From positions 496,001 to 560,000 of the forward strand of contig NZ_JASGBJ010000002.1 of NCBI RefSeq assembly GCF_030053415.1: a DNA stretch of 64,000 nt. The letters are read 5' to 3'. This DNA is from Marinobacter sp. CHS3-4 (GTDB lineage Bacteria; Pseudomonadota; Gammaproteobacteria; Pseudomonadales; Oleiphilaceae). Positions within the stretch are counted from its first letter, which is position 1; each line of letters opens with the position of its first letter. A program made the translations under genes and the position numbers. Positions 1 to 64,000 of this stretch are shown piece after piece. Under the pieces are notes generated by a model that saw only the letters and a program-made list of their open reading frames with translations, was not told where the DNA came from and did no database searches.

Positions 1-2
1 CG

Positions 3-740
3 ATCGAACTCCCCCTCGCGGGTGATGGCACCTTCACCGTGACGCTGGAAAAATTCCGTTTTGTTGAAGACGAAGACATTCTGGTGGTCGCCACAGTCAC
101 CGGCTCAGCTGTGGTTTCAGACACCATGACGGCCTCACTGGAACCAGCCGGTGAGCGTACCACCATCGATTCCACTGCCATCGAGCGAAGTGATCAGGGA
201 TTTTTCGAAGGCTGGATGACGGCCAGCGGTGAACCCGGCGAATACCGGCTGATAGTTGAAGCTCGCATCGATGGCAAAAGCATACGGAACGTATCGACGC
301 TCACCATCGAACCGGATCTGGGCGAATTCAGCGGCGTGGGTGATGCCACCATAAAAGGCAATGATCTGGTGATTCCGGTGGAGTTCGACGCTCGGGAATC
401 CGGTTATTACGCCCTGTCTGCCCAGCTTATGGACAACGGGCAACCCATCGCATTACTGAACGCAGAGAAGCGCCTTCAGAGCTCGTCAAACACCATCAAA
501 CTGCGCGCCCACGGAACGGTACTGGCAGGGCGGAACATTCAGGGACAACTGCAGGTCAGGAATCTGCAGATTCGCCGCCTTCCGGCCCAACCGGGTGACC
601 GGACCGATTATGGCTTTGGCCCCGAGGAGGGATATTCATTCACACCGCCGGATCTTGATTCCCTGACCGACACTCCGGCGCGTGATCCAGAATCAGAGCA
701 ACGTGCTGCCCTGCTGCAAAAGCTGGCAGACAAGTTCTGA
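3..740 (+). CDS. C-terminal part of an unidentified, probably exported protein (5' truncated by the window)
   Basis: The reading frame is open from base 3 to a TGA at 738-740, so the true start lies upstream of the window. An internal GTG at 39 has no convincing ribosome-binding site. About 245 residues are visible. They alternate short beta-rich stretches, first a segment that looks like an immunoglobulin-like or carrier fold, then a second beta segment, and end in a charged tail (LLQKLADKF). The style recalls DUF4785-type exported proteins of marine gammaproteobacteria, but that is a weak resemblance and no catalytic motif is visible. It lies 121 bases upstream of a secreted lipase gene on the same strand, so joint transcription is possible. 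Function unknown. Confidence 0.6.
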   Translation: MELPLAGDGTFTVTLEKFRFVEDEDILVVATVTGSAVVSDTMTASLEPAGERTTIDSTAIERSDQGFFEGWMTASGEPGEYRLIVEARIDGKSIRNVSTLTIEPDLGEFSGVGDATIKGNDLVIPVEFDARESGYYALSAQLMDNGQPIALLNAEKRLQSSSNTIKLRAHGTVLAGRNIQGQLQVRNLQIRRLPAQPGDRTDYGFGPEEGYSFTPPDLDSLTDTPARDPESEQRAALLQKLADKF

Positions 741-861
741 CTGCGGTACGCCGCACCGGCCCGACACCGGGCAGTACCGGCTAGAAGAAGCCCGAACAAG
801 GGGCCACAAAAGCCGGATAAACGTCTTGCAACAACAACAAAGCAATAAAGACGGAGCAACC

Positions 862-1950
862 ATGAAAACAAGAAAAGGAAGTGCCTGTAAGGCTGCCCTT
901 GCGGCAGTTGCCATAACCGGTGGTCTGTTTGCTGGCTCTGCCAGTGCACAGCTCGCCGGGCACAATGTCATTCTGGTCCACGGTTTCCAACAGGAAGATC
1001 TGTCGAATCCCCCAGCAAACCTGCAGGAAGTGAAGAACGCCGGTGAGGATTACTGGCGCACCTTCTGGCTGTCTCGCTCTGATGCCCGCATTGACTGGGG
1101 CAGCGACGGACGGGTTGAAGGCGGGATCGCCCAACAAGCCTATCAACAGCTGCAATCCATCAGTCGACAGGGCCTGTGTAACGACTACTGCATTGTCGTG
1201 TCACACTCAACAGGCGACCTGGTTACCCGCTATCTGCTTGAGAATCAGGCGCGCTGGCTTCAGAACAACGGCCTTCAGCCGCTGAAGATCCTGGCGTCCA
1301 TCGATTTCTCTGGCGCCGGTGGCGGCACAGAGCTCGCCGACCTCGCGCTGAGCGTCGCCTACAACGACAGCTGGTACAACTGGCCGTTGAAACAGGCCGT
1401 TCGCGCCTTTACCGGTATTAATCCTGAGCCGGGTAGTCTGGGCGTGGTCAACGACCTGCAGACCAACGCTGCCCGTAACCTGGCTGTCAGTCCCAACAAC
1501 ATTCCAAGGCTTCGGTTTGTTGCCGGTGGTTCCTCTTACGGTGGCATCACCAAGCCGTTCATTTCCGGCACGGATGACGGCGTGGTTCCCACCCACTCTG
1601 CGTGCGGTGCAACCACCAGCCGGGGCATTGATTCCTGCTCGTCCAGCCTGAGCCTGGCCGGCAAGGTGTCCAGCCAGGATGGACCGTCTGCGTTGTACTA
1701 CAACCACTACCCGATTCTGATGAACGAAGGCGCCTCACACAGTGGCGTACTGGGGTCCGAAACCGGAAACACATCAGTGCCGGTGGTCAATAACCGCACC
1801 CTGAACGGCTTGCAGGTCGATTTCGCCAGCCGCACGTACAACAAGCGTGCCTGGTGGCAATGGTGGGGCTCCGGTGATCGGTACGTTGAAGTGCCGGGTT
1901 CTGCCAACACGGACATGTCCACGCTGGTCTACAACACCCTGAACAACTAA
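862..1950 (+). CDS. Secreted triacylglycerol lipase-like alpha/beta hydrolase
   Basis: Predicted extracellular or periplasmic esterase/lipase of 362 residues. The ATG at 862 follows an ACGGAGC ribosome-binding site and opens a Sec signal peptide with a basic start, a hydrophobic core and an ASA cleavage site after residue 29. The mature protein starts with the oxyanion-hole segment NVILVHGF (35-42). The nucleophile elbow is SHSTG with Ser116, a variant of the usual GHSxG. The probable acid is Asp238 or Asp239 (SGTDDGVVP) and the probable His is His293 (GASHSG). This triad order is that of bacterial lipases. No lipase foldase gene is adjacent. Substrate chain length cannot be told from sequence. 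An in-frame extension upstream to 682 is rejected because it would bury the signal peptide. Confidence 0.85.
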   Translation: MKTRKGSACKAALAAVAITGGLFAGSASAQLAGHNVILVHGFQQEDLSNPPANLQEVKNAGEDYWRTFWLSRSDARIDWGSDGRVEGGIAQQAYQQLQSISRQGLCNDYCIVVSHSTGDLVTRYLLENQARWLQNNGLQPLKILASIDFSGAGGGTELADLALSVAYNDSWYNWPLKQAVRAFTGINPEPGSLGVVNDLQTNAARNLAVSPNNIPRLRFVAGGSSYGGITKPFISGTDDGVVPTHSACGATTSRGIDSCSSSLSLAGKVSSQDGPSALYYNHYPILMNEGASHSGVLGSETGNTSVPVVNNRTLNGLQVDFASRTYNKRAWWQWWGSGDRYVEVPGSANTDMSTLVYNTLNN

Positions 1951-2093
1951 ACCCTCAGGTCAGTCCGCCAGGGACGGCAATCATGGCTCAGGACGAGCCT
2001 TCTGCGCCCCACCCCGCTTTTCCCTTATCTCTTCCCCATTGTCGCCGTGATAGACTCCCTCCCCTTTCTATCCCGCGAGACAGGCCCGGTTCC

Positions 2094-3050
2094 ATGGCAT
2101 TGCCAAACGCTCGAAAATCCGATCTGTTATTGGTGTGTGTCACCTTGATGGCCGCCATAAGCTGGATGTTTTCCAAAGAGGCCGTGCTTTTGATGCCGCC
2201 TCTTCTGTTCATAGCTCTGCGGTTTCTTCTCGCAGGCACTATTCTGTGCGTATTCGCAGCACCGTCACTGATACGCCTGAACAGAGACCAACTCAAACGA
2301 GGCGCAGGTGTAGGCCTGGTGTTCGGGGTCGCCATGAGCTGCTGGGTGATGGGGCTTTTTCATGCCACGCACGTAGGCGAAGGCGCATTTCTGGTGAGTT
2401 TGGGTGTCGTCATCGTACCCATCATCGCGCGCTTTGTTTACAAGGAAGCCCAACCGGTCAGCACCTGGTTTGCCATTCCCGTCGCCGTTGCTGGCCTGGC
2501 GTTGTTGTCTCTAAAAAATGGTTTCCGGCCGGAAGTCGGTCAGATCTTTTTTGTGGTCGCGGCCTTCATTTTTGCCCTTTATTTCAACCTTAATACCCGG
2601 GCCGCCAACCAGCGCACCGAAAGAAATCGCCACGGCGTTGAAATCGAGAAGGTGCGGATACCCACCCTGCCCCTGACTGCGATTGCATTGATGTGTGTTG
2701 GCACCGTGACATTGACCGAGTCTCTGCTTTTAGAGGCCTGGGCGCCCACGTTCTCCGATTTTCCGCCAATTCTGGCGCTCTGGATCGCGGCCAGTGCGAT
2801 CGTCGGCACTGCTGGACGGTTTCTGCTTCAGACCTACGCCCAAAGCCTTTCAGCCCATAGTCACGGTGTGGTGTTTTTGGTGCTGGAGCCAATCTGGGTG
2901 GCGGTCTTCGCCACACTGTGGTTCGGCGAGAGCATGGCCGCCTCTCAAATCGCCGGCTGTGCATTGATATTCGCCGCATTGTTGATCAATCGATGGGGCA
3001 CCTTACGCAAGGCTCTGAAAGACTGGTTCAGAAACCGGAAAACTGCCTGA
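2094..3050 (+). CDS. EamA/DMT-superfamily inner-membrane transporter
   Basis: Predicted integral membrane protein of 318 residues with about ten hydrophobic helices in two EamA-like halves (roughly residues 8-140 and 165-305). The second half has the typical segment where a helix containing VVFLVLEPIWVAVFATLWFGE precedes the last two helices. A start at 2094 (MALPNARKSD) places the first helix directly after a short basic N-terminus. An in-frame start at 1983 would add a proline-rich 37-residue leader unlike the family. Members export metabolites such as amino acids, but the substrate cannot be read from sequence. It stands alone between the lipase and tRNA-Val, and its last bases abut the tRNA promoter. 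Confidence 0.82.
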   Translation: MALPNARKSDLLLVCVTLMAAISWMFSKEAVLLMPPLLFIALRFLLAGTILCVFAAPSLIRLNRDQLKRGAGVGLVFGVAMSCWVMGLFHATHVGEGAFLVSLGVVIVPIIARFVYKEAQPVSTWFAIPVAVAGLALLSLKNGFRPEVGQIFFVVAAFIFALYFNLNTRAANQRTERNRHGVEIEKVRIPTLPLTAIALMCVGTVTLTESLLLEAWAPTFSDFPPILALWIAASAIVGTAGRFLLQTYAQSLSAHSHGVVFLVLEPIWVAVFATLWFGESMAASQIAGCALIFAALLINRWGTLRKALKDWFRNRKTA

Positions 3051-3056
3051 AAGAGG

Positions 3057-3085
3057 TTGACCGGACACAGCCGAATCAGTATATT
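3057..3085 (+). promoter_or_regulatory. Sigma-70 promoter for tRNA-Val
   Basis: A -35 box TTGACC (3057-3062) and a -10 box TATATT (3080-3085) are separated by 17 bases. The start of the mature tRNA is 20 bases downstream of the -10 box. The spacing and near-consensus boxes fit a strong stable-RNA promoter. Confidence 0.75.
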
Positions 3086-3105
3086 TCCTCCCCGTTGCAG
3101 GGCAC

Positions 3106-3182
<77 letters not shown>

Positions 3183-3212
3183 AACCTGCAAATTCCGAAT
3201 ACCCTTCCAGTC

Positions 3213-5468
3213 TCAACGTGCAGTTGCCTTCTCCATTTTGGTCTCAAACAGATCAGCCAAAGGAACAGGCCGCCCCAAACCGAAGCCCTGGCCGTAATCC
3301 ACACCCAGATCCGCAAGCAGTTCTGCCACTCTCTCATTCTCGACGAACTCGGCGACCGTAGTCAGGCCCATTGACCTTGCAACGACACAAGTAGCACCGA
3401 CAATCTGCCTGTCGTCCTCATTGGTCTCGATCTGCTTCACGAACGCACCATCGATTTTTAACGTGTCAAAGCGAAACGTCTTGAGGTAATCAAAGGTTGC
3501 CAAGCCCGTTCCAAAATCATCCAGGGAGACACTGCACCCCATATCTCTCAGCTGGGCGGTCACAATCTCAGCCTCGTCGCGACTGCTAATTCGCTGGGTT
3601 TCCGTTACCTCAAAACCGATTTTGTCGAACGGCACCCCCGTATCCTGAAATGCCTCTTCGATACTGGAAACAATTTCCGTAGAGGACAGGCTTGTTCCCG
3701 CCAGATTAATAGAGCACTTTTGGGTTCGTGATAGCCAGTCAGGGTTCTCTGCAAGCAACCTCAGTGTCGTCCGGATCACCCAGAGATCAATCTGCTTCAT
3801 AAACCCGTAGGCTTCCGCAACGGGCAAGAAAACACCCGGGGAAACAAACTGACCGTCCGTGCCCCTTAATCGAAGCAATATTTCATAGGAAATGCCCTCT
3901 TCGGTATTCCTGAACGGCAGGATTGGCTGGGCAAACAAGACCAATCGTTCATCGGACAGAGCGTCCTTGAGCAATTCAAGCCGTTGCGTCAGACCAATGC
4001 GGCTCAGCGATACGGCCTCTGGGTCCTCAATCGTATGGATCCTTGGCAGATGGTCACGAGCCATCAAGGCAGCTTGCGTTGCTGCGCTCAAGTACTGGTT
4101 CGGGTCTTGCAAAGAACCATCCAGAGCGACCGCTCCGATAGAAACCCGAATCCTCGTCTGATGGTCCTCAACCGAGAACAGCTCTCCATCGAACCTTCGA
4201 TAAAGAAACTGCAGAAACTCAGGCAGTGAATGGCGACCATTCTCGGTAAACAGCAGGGAGTATATTCCGTTGCCTATTCTGGCAGGATCACAAGCAGGAC
4301 CTGCAGCCCCCATCAAACGCGCGGAAAACAGAGTCTCCATCTTTCGTCTCGCACGGAACCCCATCAAATCTTCCAGATGATCGAAGTCGAGGACTTCCAG
4401 GTATATTAGCCAGCTCGATGGATTGGATGTCTCTGCCGCTTTTTCCGTTTCAGGCACCCGGTCACGAATCAGATCAATAAACGCTCGATCGTTGTTCAGG
4501 CCAGACAGAAAATCGGTGCTGGCCTGCTGACGAAGCCTCTGGGTCAGTCCGTTTCGTAGATAGGTAATGGCAGCAATAATCTGCAAAAGCAAAACACTGC
4601 CTGCCAACAAGAGCAGTAACTGGACAACCTCATCGATTGTCGTCAAACGCGCGACTGGCCCGATTCCAAGACTTAAGAAGGCAACCGCAACGAAAGAGAC
4701 CAGTGGCAGAGCCAACGTAACTGTCGATGGATGAGCGGTGAGCACCAACCAACACAAGGTCGGAAAGACCAGGAACGAAAGTGCAAGGGTGTACGTCTGA
4801 TCCGCTGACGACGGCAGGGCAAAAAGAATAAGCGCCAGAGAAACCGCAATGCCGATACAGAATGCTGTCGAGGTCTTTTTAATATCCTCAGTCACATTTC
4901 GGAAAAAACGGGAGGGGTTCTCCAGAATAAAATAAGCGACGGGCGCCAAGAGAAAAATTGAGACAATTTCAAGCAACCAGTAGACAAGGAACACATCCTG
5001 CAGCTTAAAATCTCGAATTGACGAATCTCCCAACCAGAAAGCAAATGTTCCCAAGCTTGCAGAAACCGTTGCTGCCAGTGCACCCGCCTTCAGGTAAACC
5101 AACCGGTCTACGAGCTCGTTTTTGAAGCGGTTACCGGGCGCCTCCTGGCGTTGTAGGTACCAGAGCGCAAAGGCGATACCCGCTACTTGACTGACCGTCA
5201 GCGCGATAGACGCACCAACGGTTTGGTCTTGCGCAACGAGCAACCAGACGAACAGTAAGGGCCCGCAGGTCAGAACAACGGACCAGCGCAAAATGAGCCC
5301 CGCCCCCAGGATCAGACCGGTCGCTGGCCATAGAATGGACATTGATGGTTCATCAATGGAAAAAAACCGCGAAAGTTCAGCCAGGCAAACAACCACAGCT
5401 GAAAAAAGCAGTAGGGCTTTGGCCTGCTCCCAGTCGAGAGACCGCAATGAGACTAAACCTGAAGTCAT
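3213..5468 (-). CDS. MASE1-type membrane sensor with degenerate GGDEF and EAL c-di-GMP phosphodiesterase domains
   Basis: Predicted inner-membrane c-di-GMP phosphodiesterase of 751 residues. Residues 15-305 form a MASE1-like multi-helix region (SILWPATGL is typical). Residues 315-480 are a GGDEF fold in which the active-site loop reads IGNGI (399-403), so no cyclase activity is expected. Residues 490-740 are an EAL domain with the metal and substrate residues in place: E529 (EIL form of EAL), N588, E620 (EVTET), DDFGTG at 650-655, K671 (LKID), E707 and GQGF. The gene is divergent from the response-regulator operon that starts at 5689, with 220 bases between them, and forms the left flank of the light and chemosensory block. 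The ligand is unknown. Confidence 0.88.
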   Translation of the reverse strand: MTSGLVSLRSLDWEQAKALLLFSAVVVCLAELSRFFSIDEPSMSILWPATGLILGAGLILRWSVVLTCGPLLFVWLLVAQDQTVGASIALTVSQVAGIAFALWYLQRQEAPGNRFKNELVDRLVYLKAGALAATVSASLGTFAFWLGDSSIRDFKLQDVFLVYWLLEIVSIFLLAPVAYFILENPSRFFRNVTEDIKKTSTAFCIGIAVSLALILFALPSSADQTYTLALSFLVFPTLCWLVLTAHPSTVTLALPLVSFVAVAFLSLGIGPVARLTTIDEVVQLLLLLAGSVLLLQIIAAITYLRNGLTQRLRQQASTDFLSGLNNDRAFIDLIRDRVPETEKAAETSNPSSWLIYLEVLDFDHLEDLMGFRARRKMETLFSARLMGAAGPACDPARIGNGIYSLLFTENGRHSLPEFLQFLYRRFDGELFSVEDHQTRIRVSIGAVALDGSLQDPNQYLSAATQAALMARDHLPRIHTIEDPEAVSLSRIGLTQRLELLKDALSDERLVLFAQPILPFRNTEEGISYEILLRLRGTDGQFVSPGVFLPVAEAYGFMKQIDLWVIRTTLRLLAENPDWLSRTQKCSINLAGTSLSSTEIVSSIEEAFQDTGVPFDKIGFEVTETQRISSRDEAEIVTAQLRDMGCSVSLDDFGTGLATFDYLKTFRFDTLKIDGAFVKQIETNEDDRQIVGATCVVARSMGLTTVAEFVENERVAELLADLGVDYGQGFGLGRPVPLADLFETKMEKATAR

Positions 5469-5688
5469 CCGTTTGAATCCAATACTCTGTGTGCACTACA
5501 TTCGCGTAGCGTACTTGTTAAACCCTGTTCTTTCTTTACGCCACTTCTTTAAAAAAGGATGTTTCACAAGATTTATCGATTGGATGCCTTCGACACTTGC
5601 TTGCGTCAGTCGATGCGGTATGACCTCTGAAGCGGCTGATGGTATAGTCTTAAAATTATGTGGTTTCACCCCCTGAGGAGTCCTGCGG

Positions 5689-6138
5689 ATGCAGCCCGTA
5701 CCAATCGTTTTGGCCGAAGACGATGAAGACGATCAGATGATCGTCAGAAAGGCTTTCAAAAAGGCACGCTTCCGCTCTCCCCTCCAGATGGTCAGCGACG
5801 GTCAGGAGCTGATGCGCTATCTCCGGGCAGAAGGCGAATACAGCGACAGGCAGTCGTTCCCGATGCCAGGTCTGATCTTGCTCGATCTGAACATGCCTGT
5901 GATGAGTGGCGAGGAAGCTTTGGCTGAAATCAAAGCCGACAAAAACCTCAAGCACATTCCCGTCGTGATCTTGACGACAACGGATGATCAGACCGGCGTA
6001 AATCGTTGCTATGAATTGGGCGCGAGTACGTTCATCACCAAACCCGTGACGTTTTCCGGATTTCTTGAAGTTGTCAGTGAGCTTCAACTCTATTGGTTCA
6101 GTCTTGTGGATCTGCCCGATGACCAGAATGCCCAATGA
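5689..6138 (+). CDS. Rcp1-type single-domain response regulator
   Basis: Receiver-only protein of 149 residues. The acidic pocket is LAEDDEDD (8-15), the phospho-acceptor is D66 (LLDLNMP), the switch Thr lies in ILTTTDD, and the conserved Lys is K118 (ITKPV). The C-terminal helix runs SGFLEVVSELQLYWFSLVDLP. This long-tailed subtype is the usual partner of phytochrome-type histidine kinases (Rcp1, BphR). A strong GAGGAG ribosome-binding site precedes the ATG. It is first in a three-gene plus-strand operon that converges on the bacteriophytochrome gene, which makes it the likely phosphotransfer partner. That pairing is inference from family and position. Confidence 0.9.
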   Translation: MQPVPIVLAEDDEDDQMIVRKAFKKARFRSPLQMVSDGQELMRYLRAEGEYSDRQSFPMPGLILLDLNMPVMSGEEALAEIKADKNLKHIPVVILTTTDDQTGVNRCYELGASTFITKPVTFSGFLEVVSELQLYWFSLVDLPDDQNAQ

Positions 6139-7837
6139 AGTCCGGATACTGTTAATCGAGGACGATGAAGACGACTCGTTTCTGGTCGAACGCCAGCTAA
6201 AACGAATGACCCGGTTCCAGGCCAAAATCGAAACGGTCAGAGACCTTGATCGCGGCCTGGAGATTGCCCTGGATCAGAATTTTGACGCCGTATTCATCGA
6301 TTACTACTGGGGTGGCAAAACCGCTGACACAGTGATCGTGGAAGAGCGTTCCTTTCTCCGCTCGGTTCCTCTGGTCGTCATTACCTCCACCGACGATTTC
6401 GAGATTAATGAACGCGTGGTCGAGGCGGGCGCCTGGGATTTCATCGCAAAGGATGACCTTAATCCCAAGCTGCTTGAACGCACGATACTGCACGCTATCG
6501 AGCGCAAACGACACGAAAACGAGCTTCACAAACTGGTTCGTCACGACAGCCTGACGGGGTTGGGCAACCGATTGATGTTTGAGGAGCAGTTGGACAAAGC
6601 AACCAGCCGTGCAGATCGCCAATCATCACGCTGTGCGGTTATGGCACTGGACCTGGACGATTTCAAACAAGTCAACGACTCGTTAGGGCACGACGTGGGC
6701 GACATGTTGCTCAGGCTGGTGGCCGATCGTCTGGAACGAGGTTTGAGGCTGGAAGACACCCTGGCCCGTCTCGGGGGCGATGAATTCGCTATCCTTATTC
6801 AGGACGTCGAGAATTCTCGAGACCTCGAAACCATCGCTGACAAACTGCTCGCGTCTTTACGTGAGCCAACCCCGATTAAGGGCATCTCTGGAAAGGTGAC
6901 CGGTTCATTTGGTATTGCTCTATATCCAGATAATGCCAAATCCCCCCTGGAATTGATGCGTTACGCCGATATTGCGCTATACGCCTCAAAAGACAGGGGT
7001 TGCGACAGAGTGAGCCTGTTCAATGATCAGCTGGAAAAAGAGCTTCTCGGCAGTCTGGAATTGGAGCAAGAGCTGCGCAGCGCCTTAAACAGCGGTTCTT
7101 TAATTCCCTATTTTCAGCCCCGCTATGGCATTGATGACAACCACCTTTACGGCGTCGAAGTTCTGATGCGCTGGCAACATCCGTCACGGGGCACGCTGCT
7201 TCCGGGCGAATTTATGCCGGTCGCAGAACGTGCTGGCTTGATATTCGAGATGGACAGGTCACTGATCAAAAACACCCTGGAGTTGCTCTCGTCCTACGAT
7301 GCATTGCCCAGTGAAATACTTCCCTATCAAATCGCATTCAATATCACAGCGGCCCAACTGCTGGACGTTGATTTCCCGAAACAAATGCAAAAATTGGTCG
7401 GCAGCTTCAACCTTAACCCCGGACACGTAGAGTTCGAAATCGTCGAGAGCGTCCTGGTGGAGCGCCAGGCCCAAGAAACCCTTGCCGAGCTGAGAAACGC
7501 GGGTTTTGGCCTGGCCATCGATGATTTCGGCACTGGTTTTTCTTCCTTCTCATACCTTAAAGATTTACCGGTGACCGCGATAAAACTGGATCGGTCTTTT
7601 ATCAAGGACTTGAACGTCAGTACCGCTAACCACGCCATATGTGAAGCCATCGCGCACGTTGGCAAAAGACTTGGCTTACTGGTCATCGGCGAAGGGATTG
7701 AAACTGACTCGGAGCTGGAAGCTCTGTCAGAACTGGAAGTTGACTCAGTTCAGGGCTTTCTTTTCGCAAAGCCCATGAACGCAGCAGACTGGATCGCCAA
7801 GCAGCACCAATTCCGACAGGAGGCCAGGAATGTCTAA
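6119..7837 (+). CDS. Receiver-GGDEF-EAL c-di-GMP metabolic protein
   Basis: Soluble response regulator of 572 residues. The receiver covers about 1-125, with acceptor D61 (VFIDYYWGG). The GGDEF domain (about 135-300) has an intact GGDEF at 219-223 and an inhibitory I-site RxxD at R210-D213. The EAL domain (about 310-565) has E347 (EVL form), DDFGTG at 468-473, K489 and E525. Both activities are therefore possible. The ATG at 6119 (an alternative is 6128) overlaps the end of the preceding response-regulator gene by 20 bases, which points to translational coupling. The position suggests that phosphorylation by the phytochrome or the hybrid kinase changes its c-di-GMP output. Confidence 0.9.
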   Translation: MTRMPNEVRILLIEDDEDDSFLVERQLKRMTRFQAKIETVRDLDRGLEIALDQNFDAVFIDYYWGGKTADTVIVEERSFLRSVPLVVITSTDDFEINERVVEAGAWDFIAKDDLNPKLLERTILHAIERKRHENELHKLVRHDSLTGLGNRLMFEEQLDKATSRADRQSSRCAVMALDLDDFKQVNDSLGHDVGDMLLRLVADRLERGLRLEDTLARLGGDEFAILIQDVENSRDLETIADKLLASLREPTPIKGISGKVTGSFGIALYPDNAKSPLELMRYADIALYASKDRGCDRVSLFNDQLEKELLGSLELEQELRSALNSGSLIPYFQPRYGIDDNHLYGVEVLMRWQHPSRGTLLPGEFMPVAERAGLIFEMDRSLIKNTLELLSSYDALPSEILPYQIAFNITAAQLLDVDFPKQMQKLVGSFNLNPGHVEFEIVESVLVERQAQETLAELRNAGFGLAIDDFGTGFSSFSYLKDLPVTAIKLDRSFIKDLNVSTANHAICEAIAHVGKRLGLLVIGEGIETDSELEALSELEVDSVQGFLFAKPMNAADWIAKQHQFRQEARNV

Positions 7838-8300
7838 TAGCAGTGCCGCAATACTGGTTGGACGACACGAAAGACTGTCACGAGAAATCTGGGCAGGGTT
7901 CGTTCAATCAGGCCTTGTGGAGTTGGTACTAACGTTCAGAAGCGTCGATGATTTGCTTGAAAACACGCACACGGAGTCCAAGTCCATCGACGTTGATATA
8001 AAACTGATGTTTTTCCTGATTGAATCGATGGATGACCTCGGCACGCCGATCGATTTGAAGGTTCATCACCAGCTTTCCCGCGTACCATTGATTGCCTTTT
8101 ACACACCCGAAACCGAACTGACCCGGACTGACATCCAGACGCTTTATGACAGGCGGGTCAGCTCTGTCGTAAGGCTGCCTCTGCGATTCCAGGATCTAGG
8201 CCATCTGGTGCTGCAAATGGACCGCTACTGGGCTGTGGGAAAGTTGCCTCAGTGTGAACTATCGCTTCCAACAGAATACGTGTTCACTCCGAAAGATTGA
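7830..8300 (+). CDS. Degenerate receiver-like protein (pseudo-response regulator)
   Basis: Protein of 156 residues with no clear family of its own. Its C-terminal third (VVRLPLRFQDLGHLVLQMDRYW) lines up with the same region of the Rcp1-type regulator two genes upstream (ITKPVTFSGFLEVVSELQLYW). This points to a receiver fold of common descent. The acidic pair near the N-terminus is replaced by GRHER, the phospho-Asp position falls on hydrophobic residues (LMFFLIESMDD), and the conserved Lys is replaced by Arg-Leu. Phosphorylation is therefore not expected. The start ATG overlaps the previous stop by 8 bases. The 3' end overlaps the convergent phytochrome gene by 17 bases. It may act as a protein-interaction adaptor; that is inference. 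Confidence 0.75.
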   Translation: MSNSSAAILVGRHERLSREIWAGFVQSGLVELVLTFRSVDDLLENTHTESKSIDVDIKLMFFLIESMDDLGTPIDLKVHHQLSRVPLIAFYTPETELTRTDIQTLYDRRVSSVVRLPLRFQDLGHLVLQMDRYWAVGKLPQCELSLPTEYVFTPKD

Positions 8301-10500
8301 TCCGGACACTGAAGGTGCTGCCCTCTCCGGGCACCGAAGTAGCGGTGACGCTGGCACCCACTCTTTCTGCCGCTTTACGGACGATAGCCAGTCCAATACC
8401 TGACCCTGGGTAGCGTGACTTTGAATTCAGGCGCATGAATGGTTTGAAGATCGCCTCAGCCTGGTTGGCATCGAACCCGATACCCGAATCCTGAACGTTT
8501 ACCGTCCAGATTGTTTCGCTCTCATCGGAGTGCCCTTCTATGGTAATCGCGTTTTTCCTGTCGGGATGGCCATACTTGAGCGCATTTGATATCAGATTCT
8601 GAAATATCATACGGAGCAGAACCGAGGACGTTCTGGTCACCGGAAAACGTCCCTTTACGCTAATACTGAAATCCGAGTAGTTCTCTTGTTGCTCCACTAG
8701 CTCAATGCTTTTATCAATGGCTTGTCTCCAGTCGCATTCCGAGAACTCGTAATCCAGACGTCCAACTCTGGAATAGTTCAGAAGATCACTGACCAGGCCG
8801 CGCAGCCTGCTCGATGCCAGACCGACTCGCTTCAGATAATCCTGAATAGCCTCTGCGTCGGGGTTTTCTTCTGATATTTCTTCAGCCGCCATATCGGAAA
8901 ACGCTTCAATCTTTCGAAGCGGCTCCTGAAGATCATGAGAGGCGATGAAGGCAAAGTCCTCCAGATCCCTGTTCGATTGGGCAAGGCTTTCTGAAAGTCT
9001 TTGAAGCCGCTCTAACTGACGAAGCGCCAGTTTTTGAAGGGACAACAATAGTTCATCGGCCGAATCCAGTTCCCAGGCCTTCCATTTGCGGGCACTCCCG
9101 CGCCGGGTTTCGGTCCATCGCTCGAACGAGGCCCTCGGGTTGAGTGGGTCTTCCGATGACTTTTGGTTTTTACCGGCCCAGGTCACCTCCTGCAGCTCTT
9201 CCTGACGGGTCCACAAACAAAGAACGTCGTAATTCTGTGAGGGCGTCAGCGCCAGAATACCGGCCGCCAGCTTTGCATGGCCTTCGAATAATTCCTCATT
9301 GCATCGGCTGCGAGAGAGTATGGACTGTCCACTGGATTTCAGCTCATTTCGGACCTCTTTCGCCAGAAGCAGGTATTGCGAGTCCGAGGGGCCATGGCCC
9401 ACAGAATGCACTTGTGAACCGTTTATAACCGCAAAAGCATCGGCGTCAAAAAGCTTCTGGAAGTCGTGTGCCGCGTTGGCGATGGTGGGCACCAGCTCAT
9501 CATTCTTCAGACAGCGTTCCAGAACATCGCTCTGGTAGAGTCTCCGGCGCAGACGCTCTTCCATCACCTCTGCATCCTCGACCAACCGCAGACACAGCGA
9601 CAACACATCGCCAACAAGCTTTGCCGCCAGACGCGCGTTGACGGGCACGTATCGTGGACGCCTGTTATGACAGGCAACCAGCCCCCAGAGTTTGCCATCG
9701 CGTATGAGAGAGATCGACATGGATGCGGCAACACCCATATTGCGGAGATACTGCAGATGGATGGGCGATACGGCGCGAAGCGCACAGTCCGTCAAATCCG
9801 GGTTCATATCCTGAGGCTGGCCAGACAGGCTCGTAATGGGAATGTTGGTGGCGTCTACGTCCGCGATCATGCGGATCTCATTTTCCAGATACAACGCCCG
9901 CGCCTGTTCGGGAATGTCCGTTGCCGGAAAATGGAGGCCAAGAAAACGGGTCATACCCGAATCAAGATTCTCGGCCACAACCTCACCATGCCAGTCCTCG
10001 GCGAAACGGTACACCATCACACGATCGAAGCCGGTGATGCTCCTGACAGCGCTCGCGGCCGTATTCAGAAGCTGCTCGACGGAATGTGAGGATTTAACCT
10101 CAGAAATCAATATATTGAGGTCATTTGCGGTAGTGGTTGACGAACCATCATCGGGCTCAGCAGACAACAGAATCCGCGATCCCCGCTGACTTACCGTGAA
10201 CAGGTGACCGCCCTGTACGAAATTTTTCGACAAGTCATTCGGTTCACTCAGCGCTGCCCTTACTGACTCGAGCAGACTTGCCGGGAGATGGCCGGTGCCA
10301 TCGATAGCGGCTTCACTCTGACCAACGACAGCAGCCAGCGCTTGCTCGGCGTTTTCACTGTACGAACAGACTGTTAAATCCTCTGCATCGAGAAACACCA
10401 CAAAACCATTGGGCTGAATCGACCCTGGCGTTCGTATAGGTTCGTCAGCGCAGTTGGTGAAATCAAATTGGTCTGAAAATCTGTCAGTCACATCGCGCAC
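8284..10500 (-). CDS. bphP: Bacteriophytochrome histidine kinase (PAS-GAF-PHY-HisKA-HATPase)
   Basis: Red/far-red photoreceptor kinase of 738 residues. All chromophore-site hallmarks are visible: biliverdin-attaching Cys17 (FTNCADEPIRTPGSIQPNG), the PATDIP loop with D195, H248 (SPIHLQYLRNMGV), H278 (WGLVACH) and the PHY tongue motif PRASF at 455-459. The kinase has phospho-acceptor H522 (SHDLQEPLRK), an N-box NALKYG, DSGIGFD and GSGIGLAIV. No C-terminal receiver is fused. The start is GTG at 10500 or at 10491; the latter has AGGTG seven bases upstream. The gene is convergent with the response-regulator operon on its left and 56 bases divergent from the hybrid kinase on its right. A heme oxygenase that could supply biliverdin is encoded about 14 kb away. 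Confidence 0.95.
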   Translation of the reverse strand: MRDVTDRFSDQFDFTNCADEPIRTPGSIQPNGFVVFLDAEDLTVCSYSENAEQALAAVVGQSEAAIDGTGHLPASLLESVRAALSEPNDLSKNFVQGGHLFTVSQRGSRILLSAEPDDGSSTTTANDLNILISEVKSSHSVEQLLNTAASAVRSITGFDRVMVYRFAEDWHGEVVAENLDSGMTRFLGLHFPATDIPEQARALYLENEIRMIADVDATNIPITSLSGQPQDMNPDLTDCALRAVSPIHLQYLRNMGVAASMSISLIRDGKLWGLVACHNRRPRYVPVNARLAAKLVGDVLSLCLRLVEDAEVMEERLRRRLYQSDVLERCLKNDELVPTIANAAHDFQKLFDADAFAVINGSQVHSVGHGPSDSQYLLLAKEVRNELKSSGQSILSRSRCNEELFEGHAKLAAGILALTPSQNYDVLCLWTRQEELQEVTWAGKNQKSSEDPLNPRASFERWTETRRGSARKWKAWELDSADELLLSLQKLALRQLERLQRLSESLAQSNRDLEDFAFIASHDLQEPLRKIEAFSDMAAEEISEENPDAEAIQDYLKRVGLASSRLRGLVSDLLNYSRVGRLDYEFSECDWRQAIDKSIELVEQQENYSDFSISVKGRFPVTRTSSVLLRMIFQNLISNALKYGHPDRKNAITIEGHSDESETIWTVNVQDSGIGFDANQAEAIFKPFMRLNSKSRYPGSGIGLAIVRKAAERVGASVTATSVPGEGSTFSVRINLSE

Positions 10501-10556
10501 CTGAATATCGAATTACCGGATCAGAAGAAGGACTGCTATCTTTAAGTGATGCGGTA

Positions 10557-13427
10557 ATGTTTGAAGATACATCGGATTTGCTGATGAAAACACCCGACAT
10601 ACCAGAAAACGAAACAGAGCGTCTTCAAGCCATAGAACGTATCGACATCCTGGATACTCCGCCGGAGGACCCTTTCGATGATCTGACACGGCTGGCTGCC
10701 ATACTGTGCAAAACACTCTTCTCGACGGTTTCCATCATCGATGAGGAAAGACAATGGTTTAAATCCATCCAGGGCCCTCTGGAGTCGCGAGAAACGTCTC
10801 GGGACATTTCGTTTTGTGGGCATACACTGAACAGTACCGACCTTTTTATCATTGAGGATGCCATTAACGACGAACGATTTGCTGACAATCCGCTCGTTCA
10901 AAACGGCCCAAAGATTCGTTTTTATGCGGGTGCCCCGATTATTCTGGATGACGGTATCATTGCAGGCGCACTCTGTGTCTTTGATCCAGAGCCCAAAACC
11001 TTGAGCGAAGAACAAAAGGAAGGTCTGACACTGCTGGCAAGGCAGGTGACAGAGCGGCTCAAGAGTCGCACTGCCGATGCCATCGCAAACAATCTGGAAC
11101 CGATTCTGGCGCTCGGCAAAACCAATCTCATTGTTTTTGACCCGGTTCAGGAGCGTGTGAACTACATCAGTCCAGCGCTTCATCAAAGACTTGCCAAACC
11201 CACGGAGCTGAATACAAGGCCACTGTTTGCCCAGCTTTTCCCGGATATTGAATACGATCGTTTTTTTTCAAGGGAACGCCTGAACGATTCAGATCTGGCA
11301 CACCGCAAAGTGACGAAAATCTGCCTGCCCGAAAAAGCTCCCGGAAAAGCGGAACTGAGACTGTTCAAAACCGGCGAAGACGACCGTAATATCTGCATAC
11401 TCGGCTTAAGAGACAGAACGGAGCTTTCCCGCACTCGAGAAACCGCCGAACAGGCGCAATCAGACCTTCGGGTTTTCCAGCAGCTGGCCCGGCAAAGCAA
11501 GAGCTCGTTCGTTGTCACTGACGTCACCGGCAAAATCCAGTGGGTGAATTCGAGTTTTGAAGCTATAACGGAATACACACTGAGCGAAGTCAAAGGCAAA
11601 AAGCCCGGTGAGGTTCTACAGGGCTCAGGAACGTCACAACTGGACAGGGACAGAATTTCGCGGCATCTGCGAGCGAAACAACCGGTGGTGCAGGAGATCC
11701 TCAATTATTCCAAATCGGGAAGGCCTTACTGGATCGAACTGTATATAGAACCCATCAGGGACGAAGCTGGCAGTGTCACCCATTTTGTGGCAACCCAAAA
11801 GGACATCACCCAGCGCCGTCAAGAGCATCTCGTTCTGAAACAATCCAGGGCAAATGCAGAACAGGCAAACCGGGCTAAGAGTCAGTTCCTGGCAAAAATA
11901 AGCCACGAATTGAGAACGCCTCTGAACGGCATTGTCGGCATCACTGAAAAGCTGCTGCAAGAGGTACCGCCAACGCTAAAAGACAGCGCTGTCACGCTGG
12001 ATCAGTCCTCTCAACATTTGATGGCTGTCCTTGATAATCTGCTGGATCTCTCGCACATCCAGAGCGGCGCGTTGGAACTTGAGCATGAATCTTTCAGCGT
12101 CGTCGACATGTTGGAGGAAGTCAGACAACTTTTTGCCCCAAGGGCTGAAATGGTCGGCGCCAGAGTCTCGCTATACACCGCACCGGATTTACCAGTCTGG
12201 GTAAAGGGTGATGTGGTGAGGCTCAAACAGGTTTTGATGAACCTCGTGAGCAACGCCGTAAAGTTTACCCACCAGGGCGAAATAAACATCTCTGCATCTT
12301 GTGAGCGCAACGACCCGGAGAATAACGGTTGTTCTACCTTACTACGATTCAGTGTGAGTGATGAAGGACCCGGTATTGCCCCAGAGGATCAACTTCGTAT
12401 TTTTGAAAACTTTGAACAGCTGGACAATTCTGCCACCCGAACCCACGGCGGCTCCGGGCTGGGCCTCGCAATTTCCAAACAGCTTGTCGAAGCAATGCAA
12501 GGTGTCCTCAGCCTGAAAAGCGAGCCCGGTAAAGGCTCGACGTTTTTCTTCGATATTCCATTATCGAAATCTGAAGGAAAGGCTGAGCCACTCGATGCTC
12601 CTGACGAAATTCTTGGGCAGAAGCCACTGGACTATGCATTGGTCGTTGACGATAACCCGGTCAATTGCAGAGTGCTGCAAGAACTACTAACGCGGTTTGG
12701 CTGCGGCACCGTTCAGGTTGCTCAGTCGGCACGGCGAGGAATGGCAATTCTGGACAATGTTCAGCCAGACGTCGTGTTCATTGATATTCAGATGCCAGAT
12801 ATGAGTGGCTTTGAATTGATGTCGCTACTGCGCCAGAGATTTCCCGAACAAAACCGGCCCCTGCCGATCACCGTTGCCTGTACCGCTGAGGTTTCAGATT
12901 CGAAACGCAAGGAATGCCTGGCCAAGGGGTTTGATGCCCATCTGGGCAAACCCGTTACCGGTGCCTCTTTGCATGATCTGATGAATCAACTCGGGCTGAA
13001 GGCGACACCTGTCAAAAAAGCCGAGCCTGATACCGTTGACGCGAAGGCTGAATCAGCTTCTGAGACGAATCAGAAAGCGGAAATGGTAGATCGTGAGTCC
13101 CTGATGGCCTCTTTTTTGGGCAATGAGGACCTACTGAAAGATTTCCTGTCGTTGATGGTAGAGAACCTGCCAGTGCACTGCCAACGGGTTCAGGAAGCGC
13201 TGCAAACTGGGACGGTTACCTCTCACTCAGAGGCCGCACACTCCATTAAGGGGCTGGTCGGGTACTTCAGCGGCGGGGCATTGCTCAAAGACTCGCAAGA
13301 GCTTGAGACTGCCATGGAGCTCGGGGACACTCGAAAAGCGAAAACCCTTTTTGACAGACTGGAAAAGAACCTGGACGCTTTATTGATTGAGGCTCAAACA
13401 CTGACCAACGAGCTTGGCGCCCGCTAG
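10557..13427 (+). CDS. Hybrid sensor histidine kinase (GAF-PAS-HisKA-HATPase-REC-Hpt)
   Basis: Predicted cytoplasmic hybrid kinase of 956 residues with no membrane segment. Residues 20-170 form a GAF domain of the type opening [19 protein letters not shown] poorly defined region (175-290) follows, then a PAS domain at 305-420. Next come HisKA with H450 ([11 protein letters not shown]) and an ATPase with [16 protein letters not shown] and GSGLGLAIS. The receiver (693-810) has D743, and the Hpt domain (845-950) has H895 (AHSIKG). The full internal phosphorelay allows output to a separate regulator, for instance the adjacent receivers. The PAS lacks the LOV cysteine, so it is not a flavin photoreceptor. 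Start 10557 or 10584. Its stop overlaps the convergent cheB stop by 4 bases. Confidence 0.88.
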
Positions 13428-14476
13428 AGCCGCGTCGCCAGGCCTTGCTCCGAAGCCGCCCTGACGATCGCTTCACCCATTTTACTCAATGGAGTCCCAT
13501 GGTCTGCCGCTCCCCGTTCAATGGCTTCTTTCGGCATACCAAACACCACTGAAGATTTCTCATCCTGCGCAAGCGTGTAGGCACCAGAATGCCTCAGGCT
13601 AAGCATGCCCGCGGCGCCGTCCTGCCCCATGCCTGTCAGAATGACGGCAATTGCGTTTTTCCCCGCGGCCTTTGCTGCCGATTCGAAAAGCACGTCCACT
13701 GATGGTCGGTGGCGGTTCACCGGCGGGCTGTCCTCGATGCCAATGACATAATCCGAACCGCTTCGCTTCAATACCATATGGTACCCGCCAGGCGCGATAT
13801 AGACGCATCCGGGGCGAACGCGTTGCCCCTCTGAACCCTCAGCGACGGTCAGATCAAGCTCCCGGTTAAGCCGCTCTGCGAAGGAACGAGTGAAGCCGCC
13901 GGGCATATGCTGAGTAATCAGGATACCCGGAGACTGTTTTGGCAGCTGCGACAACAGATTCCGAATGGCTTCTGTTCCGCCGGTCGAGGACCCAACGACG
14001 ATGATCTTTTCACTGCTCGGCCGGCCCGCATTGGAGACGGGGCGCACTTTGGCTTTGGGCGCTTTGGTTCGACGGCTGACGGTTGACGCATTGGCCGCGC
14101 GCAATTTCTCGTGCAGATCATCAACGTATTCCGCGAGACCCTCCGCCACATCAATTTGTGGCTTGGTAATAAAATCAACGGCACCGAGCTCCAGCGCCCG
14201 CAAGGTCGTTTCGTTGCCTTCATGGGTCAGTGAAGAAACCATCACAACCGGCATTGGCCTGAGCCGCATGATCTTCTCGAGGAAATCGATGCCATCCATT
14301 TTTGGCATCTCAACATCAAGGGTCAAAACATCCGGGTTCAGCTTTTTAATGAGTTCCCGTGCTGCGTGGGGATCGGGCGCGGTCGCAACCACCTCCATAT
14401 CCCCTGCCTGCTCAATCAGATCGGTCAGGACCTTGCGCACCAGCGACGAATCATCAACCACCATCACTCTGATCAT
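13424..14476 (-). CDS. cheB: Chemotaxis protein-glutamate methylesterase/deamidase
   Basis: CheB of 350 residues that removes methyl groups from MCP glutamates, so resetting receptor adaptation. The receiver domain (1-125) has D54 (LTLDVEMP) and K105. The C-terminal methylesterase (about 155-345) carries the catalytic triad S164 (GSSTGGTEA), H190 (TQHMPGGF) and D286 (GMGQDGA), the same numbering as the Salmonella enzyme. It is the last gene of the che operon, four bases after cheD. The MCP of the same operon has a C-terminal DWEEF tail that could tether CheB and CheR. Confidence 0.95.
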
Positions 14477-14479
14477 GCT

Positions 14480-15097
14480 TCAATCCTGTTCAAAAAGTTC
14501 GACATCACCGGCTTGAGGTGATTCAGCACTCAGTTTTCTACCCAGATCAACTTCCCGACGAAGAACCGTGTCGTTGCGTGTCTTGGTCAACCGGCGCATC
14601 ATTACCTTGCCCGTGTCTGGCAAGAACCATATTTTCCGAGCGTAATCGCCAAACAGATCATGGCTGACCACTGGAATACCCTCATCCGACATGAATTTCT
14701 GGGCAAATCTCGCATTCTGCGCCCCTATGTTATTCCTGCTCTGGCTGTGCATCATGTTGGCGCCTCCAAACAGCTTTGCTTCAAGCCGCTGCCGGCTGGC
14801 ACCCAGTTTCAGCATCTGATTGATCAGCAGTTCCATGGCATGAATGCCATACCGTGCCGACGCTTCCGTGTCGGCCGTAGACGCCAGAAGAAAATGATTC
14901 ATTCCGGCAATCTTGGCCTGCCGGTCGCGTAAACAGGCTGCCACACAAGAGCCCAGCACCGTACACAACAGGCGGTTATCGCGGGTGGCATAGTACTCAC
15001 CCGGCAACAATTTCACGGCGGACCGCTTGAAATGGCCGTCATAATAGAGATTGCCCGCACGCTCCGGGTGTTGGTCCGCCGCCCTCAGGTCCGTCAT
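14480..15097 (-). CDS. cheD: Chemoreceptor glutamine deamidase
   Basis: CheD of 205 residues. It deamidates glutamines on chemoreceptors and can bind CheY-P phosphatases in other bacteria. The catalytic Cys51 (VLGSCVAACL) and His68 (GMNHFLL) are present, as is the FGGANMM segment of the family. The gene abuts cheR with no gap (15097/15098) and precedes cheB by four bases, so the cheR-cheD-cheB modification genes are translated as one unit. The same cheR-cheD-cheB order is found in the P. aeruginosa Che2 cluster (established knowledge). Confidence 0.93.
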   Translation of the reverse strand: MTDLRAADQHPERAGNLYYDGHFKRSAVKLLPGEYYATRDNRLLCTVLGSCVAACLRDRQAKIAGMNHFLLASTADTEASARYGIHAMELLINQMLKLGASRQRLEAKLFGGANMMHSQSRNNIGAQNARFAQKFMSDEGIPVVSHDLFGDYARKIWFLPDTGKVMMRRLTKTRNDTVLRREVDLGRKLSAESPQAGDVELFEQD

Positions 15098-15943
15098 TTA
15101 GCGAGACCTCACGGGCGAAAAAACGGTTTTACCCAGCGATTTGAACAGGTCACCACCGGAGATCAGGGATTCTGAATGGCCCGCAAAAAAAAGCCCTTTC
15201 TCATTGAGTAAACTGTGGAAGCGCTTGAGCAATGCGGCCTGGGTCTGATTCTCGAAGTAAATAAACACGTTTCGGCAAAAGATAAAATCCACCGGCTCCT
15301 CCAACGGCCAATTCCGGTCAAGCAGATTGACATGTTGAAAGGTCACCAGATTCCGCACTTCGTTCTTCAACCGGACCCGCCCCTGATTTTTGCCGACGCC
15401 CCGCAAAAAAAATCGTTTCAGGAACGCCTTTGGCAACTTGGCCACCCGGTCAAGATCGTACATCGCCGCACTGGCGGTCTCCAACGCTCTGGTGTCCACA
15501 TCGGTGGCAATCACCTCAATGCCCTGCCGGGCACTTCCAAGCGCCTCAATCGCCGTCATGGCAATACTGTACGGCTCTTCGCCCGTGGAAGCAGCACAGC
15601 ACCATATCCTGATCCTGTTCTGATTCCTGAAATGGGTTTTCAGGTGGGTCTGAAGGGTGTCGAAGTGGTGGCTTTCTCGAAAAAACGCGGTCAGATTGGT
15701 GGTCAGCGCATTGATGAACTGTTGCCATTCCGGATGGTCGGGATCGTCCAATTGATCCAGATAAACACCCACCGAACGGATACCTGTGGCCCTGAGACGT
15801 CTGGCAAGGCGGCTATAGACCATTTCCTGCTTGTTGTCCCCAAGATGAATCCCGACCCGGGCGTGAATCAGTTTTTGAACCCTGGAAAACTCCCGTCGCG
15901 AGTAGTCAAACTCTCTGCGCTTGCCGGAACTCGTCGTGTCCAA
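15098..15943 (-). CDS. cheR: Chemotaxis protein methyltransferase
   Basis: CheR of 281 residues, the S-adenosylmethionine-dependent methylase of MCP glutamates. The N-terminal helical domain (10-85) and the SAM-binding domain are both complete. Motif I reads CCAASTGEEPYS (115-126), ATDVD follows at the adenosine-binding position, and FIFCRNVFIYF is the typical later motif. The gene directly follows cheW (15943/15944) and abuts cheD. The beta-subdomain that binds receptor pentapeptides is probably present, given the tether on the neighbouring MCP. That last point is inference. Confidence 0.95.
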   Translation of the reverse strand: MDTTSSGKRREFDYSRREFSRVQKLIHARVGIHLGDNKQEMVYSRLARRLRATGIRSVGVYLDQLDDPDHPEWQQFINALTTNLTAFFRESHHFDTLQTHLKTHFRNQNRIRIWCCAASTGEEPYSIAMTAIEALGSARQGIEVIATDVDTRALETASAAMYDLDRVAKLPKAFLKRFFLRGVGKNQGRVRLKNEVRNLVTFQHVNLLDRNWPLEEPVDFIFCRNVFIYFENQTQAALLKRFHSLLNEKGLFFAGHSESLISGGDLFKSLGKTVFSPVRSR

Positions 15944-16435
15944 TCAACCTTGCTCCCCATCCAGGTCCTCAAGCGCCATTGAAGGATCGGCCATGAGCCC
16001 GTCAATATCCAGTACAATCACCATCGTCTCGTCAATATCCGCAAGTCCGCGAATGTAACGGGTATCCACGGACGCGCTGAATGTCGGCGAGGGTCGCACA
16101 TCCTGATCCGACAACCGAAGTACGTCCGAAACGCTATCAACCACGATACCAACGATGCGATGCTCGAGGTTCAGAATGATCATGATGGTGAATTCGTCGT
16201 ACGTCAGCTCGCCGATCCCAAACCGTGCCCTCAAATCAATGATCGGCACGATGGTGCCACGAAGATTGACCACGCCTTTGACGAATTCGGGCGCCTGGGC
16301 AATCCGCGTAACCCCACCATAGCCTTGAATTTCCTGAACTTTCAGGATATCTATCGCGTAGAACTCGTCACCCAGGCAAAAGGTAAGATACTCACTACCG
16401 GCGCCGGCTATTTCGTCTTGAGCAATGTCTGCCAT
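15944..16435 (-). CDS. cheW: Chemotaxis coupling protein
   Basis: CheW adaptor of 163 residues linking CheA to chemoreceptors. The sequence opens with a short acidic leader, followed by the CheW SH3-like fold: YLTFCLGDEFYAIDILKVQEI, then the core VVNLRGTIVPIIDLRARFG, which is a near-perfect family signature. An ATG at 16435 lies one base after the MCP stop, with GGGAAGAA upstream. An in-frame extension to 16591 would run deep into the MCP gene in another frame, and it has an arginine-rich composition unlike CheW, so it is rejected. Confidence 0.95.
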   Translation of the reverse strand: MADIAQDEIAGAGSEYLTFCLGDEFYAIDILKVQEIQGYGGVTRIAQAPEFVKGVVNLRGTIVPIIDLRARFGIGELTYDEFTIMIILNLEHRIVGIVVDSVSDVLRLSDQDVRPSPTFSASVDTRYIRGLADIDETMVIVLDIDGLMADPSMALEDLDGEQG

Positions 16436-16436
16436 A

Positions 16437-18134
16437 TCAGAATTCTTCCCAGTCATCATCGCTCTCCCCACCCGTGGATTTAGCAGGCGTTGACGGCTTC
16501 TCGGATGTTTTTGCCTTCGAAGCCGGGTTGCTTGAAGCAGCAGACGTCTTGGGGGTTTTTGCCTGCCCGGCGGGTTTACGCGCCACGTCATTCGCGCTGA
16601 GTCTGAACTTGCTTACCGAGGACTCAAGCTCCTCAGCCTGAGACTGAAGTGACTCAGCTGCCGCGGCGGATTCTTCCACCAGGGCGGCATTTTGCTGAGT
16701 TACCTGGTCCATTTCAGACACGGCCTGATTGATCTGCTCAATGCCTGCGCTTTGCTCGTCAGAAGCGGCCGTAATTTCGCCGATGATATCCGTCACCTTC
16801 TTGATGCTGACAACGATTTCGTCCATCGCCGTTCCGGCCTTGTCAGCAAGCTCGCTGCCCGTCGAAATATTTTCAACCGAGGACTCAATGAGGGATTTAA
16901 TGTCCTTGGCCGCCGAGGCACTTCGTTGCGCAAGGCTTCGTACCTCTGTCGCAACCACGGCAAAACCCCGACCCTGCTCACCGGCACGCGCAGCCTCAAC
17001 CGCCGCGTTCAACGCCAGGATATTGGTCTGGAAGGCAATGCCGTCAATCACCGAGATGATTTCTGACATCTTGTTGGACCCTTCGCGAATTTCAGCCATG
17101 CGTTTCACAACGCTCTCGACCACGTCGCCACCTTTATCGGCGTTTTCACTCGCTGCTTTCGACAGCGAATTGGCCTGCCGGGCATTGTCAGCGTTCTGCT
17201 TCACGGTGGTCGTCAACTCTTCCATGCTCGCAGCGGTCTCTTCGAGGCTCGAGGCCTGCTCTTCTGTACGCTGTGATAGGTCGGTGTTGCCGACGGCAAT
17301 TTCACTCGACGCTGTATTGATGGTATCCACACCTTCGCGAATGGAACCGACGATCTGCTTCAGACTCTCGCGCATGTCAGCCAGCGCATTGATCAATCGC
17401 CCTACTTCGTCTTTCCGATCCGATCTCAATTGGCCATCCAGCTCGCCCCTGGCGACGGCCCTGGCTGCTTCCACAGCCTCCGACATCGGCACAGAGATGC
17501 CCCGACCGATGATGAACGCGATCGCGATACCCGAAATAACGGCGATCACCATCAGCGATGTGATCAACGTCTGGCTAAAGTCATAGATTGCGTCGGCTTC
17601 CTCGGTTGCTTCCCGCACCAGAGCCTCGATGTCAGACCTAGCGGATTCCAGTTCCCGGCGCAATTCGTCCCCTAATGGGTCCACATCGGTATCCAGCGCG
17701 GAGGCCAGACGGGAGCTGGTCCAACCGGACTCACCGTTTTCTATGAATGCCGCAACGCCACGATTGAAGGCATTCACTGCAGAAGAAACGCCGTCTATCG
17801 CCTCTCTCTCATCGAGACGCTCAAGGACCATTTCCAAGGATTCGAGTCGGTTTATCATGCTATCGGTTTCCGACTCAATATTCCGAACAACTCGCGACTG
17901 CTCCTGATCGCCGAACCTGACGATGTAAGAGCGAACCAGTCTCGACTTTTGCTCCGCGTTCAAAGCCAGGTCGTTGACGAGCTGTATCGCCCTGCTCTCC
18001 TGATCAACAATTTTATGAAGATTCGCATTGACCTGCTTGAGCTCTATCAGGCCGACAACACCCACTGCGATCAGCAAAGCAAGCACAATGGCATAGCCAA
18101 GGCCAAGCTTGGTGCCGATATTCAGGTTTTTCAT
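16437..18134 (-). CDS. Methyl-accepting chemotaxis protein with C-terminal DWEEF tether
   Basis: Transmembrane chemoreceptor of 565 residues. TM1 is about 11-31 and TM2 about 189-211. The periplasmic part between them looks like a four-helix bundle. HAMP follows (212-265), then the long cytoplasmic coiled coil. The hairpin tip contains [20 protein letters not shown]. After a flexible Ala/Ser/Lys linker the protein ends [11 protein letters not shown]. The last five residues match the xWxxF pentapeptide that recruits CheR in other bacteria, including the GWEEF tail of P. aeruginosa Aer2/McpB. Its ATG overlaps the cheA stop by 4 bases, and cheW begins one base after its own stop. The ligand is unknown. 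Confidence 0.95.
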
Positions 18135-20239
18135 AAATTCTCCTCAGATGTTTCGACCAGATCAGAACCGATGAGAGAGGCATCCGGACGGCTCAGTAGC
18201 GTGCTATCTGCAACCAGCTGAGCGACGTCGATAATGAAGGCAACCGAGCCGTCCCCCATTACTGTTGCGCCCGAGAACCCCGGGACACGTCGGTAATTGG
18301 TTTCCAGGTTTTTGATCACGATCTGTTGCTGACCGATCAGTTCATCCACCAGCAAGCCGATCTGTCGCCCCTCACTCTCAACAATAATGGCGAGCAATGA
18401 ACCGCCCACCTGCGTATTTTTAAAACTGTCTTGCGATGCCGAGGCCAATGTATACAGAGGAACAAATTCGCCATGCCTCCGAATCACGCAGCCATCCCCC
18501 TGCACGTAAAAAACGTCTCCCGAACTCAGCTGCAGAGACTCAACAACGTTGGATAACGGAATGACCAACCGTTGATCCGCGAAGCGCAGCACCATACCGT
18601 CGGTGATTGCCAGTGTCAGCGGCAGTCGAACGGTAAACACAGACCCCTCACCAGGAGTGCTTTTAACATCAATGCGGCCACCCAGCTCTTTAATGTTCCG
18701 TTTGACCACATCCATACCAACCCCACGACCGGAAACGTCCGTCACTTCTGCTGCCGTTGAGAATCCCGGTGCAAAGATCAGATTGAGAATCTGATCCTCA
18801 TCCATCTCCTCATTTGCATCCAGACCGTTCTCCTGGGCTTTTTTAAGGACCTTCTCACGATTGATTCCAGCGCCATCATCGCTGATGGAAATGACGATAT
18901 CGCCGCCTTCGTGGGATGCCGCCATGACGACCTGTCCCTTCTGGGGTTTCTGGGCCTCTAATCGCTTTTCCGGGGATTCGATCCCATGATCAATACTGTT
19001 ACGAACAAGGTGGGTCAGGGGGTCAGCGAGCTTTTCAATCAGGCTCTTGTCCAGCTCAGCCTCCTCGCCCAGTGTGACCAGGTCTATTTCTTTTCCTAGC
19101 TTGCGCGACAGGTCACGAACAACTCTTGGAAACCGGCTGAACAGAACTTTAACCGGCAACAGCCGTATCGAGAGGACAGATTCCTGCAATTCCCTGGCCG
19201 TTCTTTCCAGCGTTTCAAGGCTCGCGAGGTGCTGCTCATTCTCGACGGCGTCCAGCGATTCCGCAGTCTCACGGAGCATGGCCTGGGTAATGACCAGCTC
19301 ACTGATCTGGTTCACCAGCTGATCGACCTTTTCCAGGGACACCCTAAGCGAGCCAGAACTCTCTCTGGCGCGCTTTGGACTGGCCGATGGCTTGGTCTCG
19401 GTTTTTTGTGATGGGGCGGCAGCTCCGTCGGAAACGGAAGCCTGCTTGGCGGGGCGATTCAACCAGCCGAACTTGCCGTCGGGGTCGGCCTGAGGATCAC
19501 CGGCGGCGGCTACATTGGCGCTTTCATCGGGCCTCGTCGCATCTTTTGTTTCGCCCGTTTCGCCCGTTTCGCCCTCGCTAAGAAGCTCGTCGAAATACTG
19601 GTGATAGCCATCGCTTGTTCCCCCGCCCTGACCGCTCTCTGCGTCGTCGGAATCAAACAGGCCATAGGCGCCGTCGTCTGCTGAATCGGCGATTTCTTCT
19701 TCGGAGACATTGCTTGACGGCTCGTCAAAAAGCCCGAAGCCGGGATCCTCTTCATCCGCACCAGAATCGTCGGTGTCTGAATCGTCAAACAGGCCAAAGC
19801 TCTCATCTACCTCGGCATTGCCGGAAGCATCCTCCGGCGCCGACTCCTCGGTGGCGGGGGCCACGGAACGATTCTCGCTTTCAAGCTGACCAACCAGGGC
19901 ATTGTCGGCGGGGGGGTTGTCTTCGCCGTCTTCGAGTTTTTCCACAAGAGCACGGATTTCATCGACGCCGGCCAAAACAAGATCAATGCGGTCGTCCGTC
20001 AAATCGGCGGTACCCTTTCGGATTTTGTCCAGGAGGGTTTCCAGATGATGCGTAAAATCCGATAGCGTTCGAAAGCCAAACATCCCGGCTGAGCCCTTGA
20101 TGGAGTGGGCCGCTCTGAAAACGCCATCGAGGGCTTCCGAATTTTTGCGGTCACCATCAAGAACCAGCAGCTCATCCTCTATGGTCTGGAGGTGCTCTGC
20201 CGCTTCCTCGAAAAAAACCGCTTTAAAATCTTCGGACAT
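18131..20239 (-). CDS. cheA: Chemotaxis histidine kinase CheA with repeated GLFD motifs in the linker
   Basis: CheA of 702 residues. The Hpt domain P1 has H45 ([12 protein letters not shown]). The P2 position is occupied by a long acidic, low-complexity linker (about 105-300) instead of a recognisable CheY-binding domain. The linker holds three copies of an aromatic-GLFD motif, at 148-152, 168-172 and 192-196, plus a YFDELL and a GETGETGET stretch. The dimerisation domain P3 follows ([17 protein letters not shown]). The ATPase P4 has [12 protein letters not shown] and DDGAGI. P5 is the CheW-like regulatory domain. CheY starts 10 bases upstream, and the MCP overlaps its end. The repeats could be docking motifs for CheY; that is inference. 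Confidence 0.95.
19548..19574 (-). repeat. Three tandem 9-bp repeats inside cheA
   Basis: The 9-base unit GTTTCGCCC (plus-strand reading) occurs three times in a row, encoding Gly-Glu-Thr three times in the CheA linker. A repeat unit that is a multiple of three allows length change without a frameshift. Confidence 0.85.
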
Positions 20240-20249
20240 TTAAAGGCCC

Positions 20250-20615
20250 CTAGCCAATCACTTTTTTGACGACTTCCAACAGCTTGTTCGGCTCAAAAGG
20301 CTTAACCAGCCAACCTGTCGCCCCTGCTGCCTTGCCTTTTGACTTCATATCTTCGCTCGCTTCTGTCGTCAGAATGAGAATCGGCGTTCGACTGTGGCGG
20401 GCCTCTGCCCTCAACGCCTTGGTGAGACTGATCCCGTCCAGTCTCGGCATATTCTGATCCGTAATCACCAGGTCCAGCGCTCTGGTTTTGGCCGAGTCCA
20501 GCGCCGCCTGGCCGTCGGGTGCCTCGACCACCTCATAGCCACTGCCTTTCAAAGCGTGCCCGACCATCTGACGAATAGACACGGAATCGTCAACGATCAT
20601 TATGGTTTTCGACAT
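20250..20615 (-). CDS. cheY: CheY-type response regulator
   Basis: Single-domain receiver of 121 residues. The acidic pair D9-D10 (IVDDS), acceptor D53 (VITDQNMP), the switch Thr in LILTTEAS and K104 (LVKPF) are all intact. The gene is 10 bases upstream of cheA. It is the only stand-alone CheY in the che operon and the most likely target of its CheA. Whether it acts on the flagellar motor is not evident: no fliM, fliN or cheZ is near, and CheY2 of the similar P. aeruginosa Che2 system is not thought to control swimming. Confidence 0.93.
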   Translation of the reverse strand: MSKTIMIVDDSVSIRQMVGHALKGSGYEVVEAPDGQAALDSAKTRALDLVITDQNMPRLDGISLTKALRAEARHSRTPILILTTEASEDMKSKGKAAGATGWLVKPFEPNKLLEVVKKVIG

Positions 20616-20629
20616 GTTATGGTCATCCT

Positions 20630-22444
20630 TTAATTTTCTGGTTCAATTTCGCTTATTTTTTGCTGTGGCTGACCGGATTCACCAGCCATTATCACAATAC
20701 GGAACTCCGACGTTGCCCCGCCGTCGTGAAAGGTCAGCCGGTCAGCCAACCGCCTGACCAGCTTGATGCCTCTTCCCGAAGGCACGGGCAAACTGCTGGC
20801 CTCAGTCGCATTTTCGTCTTTGTATCCAAACCCTTCTCCGGTGTCGCTCACCGTCACCGACAGCGCATAATTGCGACCCGATCGATCCAGATTGGCCCGA
20901 ATAAAAACGCCGCCGTAGTCCAATTGACTCAAACGCTTCTGTCGCTCTTCGAAGTATTCAGCGAATCCTTCTGGGTTGGATTTCAGTGAAGAGTCCATCC
21001 CGAGAACGCCATGATCAATAGCATTATTCAGCAGTTCAGTGATGCAAACATGTGCTTTGTCAGCCTTTTCACCGGTAACGCCCATCCTGCCTATGACGTT
21101 GTTGACAATGGGCGCCAACTCGGCGTCTTTGAGCGCGTCACCACGAACGCCAAGCGCGAAATACCAGCCACCGGTAGCCATGGCGGTGAGATCTATATCC
21201 GAATTGACCACTGTGATGTCCGAATCATCGTCTTCAGAGATGACGGAATCCTCGCCTTCAAACTCTATGGATCCCAGAGGCAAGATCAGCAAAGAGCGAT
21301 CATCAGCGGCGCTTTCAGCGGCCGTAAATTCATCGAGTGCGCTGCCAATTGCACGAATGAGGTCTCTGGATCTGTCGTGACAGGTCAGCACCCGTTCCAG
21401 TCCTTTCTGACCGAACATATTGCCGGAAGGATCTTCGGACTCTACAACCCCGTCCGTGCACGCCACGATGGTCTGATGTTTCTGGTAAGACGCGCCGGTC
21501 ACTTTGGCGTCGAATCGAGGAGCGTCAAGAATACCCAAGGGAGGGTGTGTAGCCGGGAACGTCTTCGCGATCTGGCGGCTTTCATTGTCTAGAAGGTAAA
21601 CCTGAGGGCACCCTCCGTTCCATATTTCGAGTCGCTGGGTATGTGGTTCAAACATCATCACCGCAGCGGCAACAAATCGTTCTCTTGGCAAACTGGAGCG
21701 CAGCCGTGTATTCAGTTCACGAACAATGGTCTCTACCGAGTAACCCTCCCTGGACAGTCTGGAGAAGGTTTCAACGGCGGGAATCAGGGTGATGGCAGCC
21801 GGCAGTCCGTGCCCCGTCGCATCGGCAACCATGCTGTACAGTCGATGACTGGGGCTACGCATCGATACAATGAGGTCACCACTGAACTCGCCAGCAGGGT
21901 CGATGATGTATTTTGCATCCAGAGACGTTGATTCCGAAGAATGCAGCAAACGATCCAGTAACTGTCTTGCAAGATCATTATCGGACTGGCTCTTGTTGTA
22001 GTAATCCTCCAGGCGACGGCTTTTTTCCTGAACTTCGTTTTGCAACGCGGAGGCACGCTGTGCCGCACGCACATAGGCCCGCAACAAAGCAAATTGCACG
22101 GGCTTGGTCAGGTAGTAGTCGGCCCCGATATCCAGCCCCTCGACCTGTGACCGCTCTTCCGAGTTTGCGCTGACCATCATGATCGGCACCCACCGCGTCA
22201 GCTGCTTCTTGATTCGTGCGCAGCAGCTAAGCCCGTCAATATGGGGCATTTTGACGTCGAGCACGAACAGACCAAAGTCTTTGTCTTTTTCAAACAGTTC
22301 AAGCGCGTGGGCACCATCTTCCGCAAGCACGACGGTGTGCCCTTCACTTTTAAGGAAGTTTCCGAGGACGTTACGCATCACCGGATCGTCATCTGCGATC
22401 AGGATATGCAACGAAGAGGTTAATGCTCCCTGGTTCTCGACCAT
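20630..22444 (-). CDS. Response regulator with PP2C phosphatase and anti-sigma-type kinase domains (HsbR/CrsR-like)
   Basis: Three-domain partner-switching regulator of 604 residues from the ATG at 22444; a TTG at 22468 is an alternative. The receiver (about 10-125) has D63 (FVLDVKMP). A coiled linker leads to a SpoIIE/RsbU-type PP2C domain with DATGHG at 208-213, ACTDGVVE and DDRSLLIL as metal-binding motifs. The C-terminal HATPase of the RsbW type has the N-box ELLNNAIDHG at 471-480 and DTGEGFG. This architecture is that of HsbR in Pseudomonas and CrsR in Shewanella, where the protein phosphorylates and dephosphorylates a STAS partner. The STAS gene lies 13 bases upstream. Input could come from the neighbouring CheA or the hybrid kinase Hpt domain. 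Confidence 0.9.
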   Translation of the reverse strand: MVENQGALTSSLHILIADDDPVMRNVLGNFLKSEGHTVVLAEDGAHALELFEKDKDFGLFVLDVKMPHIDGLSCCARIKKQLTRWVPIMMVSANSEERSQVEGLDIGADYYLTKPVQFALLRAYVRAAQRASALQNEVQEKSRRLEDYYNKSQSDNDLARQLLDRLLHSSESTSLDAKYIIDPAGEFSGDLIVSMRSPSHRLYSMVADATGHGLPAAITLIPAVETFSRLSREGYSVETIVRELNTRLRSSLPRERFVAAAVMMFEPHTQRLEIWNGGCPQVYLLDNESRQIAKTFPATHPPLGILDAPRFDAKVTGASYQKHQTIVACTDGVVESEDPSGNMFGQKGLERVLTCHDRSRDLIRAIGSALDEFTAAESAADDRSLLILPLGSIEFEGEDSVISEDDDSDITVVNSDIDLTAMATGGWYFALGVRGDALKDAELAPIVNNVIGRMGVTGEKADKAHVCITELLNNAIDHGVLGMDSSLKSNPEGFAEYFEERQKRLSQLDYGGVFIRANLDRSGRNYALSVTVSDTGEGFGYKDENATEASSLPVPSGRGIKLVRRLADRLTFHDGGATSEFRIVIMAGESGQPQQKISEIEPEN

Positions 22445-22457
22445 CGGCGGGTTCGCC

Positions 22458-22778
22458 CTAATCCTCAATCACGAACATACGTTCAAAATGAGCGACGTCC
22501 AGGATTTCCCTGACCACGCCCTTTGCACGACGAATGGTAACGGGCTGCCCATGCTCCTTTGCCCGGTCCAGGAGGACCAGAAGTATTCCCAGCGCGGCAC
22601 TGTCAAGATAATCAAGGCCACCGAAATCAAGCACAATTTCCTTCACCGAATCTTTATTCAGTACGCGGGCCTGCTCTTCTTTGAAGGCCGCGTATTGGCT
22701 AAAGTCGAATCGCCCGCTCAGTGAAAGTGTTGCCACTCCATCCTGAAGACTGTGTTTCACATCAAACTCTGGGCCCAC
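22458..22778 (-). CDS. STAS-domain anti-sigma factor antagonist
   Basis: Single STAS domain of 106 residues, similar in type to SpoIIAA, RsbV and HsbA. The phosphorylatable serine is S60 in LDYLDSAALGILLVLL, the family's conserved site. It is the predicted substrate of the PP2C and kinase domains encoded by the next gene. In the Pseudomonas HsbA system the unphosphorylated or phosphorylated form binds FlgM or a diguanylate cyclase. No flgM is found in this window, so the downstream target is unknown. The gene starts 11 bases after the MCP-like gene upstream, within the che operon. Confidence 0.92.
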   Translation of the reverse strand: MGPEFDVKHSLQDGVATLSLSGRFDFSQYAAFKEEQARVLNKDSVKEIVLDFGGLDYLDSAALGILLVLLDRAKEHGQPVTIRRAKGVVREILDVAHFERMFVIED

Positions 22779-22789
22779 AATGGCTCTCC

Positions 22790-24037
22790 TCAGAATAAAT
22801 CAACGCTACCTTCGTTAAGATCTTTTTGCTGAACCGCACTATCCCTGATCCCGGCATAAGCCTGTCTCAGCGAATCAAGATCCGCCTTCAATTTCAGCGA
22901 ACGCTCCTCGTCAGGAAGGTCCGCCACGTGGGCCATGTTCTCCAGATGCCCGTTGACGAGCAGGATACGCTCGTCAACTCTTTGCAAGAGCTGCGTCACC
23001 ATGTCCTGAAACTGCATCTTGGTGACAATTTCCGACACGTCATGTTTGACGTCGTCAGCAACGGAAGCCAACTGAAACATACCCTCGGAACGCGCCTTAT
23101 CCAGCTCCTGGACCTCTTCCATCAACCGATCAACCGACTTTTTCGACTGTAACGAGAAGTTCATGTCTTGCGACGCCATGTCATCGATTGATTTAGTGGC
23201 CCGCTGAACAAGGTCCGATGCATTGGCAACCCGCGAACGGATTTTTTCATTAAATTCTTCTGACCGATTCGATAGAGCCTGTACTTCCGTCGCGACCACC
23301 GAAAAACCGCGACCTGCATCCCCGGCCCTGGCGGCCTCAATCGCCGCGTTGATGGCCAGCAAATTGGTCTGCCCTGTGATCCCGTTCATTTCATCCAGCA
23401 TGGATTGAATAGCTTCTGTCTCTCCGGAGATCTCCTGCATCACGTCCACAAGTGCTACAGACTTACGGCTTACCTCCACAATGGTGTCAACGAATTCCGA
23501 CATGATCTTGCCGACGTCTTCAACCATGTGCTGGTAGGTTACTCCGTCTTCTCCTTCAGCCTCCGCCTCTTCGGCATCGTTTTTAATAAAGGGCTCGACG
23601 ACGACCTGCTGCCTTTGTGTGTGGTTTTCCAAACTGACGAACAGCTCGCCAAGCCTTGGACCCGCGTCGGCAAGCAATTCATTGGCTTGACGGGTTTCAG
23701 ACATAATGTCGTTGAGGGCATCGGTTTGAAACTGGATGACTTTTGCCCAATCTGATGAGATATCATTATGAACATTTTCCTTGGCATCTTGGCGACTCGT
23801 CATGCATTCAATGACCTTCCGTCGGTGCCAACGATAGAAAAGCATTAAGAAAACACCGGCCAGAACGATCAATGAGACCTGCACTACTGCAGAGTTGATA
23901 AAAAATGGAATTGCGACAAGGAAAACAAAAACGACTGACAGGGGTATGACGAAATAAGCCCAGTGGCTACCCACAACAGGTTTCATGTTACCGGATGGGT
24001 CTCCGGGATGGTCTAAATGCTGCTTTTCCAAAATCAT
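22790..24037 (-). CDS. Membrane MCP-like signalling protein without a sensor domain
   Basis: Protein of 415 residues. Two closely spaced hydrophobic helices (about 27-47 and 51-70) are separated by only a few residues, so there is no periplasmic sensor domain. A coiled-coil cytoplasmic region follows, with a chemoreceptor-like tip: [34 protein letters not shown]. No HAMP domain and no xWxxF tail are seen; it ends EGSVDLF. The C-terminal part after the tip (WRNxVQELDK-like, then [15 protein letters not shown]) resembles MCP-like proteins that often sit beside partner-switch or CheV genes. It is the first gene after the heme oxygenase and could sense through an internal partner. Confidence 0.85.
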
Positions 24038-24189
24038 TCGGCCTTTTTACTTGTTGACGCACGCCATATGCCTACCAATTCCGTAACTTACGAAGAAAGG
24101 CGCACAAAGATCACATCGTTTTAGAATAGCAGGCAAAGGAGTTTTTGCTATCTAAGGGTTTGAACTGGAGAGAGATCGATCGGCTTGTG

Positions 24190-24780
24190 TCAGTCAAGCG
24201 CCTTCCGGAACTCCTCGAAGGCCATAGTGGCGGACTGAAAAAGACTTGGAATCTCGGTCTGGTCTAGAGGCAAATCATCCAATTGAATCCGAAACTGTTT
24301 CCAAAAATCAGTCACATTCTGGTGAGTAGCGGTGAAAAAGCCAGTGGGTGCCCCGGGTACATTCTCGGTAACAGACGCCGCGATAACACGGCTGCCAAGC
24401 TGCGCACCAAAAAAAACATACAATCCCCCCAATAACTGAGGCACGTCCACGAAGCCGAATCCGGCTCTATCAGAGGGCAGGCTGGTCACGCCCAGAACGC
24501 GCAGATCGTCCACCAGGGCATGACGGCGAGGCTTAAAGTTCGCGTCGCAAAATGCCAAAAACGAGGTTTGTTCGGGGGTTGGTTGGAACCTCGAGATGTC
24601 TTTCAGACTATTCTCAACCGCAGATTCGAGCGGTTTCCACGCCCGGTACATGGCCTGCAGGCCGAGACGGTACTGGTCAATTGTGGAAGATCTTGCGACG
24701 AGACTACGCAGCATCGGGTGCTGATCCAGAGCCTGATGAGCACTCCTGGTTTCTTTCTTCAGACGCTCAGACAGCTCCAT
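24190..24780 (-). CDS. bphO: Biliverdin-producing heme oxygenase (BphO type)
   Basis: Heme oxygenase of 196 residues, which opens heme to biliverdin, iron and CO. The proximal heme ligand is H15 in LKKETRSAHQALD. The distal helix glycine segment reads GGLYVFFGAQLGSRVI (118-133), matching the family pattern GxLYVxxGxxLG. Biliverdin is the chromophore attached to Cys17 of the phytochrome encoded at 8284-10500. In many bacteria bphO sits directly beside bphP; here eleven genes intervene, yet both are in the same signalling block. It is transcribed toward the che operon, 152 bases before the MCP-like gene. A role limited to iron acquisition is possible but no uptake genes are near. Confidence 0.88.
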   Translation of the reverse strand: MELSERLKKETRSAHQALDQHPMLRSLVARSSTIDQYRLGLQAMYRAWKPLESAVENSLKDISRFQPTPEQTSFLAFCDANFKPRRHALVDDLRVLGVTSLPSDRAGFGFVDVPQLLGGLYVFFGAQLGSRVIAASVTENVPGAPTGFFTATHQNVTDFWKQFRIQLDDLPLDQTEIPSLFQSATMAFEEFRKALD

Positions 24781-24833
24781 TGATCTTCCTTGAAGCTCCT
24801 GAAGGTTGATTCCAGCGCCGACTTACGGCGCCA

Positions 24834-25841
24834 TTAAACCTGATAGAAATCCCGATACCAATCCACAAAATTGGCGATACCCTCTTCGACGGTGGTGGAC
24901 GGCTTGTAGCCGACGTCATCGATCAGATCATCGACATTCGCATAAGTGGCTGGCACATCACCTGGCTGGAGTGGGAGCAGGTTTTTCTCTGCTTTTTTGC
25001 CAACACGCTCTTCAATGATTTCAATGAATCGCGACAGCTCTACCGGATTGTTGCTGCCAATATTATAGAGCCGGTAAGGCGCCATGCTGGTGCCCGGGTC
25101 CGGCTTTTCGCCGGACCAGTCCGGGTTCGGGGTGGCCACATTGTCCAGCGTGCGAATCACCCCTTCAACGATATCGTCGATGTAGGTGAAGTCGCGCTTG
25201 TGATGGCCATGGTTGAACACGTCAATGGGCTCACCTGCCAGAATCTTTTTGGTAAAGATAAACAACGCCATATCCGGGCGGCCCCAGGGGCCATAGACGG
25301 TAAAGAACCGAAGGCCGGTGGTGGGCATGTTGTACAGGTGGCTGTAAGTGTGAGCCATCAGCTCATTGGCTTTCTTCGATGCCGCGTAAAGGCTGAGAGG
25401 GTGGTCCACATTATCGTGGATCGAGAACGGCATGGCCTCATTTGCGCCGTAAACCGAGCTGCTGGACGCATACACCAGATGCTTGACGCTGTTGTGGCGA
25501 CAGCCTTCCAGAATGTTGGTAAAGCCCACGAGGTTGGCGTCAATGTACGCGTGTGGATTCTCCAGCGAATAGCGAACACCGGCCTGGGCGGCCAGGTGCA
25601 CAACCCGCTCGGGCTTATGTTCTGCGAACATGGCTTCCATGGCCTGCCTGTTAGCAACATCTTCGCGAACTTCAGTGAAACCCTGGATGGAGGTAAGCCG
25701 ACTCAGGCGCGCCTCTTTCAGGTTGACGTCGTAATAGTCATTGACGTTATCCACGCCAATCACCTCATCTCCACGCTCCAAAAGCCTGTGTGCAAGATGA
25801 GAGCCGATGAAGCCCGCCGTACCCGTCACCAGAATTTTCAC
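24834..25841 (-). CDS. UDP-glucuronate 4-epimerase-like NAD-dependent epimerase
   Basis: Short-chain dehydrogenase/epimerase of 335 residues. The NAD-binding motif is GTAGFIGSH at 7-15. The catalytic Ser/Thr is in YASSSSVYG and the Tyr-Lys pair is in YAASKK. The sequence and length match UDP-glucuronate 4-epimerases, which convert UDP-glucuronate to UDP-galacturonate for capsule or LPS. Family-typical segments are [13 protein letters not shown] near the N-terminus and [15 protein letters not shown] in the middle. The ugd gene that makes UDP-glucuronate is 20 kb away in this window. It seems to be monocistronic. Confidence 0.88.
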
Positions 25842-25885
25842 TAAGCTCTCCCTGTAAAATCACATACCTTTCGGTGAAACCTAAA

Positions 25886-26626
25886 TCAGAATGTCAGACC
25901 AACACTGGCAAACGGGCCACCGATTTTAACGTCCAGCGTGTCGTCGCTGTCTTCGTAATCAATGCTCATTTGACGGTAACCTGCCCGCAAACGCAGCAAT
26001 GAAATTTCGTACTGGCCGTAGGCGTTGAAATCAGAGATGGAATCGCCGTCATAGCTGATAATGTTGCCCTGAGCACCTACAGACACCCCGGTAAACGGCA
26101 TATCAATCTGAGCCGCCAGATAGCCCATTGGGATCGTCCCTTCAAATTCCGTACGGCTAACTCTGGCGGCACCACCCTGTTCGCGCACGATCAGTTCACC
26201 GTCCAGGGTGCGCCCGGTAATACCAAGATCCACGTTGGCCCAGTTGTCCAGAATTTCGTAATAAAGAGTCACGTCAAACTGGGTCAGATCCAGGTCAGAC
26301 TTCACATCGACAGACCCTACGCCCTGAATCACATCAAAATCTGCAGACAATTCACCGCTACCGCTCTGTTCAATACTTGTACGGTTCAAGCGAATATTCG
26401 GAAGAATGGGAACCGGATGTTCGAAATAGGCTTCCAGGTTGGCATTACCGTCGCTGCTCAAATTCAGATCGTTTTCCAGATCCACCACATCGCTGTTATT
26501 CGCGGCTTCGCCGGACAGGTCTGAATCCCAGTAGCTCACGGTGGCGCCAACGCCCAGGACGTCAGACATGGCCATAGAGCTGGTCATCACCATTGCACTT
26601 CCTGCGGCAATCATCACTTTACGCAT
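25886..26626 (-). CDS. Outer-membrane beta-barrel protein (TIGR04219-like)
   Basis: Exported protein of 246 residues with a signal peptide (basic MRK, hydrophobic core, SMAMS cleavage region). The mature part alternates amphipathic strands and ends in LTF with a terminal Phe, the signature of an outer-membrane barrel. It begins VLGVGATVSYWDSDLSGEA, typical of the TIGR04219 family of small barrels found in marine gammaproteobacteria. The function of the family is not known. It is 33 bases downstream of purC on the same strand, but their roles appear unrelated. Confidence 0.8.
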   Translation of the reverse strand: MRKVMIAAGSAMVMTSSMAMSDVLGVGATVSYWDSDLSGEAANNSDVVDLENDLNLSSDGNANLEAYFEHPVPILPNIRLNRTSIEQSGSGELSADFDVIQGVGSVDVKSDLDLTQFDVTLYYEILDNWANVDLGITGRTLDGELIVREQGGAARVSRTEFEGTIPMGYLAAQIDMPFTGVSVGAQGNIISYDGDSISDFNAYGQYEISLLRLRAGYRQMSIDYEDSDDTLDVKIGGPFASVGLTF

Positions 26627-26659
26627 AGAGTACCTGTCTCACGTTGTTGTCAGATTTGA

Positions 26660-27373
26660 TCAGCCGAATTCGATTCCAAGCCGGCGACCGACTTCTTCGT
26701 ACGTCTCGATAACCTCGCCCAGTCCCTGACGAAAACGGTCTTTGTCCATTTTCTTGCGGGTTTCCTTGTCCCAGATGCGACAACCATCGGGGCTGAATTC
26801 GTCACCCAGAACAATCTGGCCGTTCGATCGGCCAAATTCCAGCTTGTAATCCACCAGCAACATGCCGGCGTCTTCGAACAATGCCTTGAGCACGTCATTG
26901 ACCTGGTAGGTCAGCTTTTTCATCTGCTCAAGTTCGTGCGCTTCTGCCCACCCAAAGCTGACGGCCAGAGACTCGTTGACCATCGGATCATGCATGGCGT
27001 CGTTTTTCAGAAACAACTCGTAAGTGGGCGGCAACAACGTTTTGCCCTCCTCGACACCAAGACGGCGGCAAAGGCTGCCCGCAGACACATTACGCACCAC
27101 ACATTCGACCGGAATCATGTCCAGTTTCTTGACCAGCGATTCGGTGTCCGACAGCAAACCCTCAAAATGAGTGGGCACTCCGGCTGCTTCCAGTTTCTCC
27201 ATAATGAACGCATTGAACCGGTTATTCACCATACCTTTGCGGTTCAACTGTTCTTTCTTCTCACCGTCGAAAGCTGAGGTGTCATCACGGAAGACCATAA
27301 CAAAGCGATCGGGGTCATCAGTGCGGTACACCGATTTCGCCTTGCCAGCATAGAGTTCTTCTCGTTTTTCCAT
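26660..27373 (-). CDS. purC: Phosphoribosylaminoimidazole-succinocarboxamide synthase
   Basis: SAICAR synthetase of 237 residues, the exact length of the E. coli enzyme. It joins aspartate to CAIR with ATP in de novo purine synthesis. The start [16 protein letters not shown] at 27373 is the conserved N-terminus, so the open frame upstream to 27502 is not used. Family motifs include [31 protein letters not shown] and [15 protein letters not shown]. It follows bamC by 43 bases in the common gammaproteobacterial order dapA-bamC-purC. Confidence 0.96.
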
Positions 27374-27416
27374 GTTTTCTCTCCGGACATGCCCACAGAT
27401 CGGACATTCATCTTTA

Positions 27417-28517
27417 TTAATAAAGGTATTCGAAAAGTTCAGACAGTAAAGGCGCCGAACGGTCGTCCCCGCTGTAGTCTGAGGCCCGGCTGGCCTCAAC
27501 AATCACCTGGCTGCCCTGGTTATCCAATGTCAGGTCGAAGGTATGGATTGGCTTTGGGTCTTCGCTGAACCATGAGAACCAGCCTGGCTCGGTTTCGGAC
27601 GCCGGGCGAAAATCAACGTAGAAGTAGCCCTCTTCGCGGTTGAGGTCGATGACCGGAATGCCAGCTTCGTCGAGCGCTCTGCGCACTTCCCCCCAAGACC
27701 GGCCATAATCCAGATCCATCACGATGCGCTTGGCCACCTCATTTTCGGACTCCAGGCGAACCAGGGGCTTTACGACCATGCCGAGCGCTGCCCGCGAATA
27801 GGATTTGGAGTCTTCCCGCGCCTTCAGAAACTCGCCCAGGTCTTTCAGCAGTTGCCGGCTGGTTTCAAGCTGTTGCGGGCTGCGGTTGGCGTTGTCATTC
27901 CAGGAGACAAGTTGATCTGCATCGCGGTTTTCAGGCTCGAAGGTACGAAACTGGACTTCGGTGGTTTTGCGACGAACGCCGGGAGAGACCTTGGCCTGCA
28001 CCGCTATGACTGGCTCCTCGCCTTCGGGATTCTCAGGCAAACCGACCAGGTCGCGGGCACGCTTGCTGAAGTTCACCAGTTCACTCTGAAGAAGGCCCAG
28101 TTGCGGATTATCGTAGGCAACGCCCAATCCCTTCTGGTTCATGTACGCGGTTACGGCAGGCCAGAGCCGTCCGGGAACGTCGTTGACCAGCAGCCAGATC
28201 TCGTCATCCACCACTTCGACCACATAGTTCTCGTCGAGAATCTCGGCCGTCATGTCCGGCGGTTCCGGCAACTCGCCTGCATACATGCGGCCCGAGTCTG
28301 CGGTCAAAACCTCCCGCACCGGCATCGCCTGATTGAACCGGCTCTCGTCGGCAGAAGCTGGCAGCTTCAATGGCTCACCTTCAGGCGCATCGACGTATCG
28401 CTCGGAACGATCTTCGATGAAACTACAGCCAGCAGTAGCCATTAAGAACATCAGGCCCGCTAGGGGCCCGACAGATTTAACAGGTTTCGGAATTGCAATC
28501 CGGAACGTGAACGCCAT
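27417..28517 (-). CDS. bamC: Outer-membrane assembly lipoprotein BamC
   Basis: Lipoprotein of 366 residues belonging to the BAM complex, which inserts barrel proteins into the outer membrane. A signal peptide ends at a lipobox (MATAGC, Cys31). An unstructured N-terminal lasso follows (about 32-90). Two helix-grip domains then run from about 95 to 366. Its place between dapA and purC is the conserved location of bamC (nlpB). The protein is slightly longer than E. coli BamC (344 residues). The final residues ([10 protein letters not shown]) fit the family. Confidence 0.9.
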
Positions 28518-28554
28518 CAGGCGACTCCAGTTTTGATAGATGGTACGGCCTGCT

Positions 28555-29433
28555 TCAGAGAACGCCAGACGCTTTCAGGGCTTCTTCCACTTCACCGTGG
28601 AATTTTTCGCTGAGCGGCGTGAGTGGCAGGCGAATGCCTTCGCCTATCATGCCCATGCGGTGCAATGCCCACTTGACGGGGATCGGATTTGCTTCAAGGA
28701 AGAGCTTTCGGTTGAGGGGCATCAGCAGCTCGTTCAAGCGCTCGGTTTCTTCCTCGTTACCCGCAATAGCAGCCTCACACAGCGCAGCCATACCCTGCGG
28801 AGCCACATTAGCCGTCACGGAGACATTGCCTTTTGCGCCAGCCAGCATAAGGCCGGCAGCCGTCGCATCGTCACCGCTGTAAACAACCAGGCGGCCCTTC
28901 ACGGCTTCAACCAGCTCGGCGCCGCGCGGGATATTGCCGGTCGCATCCTTGATACCGATGATGTTGGGAATGTCAGCCAGACGCTCTACGGTCTCATTAA
29001 GCATGTCGCAGGCGGTTCGCCCGGGAACGTTGTAAAGAATCTGATTGACACCCGGGACCGCCTCAGCAATCGTCTTGAAATGGCGATACAGGCCTTCCTG
29101 GGTGGGCTTATTGTAGTAAGGCACAACTAGCAGGCACGCATCCGCACCCAGTTTATGAGCCTCTTCGGTCAGCTCGATGGCTTCACGGGTGCTGTTACCG
29201 CCAGTACCTGCAATCACGGGAATACGGCCATCCACACGTTTGATGATATGGCCGACAACGCTCATATGCTCTTCAGGATCCAGCGTGGCGGATTCGCCCG
29301 TCGTTCCGACAGCAACAATTCCGTGAGTACCATTAGTCAGATGAAAGTCGATCAACTGGTCCAGGTGATCCCAGTGAACGCTACCGTCTTCGTACATGGG
29401 CGTGACCAGAGCGACAAGGCTACCCGTAATCAT
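28555..29433 (-). CDS. dapA: 4-hydroxy-tetrahydrodipicolinate synthase
   Basis: DapA of 292 residues, which condenses pyruvate with aspartate semialdehyde in lysine and diaminopimelate synthesis. The Schiff-base lysine is K162 in IIGIKDATGN. The proton-relay residues are T44-T45 (GTTGESATL) and Y134 (ILYNVPGRT). Length and N-terminus (MITGSLVALVTPM) match the E. coli enzyme. It is followed by bamC 37 bases downstream. Confidence 0.97.
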   Translation of the reverse strand: MITGSLVALVTPMYEDGSVHWDHLDQLIDFHLTNGTHGIVAVGTTGESATLDPEEHMSVVGHIIKRVDGRIPVIAGTGGNSTREAIELTEEAHKLGADACLLVVPYYNKPTQEGLYRHFKTIAEAVPGVNQILYNVPGRTACDMLNETVERLADIPNIIGIKDATGNIPRGAELVEAVKGRLVVYSGDDATAAGLMLAGAKGNVSVTANVAPQGMAALCEAAIAGNEEETERLNELLMPLNRKLFLEANPIPVKWALHRMGMIGEGIRLPLTPLSEKFHGEVEEALKASGVL

Positions 29434-29503
29434 AAAAGCTCCGTCCGAATAAAAGCGATATGGTAATGTTGGGCACGAAGTGACACAAGAGAATTACCGA
29501 CTC

Positions 29504-30586
29504 TTAAGGCGCTTCGGCCCTCACCGGTGTCTGGTTTCGGTTCACAGGCCAGGCTGAGAAGACCGCTTTTAGCATGGTAGCAAGCGGAATCGCAAAGAAT
29601 ACACCCCACAGGCCCCAGATACCGCCAAAGAAGAGCACCGCAACAATGATGGCAACCGGGTGAAGGTTGTTCACTTCCGAGAACAGCAATGGCACCAGCA
29701 CGTTGCCGTCGAGTGCCTGAATAATGCCGTAGATCACCATGATCCAGATAAACTCACTGCCCCACCCAAAAGCGAAGAGCGCGATCATCGCGACCGGAAT
29801 GGTGACAACGGCAGCGCCGATATAGGGAATCACCACGCTCAGGCCGACCATCAATGACAGAAGCGCAGCGTAAGGCATGCCCATCAGTTTGAACGCGACG
29901 TAGGTAACGCCGCCCACGATCAAAATCTCGACAGCCTTACCCCGAACATAGTTGGCACACTGAAGGTTCACTTCATTCCAGATCGTGACCATCATGGGGC
30001 GCTGGCTGGGCAGCAATTTACCAATCGAGGCCAACAACTGCCTGCGATCCTTGAGAAAGAAAAACACCAGTATTGGCAGCAACACCATGTAGATCAGCAG
30101 CGCCACCAGGTCCGGGATGCTTTCAAGCGAAAAAGACACCAGCCACTGGGTGATACGGCCCGCCTCTGTCGTTACCTGATTGTAGATGGTGTTAACGCCT
30201 TCCATGGAAATCAGGGTGGGATATTGCTGGGGCAACAGTTCAAGATACGACTGCATCTCACGGAAAATTCTTGGCGCTTCACCCGCCAGCGACGTCACCT
30301 GCCCCCAGAGCAACGGCAACAGCCCGAACAGGAAGCCGATCAATACACCCAGAAAGACCAGAAAAACACCAATGATGGACACAATCTCCGGCACGCCAAG
30401 CCGATTAAGTTTCCCGACAAGACCCTGAAGTATGAAGGCGACAATGACCGCTGCGATGGCCGGTGCCAACATGGCACCGAAGAAGATGATGAAAACCGTG
30501 CCAAGCACCAGAATCAGAAAAAGTATGACGGCTTCTTCATCTGAAAAGTATTTGTGGGCAAGACCACGTAATATTTTAATCATCAA
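29504..30586 (-). CDS. AI-2E/PerM-family inner-membrane transporter
   Basis: Integral membrane protein of 360 residues with seven to eight hydrophobic segments. The family hallmarks are present: a helical hairpin with FFLKDRRQLLASIGKLLP in the middle and GLSVVIPYIGAAVVTIPVAM before the last helices, then EVNNLHPVAIIVAVLFFGGIWGLWGVFFAIPLA near the end. Members include TqsA and PerM. Proven substrates are few, so the cargo is left open. It lies between tusA and dapA, all on the minus strand. Confidence 0.88.
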   Translation of the reverse strand: MMIKILRGLAHKYFSDEEAVILFLILVLGTVFIIFFGAMLAPAIAAVIVAFILQGLVGKLNRLGVPEIVSIIGVFLVFLGVLIGFLFGLLPLLWGQVTSLAGEAPRIFREMQSYLELLPQQYPTLISMEGVNTIYNQVTTEAGRITQWLVSFSLESIPDLVALLIYMVLLPILVFFFLKDRRQLLASIGKLLPSQRPMMVTIWNEVNLQCANYVRGKAVEILIVGGVTYVAFKLMGMPYAALLSLMVGLSVVIPYIGAAVVTIPVAMIALFAFGWGSEFIWIMVIYGIIQALDGNVLVPLLFSEVNNLHPVAIIVAVLFFGGIWGLWGVFFAIPLATMLKAVFSAWPVNRNQTPVRAEAP

Positions 30587-30613
30587 TGACTCCGAGGGAC
30601 TTCCAACGTGGGC

Positions 30614-30841
30614 TCAACCGGCGCACTTTATCACAAACGTAAACTGACCTTTTTCTTCGCGGGAACTGACCAGTTCGTGCTGGGTCAACGACAGATACGC
30701 GGGAATGTCTTTTTCAGAACCGGCATCCGTCGCGACCACCTCGAGCAACTCACCAGCGGCCATGCCGTTGAGTGCCAGTTTGGTCTTGAGTAACGGCATG
30801 GGACATCGCAGCCCCGAGGCATCCAGTTTACGATCAGCCAT
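30614..30841 (-). CDS. tusA: TusA-family sulfur carrier protein
   Basis: Small protein of 75 residues with the TusA/SirA fold. The sulfur-accepting cysteine is C13 in GLRCPMPLLK, the CPxP motif. In E. coli TusA passes sulfur from IscS toward 2-thiouridine of tRNA. The location beside a PerM-type permease and bepA is common in gammaproteobacteria. A general sulfurtransferase role outside tRNA modification cannot be excluded. It diverges from bepA with a 101-base gap. Confidence 0.88.
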   Translation of the reverse strand: MADRKLDASGLRCPMPLLKTKLALNGMAAGELLEVVATDAGSEKDIPAYLSLTQHELVSSREEKGQFTFVIKCAG

Positions 30842-30942
30842 ACTGAGCTGGCATCCAATTCAAGTGAAACGAAACGCAGGCATTATGCCGCCCGGACGTA
30901 TTTAATGCATCATCATATCAAACCATCGGGCCTCGCTAGGAC

Positions 30943-32436
30943 ATGACTCACCAACTTGGCAAGATCAGAACATCGATTCAGGCTTGTTGCAGGGCTGTTA
31001 GCCTGAGCCTGATCTGCGCATTAATACCTGCTTTTCCCACCTGGGGACAGTCCGGCGAGGCGCCGTTACCAAACATTGGCGGCGTGGGTGGCGGCCTGAT
31101 TTCCGAGCAGCAGGAAAGCGAAATTGGCCGCCAGGTCATGATGTCCATTCGCCGATCCGCCAGCCAGATTCAGGATCCACTGGTCTACGACTATCTCAGC
31201 GCCATTATCTACCGGCTGGTTCCATCGGCCCCGTTACAGAATCGAGACCTCACTCTGGTTCTGATCGATAGCCCCGCGATCAACGCATTCGCGGTGCCCG
31301 GCAGCATTGTTGGGGTAAACGGAGGCCTGTTCCTGAACGCCAACAGTGAGCAACAGTTTGCATCGGTACTGGCTCACGAACTGGCTCACCTGAGCCAGAG
31401 ACACTTTGCCCGGCGAATGGAGCAACAAGAGCGCAGCGCGCCGCTGACCATTGCCGGAATGGTCGCCGGCATTGTGTTGTCTGCCGTGACTCAATCCGAT
31501 ATTGGTATTGCCGCCATTGCCGGCACCCAGGCCATGGCCATTCAGAATATGCTGGCGTATAGCCGCAGCCATGAGCAGGAAGCCGACCGGGTTGGCATGG
31601 AAATTCTGGCGAATTCCGGGATGGACCCGCGCGGCATGCCAGAAATGTTCGAGATCATGATGCGTCAGAACCGCCTGCAAGGAAATCAATCACTGGAATA
31701 CCTTTCGACCCACCCATTAACCCAGAGCCGCGTGTCCGACACCCGCTCTCGCGCGGAGCAATACCCGGAACGCGCATTTCCGGATTCGGCTGAATACCAT
31801 CTCGTGCGTGCACGGCTTCAGGTGCGGTATTCGCGATCGGCCGGTATCGCGGTGGATACGTTTCAGAGTTACCTCGATCAGGCAGGCACTGATAAAAACA
31901 ATGACCCCGCCATTTACGGACTCGCGGTGGCCTTGATTGGCAGCGACCGACCTAAGGAAGCAGAAAAACATCTGCGGGGTCTTCTGGAGAGAAACCCGCA
32001 CCGTATTACCTATCAGGTTACCCTGGCAGAAGCTCTGGCAGACCAGGGGCAACTGGATGCTGCACGCAAACTGATGCAATCTGCCCTGAGCCGCAACCCC
32101 GGTAATTATCCGATCAGTGAACAGTTAGCCGTCATTGAAATAGAAGCCGGAAACGCAGAGCGTGCCGTCGACCACCTTCGACGGCTGACCCGCGAGTTAC
32201 CGAATCAAGAGCATTTGTGGTTGAAGCTCGCTGAAGCAGAAGGCATGGCACGGAACATCGTCGGTGTCCATCGTGCCAGAGCGGAATACGACATTTTGAT
32301 TGGCGATCTTGAGGCGGCGGTGAGACAGCTTCGACAGGCTCAGGAAAGGCTGCCGGCTGGTACACCGACCAGACAAGTCGTTACGGAGAGGCTGTCAGAA
32401 GTGTCATCAGCATTAGCCCGGAAGCGCCGCGGCTAG
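30943..32436 (+). CDS. bepA: Periplasmic M48 metalloprotease/chaperone BepA
   Basis: Protein of 497 residues. A signal peptide leads to an M48 peptidase domain with the zinc motif HELAH at 145-149 (SVLAHELAHLSQRH) and a downstream Glu ligand in SRSHEQEADRVGME. The second half consists of tetratricopeptide repeats (about 290-490). BepA proofreads LptD and other outer-membrane proteins at the BAM complex. The convergent nadA stop is only 4 bases away, so no terminator lies between the two. Confidence 0.92.
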   Translation: MTHQLGKIRTSIQACCRAVSLSLICALIPAFPTWGQSGEAPLPNIGGVGGGLISEQQESEIGRQVMMSIRRSASQIQDPLVYDYLSAIIYRLVPSAPLQNRDLTLVLIDSPAINAFAVPGSIVGVNGGLFLNANSEQQFASVLAHELAHLSQRHFARRMEQQERSAPLTIAGMVAGIVLSAVTQSDIGIAAIAGTQAMAIQNMLAYSRSHEQEADRVGMEILANSGMDPRGMPEMFEIMMRQNRLQGNQSLEYLSTHPLTQSRVSDTRSRAEQYPERAFPDSAEYHLVRARLQVRYSRSAGIAVDTFQSYLDQAGTDKNNDPAIYGLAVALIGSDRPKEAEKHLRGLLERNPHRITYQVTLAEALADQGQLDAARKLMQSALSRNPGNYPISEQLAVIEIEAGNAERAVDHLRRLTRELPNQEHLWLKLAEAEGMARNIVGVHRARAEYDILIGDLEAAVRQLRQAQERLPAGTPTRQVVTERLSEVSSALARKRRG

Positions 32437-32440
32437 TCGA

Positions 32441-33502
32441 TCAGGCGTTGCCCGCAGCCTTGAGGTTCATGTTGGCCGTGAAGGCCAGCATGCGTTCCAG
32501 AGGCTTCAGGGCCTTGTCACGCAGCGCAGGATCGACATGAACTTCCTGATCGCCGTTCTCAATCACATGCAGCAGGTTTTCGAGACCGTTCATTGCCATC
32601 CAGGGGCAATGGGCACAGCTTCGACAGGTCGCGCCATTGCCCGCTGTGGGCGCCTCAATCAAGGTTTTGTTGGGCGCAAGCTGCTGCATCTTGTAGAAAA
32701 TGCCATTGTCTGTGGCCACGATAAACTGCTCGTTTGGCCAGGTCTGCACCGCATGAATCAACTGCGAGGTGGACCCCACCACATCCGCCATTTCAACGAC
32801 AGCGTCAGGTGATTCAGGGTGAACCAGTACGGCGGCGTCCGGGTATAGCGCCTTCAGGTCTTCAAGACCACGGTACTTGAACTCCTCATGGACGATGCAG
32901 GAACCATCCCACAAAAGCATGTCTGCACCCGTCGTCTTCTGAACGTAATGTCCCAGATGTTTGTCAGGCGCCCAAAGGATTTTCTCGCCCTTGGCGTCCA
33001 GAGACTCAACAATTGCCTGAGCACAACTGGAAGTAACAACCCAGTCGGCTCTGGCTTTAACCGCCGCAGAAGTGTTTGCGTACACGACCACCGTACGATC
33101 AGGATGCTGATCGCAAAAATCAGAAAACTCGTCGGCAGGACACCCGATATCCAGCGAGCAGGTCGCTTCCAGCGTAGGCATGAGCACACGCTTCTCAGGA
33201 TTCAGAATCTTGGCCGTTTCACCCATGAATTTCACACCAGCGACCACCACCGTCGAGGCAGGATGCTGGTTGCCAAACCTGGCCATTTCCAAAGAATCCG
33301 CCACGCAGCCGCCGGTCTCTTCCGCCAGGCGCTGAATGTCCGGATCGGTATAATAATGGGCGACCAACACGGCGTCCTGTTCTTTGAGCGCGTGGCGGAT
33401 TCGCTCTTCCAGATCGGCTTTTTCACTGTCGCTCAGGGGCTTTGGCTCGGCACGATGTGCCAGATGCTCCTGAACCAGAATTCGGTCTTCGGCTCTTGTC
33501 AT
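32441..33502 (-). CDS. nadA: Quinolinate synthase A
   Basis: NadA of 353 residues, the 4Fe-4S enzyme that condenses iminoaspartate with DHAP to quinolinate for NAD synthesis. Motifs include [34 protein letters not shown], the cluster cysteines in [17 protein letters not shown] and [11 protein letters not shown]. The ATG at 33502 is chosen over a GTG at 33538. The probable -10 box at 33554-33559 would leave almost no leader for the GTG. No nadB or nadC is adjacent. A palindrome overlaps the predicted promoter. Confidence 0.95.
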
Positions 33503-33546
33503 TACGGCGTCTCGATGGTGTCTGACTGCCTCTCGCACGGCAGCTT

Positions 33547-33571
33547 GGGGCGGAGTATATCATTTCGCCCC
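33547..33571 (-). promoter_or_regulatory. Palindrome over the probable nadA -10 box
   Basis: Arms GGGGCG (33547-33552) and CGCCCC (33566-33571) flank 13 bases. On the minus strand that spacer contains TATACT (33554-33559), a good -10 box. No strong -35 box is found at the normal distance. The arrangement looks like an operator covering a promoter. No NAD-related repressor is identified in the window. Confidence 0.4.
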
Positions 33572-33659
33572 GAAGTTTCATGACACGGTTATGTTCCTGA
33601 AATACCGCGCCACCAACCTTTTTTACGTTTCCCTACCGTGTATGTATGATCTTTCAGGC

Positions 33660-33686
33660 AAAAAAAAAGAGCCCGCAGGCTCTTTT
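33660..33686 (-). terminator. Rho-independent terminator of the tRNA-Lys transcript
   Basis: On the minus strand a stem AAAAGAGCC/GGCTCTTTT with loop TGCG continues into a run of U residues. It lies 28 bases downstream of the second tRNA-Lys. A separate 8-bp hairpin (33691-33708) sits between the tRNA and this terminator. Confidence 0.85.
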
Positions 33687-33713
33687 AATCGAGAGCGATG
33701 TCGCTCTCTTCGT

Positions 33714-33789
33714 TGGTGGGTCGTGAAGGATTCGAACCTTCGACCAATTGGTTAAAAGCCAACTGCTCTACCAACTGAGCTAACGACCC
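33714..33789 (-). tRNA. tRNA-Lys (anticodon TTT), copy 2
   Basis: The 76-nt cloverleaf has acceptor stem GGGTCGT/ACGACCC, anticodon loop CTTTTAA (anticodon TTT) and T-arm CGAAGG/CCTTC with TTCGAAT. The 3' CCA is encoded. It is identical in sequence to the copy at 33838-33913 and is separated from it by 48 bases. Confidence 0.96.
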
Positions 33790-33837
33790 ATAACTGGCGA
33801 ATGACACAATACGAAACCACCGCATCATTCTATAATT

Positions 33838-33913
33838 TGGTGGGTCGTGAAGGATTCGAACCTTCGACCAATTGGTTAAAAGCCAACTGCTCTACCAACT
33901 GAGCTAACGACCC
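33838..33913 (-). tRNA. tRNA-Lys (anticodon TTT), copy 1
   Basis: Same 76-nt sequence as the copy at 33714-33789, with encoded CCA and anticodon TTT. It is promoter-proximal in a two-tRNA transcript. Confidence 0.96.
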
Positions 33914-33926
33914 AAACGAGGCGCAT

Positions 33927-33954
33927 ATAGTAATGATTTTTGAGCGCCGATCAA
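33927..33954 (-). promoter_or_regulatory. Promoter of the tRNA-Lys pair
   Basis: Minus-strand -35 TTGATC (33949-33954) and -10 TACTAT (33927-33932) are 16 bases apart. A GC-rich discriminator GCGCC follows, typical of stringently controlled stable-RNA promoters. Confidence 0.65.
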
Positions 33955-33996
33955 CCCCCGGAGAACAGGTTTCCAGACATTCTTTCCCGCTGTCCG

Positions 33997-34722
33997 TCAG
34001 CCGGTTTTATCGTCCAGGAACGTTTTCGCCAGCGAAGCCGCATTGCTATCCGGGTAATTACGGATCACCGCTTCCATGCGACGCGCTGCCTCTGCCGTCT
34101 CACCAAGGCGATCCAGTGTCACACCTAGCTTGTAGACGGCGTCCGATGCCTTGCGATGGTCGCCATAACGCGTCGCCACGATGGTAAAGGCCTGTTTCGC
34201 CTGCTCAAGCTGGTTCTCTGCCAGATAAACCTCGCCTAGCCAGTAATAGGCATTCACCGTCAGGTCGCCTTCCTCGTACTTGTCGATGAAGTCATACAGG
34301 CCGTTGATCGCCTCATTGAACTTCTTGTCTTTGCGGATCAGGGTTTGGAGCGCCTCGTATTCCTTTCGCTCTTCCGCCGACGGCTGACGATACTCACGCT
34401 GCTCTACCGCAGCCTCGCTACCCTGGCCTGTGACCGGATCGGACGCGGCAGGCTTGTCGAGATCCGACAGTTCAGAGGACAACTTCAGAATACGCTGATC
34501 CAAATCAATGTAGCGATCGCGGCTTTGCCTGTTCAGCCGGTCGATCTGATTTCGTTGCTCCTCTACCTCGCCCCGCAGCTGACGCACTTCCGTCTGCAGT
34601 TGCTGAATCATGTAGAAGAGCTCAGCATTGGCCTGGCTGCCAGAACCCGATGACTGCGACCAGGCTGCCGCCGGCCAGAAGGCCAGCGGAAGCAGCATGG
34701 ACGCCATGAGGATGTGTCTCAT
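33997..34722 (-). CDS. cpoB: Cell-division coordinator CpoB (YbgF)
   Basis: Periplasmic protein of 241 residues. A signal peptide ends near residue 22 (AAAWS). A coiled-coil trimerisation region follows (about 30-80, NAELFYMIQQLQTEVRQLRGEVEEQ). The C-terminal half is a TPR domain (about 115-235) with repeats such as AYYWLGEVYLAENQLEQAKQAF. CpoB couples peptidoglycan synthesis by PBP1B to outer-membrane constriction through TolA. It is the last gene of the tol-pal operon, 12 bases after pal. Confidence 0.94.
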   Translation of the reverse strand: MRHILMASMLLPLAFWPAAAWSQSSGSGSQANAELFYMIQQLQTEVRQLRGEVEEQRNQIDRLNRQSRDRYIDLDQRILKLSSELSDLDKPAASDPVTGQGSEAAVEQREYRQPSAEERKEYEALQTLIRKDKKFNEAINGLYDFIDKYEEGDLTVNAYYWLGEVYLAENQLEQAKQAFTIVATRYGDHRKASDAVYKLGVTLDRLGETAEAARRMEAVIRNYPDSNAASLAKTFLDDKTG

Positions 34723-34734
34723 GATGATTGCCTG

Positions 34735-35322
34735 TTATTCAAAAACCAGCTCAACACGGCGGTTCTGGGACCAGGCACTTTCGCTGGAGCCCATGACGGC
34801 CGGCTTCTCTTCACCATAGCTGACGGTTTCGGTCTGGCCGCGTGCGGCGCCGTTAACCACCAGGAACCGCTGTACCGCGTTGGCACGACGCTCGCCCAGT
34901 GCCAGGTTGTATTCCTTGGTACCGCGCTCGTCAGCGTGGCCTTCGATACGCACGTCCTGACCAGGGTTCGCTTGCAGGAACCGCGCATGAGCGACCAGTA
35001 CATCACGTGCTTCCGGCTTGATTTCGGCGGTATCGAAATCGAAGTAGAAGGTGGTGATTTCGCGCATGGCCTGTTCCTGGGCTTCCATGGCCCGCTCTTC
35101 CGCTTCCCGGCGCTGCTCTTCAGTCATTTCTGAGGAGGAAATACCGCTGCCATCTTCACCTCCGTAGACGGTGCTGCCGCTTTCCTGCCCGGAGGTTTCA
35201 CCACCGGAAGTCGTCATGCCATCTTCTTCGCCCATGGTGTCACCAGTGCTGCTACAACCGGCCATCAGGCCGAGAGTAAACGCCAGTGCCAATGCTTTCT
35301 GTGCTGCTGTCAGTTTCATCAT
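34735..35322 (-). CDS. pal: Peptidoglycan-associated lipoprotein Pal
   Basis: Outer-membrane lipoprotein of 195 residues. The lipobox is LMAGC with Cys23. A Ser/Gly/Glu-rich linker (about 24-75) connects to an OmpA-like peptidoglycan-binding domain (80-195) with RIEGHADERGTKEYNLALGE. Pal anchors the outer membrane to the wall and works with TolB and TolA at the division septum. The linker is longer than in E. coli Pal (173 residues). It lies between tolB and cpoB. Confidence 0.96.
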   Translation of the reverse strand: MMKLTAAQKALALAFTLGLMAGCSSTGDTMGEEDGMTTSGGETSGQESGSTVYGGEDGSGISSSEMTEEQRREAEERAMEAQEQAMREITTFYFDFDTAEIKPEARDVLVAHARFLQANPGQDVRIEGHADERGTKEYNLALGERRANAVQRFLVVNGAARGQTETVSYGEEKPAVMGSSESAWSQNRRVELVFE

Positions 35323-35353
35323 ATCTTCCTTTCGTTGGTTATTTTATGTTCGA

Positions 35354-36673
35354 TTATCGGACAATTGGAGACCAGGCCGGTTCACGGACGTCACCACTGG
35401 ATGCCGGCAGGCTGTAAGCCGCCCCACCGTCAGCGGCTATCACCGTTAACACACTGTCCTCTCCCTGCTTTGTGGCATAGATCAGCATTCTTCCATTGGG
35501 AGAAACGCTCGGAGATTCATCAGATTCCGTACGGGTCAGGACGGTTTCCTCGCCTGATTCAAGATCGGTCCGCGCAATGTGAAACGACCGGTCGCGCTGA
35601 TGGACATAGTAAACAAAGTCACCGGTCGCATCAGGGCGTGGCCTGGCATTGTATCGGCTACCAAAGGTTATTCGCCTGGGTTCGGCATTATCGCTGCTCT
35701 TGTGATAGATCTGCGGGCCACCAGACCGGTCAGATGTAAAGAAGAAACCCTTTCCGGTGTGGTCATACGTTGGTTCTGTATCGATTGACCAGTGATTCGT
35801 CAGACGCTTCAAATCGCCATTGGCCAGGTTCATCCGGTAGATTTCCGCATTGCCATCCTTCGACAGTGTCATAAGCAGTGACCGACCATCGTCTGACCAG
35901 GCCGGCGCCGAGTTCAGGCCCTGGAAATCGGCAACCCGCTGGCGCTGGCCAGAGGCTAGCTCATGAACGTAAACGGCGGGTTTGCCCGTTTCAAACGATA
36001 CGTAAGCCAGCTTTTTGGCGTCCGGAGACCAGGCAGGAGACAAAATAGGCTCATCGCTTTCAAGCCGGACTCGCGCCCGCTTGCCATCCACGTCGCTCAC
36101 CTGGAGCCGATAAACCGACTTGTTCCCACTGCGCTCAAGCGTCACGTAGGCGAGCTTGGTGGAAAAGGCACCCTGCACACCCGTGATGGCTTTGTACACC
36201 CGATCACTGATGTGGTGAGCCAGGCTTCGTGCCGCCGATTTAGGTGCAGACGCAGTGGCGCCGGCCAGGCGCTTTTCCTGGCTGACGTCGTAAAGCTCGT
36301 AACGCGCCTGGAGGGTATCGCCTGAGCTGCTCACCTGACCCACCAGAACGTAACGCTGACCGAGAAGACGCCAGTCCCGGAAATACACCTCGCTCCCCTT
36401 GGACGGCAGGCTGAGCATTTCCTCGGGTGCCAATGGATCAAACTCACCGCTCATCTGCAGATCGTTGCGGACGATGGTGGAGATTTTCTCCCCCGCAGGC
36501 ATCTGACCGGATTCCGTAAAGGGCACCACCGAAATGGGGATGGCTGAATCGGCGCCCTTGGTGATTCGGATCAGCAATTCATCACTCGATACCGGCGCCG
36601 CTAGCAGCGATAGAATTACAGTGATCAGAAGCGGGAATTGGTGACCTACTGTGTGCTTGCCCTGTCTCATCAT
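35354..36673 (-). CDS. tolB: Tol-Pal system protein TolB
   Basis: Periplasmic protein of 439 residues with an N-terminal signal peptide (hydrophobic LLITVILSLLAAPVSS). An alpha/beta domain follows (about 30-165). The C-terminal six-bladed beta-propeller contains WSPDAKKLAYVS, WSDDGRSLLMTLSKDG and SDRSGGPQIY repeats. TolB binds Pal and TolA. It sits 12 bases after tolA and 31 bases before pal. Confidence 0.97.
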   Translation of the reverse strand: MMRQGKHTVGHQFPLLITVILSLLAAPVSSDELLIRITKGADSAIPISVVPFTESGQMPAGEKISTIVRNDLQMSGEFDPLAPEEMLSLPSKGSEVYFRDWRLLGQRYVLVGQVSSSGDTLQARYELYDVSQEKRLAGATASAPKSAARSLAHHISDRVYKAITGVQGAFSTKLAYVTLERSGNKSVYRLQVSDVDGKRARVRLESDEPILSPAWSPDAKKLAYVSFETGKPAVYVHELASGQRQRVADFQGLNSAPAWSDDGRSLLMTLSKDGNAEIYRMNLANGDLKRLTNHWSIDTEPTYDHTGKGFFFTSDRSGGPQIYHKSSDNAEPRRITFGSRYNARPRPDATGDFVYYVHQRDRSFHIARTDLESGEETVLTRTESDESPSVSPNGRMLIYATKQGEDSVLTVIAADGGAAYSLPASSGDVREPAWSPIVR

Positions 36674-36685
36674 TTCCCCTGATTG

Positions 36686-37711
36686 CTATCGCACATTTTC
36701 TGGATTGAACCCGATCTGGAACTTCCGGAAGTATTTTTCGAAAACGTCACGGTCATCCGGTACCGGATAACGTTCCAAGGACGTGGCCGCACTTACGGCG
36801 GTGTTATCAAATGCCGTATTGCCACTACTGGACACTACCTTTACTGATGCTAGTTCTCCGGTCGGCAACAATCCGATCTGAAGCGTGACCACCATTTCTT
36901 TCGTGGCGGACCCAGGAGGATACCAGGACTGCTCTAGCTGTTTACGAATCAACGCCTTGTACTTCTCGCTTTCAGTGAGCATGCGCGCCTGCTTCGCTTT
37001 TGCTGCAGCGGCTTCTTTGCGACGTTGTTCTTCGGCTTCACGCTCCTGCGCCGCCTGTTCAGCCAAGGCCTCCAACTGCGACTCCCTCAGCTGACGTTCC
37101 CGCTCTTTGCGTTTGCGTTCCGCTTCCAGCCGCTCCTGCTCTTCGCGCTCTTTACGCTCAGCTTCCTGTCTCCGCCGCTCCTCTTCGGCACGGCGTTTCT
37201 CTTCAGCGGCTTTGCGGGCAGCTTCTTCTTTGCGACGCTGCTCTTCCGCTTTCTTGCGGGCCCGTTCTTTCGCCTCGGCTTCGGCCTTCTCTTTAGCCGC
37301 CTGCTGCTCTGCCAGACGCTGTTCTTCCCGTTTGCGTTCCGCTTCGGCCTTACGCTGACGCTCCTGCTCTTTCTGCTGCTGGATCCGGCGTGCTTCTTCC
37401 TGGCGCTCTTTCTCTTTCTGGAGGCGTTCGGCTTCCTGCTCCCGTTTGCGCTGTTCTTCCTGAGCTTTCTGGCGCTCTTCGTCTCTATCCGGTTCGTCTA
37501 CTTCGTCGACGACCCGGCTGGGTTCCGGATCATTCGGGGTCACCAGCCGGGCAGAAATACTGGGAGGCGGCGGCTCTTTAATAGGATTGGTCCACGACCA
37601 TCCCGCCAGAGCAACGACCAGGATCAGGCTGTGCAGGAAAACCGACAGTACAACTGGCGATTTCCAGGGCGCCTGGGCCTCGTCACCTTTGTCCCGTTCG
37701 TGACCAATCAC
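36686..37711 (-). CDS. tolA: Tol-Pal system protein TolA
   Basis: Inner-membrane protein of 341 residues that spans the periplasm. A single TM helix (about 24-43) is followed by a proline-rich stretch. The long helical domain (about 70-240) is built from Glu/Lys/Arg/Ala/Gln. The C-terminal globular domain (about 245-341) contains SWYPPGSATKEMVVTLQIGLLPTGEL. The helical domain contains many repeated AEAEK, RKAEE and similar short units, which makes long antisense frames that are not genes. It follows tolR by 18 bases. Confidence 0.95.
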   Translation of the reverse strand: MIGHERDKGDEAQAPWKSPVVLSVFLHSLILVVALAGWSWTNPIKEPPPPSISARLVTPNDPEPSRVVDEVDEPDRDEERQKAQEEQRKREQEAERLQKEKERQEEARRIQQQKEQERQRKAEAERKREEQRLAEQQAAKEKAEAEAKERARKKAEEQRRKEEAARKAAEEKRRAEEERRRQEAERKEREEQERLEAERKRKERERQLRESQLEALAEQAAQEREAEEQRRKEAAAAKAKQARMLTESEKYKALIRKQLEQSWYPPGSATKEMVVTLQIGLLPTGELASVKVVSSSGNTAFDNTAVSAATSLERYPVPDDRDVFEKYFRKFQIGFNPENVR

Positions 37712-37729
37712 AACAAACCACCTGCCCCG

Positions 37730-38179
37730 TTATTGCTCATCGCCAACCGGAGCTTCGGTGATCAATCCCACATTGGATGCGCCGGCAGCCTGCAATCTCG
37801 CCATCAGCCGCACTACAACGCCATAACCGACGTTTTCATCTCCACGAACCAGCACCTCACGATCGGTGCGCTGGGAGAGAATCTTGGACACCCGCGAACC
37901 AACGGCCTCCAACGTCATGGGATCGCTGGATTCATCGCCCACGTCCATGAAGTAAGCGCCATTGCTGTCAACGGACACTACAATGGACTCGACGTTCTTG
38001 TCCGATTGAATCGGATCAGAGGTGGTTTCCGGTAGGTTCACTTTCACGCCCTGGGTCAGCATGGGCGCGGTCACCATGAAAATAACCAGTAGCACGAGCA
38101 TTACGTCGATGTACGGAACCACGTTGATCTCCGACATCGGCTTCCGCTGGCGCGGCGGCATCATTCCCATGCCTTTCAT
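37730..38179 (-). CDS. tolR: Tol-Pal system protein TolR
   Basis: ExbD/TolR family protein of 149 residues with one N-terminal TM helix. The essential Asp in the helix is in INVVPYIDVMLVLLVIFMVTAP. The rest is a periplasmic domain. TolR works with TolQ as the proton-driven motor that moves TolA. The gene is 21 bases after tolQ. Confidence 0.97.
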   Translation of the reverse strand: MKGMGMMPPRQRKPMSEINVVPYIDVMLVLLVIFMVTAPMLTQGVKVNLPETTSDPIQSDKNVESIVVSVDSNGAYFMDVGDESSDPMTLEAVGSRVSKILSQRTDREVLVRGDENVGYGVVVRLMARLQAAGASNVGLITEAPVGDEQ

Positions 38180-38200
38180 AGCAAATCGCCTTTGGTCAGA

Positions 38201-38884
38201 TCAGTTGTCATCAGAGTTGTGAACACGCCGATGCAGTATGCTGGAGAACTCCTCTGCAAACGTCTCATAATTTTTGAGTAACGCATCAGACATGGCAGAA
38301 AAGCGGTTATAGGCAATCACGGCAGGAATCGCCGCAAACAGGCCCATTGCTGTTGCAATCAACGCCTCTGAAATACCCGGCGCTACGGTTGCCAGGGTTG
38401 CTTGCTGCACCTGGGCAAGACCACGAAACGAGTTCATGATGCCCCACACGGTGCCGAACAGACCGATATAAGGGCTTGTTGAACCTACCGTTGCAAGAAA
38501 CGGCAGATGGGCTTCCAGCCTTTCCTGCTCTCTGGAAAAAGCCACTCGCATGGCTCTCTGGCTACCTTCCATCACCGCATCCGCATCCCGGCTTTGCTGT
38601 CGCAGACGAGAGAATTCCTTGAAGCCGGCCCGAAACACCGATTCCATGCCAGAAAAGGGCGTCGGATTCTCCGTCACATCGCGATAGAGCTTGCCAAGAT
38701 CCATCCCTGACCAGAACCGTTCTTCGAAAGCGTACTGTGACTTCCTGGCCTTATTCATGACCTGGTAACGCTGGAAGATCAGTGCCCAGGAGACAACCGA
38801 TGCCAGGGCCAGCAACAGCATGACCAGCTGTACCAGTACACCGGCGTTCGCAATGAGATACCAGACCGATACTTCTGACTCCAC
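38201..38884 (-). CDS. tolQ: Tol-Pal system protein TolQ
   Basis: ExbB/TolQ family protein of 227 residues with three TM helices. The conserved channel helices read ATVGSTSPYIGLFGTVWGIM and APGISEALIATAMGLFAAIPAVIAYN. It forms the pentameric stator of the Tol motor with TolR. It follows ybgC by 39 bases in the standard order ybgC-tolQRAB-pal-cpoB. Confidence 0.97.
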   Translation of the reverse strand: MESEVSVWYLIANAGVLVQLVMLLLALASVVSWALIFQRYQVMNKARKSQYAFEERFWSGMDLGKLYRDVTENPTPFSGMESVFRAGFKEFSRLRQQSRDADAVMEGSQRAMRVAFSREQERLEAHLPFLATVGSTSPYIGLFGTVWGIMNSFRGLAQVQQATLATVAPGISEALIATAMGLFAAIPAVIAYNRFSAMSDALLKNYETFAEEFSSILHRRVHNSDDN

Positions 38885-38923
38885 CTTTAACTCCTCGTTA
38901 ATAAAACCTGTAAAGTTCCGTGG

Positions 38924-39355
38924 TCAAGCCGTTCTGTGGCTATGTTCCAGCACGTCTGCCATCGCGGGCGGCAGGCGCCGCGGTTTTCCCGAATCCAGCT
39001 CAATGCAGGCCACCCGCACGTCCGCCGCTGCCAGTTCTTTGTGGTCAGACGCCCGGAGTACCCGCTGCCGGAAATTCATCCACACCCGACCGTAATCCGT
39101 CGGCTCTGCGGTTACCAGTAGCTGATCATCCAGCCTGGCAGGCAGGCTGTAGTGAATAGACAGTTTCTGTACCACGTAACTGATATTGTCACCAAGCCCA
39201 TCCCGCAAGCCCACGCCATGGCTTCGCACCCACTCTGTCCGGGCCCGCTCCATAAAATGCAAATACTTGGCATGAAAAACGATGCCGCCGGCGTCCGTAT
39301 CTTCGATATACACCCGGATGGGCAGCGAAAAATGTTCTGGGACGGACTCAGTCAA
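38924..39355 (-). CDS. ybgC: Acyl-CoA thioesterase YbgC
   Basis: Hotdog-fold thioesterase of 143 residues from the TTG at 39355. The catalytic segment is [27 protein letters not shown]. The TTG is preceded by GGGAGG (39362-39367) at a good distance and overlaps the ruvB stop by 8 bases. The family N-terminus starts about ten residues before the PxRVYxEDTD motif, which also fits this TTG. An ATG at 39394 would add 13 residues unlike the family. YbgC acts on short-chain acyl-CoA and is the conserved first gene of the tol-pal cluster. Confidence 0.9.
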
Positions 39356-40379
39356 AGAGATCCTCCCGCTCCTGATGAGCAGACGGGGTGACACCGAAGT
39401 GCTGATAGGCGTTGGAGGTTACCATCCGTCCCCGGGGCGTTCGGACCATGTAACCCTGCTGAATCAGGAAGGGCTCCAGTACGTCTTCAATGGTTCCCCG
39501 CTCCTCGCTGATCGCAGCGGCAAGGCTTTCTACACCAACCGGCCCGCCATCAAACTTCTCGATCATTGCCAGCAGCAACCTTCGATCCATGTGATCGAAA
39601 CCCTGAGCGTCCACTTTCAGCATATTCAAAGCCTGATCGGCGATGGATTCAGTGATGCAGCCGTCGGACTTTACTTCGGCAAAGTCCCGAACCCTTCTCA
39701 ATAAACGATTGGCAATTCGGGGGGTGCCACGGGAACGTCGGGCGATTTCGAAGGCACCGGCCTGATCGATCTCAACAGAAGAGAGGCGCGCGGAACGCAG
39801 GATGATGCTGGTCAGGTCCTGAGTGTTGTAGAACTCAAGCCGTTGAACAATGCCAAAACGATCTCGTAAGGGTGAGGTCAACAGCCCTGCTCGAGTGGTG
39901 GCGCCAACCAGCGTAAACGGAGGAAGATCCAGCTTGATGGAACGGGCCGCCGGCCCTTCACCGATCATGATATCCAGCTGATAGTCTTCCATGGCCGGAT
40001 ACAGAACCTCTTCAACCGCCGCGCTCAGACGATGAATCTCGTCGATAAACAGCACATCGCCTTCTTCGAGGTTCGTTAGCATGGCCGCGAGATCACCGGC
40101 CTTCTCAAGCACCGGCCCCGACGTGGTTTTGATGGAGACGCCCATTTCGTTGGCGATGATATTAGCCAGGGTTGTTTTGCCAAGGCCGGGAGGGCCAAAG
40201 ATCAGGACATGGTCCAGCGCCTCGTCCCGGCCGCGAGCCGCCGAAATAAAGATGTCCATCTGCTCCCGAACCGCAGGCTGGCCCACATAATCCGCAAGCA
40301 CGCCTGGCCGGATGGCCCTGTCCTGAACCTCTTCATACTGCCCTGCCTGCGCTGTGATCAGGCGATCCGACTCAATCAT
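39348..40379 (-). CDS. ruvB: Holliday junction helicase subunit RuvB
   Basis: AAA+ ATPase of 343 residues that drives branch migration with RuvA. Walker A is GPPGLGKTT and Walker B is LFIDEIHRL. Sensor 1 is in [10 protein letters not shown] and the arginine finger region reads LRDRFG. The C-terminal winged helix contains [10 protein letters not shown]. The ATG at 40379 ([10 protein letters not shown]) matches the E. coli N-terminus better than a TTG six codons upstream. Confidence 0.97.
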
Positions 40380-40508
40380 GTTTTCACTCGTTGGCAAACA
40401 TCAATCGCAAATCTGTGTAACGGCCCGAGCCTTATCATATCGCAATTCTACAAACGCCCGGATTGCTGTCACGTTACGCTCTATACACATTGGACGCCAG
40501 AAACCGAT

Positions 40509-41141
40509 TCAACTGGCCGGTATCATCGCGCGCAGCGCCAGGCGTATCAATTCCTGGCTGGACATGCCATCTTCCGAAACCTTGCTGATGGCCTTGGCCG
40601 CCTCCTGGGGTTTGTAGCCCAGGGAGATCAGCGCCGCTTCCGCCTCTTCCACTGGATCGTGTGCAGACTGGCTGGCCCTGGCGGGCGAAACATCCGCAGC
40701 GCCCTCACTGGCAGATGAGGGAACAAACTGCCCTTCCAGCTGATTGATCCTGTCAGCCATTTCAATCAGCAGTCTTTCGGCGGTCTTTTTACCAACACCG
40801 GGCAGTTTTACCAGGGCATTGACATCCCTGGCCTCGACACAGCGAATAAACTGATTGGCATCCAGGCCCGACAGGATACCGACTGCCAGTTTTGGCCCCA
40901 CACCGTTTACTTTGATCAGCTGCCGAAACAGATCCCGATCAAATCTAGCGGTAAAACCAAACAGGCTCTGGTGGTCTTCGCGGACCGCAAAATGGGTATG
41001 AAGAACCACTTCGTCGCCAGGTTCTGGCAAATTGAAAAAGGTGGTGTAAGGGATGTCCACCTCGTAGCCCAGTCCGGCGCACTCTACCAACGCCTGGCCC
41101 GGTGTTTTTTCCACCAGTATGCCTCTTATTCGACCAATCAC
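40509..41141 (-). CDS. ruvA: Holliday junction-binding protein RuvA
   Basis: RuvA of 210 residues. The N-terminal OB-fold domain starts MIGRIRGILVEKTPG. The helix-hairpin-helix region contains LIKVNGVGPKLAVGILSG and LVKLPGVGKKTAERLLIEM. A flexible linker leads to the C-terminal domain that contacts RuvB (EEAEAALISLGYKPQEAAKAI). It lies between ruvC and ruvB, with 129 bases before ruvB. Confidence 0.96.
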   Translation of the reverse strand: MIGRIRGILVEKTPGQALVECAGLGYEVDIPYTTFFNLPEPGDEVVLHTHFAVREDHQSLFGFTARFDRDLFRQLIKVNGVGPKLAVGILSGLDANQFIRCVEARDVNALVKLPGVGKKTAERLLIEMADRINQLEGQFVPSSASEGAADVSPARASQSAHDPVEEAEAALISLGYKPQEAAKAISKVSEDGMSSQELIRLALRAMIPAS

Positions 41142-41172
41142 CGGGGCTCTCCCTGTTTATTATTCATGTTCG

Positions 41173-41700
41173 CTAATGGCGGCGTACCCTGCCACTACGG
41201 ACCTTGCCACCACTACCCGCCAGCCGGGTCACACTCTGGCTCATGTGAGCGTGACACAATGCGATGGCCAACGCGTCGGCGGCATCCGCCTGGGGCTTTC
41301 GGGACAGCGCCAACAAAACCTGCACCATGTGTTGGACCTGGGACTTATCGGCGCCACCCTTGCCCACGACCGCTTGCTTGACCTGCCGGGCAGAGTATTC
41401 ATTCACCTCAAGACCACTGTTGGCAGCGCTGACGATAGCAGCGCCCCGCGCCTGCCCCAATTTCAGGGCAGAATCAGGGTTGCGGGCCATGAAGACCTGC
41501 TCAATGGCAAATTCTTCTGGCCGGTACTCGCCAATCAATGTGGCAAGACTGTGGAATATGGTCTGCAGACGCTGGGCCATGGGCTTCTCTCCAACGCGGA
41601 TGCAGCCGCTGTCGAGGTACTCGATGTTCCGACCGTCCGCCCGGATAATACCGTAGCCGGTAATTCTGGACCCCGGATCCACGCCCATAATGATGGTCAC
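41173..41700 (-). CDS. ruvC: Holliday junction resolvase RuvC
   Basis: RuvC endonuclease of 175 residues. The first catalytic Asp is D8 in [13 protein letters not shown]. The second acidic residue is in EFAIEQVF, and the last pair is in [14 protein letters not shown]. The start ATG overlaps the yebC stop by 4 bases. The gene order yebC-ruvC-ruvA-ruvB is conserved in gammaproteobacteria. Confidence 0.97.
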
Positions 41701-42440
41701 AGCGCTTCCATGACCTCCGCTGGGATGTCTGCGTTGGTATAAACGTTCTGGACATCGTCCAGATCTTCCAGCATATCAATCAATTTAAGATTGGGCTCGG
41801 CGGTTTCGGCATCCAGCAGCACCGTTGTCGAAGGCACCATGGTGACTTCCGCATTGTCTGGCGGCAAACCTGCTTTGACCAGGGACTCTTTGACGTCCAG
41901 GAACTGATCGGGGGTGGTGACAATTTCAAAGGAGCCGTCATTCAGGGTCGCCAGATCTTCCGCACCAGCGGCCAGCGCAGCCTCCAGCAAGGTGTCTTCC
42001 TCATATTCAGGGCCATAGCTGATCACGCCCTGCTTGCTGAAAAGATAGGCCACGGAGCCATCGGTGCCGAGATTACCGCCCATTTTACTAAAGGCATGAC
42101 GCACTTCGGCGACGGTTCGGTTCCGGTTGTCTGTCAGCACGTCAACAAATACAGCCACGCCGTGAGGTCCGTAGCCCTCATAAGTCAGCTCTTCGTAATT
42201 GCTGTCGTCACCGTCGCCCGTGCCACGCTCGATGGCCCGTTCGATGGTGTCTTTCTTCATGTTGGCGGTCAGGGCCTTGTCAATGACGCCACGCAGGCGT
42301 GGATTGTCTTCGGGATTACCACCCCCAAGGCGGGCTGCTACCGTAATTTCACGGATAATTTTGGTAAAAATCTTGCCGCGCTTGGCGTCCTGCGCCGCTT
42401 TACGGTGTTTGATATTGGCCCATTTACTGTGTCCAGCCAT
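41697..42440 (-). CDS. yebC: YebC/PmpR-family protein
   Basis: Protein of 247 residues that starts with the invariant [22 protein letters not shown]. Family members act as transcriptional regulators or, as shown for some, help ribosomes pass polyproline stalls. The family pattern ERAIERGTG and [31 protein letters not shown] is fully present. A start two codons upstream is possible. It lies between aspS and ruvC. Confidence 0.95.
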
Positions 42441-42489
42441 GATCAACTCCGTGAGGTCAGGAAGGTTGAGAGAAGCAGTTCAGACAGGT

Positions 42490-42509
42490 GGGCGCCCTTG
42501 CGGGCGCCC
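42490..42509 (-). other. GC-rich hairpin between aspS and yebC
   Basis: Two copies of the self-complementary GGGCGCCC flank TTGC, giving an 8-bp GC stem. No U-run follows, so it is more likely an RNA-stability or pausing element than a Rho-independent terminator. Confidence 0.5.
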
Positions 42510-42518
42510 GTTCAGAGA

Positions 42519-44324
42519 TTATTCCCCGGCGGTCTCTGCAGAACCACCCTCAGTCGCTTTGGCAACGGGCTTACGACGACGGATGTGCAGCTCGCGTAAT
42601 TGCTTGTCATCCACTTCGCCCGGCGCCTGAGTCATCAGACAGGTCGCGCTTTGGGTTTTCGGGAAAGCAATCACGTCCCGAATGGAGCCTGCGCCGGTCA
42701 TCAGCATGATCAACCGGTCCAGACCAAATGCCAGCCCGCCGTGGGGAGGACAACCGTACTTCAGAGCATCCAGCAGGAAGCCGAACTTCTCGCGGGCCTC
42801 CTCATGGTCGATGCCCAGGGTGCGGAACACACTTTCCTGGGTATCGGTGTCGTGAATACGGATGGAACCACCGCCCAGCTCGGTTCCGTTCAAAACCATA
42901 TCATAGGCCCGGGAAAGCGCGGTGGCTGGCGAAGACTCCAACTCTTCTGGCGAACAGGAAGGCGCCGTAAACGGGTGGTGAATGGCCGTCAGGCCACCGT
43001 CCGGAGTTTCTTCAAACATCGGGAAGTCCACAACCCAGAGCGGCGCCCACTCAGAGGTCAGCATATCCAGATCGTGGCCAACCTTGATACGCAACGCACC
43101 CAGGGCTTCGTTCACCACGTTGGTCTTGTCAGCACCAAAGAACACGATGTCTCCGTCTTCTGCCGCTACCCGCTCAATCACAGCCTGCGCAACGTCGTCG
43201 CCCAGGAACTTGATGATTGGTGACTGCAGGCCTTCAACGCCCTTCGAAACGTCATTGACCTTGATGTACGCCAGACCTTTGGCACCGTAGATGCCCACAA
43301 ACTTGGTGTAGTCATCAATTTGCTTGCGGGTCAGCTCTCCGCCTTTGGGCACACGCAGAGCTGCCACACGACCTTTCGGATCATTGGCCGGGCCAGCGAA
43401 GACCTTGAAATCCACACCGCTGACCAGATCGCCCACATCGATCAGTTCCAGAGGAATCCGCAAATCCGGTTTATCGCTGCCGTAACGCTGCATGGCTTCG
43501 GCATAGGGCATGCGCGGGAATTCAGGCAGATCCACTTCCAATACGTCTTTGAACAGGGCGCGGGTCATGTCCTCAGTCAGAGACATCAGGGACTCCTCGT
43601 CTACAAACGAGGCCTCGATATCGATCTGGGTGAACTCAGGCTGACGGTCTGCGCGCAGGTCTTCATCACGGAAACACTTGGCGATCTGATAATAGCGATC
43701 AACGCCAGACACCATCAGCAGCTGCTTGAACAGCTGAGGAGACTGGGGCAGCGCAAAAAAGGAACCCTCATGAGTACGGCTTGGCACCAGATAATCCCGG
43801 GCACCTTCCGGCGTTGCCCTGGTGAGGATTGGCGTTTCCACGTCCATGAAACCATTGCTGTCCAGAAAATTGCGAACGTAGCTGGTCACACGCGAACGGA
43901 AACGCAGACGGTTGATCATTTCCGGGCGGCGCAGGTCTATGAACCGGTATTTCAGGCGAACGTCTTCGCCCACGTCCACATGCTCATCCAATGGGAAAGG
44001 AGGCGTTGCGGCTGCGTTCAGAATAGCAACCTGCTTGCCCAATACCTCAACCTGGCCTGTTGGCATGTTGGCGTTCTCGGTGCCCGCCGGGCGGCGGCGA
44101 ACACGGCCAGTGACCTGAACGACGAATTCACTGCGAACCTTTTCGGCCAGCGCAAAGCTCTCGGGCGTATCAGGGTCAATCACTACCTGGGACATGCCAT
44201 CCCGGTCGCGAAGATCCAGAAAGATGACCCCGCCATGATCGCGGCGGCGATGCACCCAACCGCATAGTGTGACTTCCTGATCAATGTGGGATTCGTTGAT
44301 CCCACCGCAATAATGACTGCGCAT
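42519..44324 (-). CDS. aspS: Aspartyl-tRNA synthetase
   Basis: Class II bacterial-type AspRS of 601 residues. It starts [32 protein letters not shown], the anticodon-binding OB fold. Motif 2 is in [20 protein letters not shown] and motif 3 is [15 protein letters not shown]. The bacterial GAD insertion domain lies between. An ATG 14 codons upstream (MAHFSYTSD) is an alternative start. A TATAAT -10 box on the minus strand (44365-44370) lies just upstream. The long basic C-terminal tail ends [17 protein letters not shown] hairpin (42490-42509) with no U-run separates it from yebC. Confidence 0.96.
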
Positions 44325-44502
44325 ACCGGTTCCCGTTGTATCTGATGTGTACGAAAAGTGCGCCATTATAAACACAATGAACGTGAAAATCAGGCATCCG
44401 AAGACCGATATGCACCCTTGACTCAACACTGGCTCAACGTGGATGACGGTTAACGGATTGGCCGCTAGAATGTGGCGCTTCGATAGCCTTGGGAGTAACA
44501 CC

Positions 44503-45120
44503 GTGTCATCCAGAGCCGAGCAAAAACTACGAACCCGACGCGCCCTCATGGACGCCGCACTGGCGCAACTAAGCGCGGATCGTGGTTTTGGCAGTCTCAG
44601 TCTGCGCGAGGTAGCCCGGGAAGCCGGTATCGCACCAACGTCTTTTTACCGCCACTTTGCAGAACTGGATGAACTGGGCCTGGCCCTGGTGGATGAAGGC
44701 GGCGTGGCTTTAAGACAGCTGATGCGGCAGGCCCGCAAGCGGATTGCACGGGATGGCAGCGCCATCAGTACGTCCGTTGACACCTTCATGGAATACCTGG
44801 GGAATAACTCGAACCTTTTCCGCCTGATGCTGCGGGAAAGCACGGGAGTGTCCAAACCTTTCCGCACTGCGATCAAAGCGGAAATTGACCACTTTGTAAC
44901 GGAGTTGGAAGCGGATTTGAGACGCATCGCCGAAGAGCGCCAGCGCCCTATTTATCAATCCCGGCTGATTGCGGAAGCGATGGTCACCCTGGTGTTCAAT
45001 CAGGGTGCAGAAGCGCTGGATGCGACCAACGCCCAGAAGGAAGAGCTGAAACAAAAGCTGAAAACAGAATTGAGAATTATCCTGATCGGCTCGCGCACCC
45101 TTGCAGATAGAGGCGCGTAA
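44503..45120 (+). CDS. fabR: TetR-family fatty-acid regulator FabR
   Basis: Transcriptional repressor of 205 residues, closely similar throughout to E. coli FabR, which controls fabA and fabB in response to the unsaturated/saturated acyl balance. The HTH region reads [21 protein letters not shown]. The C-terminal domain contains [15 protein letters not shown]. The GTG at 44503 is preceded by GGGAGT at the right spacing. A start at 44470 lacks one. It is divergent from aspS and convergent with a HIT-family gene (2-base gap). Confidence 0.9.
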
Positions 45121-45122
45121 TC

Positions 45123-45539
45123 CTACTTTAGTGATTCAATGATCGGCGCCAGGCGAGCTTTAATAGCTTCAAGCTCGTTATCTTCATAAGGAACGGGCGC
45201 GACCTTCCCCCAGACAGGGCCCGGCCAGGCATCATCCCCTTCAAATCTCACGATGTGATGAACGTGCAGCTGCGGCACCATGTTGCCCAAAGCGGCCACA
45301 TTGAATTTATCGCCGCCGAACGCCTTCATCATGCCCTCACCCAGCAGTGACGATTCCTCGGTCAGCCGATGCTGCTGTTCTTTGGACAATTCGTAGATTT
45401 CACGAACGGAGGATACCCTGGGCACCAGAAGCACCCAGGGAAAATGGGAATCGTTCATCAGTCGCACCTCGCAAAGGCGGCTCTGACCGAGCGAAATGGT
45501 ATCCGCTGCCAGCTTGTCATGAAGAACGAATTCACTCAT
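45123..45539 (-). CDS. HIT-family nucleotide-binding protein
   Basis: HIT-superfamily protein of 138 residues from ATG at 45539. The catalytic histidine cluster is QLHVHHIVRF, a variant of HxHxHxx. FPWVLLVPRVSSVREIYEL is typical of the small HIT branch in proteobacteria. Substrates are probably nucleotide mono- or dinucleotide phosphoesters; the precise one is unknown. It begins one base after the ugd stop. Confidence 0.85.
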   Translation of the reverse strand: MSEFVLHDKLAADTISLGQSRLCEVRLMNDSHFPWVLLVPRVSSVREIYELSKEQQHRLTEESSLLGEGMMKAFGGDKFNVAALGNMVPQLHVHHIVRFEGDDAWPGPVWGKVAPVPYEDNELEAIKARLAPIIESLK

Positions 45540-45540
45540 A

Positions 45541-46884
45541 TCAGTTTCCGTGGAACTGGTTTTGGCCACGGCCGATGGCGTAATAAGTCATACCATGGCG
45601 TTCAACCATTTCCGGTTCGTACAGATTCCGTCCATCAAACACAGCCTTCGCGCTCAGCGCAGCTGCAATGGCCTCGAAATCCGGCGAGCGGAATTCTTTC
45701 CATTCGGTGCAAATTGCGAGCACATCCGCTCCTTTCATGGCCTGTTCTTTTGTCCCACAAAGGGTCAGGCCTGGCTGGTCGCCAAAGATGCGCTGGGTTT
45801 CTTCCATGGCTTCCGGATCAAACGCCTGAACCGACGCGCCCGCTTTCCACAACTGCTGCATCAGGGTTCTAGAAGAGGCTTCACGCATGTCGTCAGTGTT
45901 TGGCTTGAACGCCAACCCCCAAATAGCAACGACCTTGCCATTCAGATCACCGTTGAAGAAATGGCTGATCTTGTCGAACAGCACGAATTTCTGGGCGTTG
46001 TTTACGGCTTCTACCGCGTTCAGCAGGCGAGCATCGTACTCACAATCGCGCGCTGTGCGGGTAAGCGCTTGAACATCTTTTGGAAAACACGAACCACCAT
46101 ACCCGCAACCCGGATAAATAAAGTGATAGCCAATGCGTGGATCAGAACCGATACCCCGACGGACGTTTTCAATGTCCGCCCCCAGACGCTCGGCGAGGTT
46201 AGCGATTTCATTCATAAAGCTGATCTTGGTGGCCAGCATGGAGTTGGCCGCGTATTTAGTCAGCTCCGCTGACCGGATATCCATGAAAATCATCCGGTCG
46301 TGGCTGCGGTTGAATGGGTAATAGACCTCGTGCAGCAATTCCATCGCCCGCTCGCTGTCGGTGCCTATGATGATCCGATCCGGCTTCATGAAATCGGAAA
46401 CTGCCGCACCCTCTTTCAGGAATTCCGGGTTAGAGACCACATCAAAATCAAGCTCCAGGTTGCGCTTGTCTAGCTCGCCGCGCACCGCCGCCTTCACACG
46501 GTCGCCGGTACCGACAGGCACCGTGGATTTGTCCACAATCACCTTGTAATCATCCATGTGCTGGCCGATGGAACGCGCTACCGCCGTTACGTACTGAAGG
46601 TCCGCGGAACCATCTTCATCCGGGGGAGTTCCCACGGCAATGAACTGCAGAACGCCATGCTTGACGGCTTCTTCGGTGTCGGTTGAAAAAGACAGACGGC
46701 CCGCTTCAACGGTGTGTTTAACGATGGATTCAAGACCTGGCTCATAGATCGGAATCTGGCCGTTCTTCAATTTATCAATTTTGGCCTGATCAACGTCCAT
46801 ACAGAGAACATGGTGGCCAACATCTGCCAGGCAAGCGCCTGTGACGAGACCCACGTAGCCAGTGCCAAAAATAGTTATCTTCAT
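45541..46884 (-). CDS. ugd: UDP-glucose 6-dehydrogenase
   Basis: NAD-dependent enzyme of 447 residues oxidising UDP-glucose to UDP-glucuronate. The Rossmann motif is [10 protein letters not shown] near the N-terminus. The catalytic cysteine is in [17 protein letters not shown]. The C-terminal UDP-binding domain contains [17 protein letters not shown]. The start [12 protein letters not shown] at 46884 is the family N-terminus. The adjoining galE feeds UDP-glucose metabolism, and a UDP-glucuronate epimerase gene is at 24834-25841. Confidence 0.96.
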
Positions 46885-46939
46885 TCTTAAATCCTGATTG
46901 CTCGCTAAAGTGTGTAAATATGTGATTGGTAGCCGGCCC

Positions 46940-47926
46940 TTACTGTGCCTGCTTCTCCATCCAGATCTTTTCCCAGGCCAGTGCGGTTGAGACAATGGTC
47001 TTCAGATCATCAAAAGACGGCTCCCAGCCCAGAACGTCTTTAATGAGGGTATTGTCGGCCATCAATGCCGCAGGGTCGCCGGCCCGACGCCCCGTCTCCG
47101 AAACGGGAAAGTCTTTTCCAGCCTGCTGTTTCACCATGTCGATAACTTCCCGCACGGTGAAACCACGGCCGTAGCCACAGTTGAGCACCCGGGACTCACC
47201 GCCACCGGCCATGTAATCCAGCGCCATCACATGAGCCTTTGCGAGGTCTTCGACATGGATATAGTCACGAATACAGGTACCGTCGCGGGTATCATAGTCG
47301 GTGCCGAACACCTTCATACCATCGCGTTTGCCCGTCACGCATTCGCACGCCACCTTGATCAGGTGGGTTGCCTCGGGCGTCGCCTGCCCCAGAAGCCCAT
47401 CCGGATTGGCACCAGCGACATTGAAGTACCGCAAAATGACATAATGAAGTGAGCTCGCCGCCGCCAGATCCATGATCATCCGCTCGCTCATCATCTTGGA
47501 CGCACCATAGGGGTTGATCGGTGCAAGAGGCAGGTCTTCGGTCAACACCGTCTGCTCCGGCATGCCGTAAACAGCTGCTGTGGATGAAAACACCATGTAC
47601 GGCACGGCGTGTTTTTCTACCGCCTTGAGCAGATTGAGCGTGTTGCGGGTGTTGTTGCTGTAGTACTTAAGCGGGTTTTCAACGGACTCGGGCACCACAA
47701 TATTGGCGGCGAAATGCAGCACGGCGTCAAAGCGATGGCTGTTGAACACCTCGGTAATGGCAGCTTCGTCGGCCAGATCTCCCACGATCAGTTCGCCACA
47801 GGAAACCGCCCACCGGTATCCGGTTGAGAGATTATCGAATACCACCACCTCATGGCCAGCTTCGCCAAGCTGCCGAACAACGTGGCTACCAATATAGCCT
47901 GCACCACCGGTAACAAGTACTTTCAT
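46940..47926 (-). CDS. galE: UDP-glucose 4-epimerase
   Basis: GalE of 328 residues converting UDP-glucose and UDP-galactose. NAD motif GGAGYIGSH at 7-15, catalytic FSSTAAVYG and [16 protein letters not shown] and [14 protein letters not shown] are typical of GalE. It follows tadA by 6 bases and precedes ugd by 55 bases. It probably serves exopolysaccharide or LPS sugar supply. Confidence 0.95.
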
Positions 47927-47932
47927 CGCGGG

Positions 47933-48493
47933 TTAAAGCTCCTTCCCTGTTATATCCTGCCTGCGTCGGCGAATCTCCGCCCGCCGGGCCGAAAAAAAAT
48001 CGCTGATTATGGCACTGCATTGCTCGGCCAGAACCCCTCCTGAGGCTTCCACCTGCCAATTGAGGTGGTCATCCTGAAACGATGCCCTTACCGAATCCAC
48101 CGCGCCTGCTTTGGGTTCTGGGGCACCATAGACAACCCGGCTGATCCTGCTGTGCACAATGGCGCCGACGCACATGGTACACGGCTCGAGAGTGACGTAG
48201 AGTGTAGCACCAGTCAGTCGGTAGTTTCCTACGCGGGCAGCCGCATCCCTGATGGCTCTCAGTTCTGCATGGGCTGTAGGGTCACATCCGGAAATAGGGG
48301 CATTGAAACCGGCACCTATCTCTCGGCCGTCCAGAGTCAGTACCGCACCAACCGGCACCTCTCCTGCCTGTCTGGCCAAACCCGCAAGACCCAGCGCCCT
48401 GTTCATCCAATAGTGATCGGCATTGTCATCAGCCTGATCTGGCACCTGCGCCACTGTTTCACTCCTGAGGTTGGAATGCCCGGGAAGAGCCAT
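47933..48493 (-). CDS. tadA: tRNA-specific adenosine deaminase
   Basis: TadA of 186 residues, which makes inosine at the wobble position of tRNA-Arg(ACG). The zinc ligands and the catalytic Glu are in TAHAELRAI and LEPCTMCVGAI. An N-terminal extension of about 25 residues precedes the core (YWMNRALGLAGLARQAGEVPVGAV). A start within the extension cannot be excluded. Confidence 0.94.
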   Translation of the reverse strand: MALPGHSNLRSETVAQVPDQADDNADHYWMNRALGLAGLARQAGEVPVGAVLTLDGREIGAGFNAPISGCDPTAHAELRAIRDAAARVGNYRLTGATLYVTLEPCTMCVGAIVHSRISRVVYGAPEPKAGAVDSVRASFQDDHLNWQVEASGGVLAEQCSAIISDFFSARRAEIRRRRQDITGKEL

Positions 48494-48616
48494 GGAAGGA
48501 TCTGAAAAAGATCTCGATGGATCCAGCGCCCTGAAAACCGTGAATATACCACTTGTGCAAGACCGTTCGCATTATAAGTGCGCAATTGGCGGGTGGCATA
48601 CGGCCGGCCTATCTCC

Positions 48617-49483
48617 TTAGAAAAAGTAGACGTAACTCAATTTGAGGGAAATATGATTGGCCTCGCTCTCGGGCTCTTTTACATTCAGAATCGTTGTCCC
48701 ATTGCTCACCGTTTCGGGTTTGCTTTGCTTTAGGTTCCAATATCGATGGGTGAAGGCAAGCTGTAGATGGCCATTGGCATCCAGGGGCATCAGATAGCTC
48801 AAACGGGAGATCACCCCGTGACTGGCGTCCCCAAGAGTCAAGTTAGGCTGCCCGAAACCAAAAGGACGTAAATCAACGTCGAGTTCGGCATCGTAGATAT
48901 GAGCATAGCCAATGTCCAAAGACAGTCTGCGCCTGCCTGAATGCCAGAGAGTCGCGCTCAGGCCGGCTTCAAGGAATTGCCACTGGTAGATTTCAAACAG
49001 GCCGGTGGAAGCCGCGGTAGGTTGAATATCCCGTCTCCATTGCCAGTATCCCAGCCTTGTATAGAGCCCGTAATCAGTGCCTGAGGGTTGCCACTTAAAA
49101 TGCGCGGCGATTCGGTAAATCTGTTGTTCTGTCTCGGTTCGCAGGTCAGCCCCACCCTGGGTTTGCCCCTCGTAATCGACACTGCCCGAATACAATCCGG
49201 CGTCCATACCAAAAGTATAGGACCCCAATTTCTTATTCACGTTCAGGCTTAACCCCGGAAGCCATCCGGATTCCTGGTTTAGCGAACCGGAATCACCCGC
49301 TTCCTGATAGTCAAAGTACAATCCTTCGAGATTCACGGAAATCTGATATTCGGCACGAACCCCTGACGCGCAGAAGATCAGCGCCAACAAGAGCGTAAAC
49401 CGTGGAAGCAAGGGAGCACGTTTTATGGGGAGGTTTACCAGTGCGGGCATCGCCCGCGCTGGTAAACTTGAGGCAAGCATCAC
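48617..49483 (-). CDS. Putative outer-membrane beta-barrel protein
   Basis: Exported protein of up to 288 residues with unknown function. A hydrophobic signal segment (RFTLLLALIFCASGVRA) precedes EYQISVNLEGLYFDYQEAG. The mature part is a series of amphipathic strands ending YVYFF, with the terminal Phe typical of barrels. The start is uncertain: GTG 49483, ATG 49480 or ATG 49450. The last of these lies inside a 16-bp-stem hairpin at 49433-49467. The gene begins 4 bases after a lipoprotein gene and is probably cotranscribed with it. Confidence 0.72.
   Translation of the reverse strand: MMLASSLPARAMPALVNLPIKRAPLLPRFTLLLALIFCASGVRAEYQISVNLEGLYFDYQEAGDSGSLNQESGWLPGLSLNVNKKLGSYTFGMDAGLYSGSVDYEGQTQGGADLRTETEQQIYRIAAHFKWQPSGTDYGLYTRLGYWQWRRDIQPTAASTGLFEIYQWQFLEAGLSATLWHSGRRRLSLDIGYAHIYDAELDVDLRPFGFGQPNLTLGDASHGVISRLSYLMPLDANGHLQLAFTHRYWNLKQSKPETVSNGTTILNVKEPESEANHISLKLSYVYFF
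49433..49467 (-). promoter_or_regulatory. Strong hairpin at the start of the barrel gene
   Basis: A 16-bp stem (one G-U pair) encloses a 3-base loop. It spans the early codons of the barrel gene and contains the possible ATG at 49450. No U-run follows, so a terminator is unlikely. It may control translation of the downstream gene relative to the lipoprotein gene. Confidence 0.6.
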
Positions 49484-49486
49484 GCG

Positions 49487-50374
49487 TCAGAAACTGCCTG
49501 AAGTGGTGCCATTATTCCAGGTACCTGTCACGGTGCAGTCACCGTTGAAATTTATAGTGCCTGAGGTGCCGTTAGTGCCGGAAAAACTGATCGAGCCACT
49601 ATCTGGCACGGTTCCGCAACTACCATAGGTCAAATTGCTGATCGTGATGGTGACGCTGCCGTGTGTGCCATGGAAAAAGGTGGCACTGCCGTTGAAACCA
49701 TTGTCCCTGTCACCGGTAACCGAGAAGTCAGTCACTCGATGCGTAACACCATCCTGACCAACGAAATCCGAATTATAGGTGCAACCAGTATCTGAGCAAA
49801 CAAGCACCGCGTTGATTGTCTGGGTGCCGGAATTCGGGTCGGTGACGGTGAAATTGTTGTAGGTGATCGAGAACCCGGCAGTCGGATCATTCACGTTTTC
49901 GTACTCGATTACTGCGCTTCCATCCACGGTCACTGCTGTACCGTCCAGTACGCAGTTATTGTAGGTTATTGTAGTTCTGCTAGCGTTGGAGAGGCCGGAA
50001 ACGTCGGCTGTACCACTGCTACAGACATCTTCAACCAATACGCCGGACGGCATGGACAATTGCTGCCCCGTCTGAAGAACAATATCGTTCAGTTCGTCCA
50101 TATCTATTGGCCCGGAGACCCGGACACCTAATGGCGATGAGGGCAAACCGCCAGACGCACTGGCCTTATCGACAGACTCGCCCGCAGCCAGGCCGATATC
50201 TTCCGCGTTATCCTGGTCGATTTCAGCTGGACTGGTATTCCCACTGAACGTGGCCCCTTCACTTCCGCTGCCACCTCCGCCGCCACCGCTACTGCCGCCT
50301 CCGCAGCCGACAAGGGTCAGTGTCAGTGATAGCAAAAATACTTTAAAAAAAGGCACGATTTTGAGTAGTTGCAT
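49487..50374 (-). CDS. Putative surface or periplasmic lipoprotein with Gly/Ser-rich linker
   Basis: Lipoprotein of 295 residues. The signal peptide ends at the lipobox LTLVGC, followed by a Gly/Ser-rich linker (GGGSSGGGGGGSGSEG). The remainder is rich in Thr, Ser, Asn and Gly, with four Cys residues (VEDVCSSG, TYNNCVLDG, VCSDTGCTYN) that could form disulfides, and beta-type repeats ending TWNNGTTSGSF. No known family is recognised. The next gene is an outer-membrane barrel 4 bases downstream. The pair may work together at the cell surface; that is inference from position. Confidence 0.7.
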   Translation of the reverse strand: MQLLKIVPFFKVFLLSLTLTLVGCGGGSSGGGGGGSGSEGATFSGNTSPAEIDQDNAEDIGLAAGESVDKASASGGLPSSPLGVRVSGPIDMDELNDIVLQTGQQLSMPSGVLVEDVCSSGTADVSGLSNASRTTITYNNCVLDGTAVTVDGSAVIEYENVNDPTAGFSITYNNFTVTDPNSGTQTINAVLVCSDTGCTYNSDFVGQDGVTHRVTDFSVTGDRDNGFNGSATFFHGTHGSVTITISNLTYGSCGTVPDSGSISFSGTNGTSGTINFNGDCTVTGTWNNGTTSGSF

Positions 50375-50414
50375 TGTTAACTCCTTGGTTTGATCCACCC
50401 TCTCTGAAAGAGAC

Positions 50415-50444
50415 GTGCTCAGCCCGGCAACGCCGGCTGAGCAC
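50415..50444 (-). other. Inverted repeat between guaA and the lipoprotein gene
   Basis: Arms of 10 bases (GTGCTCAGCC/GGCTGAGCAC) enclose a further short pairing. No U-run follows on either strand. A smaller 5-bp hairpin lies next to it (50401-50413). It could be a processed end of guaA mRNA or part of the lipoprotein leader. Confidence 0.45.
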
Positions 50445-50546
50445 CCTTCCTCTTACCTTACAAATTAGTTAGAGGGACAAAAGAGTCAAACAGAACGACA
50501 CGTTTTTCGGCAGCTTTTGAATGAGGGTGTATCTAACCCAGAGCGA

Positions 50547-52124
50547 TCACTCCCACTCGATGGTCGCGGGAGGCTTGGAGGACACGTCATACGTCACCCG
50601 CGAGACCCCTTCGATTTCATTGATGATCCGGTTCGAAACGGTCTCCAGCAGATCGTAAGGCAAGTGCGCCCAACGCGCGGTCATGAAATCGATGGTTTCC
50701 ACAGCCCGCAATGCCACCACGTACTCGTAACGACGGGCATCGCCAACCACGCCCACCGATTTTACCGGCAGGAACACGGCAAAAGCCTGGCTGGTTTTGT
50801 GGTAGAAGTCTGCCCTGTGCAGCTCTTCCAGAAAGATGGCATCCGCACGGCGGAGAATATCCGCGTATTCCTTTTTCACCTCGCCGAGGATGCGAACGCC
50901 AAGGCCAGGTCCCGGGAACGGATGGCGGTAGACCATGTCGTAAGGGAGGCCCAGCTCCAGACCGATACGACGAACCTCATCCTTGAAGAGTTCCCTGAGG
51001 GGCTCCACAAGCTTCATCTTCATCGTTTCCGGCAAGCCGCCAACGTTGTGGTGGCTCTTGATAACATGGGCCTTGCCGGTTTTGGAAGCGGCGGATTCAA
51101 TCACGTCCGGATAGATGGTGCCCTGCGCCAGCCAGTTCACGTCGGTGATGGTGGCCGCTTCACTGTCGAACACGTCAATGAAGGTGTTGCCAATGATTTT
51201 GCGCTTGGCTTCCGGGTCATCCACGCCTTTGAGCTTGGACAGGAACAGGTCCTCGGCGTCCACGCGAATCACTTTTACGCCCATGTTGCTGGCGAACATG
51301 TCCATTACCTGGTCGCCCTCGTGAAGGCGCAGCAGGCCATTATCCACAAACACACAAGTCAGTTGATCGCCGATGGCTTTGTGCAGCAACGCGGCTGTTA
51401 CAGAACTGTCTACTCCGCCTGACAGGCCGAGCAGAACCTTGTCGTTACCTACTTGATCGCGGATTTGCTGAACGGCATCGTCTACGATTTTTGCCGGTGT
51501 CCAGAGCGCTTCACAACCGGAGATGTTCAGAATGAAGTGTTCCAGAATGCGTTTTCCCTGGAGGGTGTGGGTCACTTCCGGGTGAAATTGCACCCCGTAG
51601 AGATTCCGACTGACATCCTGCATTGCGGCGATCGGCGCACTTTCAGTGGAAGCCAGCAGTTCAAAGCCCTCAGGCATGCCGACCACTTTGTCGCCGTGGC
51701 TCATCCATACATCCAGCAGCGAATCACCGGTTGCCGTCAGGTGATCGGTGATGTCCTTCAGCAAGGGCCCGTCTGCCCTCACCTTGACCTGCGCATAGCC
51801 AAACTCACGCTTCTCGGAACTGGCAACGCGTCCGCCAAGCTGCTCGGCCATGGTTTGCATGCCGTAGCAGATCCCTAGGACCGGAATACCGCGTTCAAAC
51901 AGCCCCTCTGGCGCCCTGGGGCCGCCAAGCTCGGTCACAGATTCCGGACCACCGGCAAGGATGATCCCCTTTGGGGCAAACTCATCCAGCTCTTCTTTCG
52001 TGATATCAAACGCCCTGATTTCACAATAGACGCCTATTTCACGAACCCGGCGCGCAATCAGCTGGGTGTATTGGGAGCCAAAATCGAGAATCAGAATGCG
52101 GTGGTCGTGAATGTCGTGAGCCAT
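50547..52124 (-). CDS. guaA: GMP synthase (glutamine-hydrolysing)
   Basis: GuaA of 525 residues, the same length as the E. coli enzyme. It aminates XMP to GMP. The class I glutamine amidotransferase domain has its catalytic Cys in [10 protein letters not shown] and His/Glu in QFHPEVTHT. The ATP pyrophosphatase P-loop is [10 protein letters not shown]. The C-terminal dimerisation domain ends [15 protein letters not shown]. guaB precedes it, with a hairpin terminator between the two genes. Confidence 0.97.
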
Positions 52125-52146
52125 GAATTCCTCAGATCAGAAAGAA

Positions 52147-52178
52147 AAAAGCGCGACCCGGGATGCGGGCCGCGCTCG
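52147..52178 (-). terminator. Terminator-like hairpin between guaB and guaA
   Basis: On the minus strand AGCGCG-G-CCCG pairs with CGGG-T-CGCGCT around a 5-base loop and is followed by a run of six U. The hairpin lies 11 bases after the guaB stop and before the guaA start at 52124. Transcription of guaA would need read-through or its own promoter. Confidence 0.8.
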
Positions 52179-52189
52179 TCAAACATCGA

Positions 52190-53653
52190 TTAGCCAACTC
52201 GGTAGTTGGGGGCTTCTTTGGTGATGGTCACGTCGTGAACGTGGCTCTCTCTCATGCCCGCATTGGTGATGCGCACAAACTCCGGCTTGGTGCGCATCTC
52301 TTCCATGTTGGCGCTGCCGGTATAGCCCATGGAGGCTCGTAGGCCACCCATCAACTGATGGACAATGTTACGCATCGGGCCCTTACAGGCCACCCGGCCT
52401 TCAATCCCCTCGGGAACCAGTTTTTCGATACCCTTGCTGGCGTCCTGGAAGTAGCGATCACCAGAACCCTGGCCCATCGCACCAATGGAACCCATGCCAC
52501 GATACGCCTTGTAGCTGCGACCCTGGAACAGCTCAACCTCGCCTGGCGCCTCATCCGTGCCTGCCAACAAGCTGCCGATCATCACGCTGTAGGCGCCGGC
52601 AGCAATGGCTTTTGAAATGTCGCCAGAGAAGCGAATGCCACCATCCGCAATCACCGGAACGCCGCGATCCTTCAGTGCAGCGGCAACGTTCGACACGGCA
52701 GAAATCTGAGGTACGCCAATGCCTGCCACAATGCGAGTGGTACAGATGGATCCGGGGCCAATGCCGACTTTCACAGCGTCTGCGCCAGCATCAGCAAGAT
52801 CCAGTGCCGCCTGGGAGGTGGCAATGTTGCCGCCGATCACCTGCACATCCGGATAGGTTTCCTTGATCCAGCGAACACGGTCAATGACGCCTTTGGAGTG
52901 GCCATGCGCGGTATCCACGACAATGACATCGACACCGGCTTCGACCAACGCAACCACTCGCGCCTCGGTGTCACCGCCGGTACTCACGGCGGCGCCCACT
53001 CTCAGACGACCCTGATCGTCTTTACAAGCCAGTGGGTAGTCTTTCGCTTTCTGAATGTCCTTGACGGTAATCAGGCCGCGCAGTTGGAAATTGTCGTTCA
53101 CCACCAGAACTTTCTCGATCCGGTTGCGATGCAGAAGCTCTTTGACGTCTTCAAGGTCAGCGCCTTCTTTCACCGTGACCAGCCGATCCTTACCCGTCAT
53201 GATTTCGCTGACCGGCGTGTCCATGCGGCTTTCAAAGCGAATATCCCGGCCAGTGACGATGCCAACCAGGTCCCGACCATCCACAACTGGCAGTCCGGAA
53301 ATGTTGTTCGCCATGGTGATGTCGACCAGCTCTCGAACGGTCGTGTTTGGCGAAACAGTAATCGGGTCTTTCACCACTCCGCTTTCGTATTTCTTCACTT
53401 TGCGAACCGCTGCCGCCTGTTGCTCTGGCGACATACTCTTATGCATGATGCCGATGCCGCCTTCCTGAGCCATGGCAATGGCCAGCTCGGCTTCAGTCAC
53501 CGTGTCCATCGCTGACGACAACAGAGGAATGTTCAACTTGATGTCTTTGGTCAGCCAGGTCTGGAGATCGACCTCGTGCGGCAGCACTTCCGAGCGTCCA
53601 GGAACCAGCAGAACATCGTCAAACGTGAGGGCTTCTTCGGCAATTCGCAGCAT
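52190..53653 (-). CDS. guaB: Inosine-5'-monophosphate dehydrogenase
   Basis: IMPDH of 487 residues, which oxidises IMP to XMP. The TIM barrel is interrupted by a pair of CBS domains (about 95-200). The catalytic Cys is in [11 protein letters not shown], and [10 protein letters not shown] follows. The start [19 protein letters not shown] is the family N-terminus, so an upstream in-frame extension to 53797 is not used. A promoter is seen upstream at 53741-53769. Confidence 0.97.
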
Positions 53654-53740
53654 TGGGATCCGCCTTTTGAACATGCTAGATTGGAAGATTCCGAAGCCGC
53701 ACCGAAACCCGTGCGGCAAAGCAAAATCCTTAATCGATCT

Positions 53741-53769
53741 ATTATAAATGCGCGGTGATGGACAGTAAA
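53741..53769 (-). promoter_or_regulatory. Promoter of guaB
   Basis: Minus-strand -10 box TATAAT (53741-53746) is separated by 17 bases from a -35 box TTTACT (53764-53769). The guaB start codon is about 88 bases downstream. Confidence 0.65.
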
Positions 53770-53874
53770 CCGGGCATTTAACAGCACCTGCTTGCATCTT
53801 TTTGAAATTCGGTTACTTTTGCCAACCTATCGGCATTCCCCTATACGACAAATCGACAGTGACCTGGAGCGATT

Positions 53875-55251
53875 TTGAATACCAGAGCTTTCTCGACCGA
53901 AACCACCGGGGGGCCAGCCTCCGCCGCGCTTACCGTGAGCGAGCTTAACCATCAGGCCAAACACCTGCTGGAAGTGAGCTTTCTTCAGGTCTGGGTGGAA
54001 GGCGAACTATCGAGCCTGTCGCGCCCCTCTTCCGGTCACTGGTACTTTTCACTCAAAGACAAGAAGTGCCAGGTGCGCTGCGCAATGTTCCGTGGCTTTA
54101 ACCAGCGAGTTCGGCAGATTCCCAAAGAAGGCGATCAGGTACGCATTCGCGGCAAAGTGACGCTTTATGAAAACCGAGGCGACTTCCAGATCATCGTTGA
54201 ACAGCTTGAACCTGCGGGCACCGGCGCACTTCAACAGGCATTTGAGGCCCTCAAAGCGCGCCTGCAGCAGGAAGGTTTGTTCGATACAGCGCGCAAGAAG
54301 CCGCTGCCTGACGTGCCCCGCCACATCGGCGTCATAACGTCCCCAACCGGCGCGGCGATTCACGATATTCTGACCGTGCTTGCAAGACGCTGCCCCTCCA
54401 TTCCGGTCACCCTCTACCCAACGGCGGTACAAGGAAAGGCGGCCACCAATGACATCGTCAAAGCCATCGAAACGGCCAATCGCCATGGCGCAGCAGACGT
54501 GCTTATTATCGGGCGCGGCGGTGGTTCTCTGGAGGATCTCTGGTGCTTCAATGAAGAGGCAGTGGCGAGGGCCATCGCCGCTTCGCCGATTCCGACCGTC
54601 AGCGCGGTGGGCCACGAAGTAGACGTGACGATTGCTGATTTCGTCGCCGACCTTCGGGCGCCGACTCCCTCGGCAGCCGCGGAAAAGCTCTCACCGGATC
54701 AGAGCCAATGGATCCGGCGGCTCGAAGAACGAGAAATACGCCTGGCAGGCGCTGCTCGACGCGCTCTTTCAAGATTCGAGACATTACTACGGCATTTGAG
54801 CTCGCGCCTGAAAGACCCTCGACGGGAATTAATGGAAAAAGCGCAACGCATGGACGAGCTGGATGTGCGGCTGGGCCAGGCCATCCGTCAAACCATGAAT
54901 CGCCAGCACACGCGTTCAGAACATCTCGGTCAGAGGCTGTCGCTGCAATCACCTTCGCAACGACTGAATGAAAGCAAGAAAACGCTCACAAGGTTAAGTG
55001 AGCGCCTGTCCAGATTAACGGTTCAAAACCTGGAAAGCCGCAAAAGCACTCTGGAACACCTGGCGCAGACTCTGAACGTAGTGAGCCCGCTGGCCACTCT
55101 TGGCCGTGGGTATGCCATCGTTGAAGACAGCGCCGGCCAGATAGTGCGTCAGGCGACCAATCTGGCCCCGGGAGACAAGGTGACTGCCAGAGTCGCCAGT
55201 GGCCGTATTCTGGCGACCGTTACCGATACCCAGACGAACCCCGATACTTAG
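53875..55251 (+). CDS. xseA: Exodeoxyribonuclease VII large subunit
   Basis: XseA of 458 residues. An OB-fold domain (about 18-115) contains [27 protein letters not shown]. The catalytic region includes [23 protein letters not shown] and [21 protein letters not shown] coiled-coil region and a C-terminal segment ([11 protein letters not shown]) complete the protein. The TTG start at 53875 has GGAG seven bases upstream. It is divergent from guaB, a common arrangement. Confidence 0.95.
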
Positions 55252-55339
55252 CCGATTGTCTAGTAGTCCGAAATTTTAAACCGCCTAAAGTTGTGACCAT
55301 AAAGCGATAATAATGAACACAACTAGCAAGGTGGACGGA

Positions 55340-57214
55340 ATGAGCTATCAGGCGGAATACAGGCGCTCAATGGACAACCCTGAGGCTTTCTGGAAAGAGA
55401 AGGCAGCGGATGTCAGCTGGATTCAGCCACCCACCACTATCTGGCAGTCAACCGACAACGGCCATGGCCAGTGGTTTACCGACGGCATCATCAACACCTC
55501 TGACGCAGCGCTGGACGCCAACATTCGTGCCGGACGCGGTGAGCAGACAGCCCTCATTTACGATTCGCCGGTCACCGGCAATCAAAGTGCCTACACCTTT
55601 AACGAATTAACACGAGAAGTTGCCGAATTTGCTGGCGCCCTGAAAGATCGCGGCATCAACAAAGGCGACCGGGTGATCATCTACATGCCCATGATTCCCC
55701 AGGCGGTCGTGGCCATGCTTGCCTGCGCTCGACTAGGAGCGATTCATTCTGTCGTTTTCGGCGGCTTTGCGGCGCACGAGCTCGCAGTCCGGATTGATGA
55801 CGCCTCTCCCAAAGCATTGATCACCGCTTCCTGCGGCATAGAAGTTCAAAAGGTCATTGAATACAAACCACTGGTGGACAAAGCCATTCAAGAGGCCAGC
55901 CATAAACCTGACTTTTGTGTGATATATCAGCGCCCACAGGTAACCGCAGCCCTGACAGAAGGCCGTGACATCGAATGGAATGCCCTGGTAGAGGGTGCGA
56001 CACCGGCCAGCCCGGTTCCGTTAGCTGCAACTGATCCGCTTTACATTCTTTATACCTCTGGCACCACCGGAAAACCCAAAGGCGTTGTCAGAGACAACGG
56101 CGGTCATGCAGTGGCCATGCGTTACAGCATGAGTCTGGTGTATGACGCCAAACCCGGAGACGTCTTCTGGGCCGCTTCCGACGTAGGCTGGGTGGTTGGT
56201 CACAGCTACATCGTGTATGGCCCACTGCTGGCTGGCTGCACGACGGTTCTGTACGAGGGCAAACCTGTAAAGACGCCGGATGCCGGCGCTTTTTGGCGCG
56301 TAGTGCAGGATCACGGGGTCAACCTGCTGTTTACGGCACCGACGGCATTCAGGGCGGTGCGGAAGGAAGACCCGGAAGCGGACCTGATGCAACAGTACGA
56401 TATATCGACCCTGAAACGCCTGTTCCTGGCCGGAGAACGTCTGGACCCGGCTACGTACGACTGGCTGAGGGAGCATACCAACCTACCGGTTCTGGACCAT
56501 TGGTGGCAGACAGAGACCGGATGGGCGATTTGCTGCAACCCTGTAGGGCTGGAACTGATGGCGACGAAGCCAGGGTCGGCCACCTTCCCTTCCCCCGGCT
56601 ATAACGTTCAGGTTGTTGATTTCAAAGGATCTCAGATGCCTGCGGGCGAACAGGGGCAAATCGCAGTGAAGCTGCCTCTGCCACCGGGCTGCATGACCAC
56701 TGTCTGGGGAGATGACAGCCGCTTTGTAAAAACCTATCTGCAACCCATCCCGGGCTTCTACACCTCCGGTGACGGTGGATTTATGGACGAGGACGGCTAC
56801 CTCTTTGTAATGGGTCGCACGGATGACGTAATAAACGTCGCCGGTCACCGCCTATCCACCGGCGAAATGGAGGAAGTAGTGGCAAGCCATCCGGCCATAG
56901 CCGAGTGCTGCGTCGTAGGCATACAGGACAACCTGAAAGGACAGGTCCCGGTGGGACTGGTTCTGATCAAGGACGGCGCCACCATCGACCATGACGAACT
57001 TGAGGAAGAGCTGGTGGACATGGTGCGTGAGAAAATCGGCTCGATCGCCTGCTTCCGCAGGGCGCTGGTGGTGCAAAGGTTGCCGAAAACGAGATCCGGA
57101 AAAATTCTGCGACGGGTCATTCGTCAAATTGCCGATGGCGAGCCCTTTAACGTGCCAAGCACCATTGATGACCCGGCAATTCTGGATGAATTAAGCGATC
57201 AGTTCCGATCCTGA
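55340..57214 (+). CDS. prpE: Propionyl-CoA synthetase
   Basis: Acyl-CoA synthetase of 624 residues related to acetyl-CoA synthetase. The AMP-binding motif is YTSGTTGKPKGVVRDNGG, the RDNGG end being typical of propionyl-CoA synthetases. The core motif FYTSGDGG and the catalytic Lys in KTRSGKILRR are present. The start MSYQAEYRRSMDNP at 55340 matches the PrpE N-terminus. An ATG nine codons upstream has no ribosome-binding site. No prpBCD genes are near. Use of acetate or acrylate as alternative substrates is possible. Confidence 0.9.
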   Translation: MSYQAEYRRSMDNPEAFWKEKAADVSWIQPPTTIWQSTDNGHGQWFTDGIINTSDAALDANIRAGRGEQTALIYDSPVTGNQSAYTFNELTREVAEFAGALKDRGINKGDRVIIYMPMIPQAVVAMLACARLGAIHSVVFGGFAAHELAVRIDDASPKALITASCGIEVQKVIEYKPLVDKAIQEASHKPDFCVIYQRPQVTAALTEGRDIEWNALVEGATPASPVPLAATDPLYILYTSGTTGKPKGVVRDNGGHAVAMRYSMSLVYDAKPGDVFWAASDVGWVVGHSYIVYGPLLAGCTTVLYEGKPVKTPDAGAFWRVVQDHGVNLLFTAPTAFRAVRKEDPEADLMQQYDISTLKRLFLAGERLDPATYDWLREHTNLPVLDHWWQTETGWAICCNPVGLELMATKPGSATFPSPGYNVQVVDFKGSQMPAGEQGQIAVKLPLPPGCMTTVWGDDSRFVKTYLQPIPGFYTSGDGGFMDEDGYLFVMGRTDDVINVAGHRLSTGEMEEVVASHPAIAECCVVGIQDNLKGQVPVGLVLIKDGATIDHDELEEELVDMVREKIGSIACFRRALVVQRLPKTRSGKILRRVIRQIADGEPFNVPSTIDDPAILDELSDQFRS

Positions 57215-57280
57215 AGATGGCTTATACCAACCCGTTGTTTTTGAAGATTAAAACCTATCAGAAAGTACTAAAAAAAGGCG

Positions 57281-57308
57281 TTGACGGGCTGGGGTCGCGG
57301 TCTATACT
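57281..57308 (+). promoter_or_regulatory. Promoter of the cold-shock gene
   Basis: A -35 box TTGACG (57281-57286) and a -10 box TATACT (57303-57308) are 16 bases apart. Transcription would start near 57315, giving a leader of about 165 bases, the size range of regulated cspA leaders. Confidence 0.7.
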
Positions 57309-57479
57309 GAAAAAACGCTGTGAAAATGCAGCAGTATTGGTCGAATGCGCTTCAACGTCCTGCCCTTGTGCTTCTTGTTGCCCCTTCCTCAGTACTTCCT
57401 GAATTTTTGCAGCTGCGGCGGTTCTTCGGAACCACCGACGGTCCCGTGAGGGAAAATTGCAGAAATACAGGAAAGATCA

Positions 57480-57689
57480 ATGTCAGATACCAAAACAGGC
57501 CACGTAAAGTGGTTTAACGAGTCCAAAGGCTTTGGTTTCATTGCTCAGGACGGCGGCAGTGACGTTTTCGTTCACTACAGTGCAATCAATGCCAGCGGTT
57601 TCCGCACCCTGACCGAAGGTCAGCAGGTGCAGTTTTCCGTGACCCAGGGCCCGAAAGGTCCTCAGGCGGAGAACGTAACGCCGGTCTGA
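57480..57689 (+). CDS. Cold-shock protein, CspA family
   Basis: Protein of 69 residues with a single cold-shock domain that binds single-stranded nucleic acids. RNP1 is KGFGFI and RNP2 is VFVHYS. The whole sequence is standard for the family ([39 protein letters not shown]). It is preceded by a strong promoter and a long leader and followed by a terminator hairpin. Whether it is cold-induced cannot be told from sequence. Confidence 0.95.
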
Positions 57690-57744
57690 TACTGACCAGA
57701 TGTTATGTGACCCCGCCCTATGCCCCTCACGGGCACAGGGAATG

Positions 57745-57771
57745 AAAAAGCCGGCTTTTGCCGGCTTTTTT
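57745..57771. terminator. Bidirectional terminator between the cold-shock gene and leuA
   Basis: An 11-bp perfect stem AAAAAGCCGGC/GCCGGCTTTTT with loop TTTT. The A and T runs at both ends let it act on both convergent transcripts. Confidence 0.9.
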
Positions 57772-57775
57772 CGTC

Positions 57776-59488
57776 TCAGACTTCAGCGTGATCCGGCTGT
57801 GCAACCCCTGCTTCAATGGCCGCAGCCACCGACGGTTCCGAATCAACAATCTGGGAAATGGCATTGAACAGCGCCTGCAAGGTTGCGGACGTGGTGTCTT
57901 CCGCCAGAGCCGCTGCACTGCAATGCTCTCCGCTGACGGTGACACGAATGCAGGCCAGCGCATTGGCGTTAGTGCCCTCGCTCAACGCAAACTCGTCGTA
58001 AGCTTCAACAGCAATAGACACATCGAACAATCTCTCGAGTGCCGCCGATACGGCTTCTACGGCTCCCAGCCCATGGCCACTGATTCTGGTTGGGTCATTT
58101 TCCGGCCCGATGCTGACCGTTGCATTCACCCCATTATCGTCGCGATGCAGGTCATAGGATCGAAGCTCCCAGGCCTTATCCACTTTCAGGTAACGGGTTT
58201 CGAACAGCCGGTGAATGGTCAGTGAATCAATCTCGCCGCCATTGGTCTCTGCTTCACGCTGAACCACCTTGCTGAATTCAATCTGCAGCCAACGTGGCAG
58301 GCTGATGTTGTAATCCCGTTCCAGAATGTAGGCGACGCCACCCTTGCCGGACTGACTGTTGATGCGCACCACTTCTTCATAGCGACGCCCCAGATCCCTG
58401 GGATCAATCGGCAGGTATGCGACATTCCACTTATCGCCATCGTTGCGCTTCGAGAGGCATTTTCGGATGGCGTCCTGGTGGCTTCCTGAAAACGCGGTGA
58501 ACACAAGCTCGCCAGCATAAGGATGCCGGGGGTGTGTCGAAATTTCGGTGCATGCCTCCACCACGTCGGTAATTTCTGCCATACCGGACAGATCCACCTG
58601 GGGATCAACGCCCTGGGAATACAGGTTCATGGCCATGGTCACCAGGTCCATATTACCGGTGCGCTCGCCATTACCCATCAGGGTTCCTTCGACGCGATCC
58701 GCGCCCGCCATCACGGCAAGCTCAGCAGCAGCGACCGCGCAACCGCGGTCATTATGGGTGTGAACGCTGATGGCGATGTGTTCCCGGTAACGAACCTTGT
58801 CGCAAATCCACTCGATCTGGTCCGCAAACACATTAGGAGTGGCCATTTCCACGGTCGCCGGCAAATTGATGACCACCGGCTGACCCTGATCCGGGCGCCA
58901 GACATCGTTCACCGCATCAACGACTTCTGCAGCATAATCCAGCTCTGTGCCGGTGAAGCTCTCCGGAGAATACTGAAAGGTCCATTCCGTGTCCGGGTAC
59001 TTCTCAGCAATGGATTTTACCACTCGGGCACCGTTCACCGCGATTTCCTTGACGCCCTCACGGTCCATACCGAAAACCTGCTCCCTCTGAACCGTGGAGG
59101 TGGAGTTATAAACGTGAACAATCGCCTTCCTGGCGCCTTCAAGTGCCTTGTAGGTGCGTTCGATCAGTTCCGGACGCGCCTGGGTGAGAACCTGGATGTT
59201 CACGTCTTCAGGAATGCGATTCTCTTCGATCAGCTTGCGACAGAAATCAAAGTCCGGCTGACTGGCCGCCGGGAAACCGATCTCAATTTCTTTGAAACCG
59301 ACTTTTACCAGCAAGTCGAACATTCTCTGCTTCTGGGCAACGGTCATCGGTTTTACCAGCGCCTGATTACCGTCACGCAGGTCCACTGCACACCAACGTG
59401 GTGCTTTCTCAATGACCTGATCGGGCCACCGGCGATCTTTCTTGGCGACCGGTTTGAACGGAATGTATTTGCGATGATCGAATGCCAT
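57776..59488 (-). CDS. leuA: 2-isopropylmalate synthase (long form)
   Basis: LeuA of 570 residues catalysing the first step of leucine synthesis. The catalytic segment is WCAVDLRDGNQALVKPMT. The metal site HTHNDRG and the allosteric C-terminal domain (about 440-560) are present. Length matches the roughly 560-residue form (LeuA type 2) rather than the 520-residue E. coli form. It is divergent from an Lrp-family regulator gene, with 147 bases between. leuB, leuC and leuD are not in the window. Confidence 0.96.
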   Translation of the reverse strand: MAFDHRKYIPFKPVAKKDRRWPDQVIEKAPRWCAVDLRDGNQALVKPMTVAQKQRMFDLLVKVGFKEIEIGFPAASQPDFDFCRKLIEENRIPEDVNIQVLTQARPELIERTYKALEGARKAIVHVYNSTSTVQREQVFGMDREGVKEIAVNGARVVKSIAEKYPDTEWTFQYSPESFTGTELDYAAEVVDAVNDVWRPDQGQPVVINLPATVEMATPNVFADQIEWICDKVRYREHIAISVHTHNDRGCAVAAAELAVMAGADRVEGTLMGNGERTGNMDLVTMAMNLYSQGVDPQVDLSGMAEITDVVEACTEISTHPRHPYAGELVFTAFSGSHQDAIRKCLSKRNDGDKWNVAYLPIDPRDLGRRYEEVVRINSQSGKGGVAYILERDYNISLPRWLQIEFSKVVQREAETNGGEIDSLTIHRLFETRYLKVDKAWELRSYDLHRDDNGVNATVSIGPENDPTRISGHGLGAVEAVSAALERLFDVSIAVEAYDEFALSEGTNANALACIRVTVSGEHCSAAALAEDTTSATLQALFNAISQIVDSEPSVAAAIEAGVAQPDHAEV

Positions 59489-59635
59489 AACGTGTTATCC
59501 CTGCTCGAGCGAAAATCGTTTGATCGGATTACTACACAGAGTAACGGCTATGCCGGGGCAAATGATTGCTTTTTTGCCGGCTAAAGGTAATCTATTAGGT
59601 ATAAATTGCGCCGAACTCAATAACGAAGATATTTT

Positions 59636-60133
59636 ATGCCAGATTCCAAGCAAGCACTGGTCAAGATTGATCGAATCGACCGCAACATCCTGGAACAATT
59701 GCAAAAAGATGGCTCACTGACGAATCAGGAGCTGGCTGATAAAGTTGGCCTTTCACCGTCACCCTGCCTGCGAAGGGTTCGCGCTCTGGAAGACGCAGGT
59801 ATTATCGTCCGTCAGGTCACCATCCTGGACCACAAGAAGCTCGGATTGTCACTGACAGCCATCATTCTGATCGGCATGGACCGACACACCCCGGAGCGCT
59901 TTGCCGAATTCGAATCTAAGGTGGCCGATTATCCCGAAGTCCAGGAATGCTATCTGATTACGGGCCAGGACGCCGATTACATGCTGAAGGTGGTCGTGCC
60001 GGATATGGACCACTATCACCATTTCCTGCTGAACCGAATTACCCGTATACAGGGAGTCAGCGGGGTACATTCCAGTTTCGTCTTGAGACGCGTGATCGAC
60101 AGCACTGCCCTGCCGCTGGGCTATCTGACCTGA
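59636..60133 (+). CDS. Lrp/AsnC-family transcriptional regulator
   Basis: Regulator of 165 residues. An N-terminal HTH (IDRNILEQLQKDGSLTNQELADKVGLSPSPCLRRVRALEDAGII) leads to a ligand-binding RAM domain (about 75-155, with VQECYLITGQDADYMLKVVVPDMDHY). It is closely similar to Lrp-type proteins. The divergent position next to leuA suggests that it may regulate leucine synthesis, but no operator was identified with confidence. Confidence 0.92.
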   Translation: MPDSKQALVKIDRIDRNILEQLQKDGSLTNQELADKVGLSPSPCLRRVRALEDAGIIVRQVTILDHKKLGLSLTAIILIGMDRHTPERFAEFESKVADYPEVQECYLITGQDADYMLKVVVPDMDHYHHFLLNRITRIQGVSGVHSSFVLRRVIDSTALPLGYLT

Positions 60134-60375
60134 ATGGATTGGTATTGAAACCATGACTTGGCCGTTCGGCTTTCAAAGCGGGACGTTCTTACGGTGCTAC
60201 CACTGACTGCTTGACCACAACGCGGACCTTTTTAGTTGGGCCTGCCCAATTCGCTATTCGGAAGCAAGGCACGCTTAGGTCGCAAAGCGAACATTCAGAC
60301 TACGAAGTACGTCTGAGCGCATTCATTCACTCTAGTGTCTCCGCATGCCGCTACTTGCTGCGCCAATCTTCCCTC

Positions 60376-60642
60376 TTAGATCCTGCTCTTTCCAGGGCGT
60401 CGCAGCGACACTGAGGAGTATTGCTCAACATCTCTGATCCAAATTCCGTCTGTCTGAATTTCAATGTACTCCACTAAGTTTGGAAAAAACCTTATATAGA
60501 ACTCAGAGCTATCGTTCGACCTGATCTGAACCAAACCAGCGAGCTTCGATCTATACTGTTCGCCAGACCGATAGCATTCTTCAAAACATTTGGCCTCAAG
60601 AACTTTAAAGAAAATTATTAAAGATGATTCAAAATAACCCAT
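60376..60642 (-). CDS. Small hypothetical protein downstream of the large lipoprotein
   Basis: Open frame of 88 residues starting at an ATG (60642) that overlaps the stop of the upstream lipoprotein gene by 14 bases. No family is recognised. The composition is charged and aromatic (EEC, FYIRFFPN, IEIQTDGIWIRDVE), with no signal peptide. The overlap suggests translational coupling, but codon use is AT-rich and the frame could be a pseudogene remnant. Confidence 0.4.
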   Translation of the reverse strand: MGYFESSLIIFFKVLEAKCFEECYRSGEQYRSKLAGLVQIRSNDSSEFYIRFFPNLVEYIEIQTDGIWIRDVEQYSSVSLRRPGKSRI

Positions 60643-63550
60643 TGGCAATGTCAGATTTGGATAGACGATAGATGTATGAGTTTTCTATATCAAATTGGTT
60701 TCTCATCATTATATCTTCGGGTGTTACACATTCAGAGGGCGAAAGCTCTCGTACGTTATGCCGGTCATCTCCGTCTGCGTTAAGAATAAAATTGCCATTG
60801 ATGTCTCGATACCATTCAAAATAACTAAGCTTCGGATTATCAGAATTTATAGAATAACAGTTCCAATGAAATTCCTTTGCAACGACATCCGAGTCCGGAT
60901 ACAACTCATAAATCCTTTTTTTAGAAAGTCCAGAGGGGTAATAATTAGGACTCCAATCCATTTCAATGAATGTATTTGGCACCCCTTGAACCTCATCCGA
61001 CAGGGAAATGATATTTTCACTCTGAAAAAAGTTACCGGATGATGAGTCAAAATTTATAATATCGATGAACGCTTTAGTCGTTCCGTCGTTATTGAATTCT
61101 TCTAAGAAGATCCTTTTTTGACCGTCGTGGGTGAGTTCCATAAATTCGATTCTTCGTTGCGTAATCCTTTCTTGTTCCCAATAACATTCGAAGAAAAGGA
61201 TTGGTTCCGTCAAAATAATCTCTTCCCTGCAATTACCGGCTGCGATCAGCAACTCAATTGAACTATATTCCTCCTTATCCCACGATAAAATCGGGACCGA
61301 GTCTTTGCTGAAATGAAATGGATCTTTTGAATATATTCGAAGACGGGATTGCTCATAAGCCTGATCTTGGTCTGATCCTGTGTAAGTTATCTCAAAGGTT
61401 TTCTCAGTCTTCGCACCGATAAAAGTACCGTTAGATGGGAAATCCACACTGACATTCGGAGATGATTCCATCCATTGATAATCTTTGATAATGGCAATAC
61501 CCTGATATTCATTGCGCAGTGAAATTGCTTTGGTGGCACTCGTTTGCCCCTCCTCACAACAGAATATAGAGATTGGAGTAGAGGATTCTATTCTTTTCTC
61601 GCTCTCAATGTAGTCGTACGCAACGGGTACATCATCAACGTATGGAACAACATGAGGGAAAAGTCCGAATATTTGATTACGCAGGATATAGAGTTTCTCT
61701 GCACCCTCTGAATCAATGACAAGCAGTTCGCTTTTATATTCTTTGAATTCATCGAAATCAGCTTTGAATTTAATAACAGAGCTTCCGAGCGCAGTTGGAT
61801 AAATTACTTCTCGCTCCGCACCCGGTTCCAGCTGGAATTCTGCACTCCTGCATGGAATGTCCTCAATTGCCGCTTTTGTGTCAGCAGGTTTTTTGCAGTA
61901 AACGGTAAAGTTAACTAGCCCGTTTGTGCCAGGACCTCCATCAAAATAAAAAGCATTACACTTGATAACGCCTTTTTCGTAAGCATCTGCATTGTTTTCG
62001 GCGGTCTCAACGCAGTCGCCCTGGTAATCGTCAGTCCATTTCGTTACCGAGGTTGAACGCTCTTCAAGGGTTTCGGTAGTCAAATATTCCGAGCTAACCC
62101 CCCAAAAAACCGCCTGAGTCATATTAATCTCAGTGTCGAGACGGTTAACCAAGTTCCATACATGTGAAGCCTCAGACTTCCTGACTTCCGGATAATATGA
62201 CGCGATATCTACCAAATCCGACACGACCTCAGCCGCTGTCCAAAGAGCACCCAATACACCCGCTTTTTTCTTGATGATGTCTTTTGTTTTCGACCAAGAG
62301 CATTCCTCGGTTACCGAGGGACTGTCCGACGATTTGTACAGTTCGAAAATCAAAGACGAAATCTTCACCGGGTTATTTCCAGTGGAAAGCTCGTCTTTAA
62401 GAGGTTCTGACGCAAGGTAGTAAAAGTAATCTTGGCTATAGGTGGCTCGAAAACAATCGGGATCTATCCCGCTTAACGAGAGCGCGGGCGCAAAGATGAC
62501 ATCAATGATTGACGCAAAGTTTGCGAATCGATATGCAGAAAGGGCCAAGCCCGTTGTTGGTACTTTTTCCTTTCCAGGCCCGTAGGTGTAGAGCCGCGTT
62601 TCTGAGGTTGTCTCATCGGTAATTTCAATCGGCAGCTTTTTCAGCACGCTTGAACCGGGGAGAGCAAAATTTCCGCCGCCCACAAAGACCGCTTTAAAAC
62701 CAAGCGAGAGGGGATTGAATTCCGAATTGATTAAAGCTGGATCTTGTTCGGCTACGATAGCAACGACAGTTCGGCTGTCTGTGTTTGAGATTTCCAGGTC
62801 AAAGGTTGAATTGTTCACCTCCTGAGGCGATACGAGGAGCCCATCCTTAGAAAACTGTCTTTTTTGGGAGGGTGGAATGGCAACATCTTCTTCCCCATCG
62901 ACAACAATGTAAGTTGGTTTGACAACATCGGAATCCTGATTGCTAGGAAAGGACACTGATTTAGTCCTATCCTTCGTCGCCCCGCTAGACGCCGCAGTAA
63001 TTATATCGCTGGTGAGAATGGCGCTAATCGCCTCCGCCAGAATAACGGTAAAGGAGTCGTCACTGAGCTCTCCCCACCCCGGCGTCGAGGAAATAAATTC
63101 CACCAGTGCACCCACTTCTTCAAGTTCAAAAATTTTGGCAACTGTTAATGTATTATCGAGATCCAATGCATTCCCTAATCCCGGGACCTGGCTCAAGAAA
63201 AACATAACAGTCGTTTCGGCATTGACCTTCACAGTGCTGGCGCCGGGTTTCAGAAGCGTCATAAAAACGATTCGCCCAGACGCATCAAATGCTGTCAGCA
63301 GTTGATCGGCTTCACCTGAGTTTTTTGGAATTTCAATGGGGTCGCCCGTGTATTCAATATCCTTAAATGCCGGCGACTCCAATAAGGAGACAGGCGCAGC
63401 ACCTTCACCAATTGATACAGAGACCGGTTGGCTTTTTTTTGTAGCGCCTGCATTTGGATCGTCGTTTCCACCGCCTCCACCACCGCAAGCCGCGAGAATC
63501 AGGATTAAAACGGTAATCAAAAAAAGCTTGAGAGCGGAAAAAGTTCGCAC
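60629..63550 (-). CDS. Very large putative lipoprotein of unknown function
   Basis: Protein of 973 residues from the GTG at 63550, with AAGGG upstream. The signal peptide (FLITVLILILAAC) ends at a lipobox and is followed by GGGGGGNDDPNAG. The body is low in recognisable motifs; it has several Cys pairs and Asp/Ser-rich, beta-like segments. Two stretches (DYQWMESSPNVSVDFPS and TEKTFEITYTGSDQDQ) look like immunoglobulin-type domains. Base composition is clearly more AT-rich than the rest of the window, suggesting horizontal acquisition. No homologous family is recognised. A CRP-like site lies about 180 bases upstream. Confidence 0.72.
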   Translation of the reverse strand: MRTFSALKLFLITVLILILAACGGGGGGNDDPNAGATKKSQPVSVSIGEGAAPVSLLESPAFKDIEYTGDPIEIPKNSGEADQLLTAFDASGRIVFMTLLKPGASTVKVNAETTVMFFLSQVPGLGNALDLDNTLTVAKIFELEEVGALVEFISSTPGWGELSDDSFTVILAEAISAILTSDIITAASSGATKDRTKSVSFPSNQDSDVVKPTYIVVDGEEDVAIPPSQKRQFSKDGLLVSPQEVNNSTFDLEISNTDSRTVVAIVAEQDPALINSEFNPLSLGFKAVFVGGGNFALPGSSVLKKLPIEITDETTSETRLYTYGPGKEKVPTTGLALSAYRFANFASIIDVIFAPALSLSGIDPDCFRATYSQDYFYYLASEPLKDELSTGNNPVKISSLIFELYKSSDSPSVTEECSWSKTKDIIKKKAGVLGALWTAAEVVSDLVDIASYYPEVRKSEASHVWNLVNRLDTEINMTQAVFWGVSSEYLTTETLEERSTSVTKWTDDYQGDCVETAENNADAYEKGVIKCNAFYFDGGPGTNGLVNFTVYCKKPADTKAAIEDIPCRSAEFQLEPGAEREVIYPTALGSSVIKFKADFDEFKEYKSELLVIDSEGAEKLYILRNQIFGLFPHVVPYVDDVPVAYDYIESEKRIESSTPISIFCCEEGQTSATKAISLRNEYQGIAIIKDYQWMESSPNVSVDFPSNGTFIGAKTEKTFEITYTGSDQDQAYEQSRLRIYSKDPFHFSKDSVPILSWDKEEYSSIELLIAAGNCREEIILTEPILFFECYWEQERITQRRIEFMELTHDGQKRIFLEEFNNDGTTKAFIDIINFDSSSGNFFQSENIISLSDEVQGVPNTFIEMDWSPNYYPSGLSKKRIYELYPDSDVVAKEFHWNCYSINSDNPKLSYFEWYRDINGNFILNADGDDRHNVRELSPSECVTPEDIMMRNQFDIENSYIYRLSKSDIANGLF

Positions 63551-63592
63551 GTGAGTCCCTTCTATGCTGAGAGCTAGTGTCAATCTGGACAA

Positions 63593-64000
63593 TTAATAGG
63601 CAATTCAGGGGCCATCGATAGGAAAACTTTGTGGCAACAGGTTAGTTAAAGCTCTTTTATTAATTGGAGACCGCCCAAACTGTAAAGTGACTCGACGGTA
63701 AGCCTCTGATTGCTCACCATAAAAGCGTGATCTATGTCACACTTCGTATTGGAGTGAACCCCTCGAGTTAGAATGTTCGCTTTTGTTTAAAAGCTTGCAT
63801 CTATACTGCTGCCCTCGTCACTACTATTCTTTGGGTGGAGCTACCCAGGTTTAGGCGCCTTTCATTGGCTCCCCCCTTCGCGGTAAAAAGCTCCGCTTTC
63901 CAGTGAAGCTGGCCCAAGTTGGTTGAGGTAAAAGGGTGCCTTAAATTAAGTTACCGTTGCCTCGGCAAGGCGTAGCTGCCAGTCACGTGGGCGACCAACA
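63593..64000. other. 408-base non-coding stretch at the window end
   Basis: No convincing gene is seen in this stretch. It contains a CRP-like site at 63726-63741 and a GCTTTT-GTTT-AAAAGC hairpin at 63779-63794. A TATACT element on the plus strand (63802-63807) has no good -35. It could be the promoter region of the large lipoprotein gene on one side and of an unseen gene to the right. Confidence 0.6.
63726..63741 (-). promoter_or_regulatory. CRP/Vfr-like binding site
   Basis: CGTGA-TCTATG-TCACA is close to the 16-base CRP core TGTGA-N6-TCACA, with one mismatch in one half site. It is 176 bases upstream of the large lipoprotein start. CRP control is inference from the motif only. Confidence 0.5.

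Follow-up and report, generated by a model that had tools for sequence, protein, structure and literature searches.

Part of the present locus is closest to the che1/CrsR-CrsA locus of Shewanella oneidensis (SO_2117-SO_2126), which is described in the accessible part of PMC9855816 as ten genes that overlap or lie no more than 22 bases apart and form one transcription unit with an MCP gene first. The same text assigns Shewanella Che3 to chemotaxis and gives control of RpoS as the presumed role of Che1. In Pseudomonas aeruginosa, hybrid kinases signal via HptB to the receiver of HsbR, and HsbR and CrsR share the same architecture (accessible text of PMC6482189). Bacteriophytochromes are paired with Rcp1-type regulators, represented by a Deinococcus regulator (PDB 6xvu) and cyanobacterial Rcp1 (PDB 1i3c). 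The common phytochromes of the genus are phytochrome-activated diguanylate cyclases, in which GGDEF follows PHY (accessible part of PMC9587094). This PHY-GGDEF fusion was confirmed by Pfam in two genomes (G030 and G116). To our knowledge, the inputs of alternative chemosensory systems and the outputs of bacteriophytochromes in heterotrophic bacteria are open questions.

The window analyzed here is a stretch of 64,000 nucleotides from Marinobacter sp. CHS3-4. It contains a 21.6-kb block (3213-24780) of 17 protein genes, all of them signaling genes apart from a heme oxygenase gene (Pfam, ORF order and strands), between a tRNA-Val gene on the left and an epimerase gene on the right. The first-pass annotation had described this region as free of unrelated genes, and it is indeed a unit with sharp borders; EamA lies outside on the left, and the epimerase, purC, NlpB and DapA-type genes lie outside on the right (Pfam). 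Every gene that it named was confirmed in family, order and strand (Pfam; NCBIfam for the Rcp1-type receiver). Its list was incomplete in that a second MCP-type gene, which brings the total to 17, had been missed, and its "EAL phosphodiesterase" does contain EAL, within a fuller architecture of MASE1, degenerate GGDEF and EAL. The features are as follows.

3106-3182, plus strand: tRNA-Val(gac), left border and island insertion site in relatives (ARAGORN)
3213-5468, minus strand: MASE1-degenerate GGDEF-EAL protein (Pfam; motifs by reading)
5689-6138, plus strand: Rcp1-type single-domain response regulator (NCBIfam receiver matches; translation)
6128-7837, plus strand: REC-GGDEF-EAL protein, both enzyme motifs intact by reading, start ATG at 6119 or 6128 (Pfam)
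7830-8300, plus strand: degenerate receiver (reading; AlphaFold2 model)
8284-10500, minus strand: bacteriophytochrome histidine kinase (BphP), PAS-GAF-PHY-HisKA-HATPase (Pfam; alignment; PDB relatives)
10557-13427, plus strand: hinge hybrid kinase, GAF-PAS-HisKA-HATPase-REC-Hpt (Pfam; occurrence; alignment)
13424-14476, minus strand: CheB (Pfam)
14480-15097, minus strand: CheD (Pfam)
15098-15943, minus strand: CheR (Pfam)
15944-16435, minus strand: CheW; the longest ORF extends to 16591, and the ATG at 16435 follows the MCP stop (Pfam)
16437-18134, minus strand: membrane MCP with 4HB, HAMP and signaling domains and the C terminus DDDWEEF (Pfam; sequence)
18131-20239, minus strand: CheA (Pfam)
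20250-20615, minus strand: CheY (Pfam)
20630-22468, minus strand: CrsR/HsbR-like REC-PP2C-GHKL kinase/anti-sigma protein (Pfam; sequence)
22458-22778, minus strand: STAS antagonist, CrsA/HsbA-like, with a DSA phospho-site by reading (Pfam; sequence)
22790-24037, minus strand: second MCP-type protein, with N-terminal hydrophobic stretches and no known Pfam sensor domain (Pfam; sequence)
24190-24780, minus strand: heme oxygenase (Pfam)

The block comprises two modules around one hinge gene, the hybrid kinase gene. The left module contains Rcp1, REC-GGDEF-EAL, the degenerate receiver and BphP, and the right module comprises ten genes whose content matches that of the published Shewanella che1/CrsR-CrsA locus (Pfam, gene order). 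The hybrid kinase and CheB genes are arranged tail to tail, and with ORF ends taken as listed, the gaps between block genes span -155 to 220 bases. Scans for promoters (9 found; shuffle mean, 10.1) and terminators (21 found; shuffle mean, 21.6) gave no signal above shuffles, so transcription across the two halves is unsupported. GC content (block, 53.0%; right side, 54.4%; left 3 kb, 57.3%) was of no use as a marker.

The right module carries CheA, CheY, CheW, CheR, CheD, CheB, two MCPs, the REC-PP2C-GHKL protein and STAS in one run, with genes at most 14 bases apart, and in all of these it resembles S. oneidensis che1. The likeness to Shewanella and P. aeruginosa is one of gene content taken from the papers and of Pfam architecture. 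Unlike S. oneidensis che1, the window has an MCP of the 4HB_MCP_1-HAMP-MCPsignal type, in which Pfam found no PAS domain, rather than a PAS-heme Aer2 chemoreceptor; we therefore name the locus che1/Crs-type by content and do not call it a che1 orthologue. It further differs in that the MCP precedes CheW, CheB borders on the hybrid kinase and phytochrome module, and heme oxygenase lies upstream. The REC, PP2C (SpoIIE) and GHKL kinase domains, together with the STAS partner, give the kinase/anti-sigma architecture of P. aeruginosa HsbR-HsbA. In contrast to the separate HptB, the Hpt of the window is fused to the hybrid kinase, and a separate HsbR-like paralogue lies near another CheA gene. The first-pass annotation had regarded all of the precedents as separate. 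This was partly wrong, since the chemosensory set and the CrsR/CrsA switch are combined in the ten-gene S. oneidensis locus, as the accessible part of PMC9855816 describes. Within the loci inspected, the part peculiar to this block is the attachment of a phytochrome kinase via the hybrid kinase. Among the papers listed by our literature search, whose coverage mostly lay outside subscription journals, no title or abstract start linked a phytochrome to a locus of the che1/Crs type.

In the left module, BphP combines a PAS-GAF-PHY photosensory core with a histidine kinase (Pfam), and residues 11-732 and 15-732 matched PDB entries 8uph and 9ys3 (E about 1e-104). By alignment it carries the chromophore cysteine C17 and a PRASF tongue, and the second BphP of its clade, from M. 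daqiaonensis CGMCC 1.9167 (G016), has the cysteine and PRHSF. We take the N-terminal cysteine to be the site of biliverdin attachment and PRxSF to be the tongue motif. As in the known bacteriophytochrome-Rcp1 pairs, PAS-GAF-PHY-HK, an Rcp1-type regulator and heme oxygenase occur together. Unlike in those pairs, Rcp1 does not follow BphP here and instead heads a second operon with REC-GGDEF-EAL and the degenerate receiver. In three other families, six of six loci with a full-length BphP kinase have an Rcp1-like gene next to it. As in the cyclases of the genus (PMC9587094, accessible part), a red-light sensor is tied to c-di-GMP, but BphP is a kinase with separate regulators. The protein encoded at 3213-5468 is likely a c-di-GMP phosphodiesterase, judging from its motifs. 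The 7830-8300 product gave no Pfam match, and its phospho-acceptor Asp is absent by reading. Its designation as a degenerate receiver nevertheless held up, in that an AlphaFold2 model built on a two-sequence alignment (pTM, 0.64; mean pLDDT, 68) best matched receiver structures, the first three hits being phytochrome response regulators (6xvu twice and RcpA 1k68; E of 2e-4 to 4e-4, TM of 0.56 to 0.58). The product of the heme oxygenase, biliverdin, is expected to supply BphP; an own-genome search found only this heme oxygenase gene, which the che operon separates from BphP. The protein had no match at E<=0.01 in the best PDB search. It is only 34% like its M. daqiaonensis counterpart and differently placed, and it may therefore have another history.

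The distribution of these genes was examined in 124 genomes of the genus, considering the best 7 to 10 candidates per genome. Three of them yielded the hybrid kinase at E<=1e-120, namely our own, M. daqiaonensis (locus L068) and G122. M. daqiaonensis has the hybrid kinase with the BphP half and without such a che set, G122 has the hybrid kinase with the che half and without BphP, and only the window genome holds both. The same best-candidate search placed BphP of the window clade in our own genome and M. daqiaonensis only (54% identity over the whole protein; other photosensory-part matches, <=38%). CheA of the window clade (62%) and a CrsR-like protein above 50% were found in our own genome and G122 only; the next CheA matches reached 50% over part of the protein (G037 and G120). 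A scan of genome contigs with the BphP pair returned five loci, of which only M. daqiaonensis (52%) belonged to the clade (others, 23 to 34%); the scan used narrow patterns and may leave out records close to the genome of the window, which makes it poor evidence of rarity.

The order and orientation of the window correspond to the left half of M. daqiaonensis and the right half of G122 placed around the kinase. The loci of these two relatives lie at one common genomic site (left flank, 60 to 75%; hybrid kinase, 66%; right flank, 59 to 92%), and the window block lies at another. The hinge, order and orientation thus recur at two sites, and chance adjacency without shared history was rejected. 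A plasmid-borne block also found no support: the hybrid kinase had no plasmid match at E<=1e-100, and although 63 plasmid records matched BphP, none reached 60% identity (33 to 35% for the ten listed). In M. daqiaonensis, alignment showed that the kinase breaks off at the REC-Hpt linker, which leaves 48 bases to an ADH gene shared with G122, and a 22-amino-acid Rcp1 tail (73%; E of 5e-10 in a 500-base stretch) precedes REC-GGDEF-EAL. From the common site, the truncation by a shared flank and the Rcp1 remnant, which are better read as loss of parts of a joined block than as chance co-localization, we infer that the joined block was ancestral to the three known carriers and that each half was lost once. 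The direction of deletion rests on three loci, and these could be gains instead: an ancestral hybrid kinase locus would have acquired the two halves in different lineages, the BphP cassette in one and the che1/Crs operon in the other, and recombination would have brought both together in the lineage of the window. No trace of BphP was found in the about 200 bases of G122 that match 5.3 kb in M. daqiaonensis, as gains would predict. However, gains require several events at identical places in the same orientation, the loss of Hpt and the Rcp1 remnant resemble deletions, and the window kinase, 44 to 45% identical to both others, falls outside their pair and yet has both halves. We consider such gains unlikely. 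They concern history and are compatible with a functional reading of the joined cassette.

The first-pass annotation had also held that independent occurrence of the phytochrome and che operons in most relatives would count against their linkage. BphP and the che set are apart in both other kinase carriers, which goes halfway toward that outcome. In two other species the hybrid kinase nevertheless comes with one or the other half; the shared site, truncation and remnant favor the joined block.

Our preferred reading, to which we give a probability of about 0.5, is that of one cohesive signaling cassette, ancestral in its joined form, in which two modules are connected by the hybrid kinase. BphP, with biliverdin from heme oxygenase, would sense red/far-red light and phosphorylate Rcp1, and probably also the receiver of REC-GGDEF-EAL, so changing c-di-GMP; the degenerate receiver may serve as an adaptor independent of phosphorylation. 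The MCP array and CheA would signal to CheY and, through its receiver, to the CrsR-like protein; the latter would set STAS phosphorylation and so free or hold a target, most likely sigma-S. Phosphate is proposed to move from the hybrid kinase to the CrsR-like receiver by way of the kinase's REC and Hpt domains, by analogy with the P. aeruginosa hybrid kinases that act via HptB on HsbR. Hybrid kinase and CheA would thus converge on the CrsR-like switch, with light and chemosensory signals meeting at c-di-GMP and the partner switch. Gene content, order and orientation, the common site of the two half-blocks and the kinase truncation are observations; we infer all of the phosphotransfers and targets, including the light-to-partner-switch link, as well as the ancestral state. 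A stronger version, which we hold to be rather unlikely, is a transferable decision module in which phytochrome, cytosolic hybrid kinase and chemoreceptor array act on one CrsR-like switch, with red/far-red light directly gating a sigma-S-type stress response and c-di-GMP.

The block may instead consist of two independent neighbors, a BphP-Rcp1-c-di-GMP system and a che1/Crs system, with the hybrid kinase serving one of them, gathered in a tolerant island site, given that signaling genes are often acquired laterally. The halves do live apart in M. daqiaonensis and G122, and comparison of relatives indicates that the tRNA-Val site is an island hotspot. EamA and epimerase share a contig in 31 genus genomes, our own included, and lie 1 to 37 kb apart in 30 of them and 463 kb apart in one (the count is confined to the genus and thus leaves out G124, with the genes on different contigs, G127, at about 70 kb, and G128, at about 630 kb). 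As this spacing varies across the genus, the block, bounded by tRNA-Val and the core gene downstream of it, exactly fills a variable core-genome site. tRNA-Val lies between the two genes in 18 of 19 relatives examined, with tRNA 3'-end repeats at the site in G019, G122 and G013 and phage integrases in G013 and G122. A plain integrase island was rejected for the block itself: its far border has no tRNA 3'-end repeat (the longest exact tRNA-derived match past 3183 is 13 bases, in tRNA-Lys genes), and Pfam and NCBIfam found no integrase among its 17 genes. Set against independent neighbors are the hinge gene, order and orientation common to the halves at two genomic sites, the M. daqiaonensis kinase cut at the REC-Hpt linker, and the position of the single heme oxygenase found beyond the che operon; we regard independence as possible, if somewhat short of an even chance. 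A motility output, with phototaxis arising from a bias that BphP imposes on swimming at the level of the flagellar motor and with the partner switch as a bystander, appears very unlikely. In its favor, a phytochrome-type receptor is linked to chemotaxis proteins elsewhere: the accessible part of a review (PMC5812497) reports evidence for such an interaction of R. centenum Ppr, although mutating Ppr had no obvious effect on phototaxis. The genome, however, has another, presumably flagellar, CheA at C2:808103 with the HsbR-like paralogue about 18 kb away, Pfam found no flagellar gene within the block, and the Shewanella division of labor between Che1 and Che3 also argues against it. The cassette reading and its rivals are not mutually exclusive, and their probabilities should be read accordingly.

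In this block, one hybrid kinase has a light sensor, c-di-GMP enzymes, a chemosensory array and a sigma-type partner switch as its neighbors, and the two half-block relatives are natural controls. With the kinase accompanied by one half in each of them, a light-to-stress-response circuit can be tested by simple gene removals. Should the halves communicate, one could test directly whether light controls the general stress response via a chemosensory partner switch; should they not, the block would be a plain caution against taking gene neighborhoods for circuits.

Among the loci examined, a phytochrome kinase joined to a che1/Crs-type set via a hybrid kinase was seen only here. Order and class proteins were searched in samples of 390 and 369 genomes (best 2 candidates per genome), and che loci were inspected in the flanks of 12 of 13 near full-length order matches (all but G373) and of 5 of 74 other matching genomes besides our own. 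None of 27 che loci outside our own genome had a phytochrome kinase in the stretch examined; in three, a phytochrome lay about 10 kb away, with a GGDEF output in two and no output seen in the third. PHY was found in 26 genus genomes, and the flanks were inspected in 23 besides our own and M. daqiaonensis (G090 was left out); further phytochromes and further che sets in the genus likewise occurred separately. Further che loci with a full-length REC-PP2C-GHKL match occurred in G417, G316, G295 and G496, and in G496 an HK-REC-Hpt kinase was also part of that strand run.

The block of signalling genes noted in the first-pass annotation was confirmed: 17 protein genes lie between EamA with tRNA-Val(gac) on one side and an NDP-sugar epimerase on the other. 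The genome (3.72 Mb) falls in the same genus grouping as Marinobacter daqiaonensis CGMCC 1.9167 (G016; other G and L numbers are genomes compared and loci fetched from them, each locus with its own coordinates).

Layout of the block, left to right
3106-3182: tRNA-Val(gac), left border, with EamA
Left part, first gene (-): MASE1-degenerate GGDEF-EAL protein
Left part, overlapping run (+): Rcp1, REC-GGDEF-EAL protein, degenerate receiver
After the degenerate receiver (-): BphP, convergent, 17-base overlap with the receiver
After BphP (+): hybrid kinase GAF-PAS-HK-REC-Hpt, divergent, 56 bases from BphP
Right part, all (-): CheB, CheD, CheR, CheW, membrane MCP, CheA, CheY, REC-PP2C-GHKL (CrsR-like) protein, STAS protein, second MCP-type protein
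152 bases upstream of the second MCP-type gene (-): heme oxygenase

Gaps from CheB to the second MCP-type gene are at most 14 bases, and the CheB end lies tail to tail with the hybrid kinase. The heme oxygenase is the only one found in the genome, and BphP the only PHY protein. Across the genus, the tRNA-Val(gac) flanked by EamA and the epimerase marks a hotspot for islands: the gap between these two genes was 1 to 37 kb in 30 of 31 genomes with both genes on one contig (463 kb in the other), and two more genomes carry them on different contigs. Of 19 relatives inspected, 18 have the tRNA between the two genes (G049 is the exception). Three relatives (region set of L262, L265 and L268) have a second copy of the tRNA 3' end (45 to 46 bases, 87 to 100%); two have a phage integrase, and none was found among three proteins scanned in the third, G019. 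The window block has neither repeat nor integrase.

The right module is already known in kind. The che1 locus of S. oneidensis is a single transcription unit whose ten genes match those of the window function for function and include a partner switch controlling RpoS; its gene order at MCP/CheW differs from that of the window, as does its kind of MCP (PMC9855816). HsbR of P. aeruginosa shares its three domains with the CrsR-like protein, and the HsbR receiver is the target of HptB, which is fed by three hybrid kinases (PMC6482189). The first-pass annotation had treated the precedents as separate; this is wrong for che1 and CrsR/CrsA, because these are joined in the S. oneidensis locus (PMC9855816). 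Its interpretation is thus supported in part. The unusual feature is that the che/partner-switch module is joined to a phytochrome.

In a set of 124 genomes of the genus, a BphP belonging to this clade was found only here and in G016 (54%), CheA of this clade here and in G122 (62%), a CrsR-like protein above 50% here and in G122, and the hybrid kinase in these three genomes only. Looser CheA relatives occur in G037 and G120 (50%, covering part of the protein); the seven other non-identical sets that were fetched (G070, G110, G023, G017, G061, G018, G026) are at 41 to 46%. The remaining 114 CrsR-like matches were at 27 to 32%, including a second copy each in this genome and G122. PHY was present in 26 of the 124. 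In 24 PHY regions from 23 other genomes, taken with flanks of about 10 kb unless the contig was shorter, GGDEF followed PHY on the same strand in 22 (G104 counted by PHY position), the exceptions being G076 (contig end) and G011; the ten-gene set was absent from all 24 stretches, as was any full-length hybrid kinase. PHY-GGDEF fusion was checked with Pfam in L200 8955-11066 (G030) and L206 8719-10875 (G116). In both genomes this phytochrome, of the GGDEF-followed type common in the genus, has CheR and a CheV-type gene within a few kb; the latter is CheW-REC in L206 (702-1631).

The half-blocks of G016 and G122 occupy one common site. They share a left flank of HK (60%), Rcp1 (67%) and PAS-GGDEF-EAL (75%) genes, a following stretch with MCP and HD-GYP (74% at the DNA level), the hybrid kinase (66%) and right-flank genes (59 to 92%). 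The interval from HD-GYP to the kinase is about 5.3 kb in G016 and holds the genes for REC-GGDEF-EAL, the degenerate receiver, heme oxygenase and, on the opposite strand, BphP, with a 22-residue Rcp1 tail ahead of the REC-GGDEF-EAL gene; in G122 it measures about 200 bases. From the kinase to ADH, G122 carries the ten-gene operon, where G016 has 48 bases; the G016 kinase terminates at the REC-Hpt linker. The window has left half, kinase and right half oriented as in the half-blocks, but at another site, and its kinase is equidistant (44 to 45%) from the other two. From these comparisons we infer that the joined block was probably ancestral and that the G016 and G122 lineages each underwent one loss; independent gains are a possible alternative to such losses. 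Adjoining both half-blocks is a second HK-Rcp1-REC/PAS-GGDEF-EAL set (L033 5144-11254, L064 2197-8595), its kinase part 42 to 44% like that of BphP; the wiring resembles that of the BphP system, with a different sensor (PAS repeats in G016).

Outside the genus, the best BphP was at 35% in a sample of 390 order genomes and 32% in 369 class genomes. Of 27 che loci from other genomes (10 genus, 17 order), five had a full-length REC-PP2C-GHKL match (G122, G417, G496, G316, G295) and G263 a partial one. In G496 (L109 1784-6715), REC-PP2C-GHKL, a FIST-domain protein and an HK-REC-Hpt kinase stand directly ahead of the che genes on the same strand, an independent instance of this kinase type next to the switch. 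Three loci, from three species of one genus, had a PHY-type match about 10 kb away (G333, G440, G273), followed by GGDEF in G333 and G440; the G273 stretch ends before that point. No CrsR-like gene was seen in these fetched stretches. The three (L216, L217, L227; another family) represent a second, different phytochrome-che neighbourhood.

The heme oxygenase likely supplies BphP, which likely phosphorylates Rcp1; the latter step is supported by an Rcp1-like gene adjoining full-length BphP kinases in six of six loci (three other families, 32 to 35%). BphP or Rcp1 could plausibly act on the REC-GGDEF-EAL protein and c-di-GMP, and the kinase Hpt and CheA could plausibly both address the CrsR-like receiver. 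That light would reach the partner switch, and that sigma-S would be its target, are speculative. By eye, BphP has C17 and PRASF; the REC-GGDEF-EAL protein retains the RxxD I-site, GGDEF and ExLxR; the MASE1 protein has a ruined GGDEF and an apparently intact EAL; the CrsR-like protein retains the receiver Asp, PP2C acidic residues and GHKL boxes; the STAS protein retains DSA; and the membrane MCP ends in DDDWEEF. Neither Pfam nor NCBIfam gave a match for the degenerate receiver (7830-8300), and the fold of its model (pLDDT 68) most resembles that of phytochrome response regulators. The protein is conserved at 56% in M. daqiaonensis and may represent an adaptor family.
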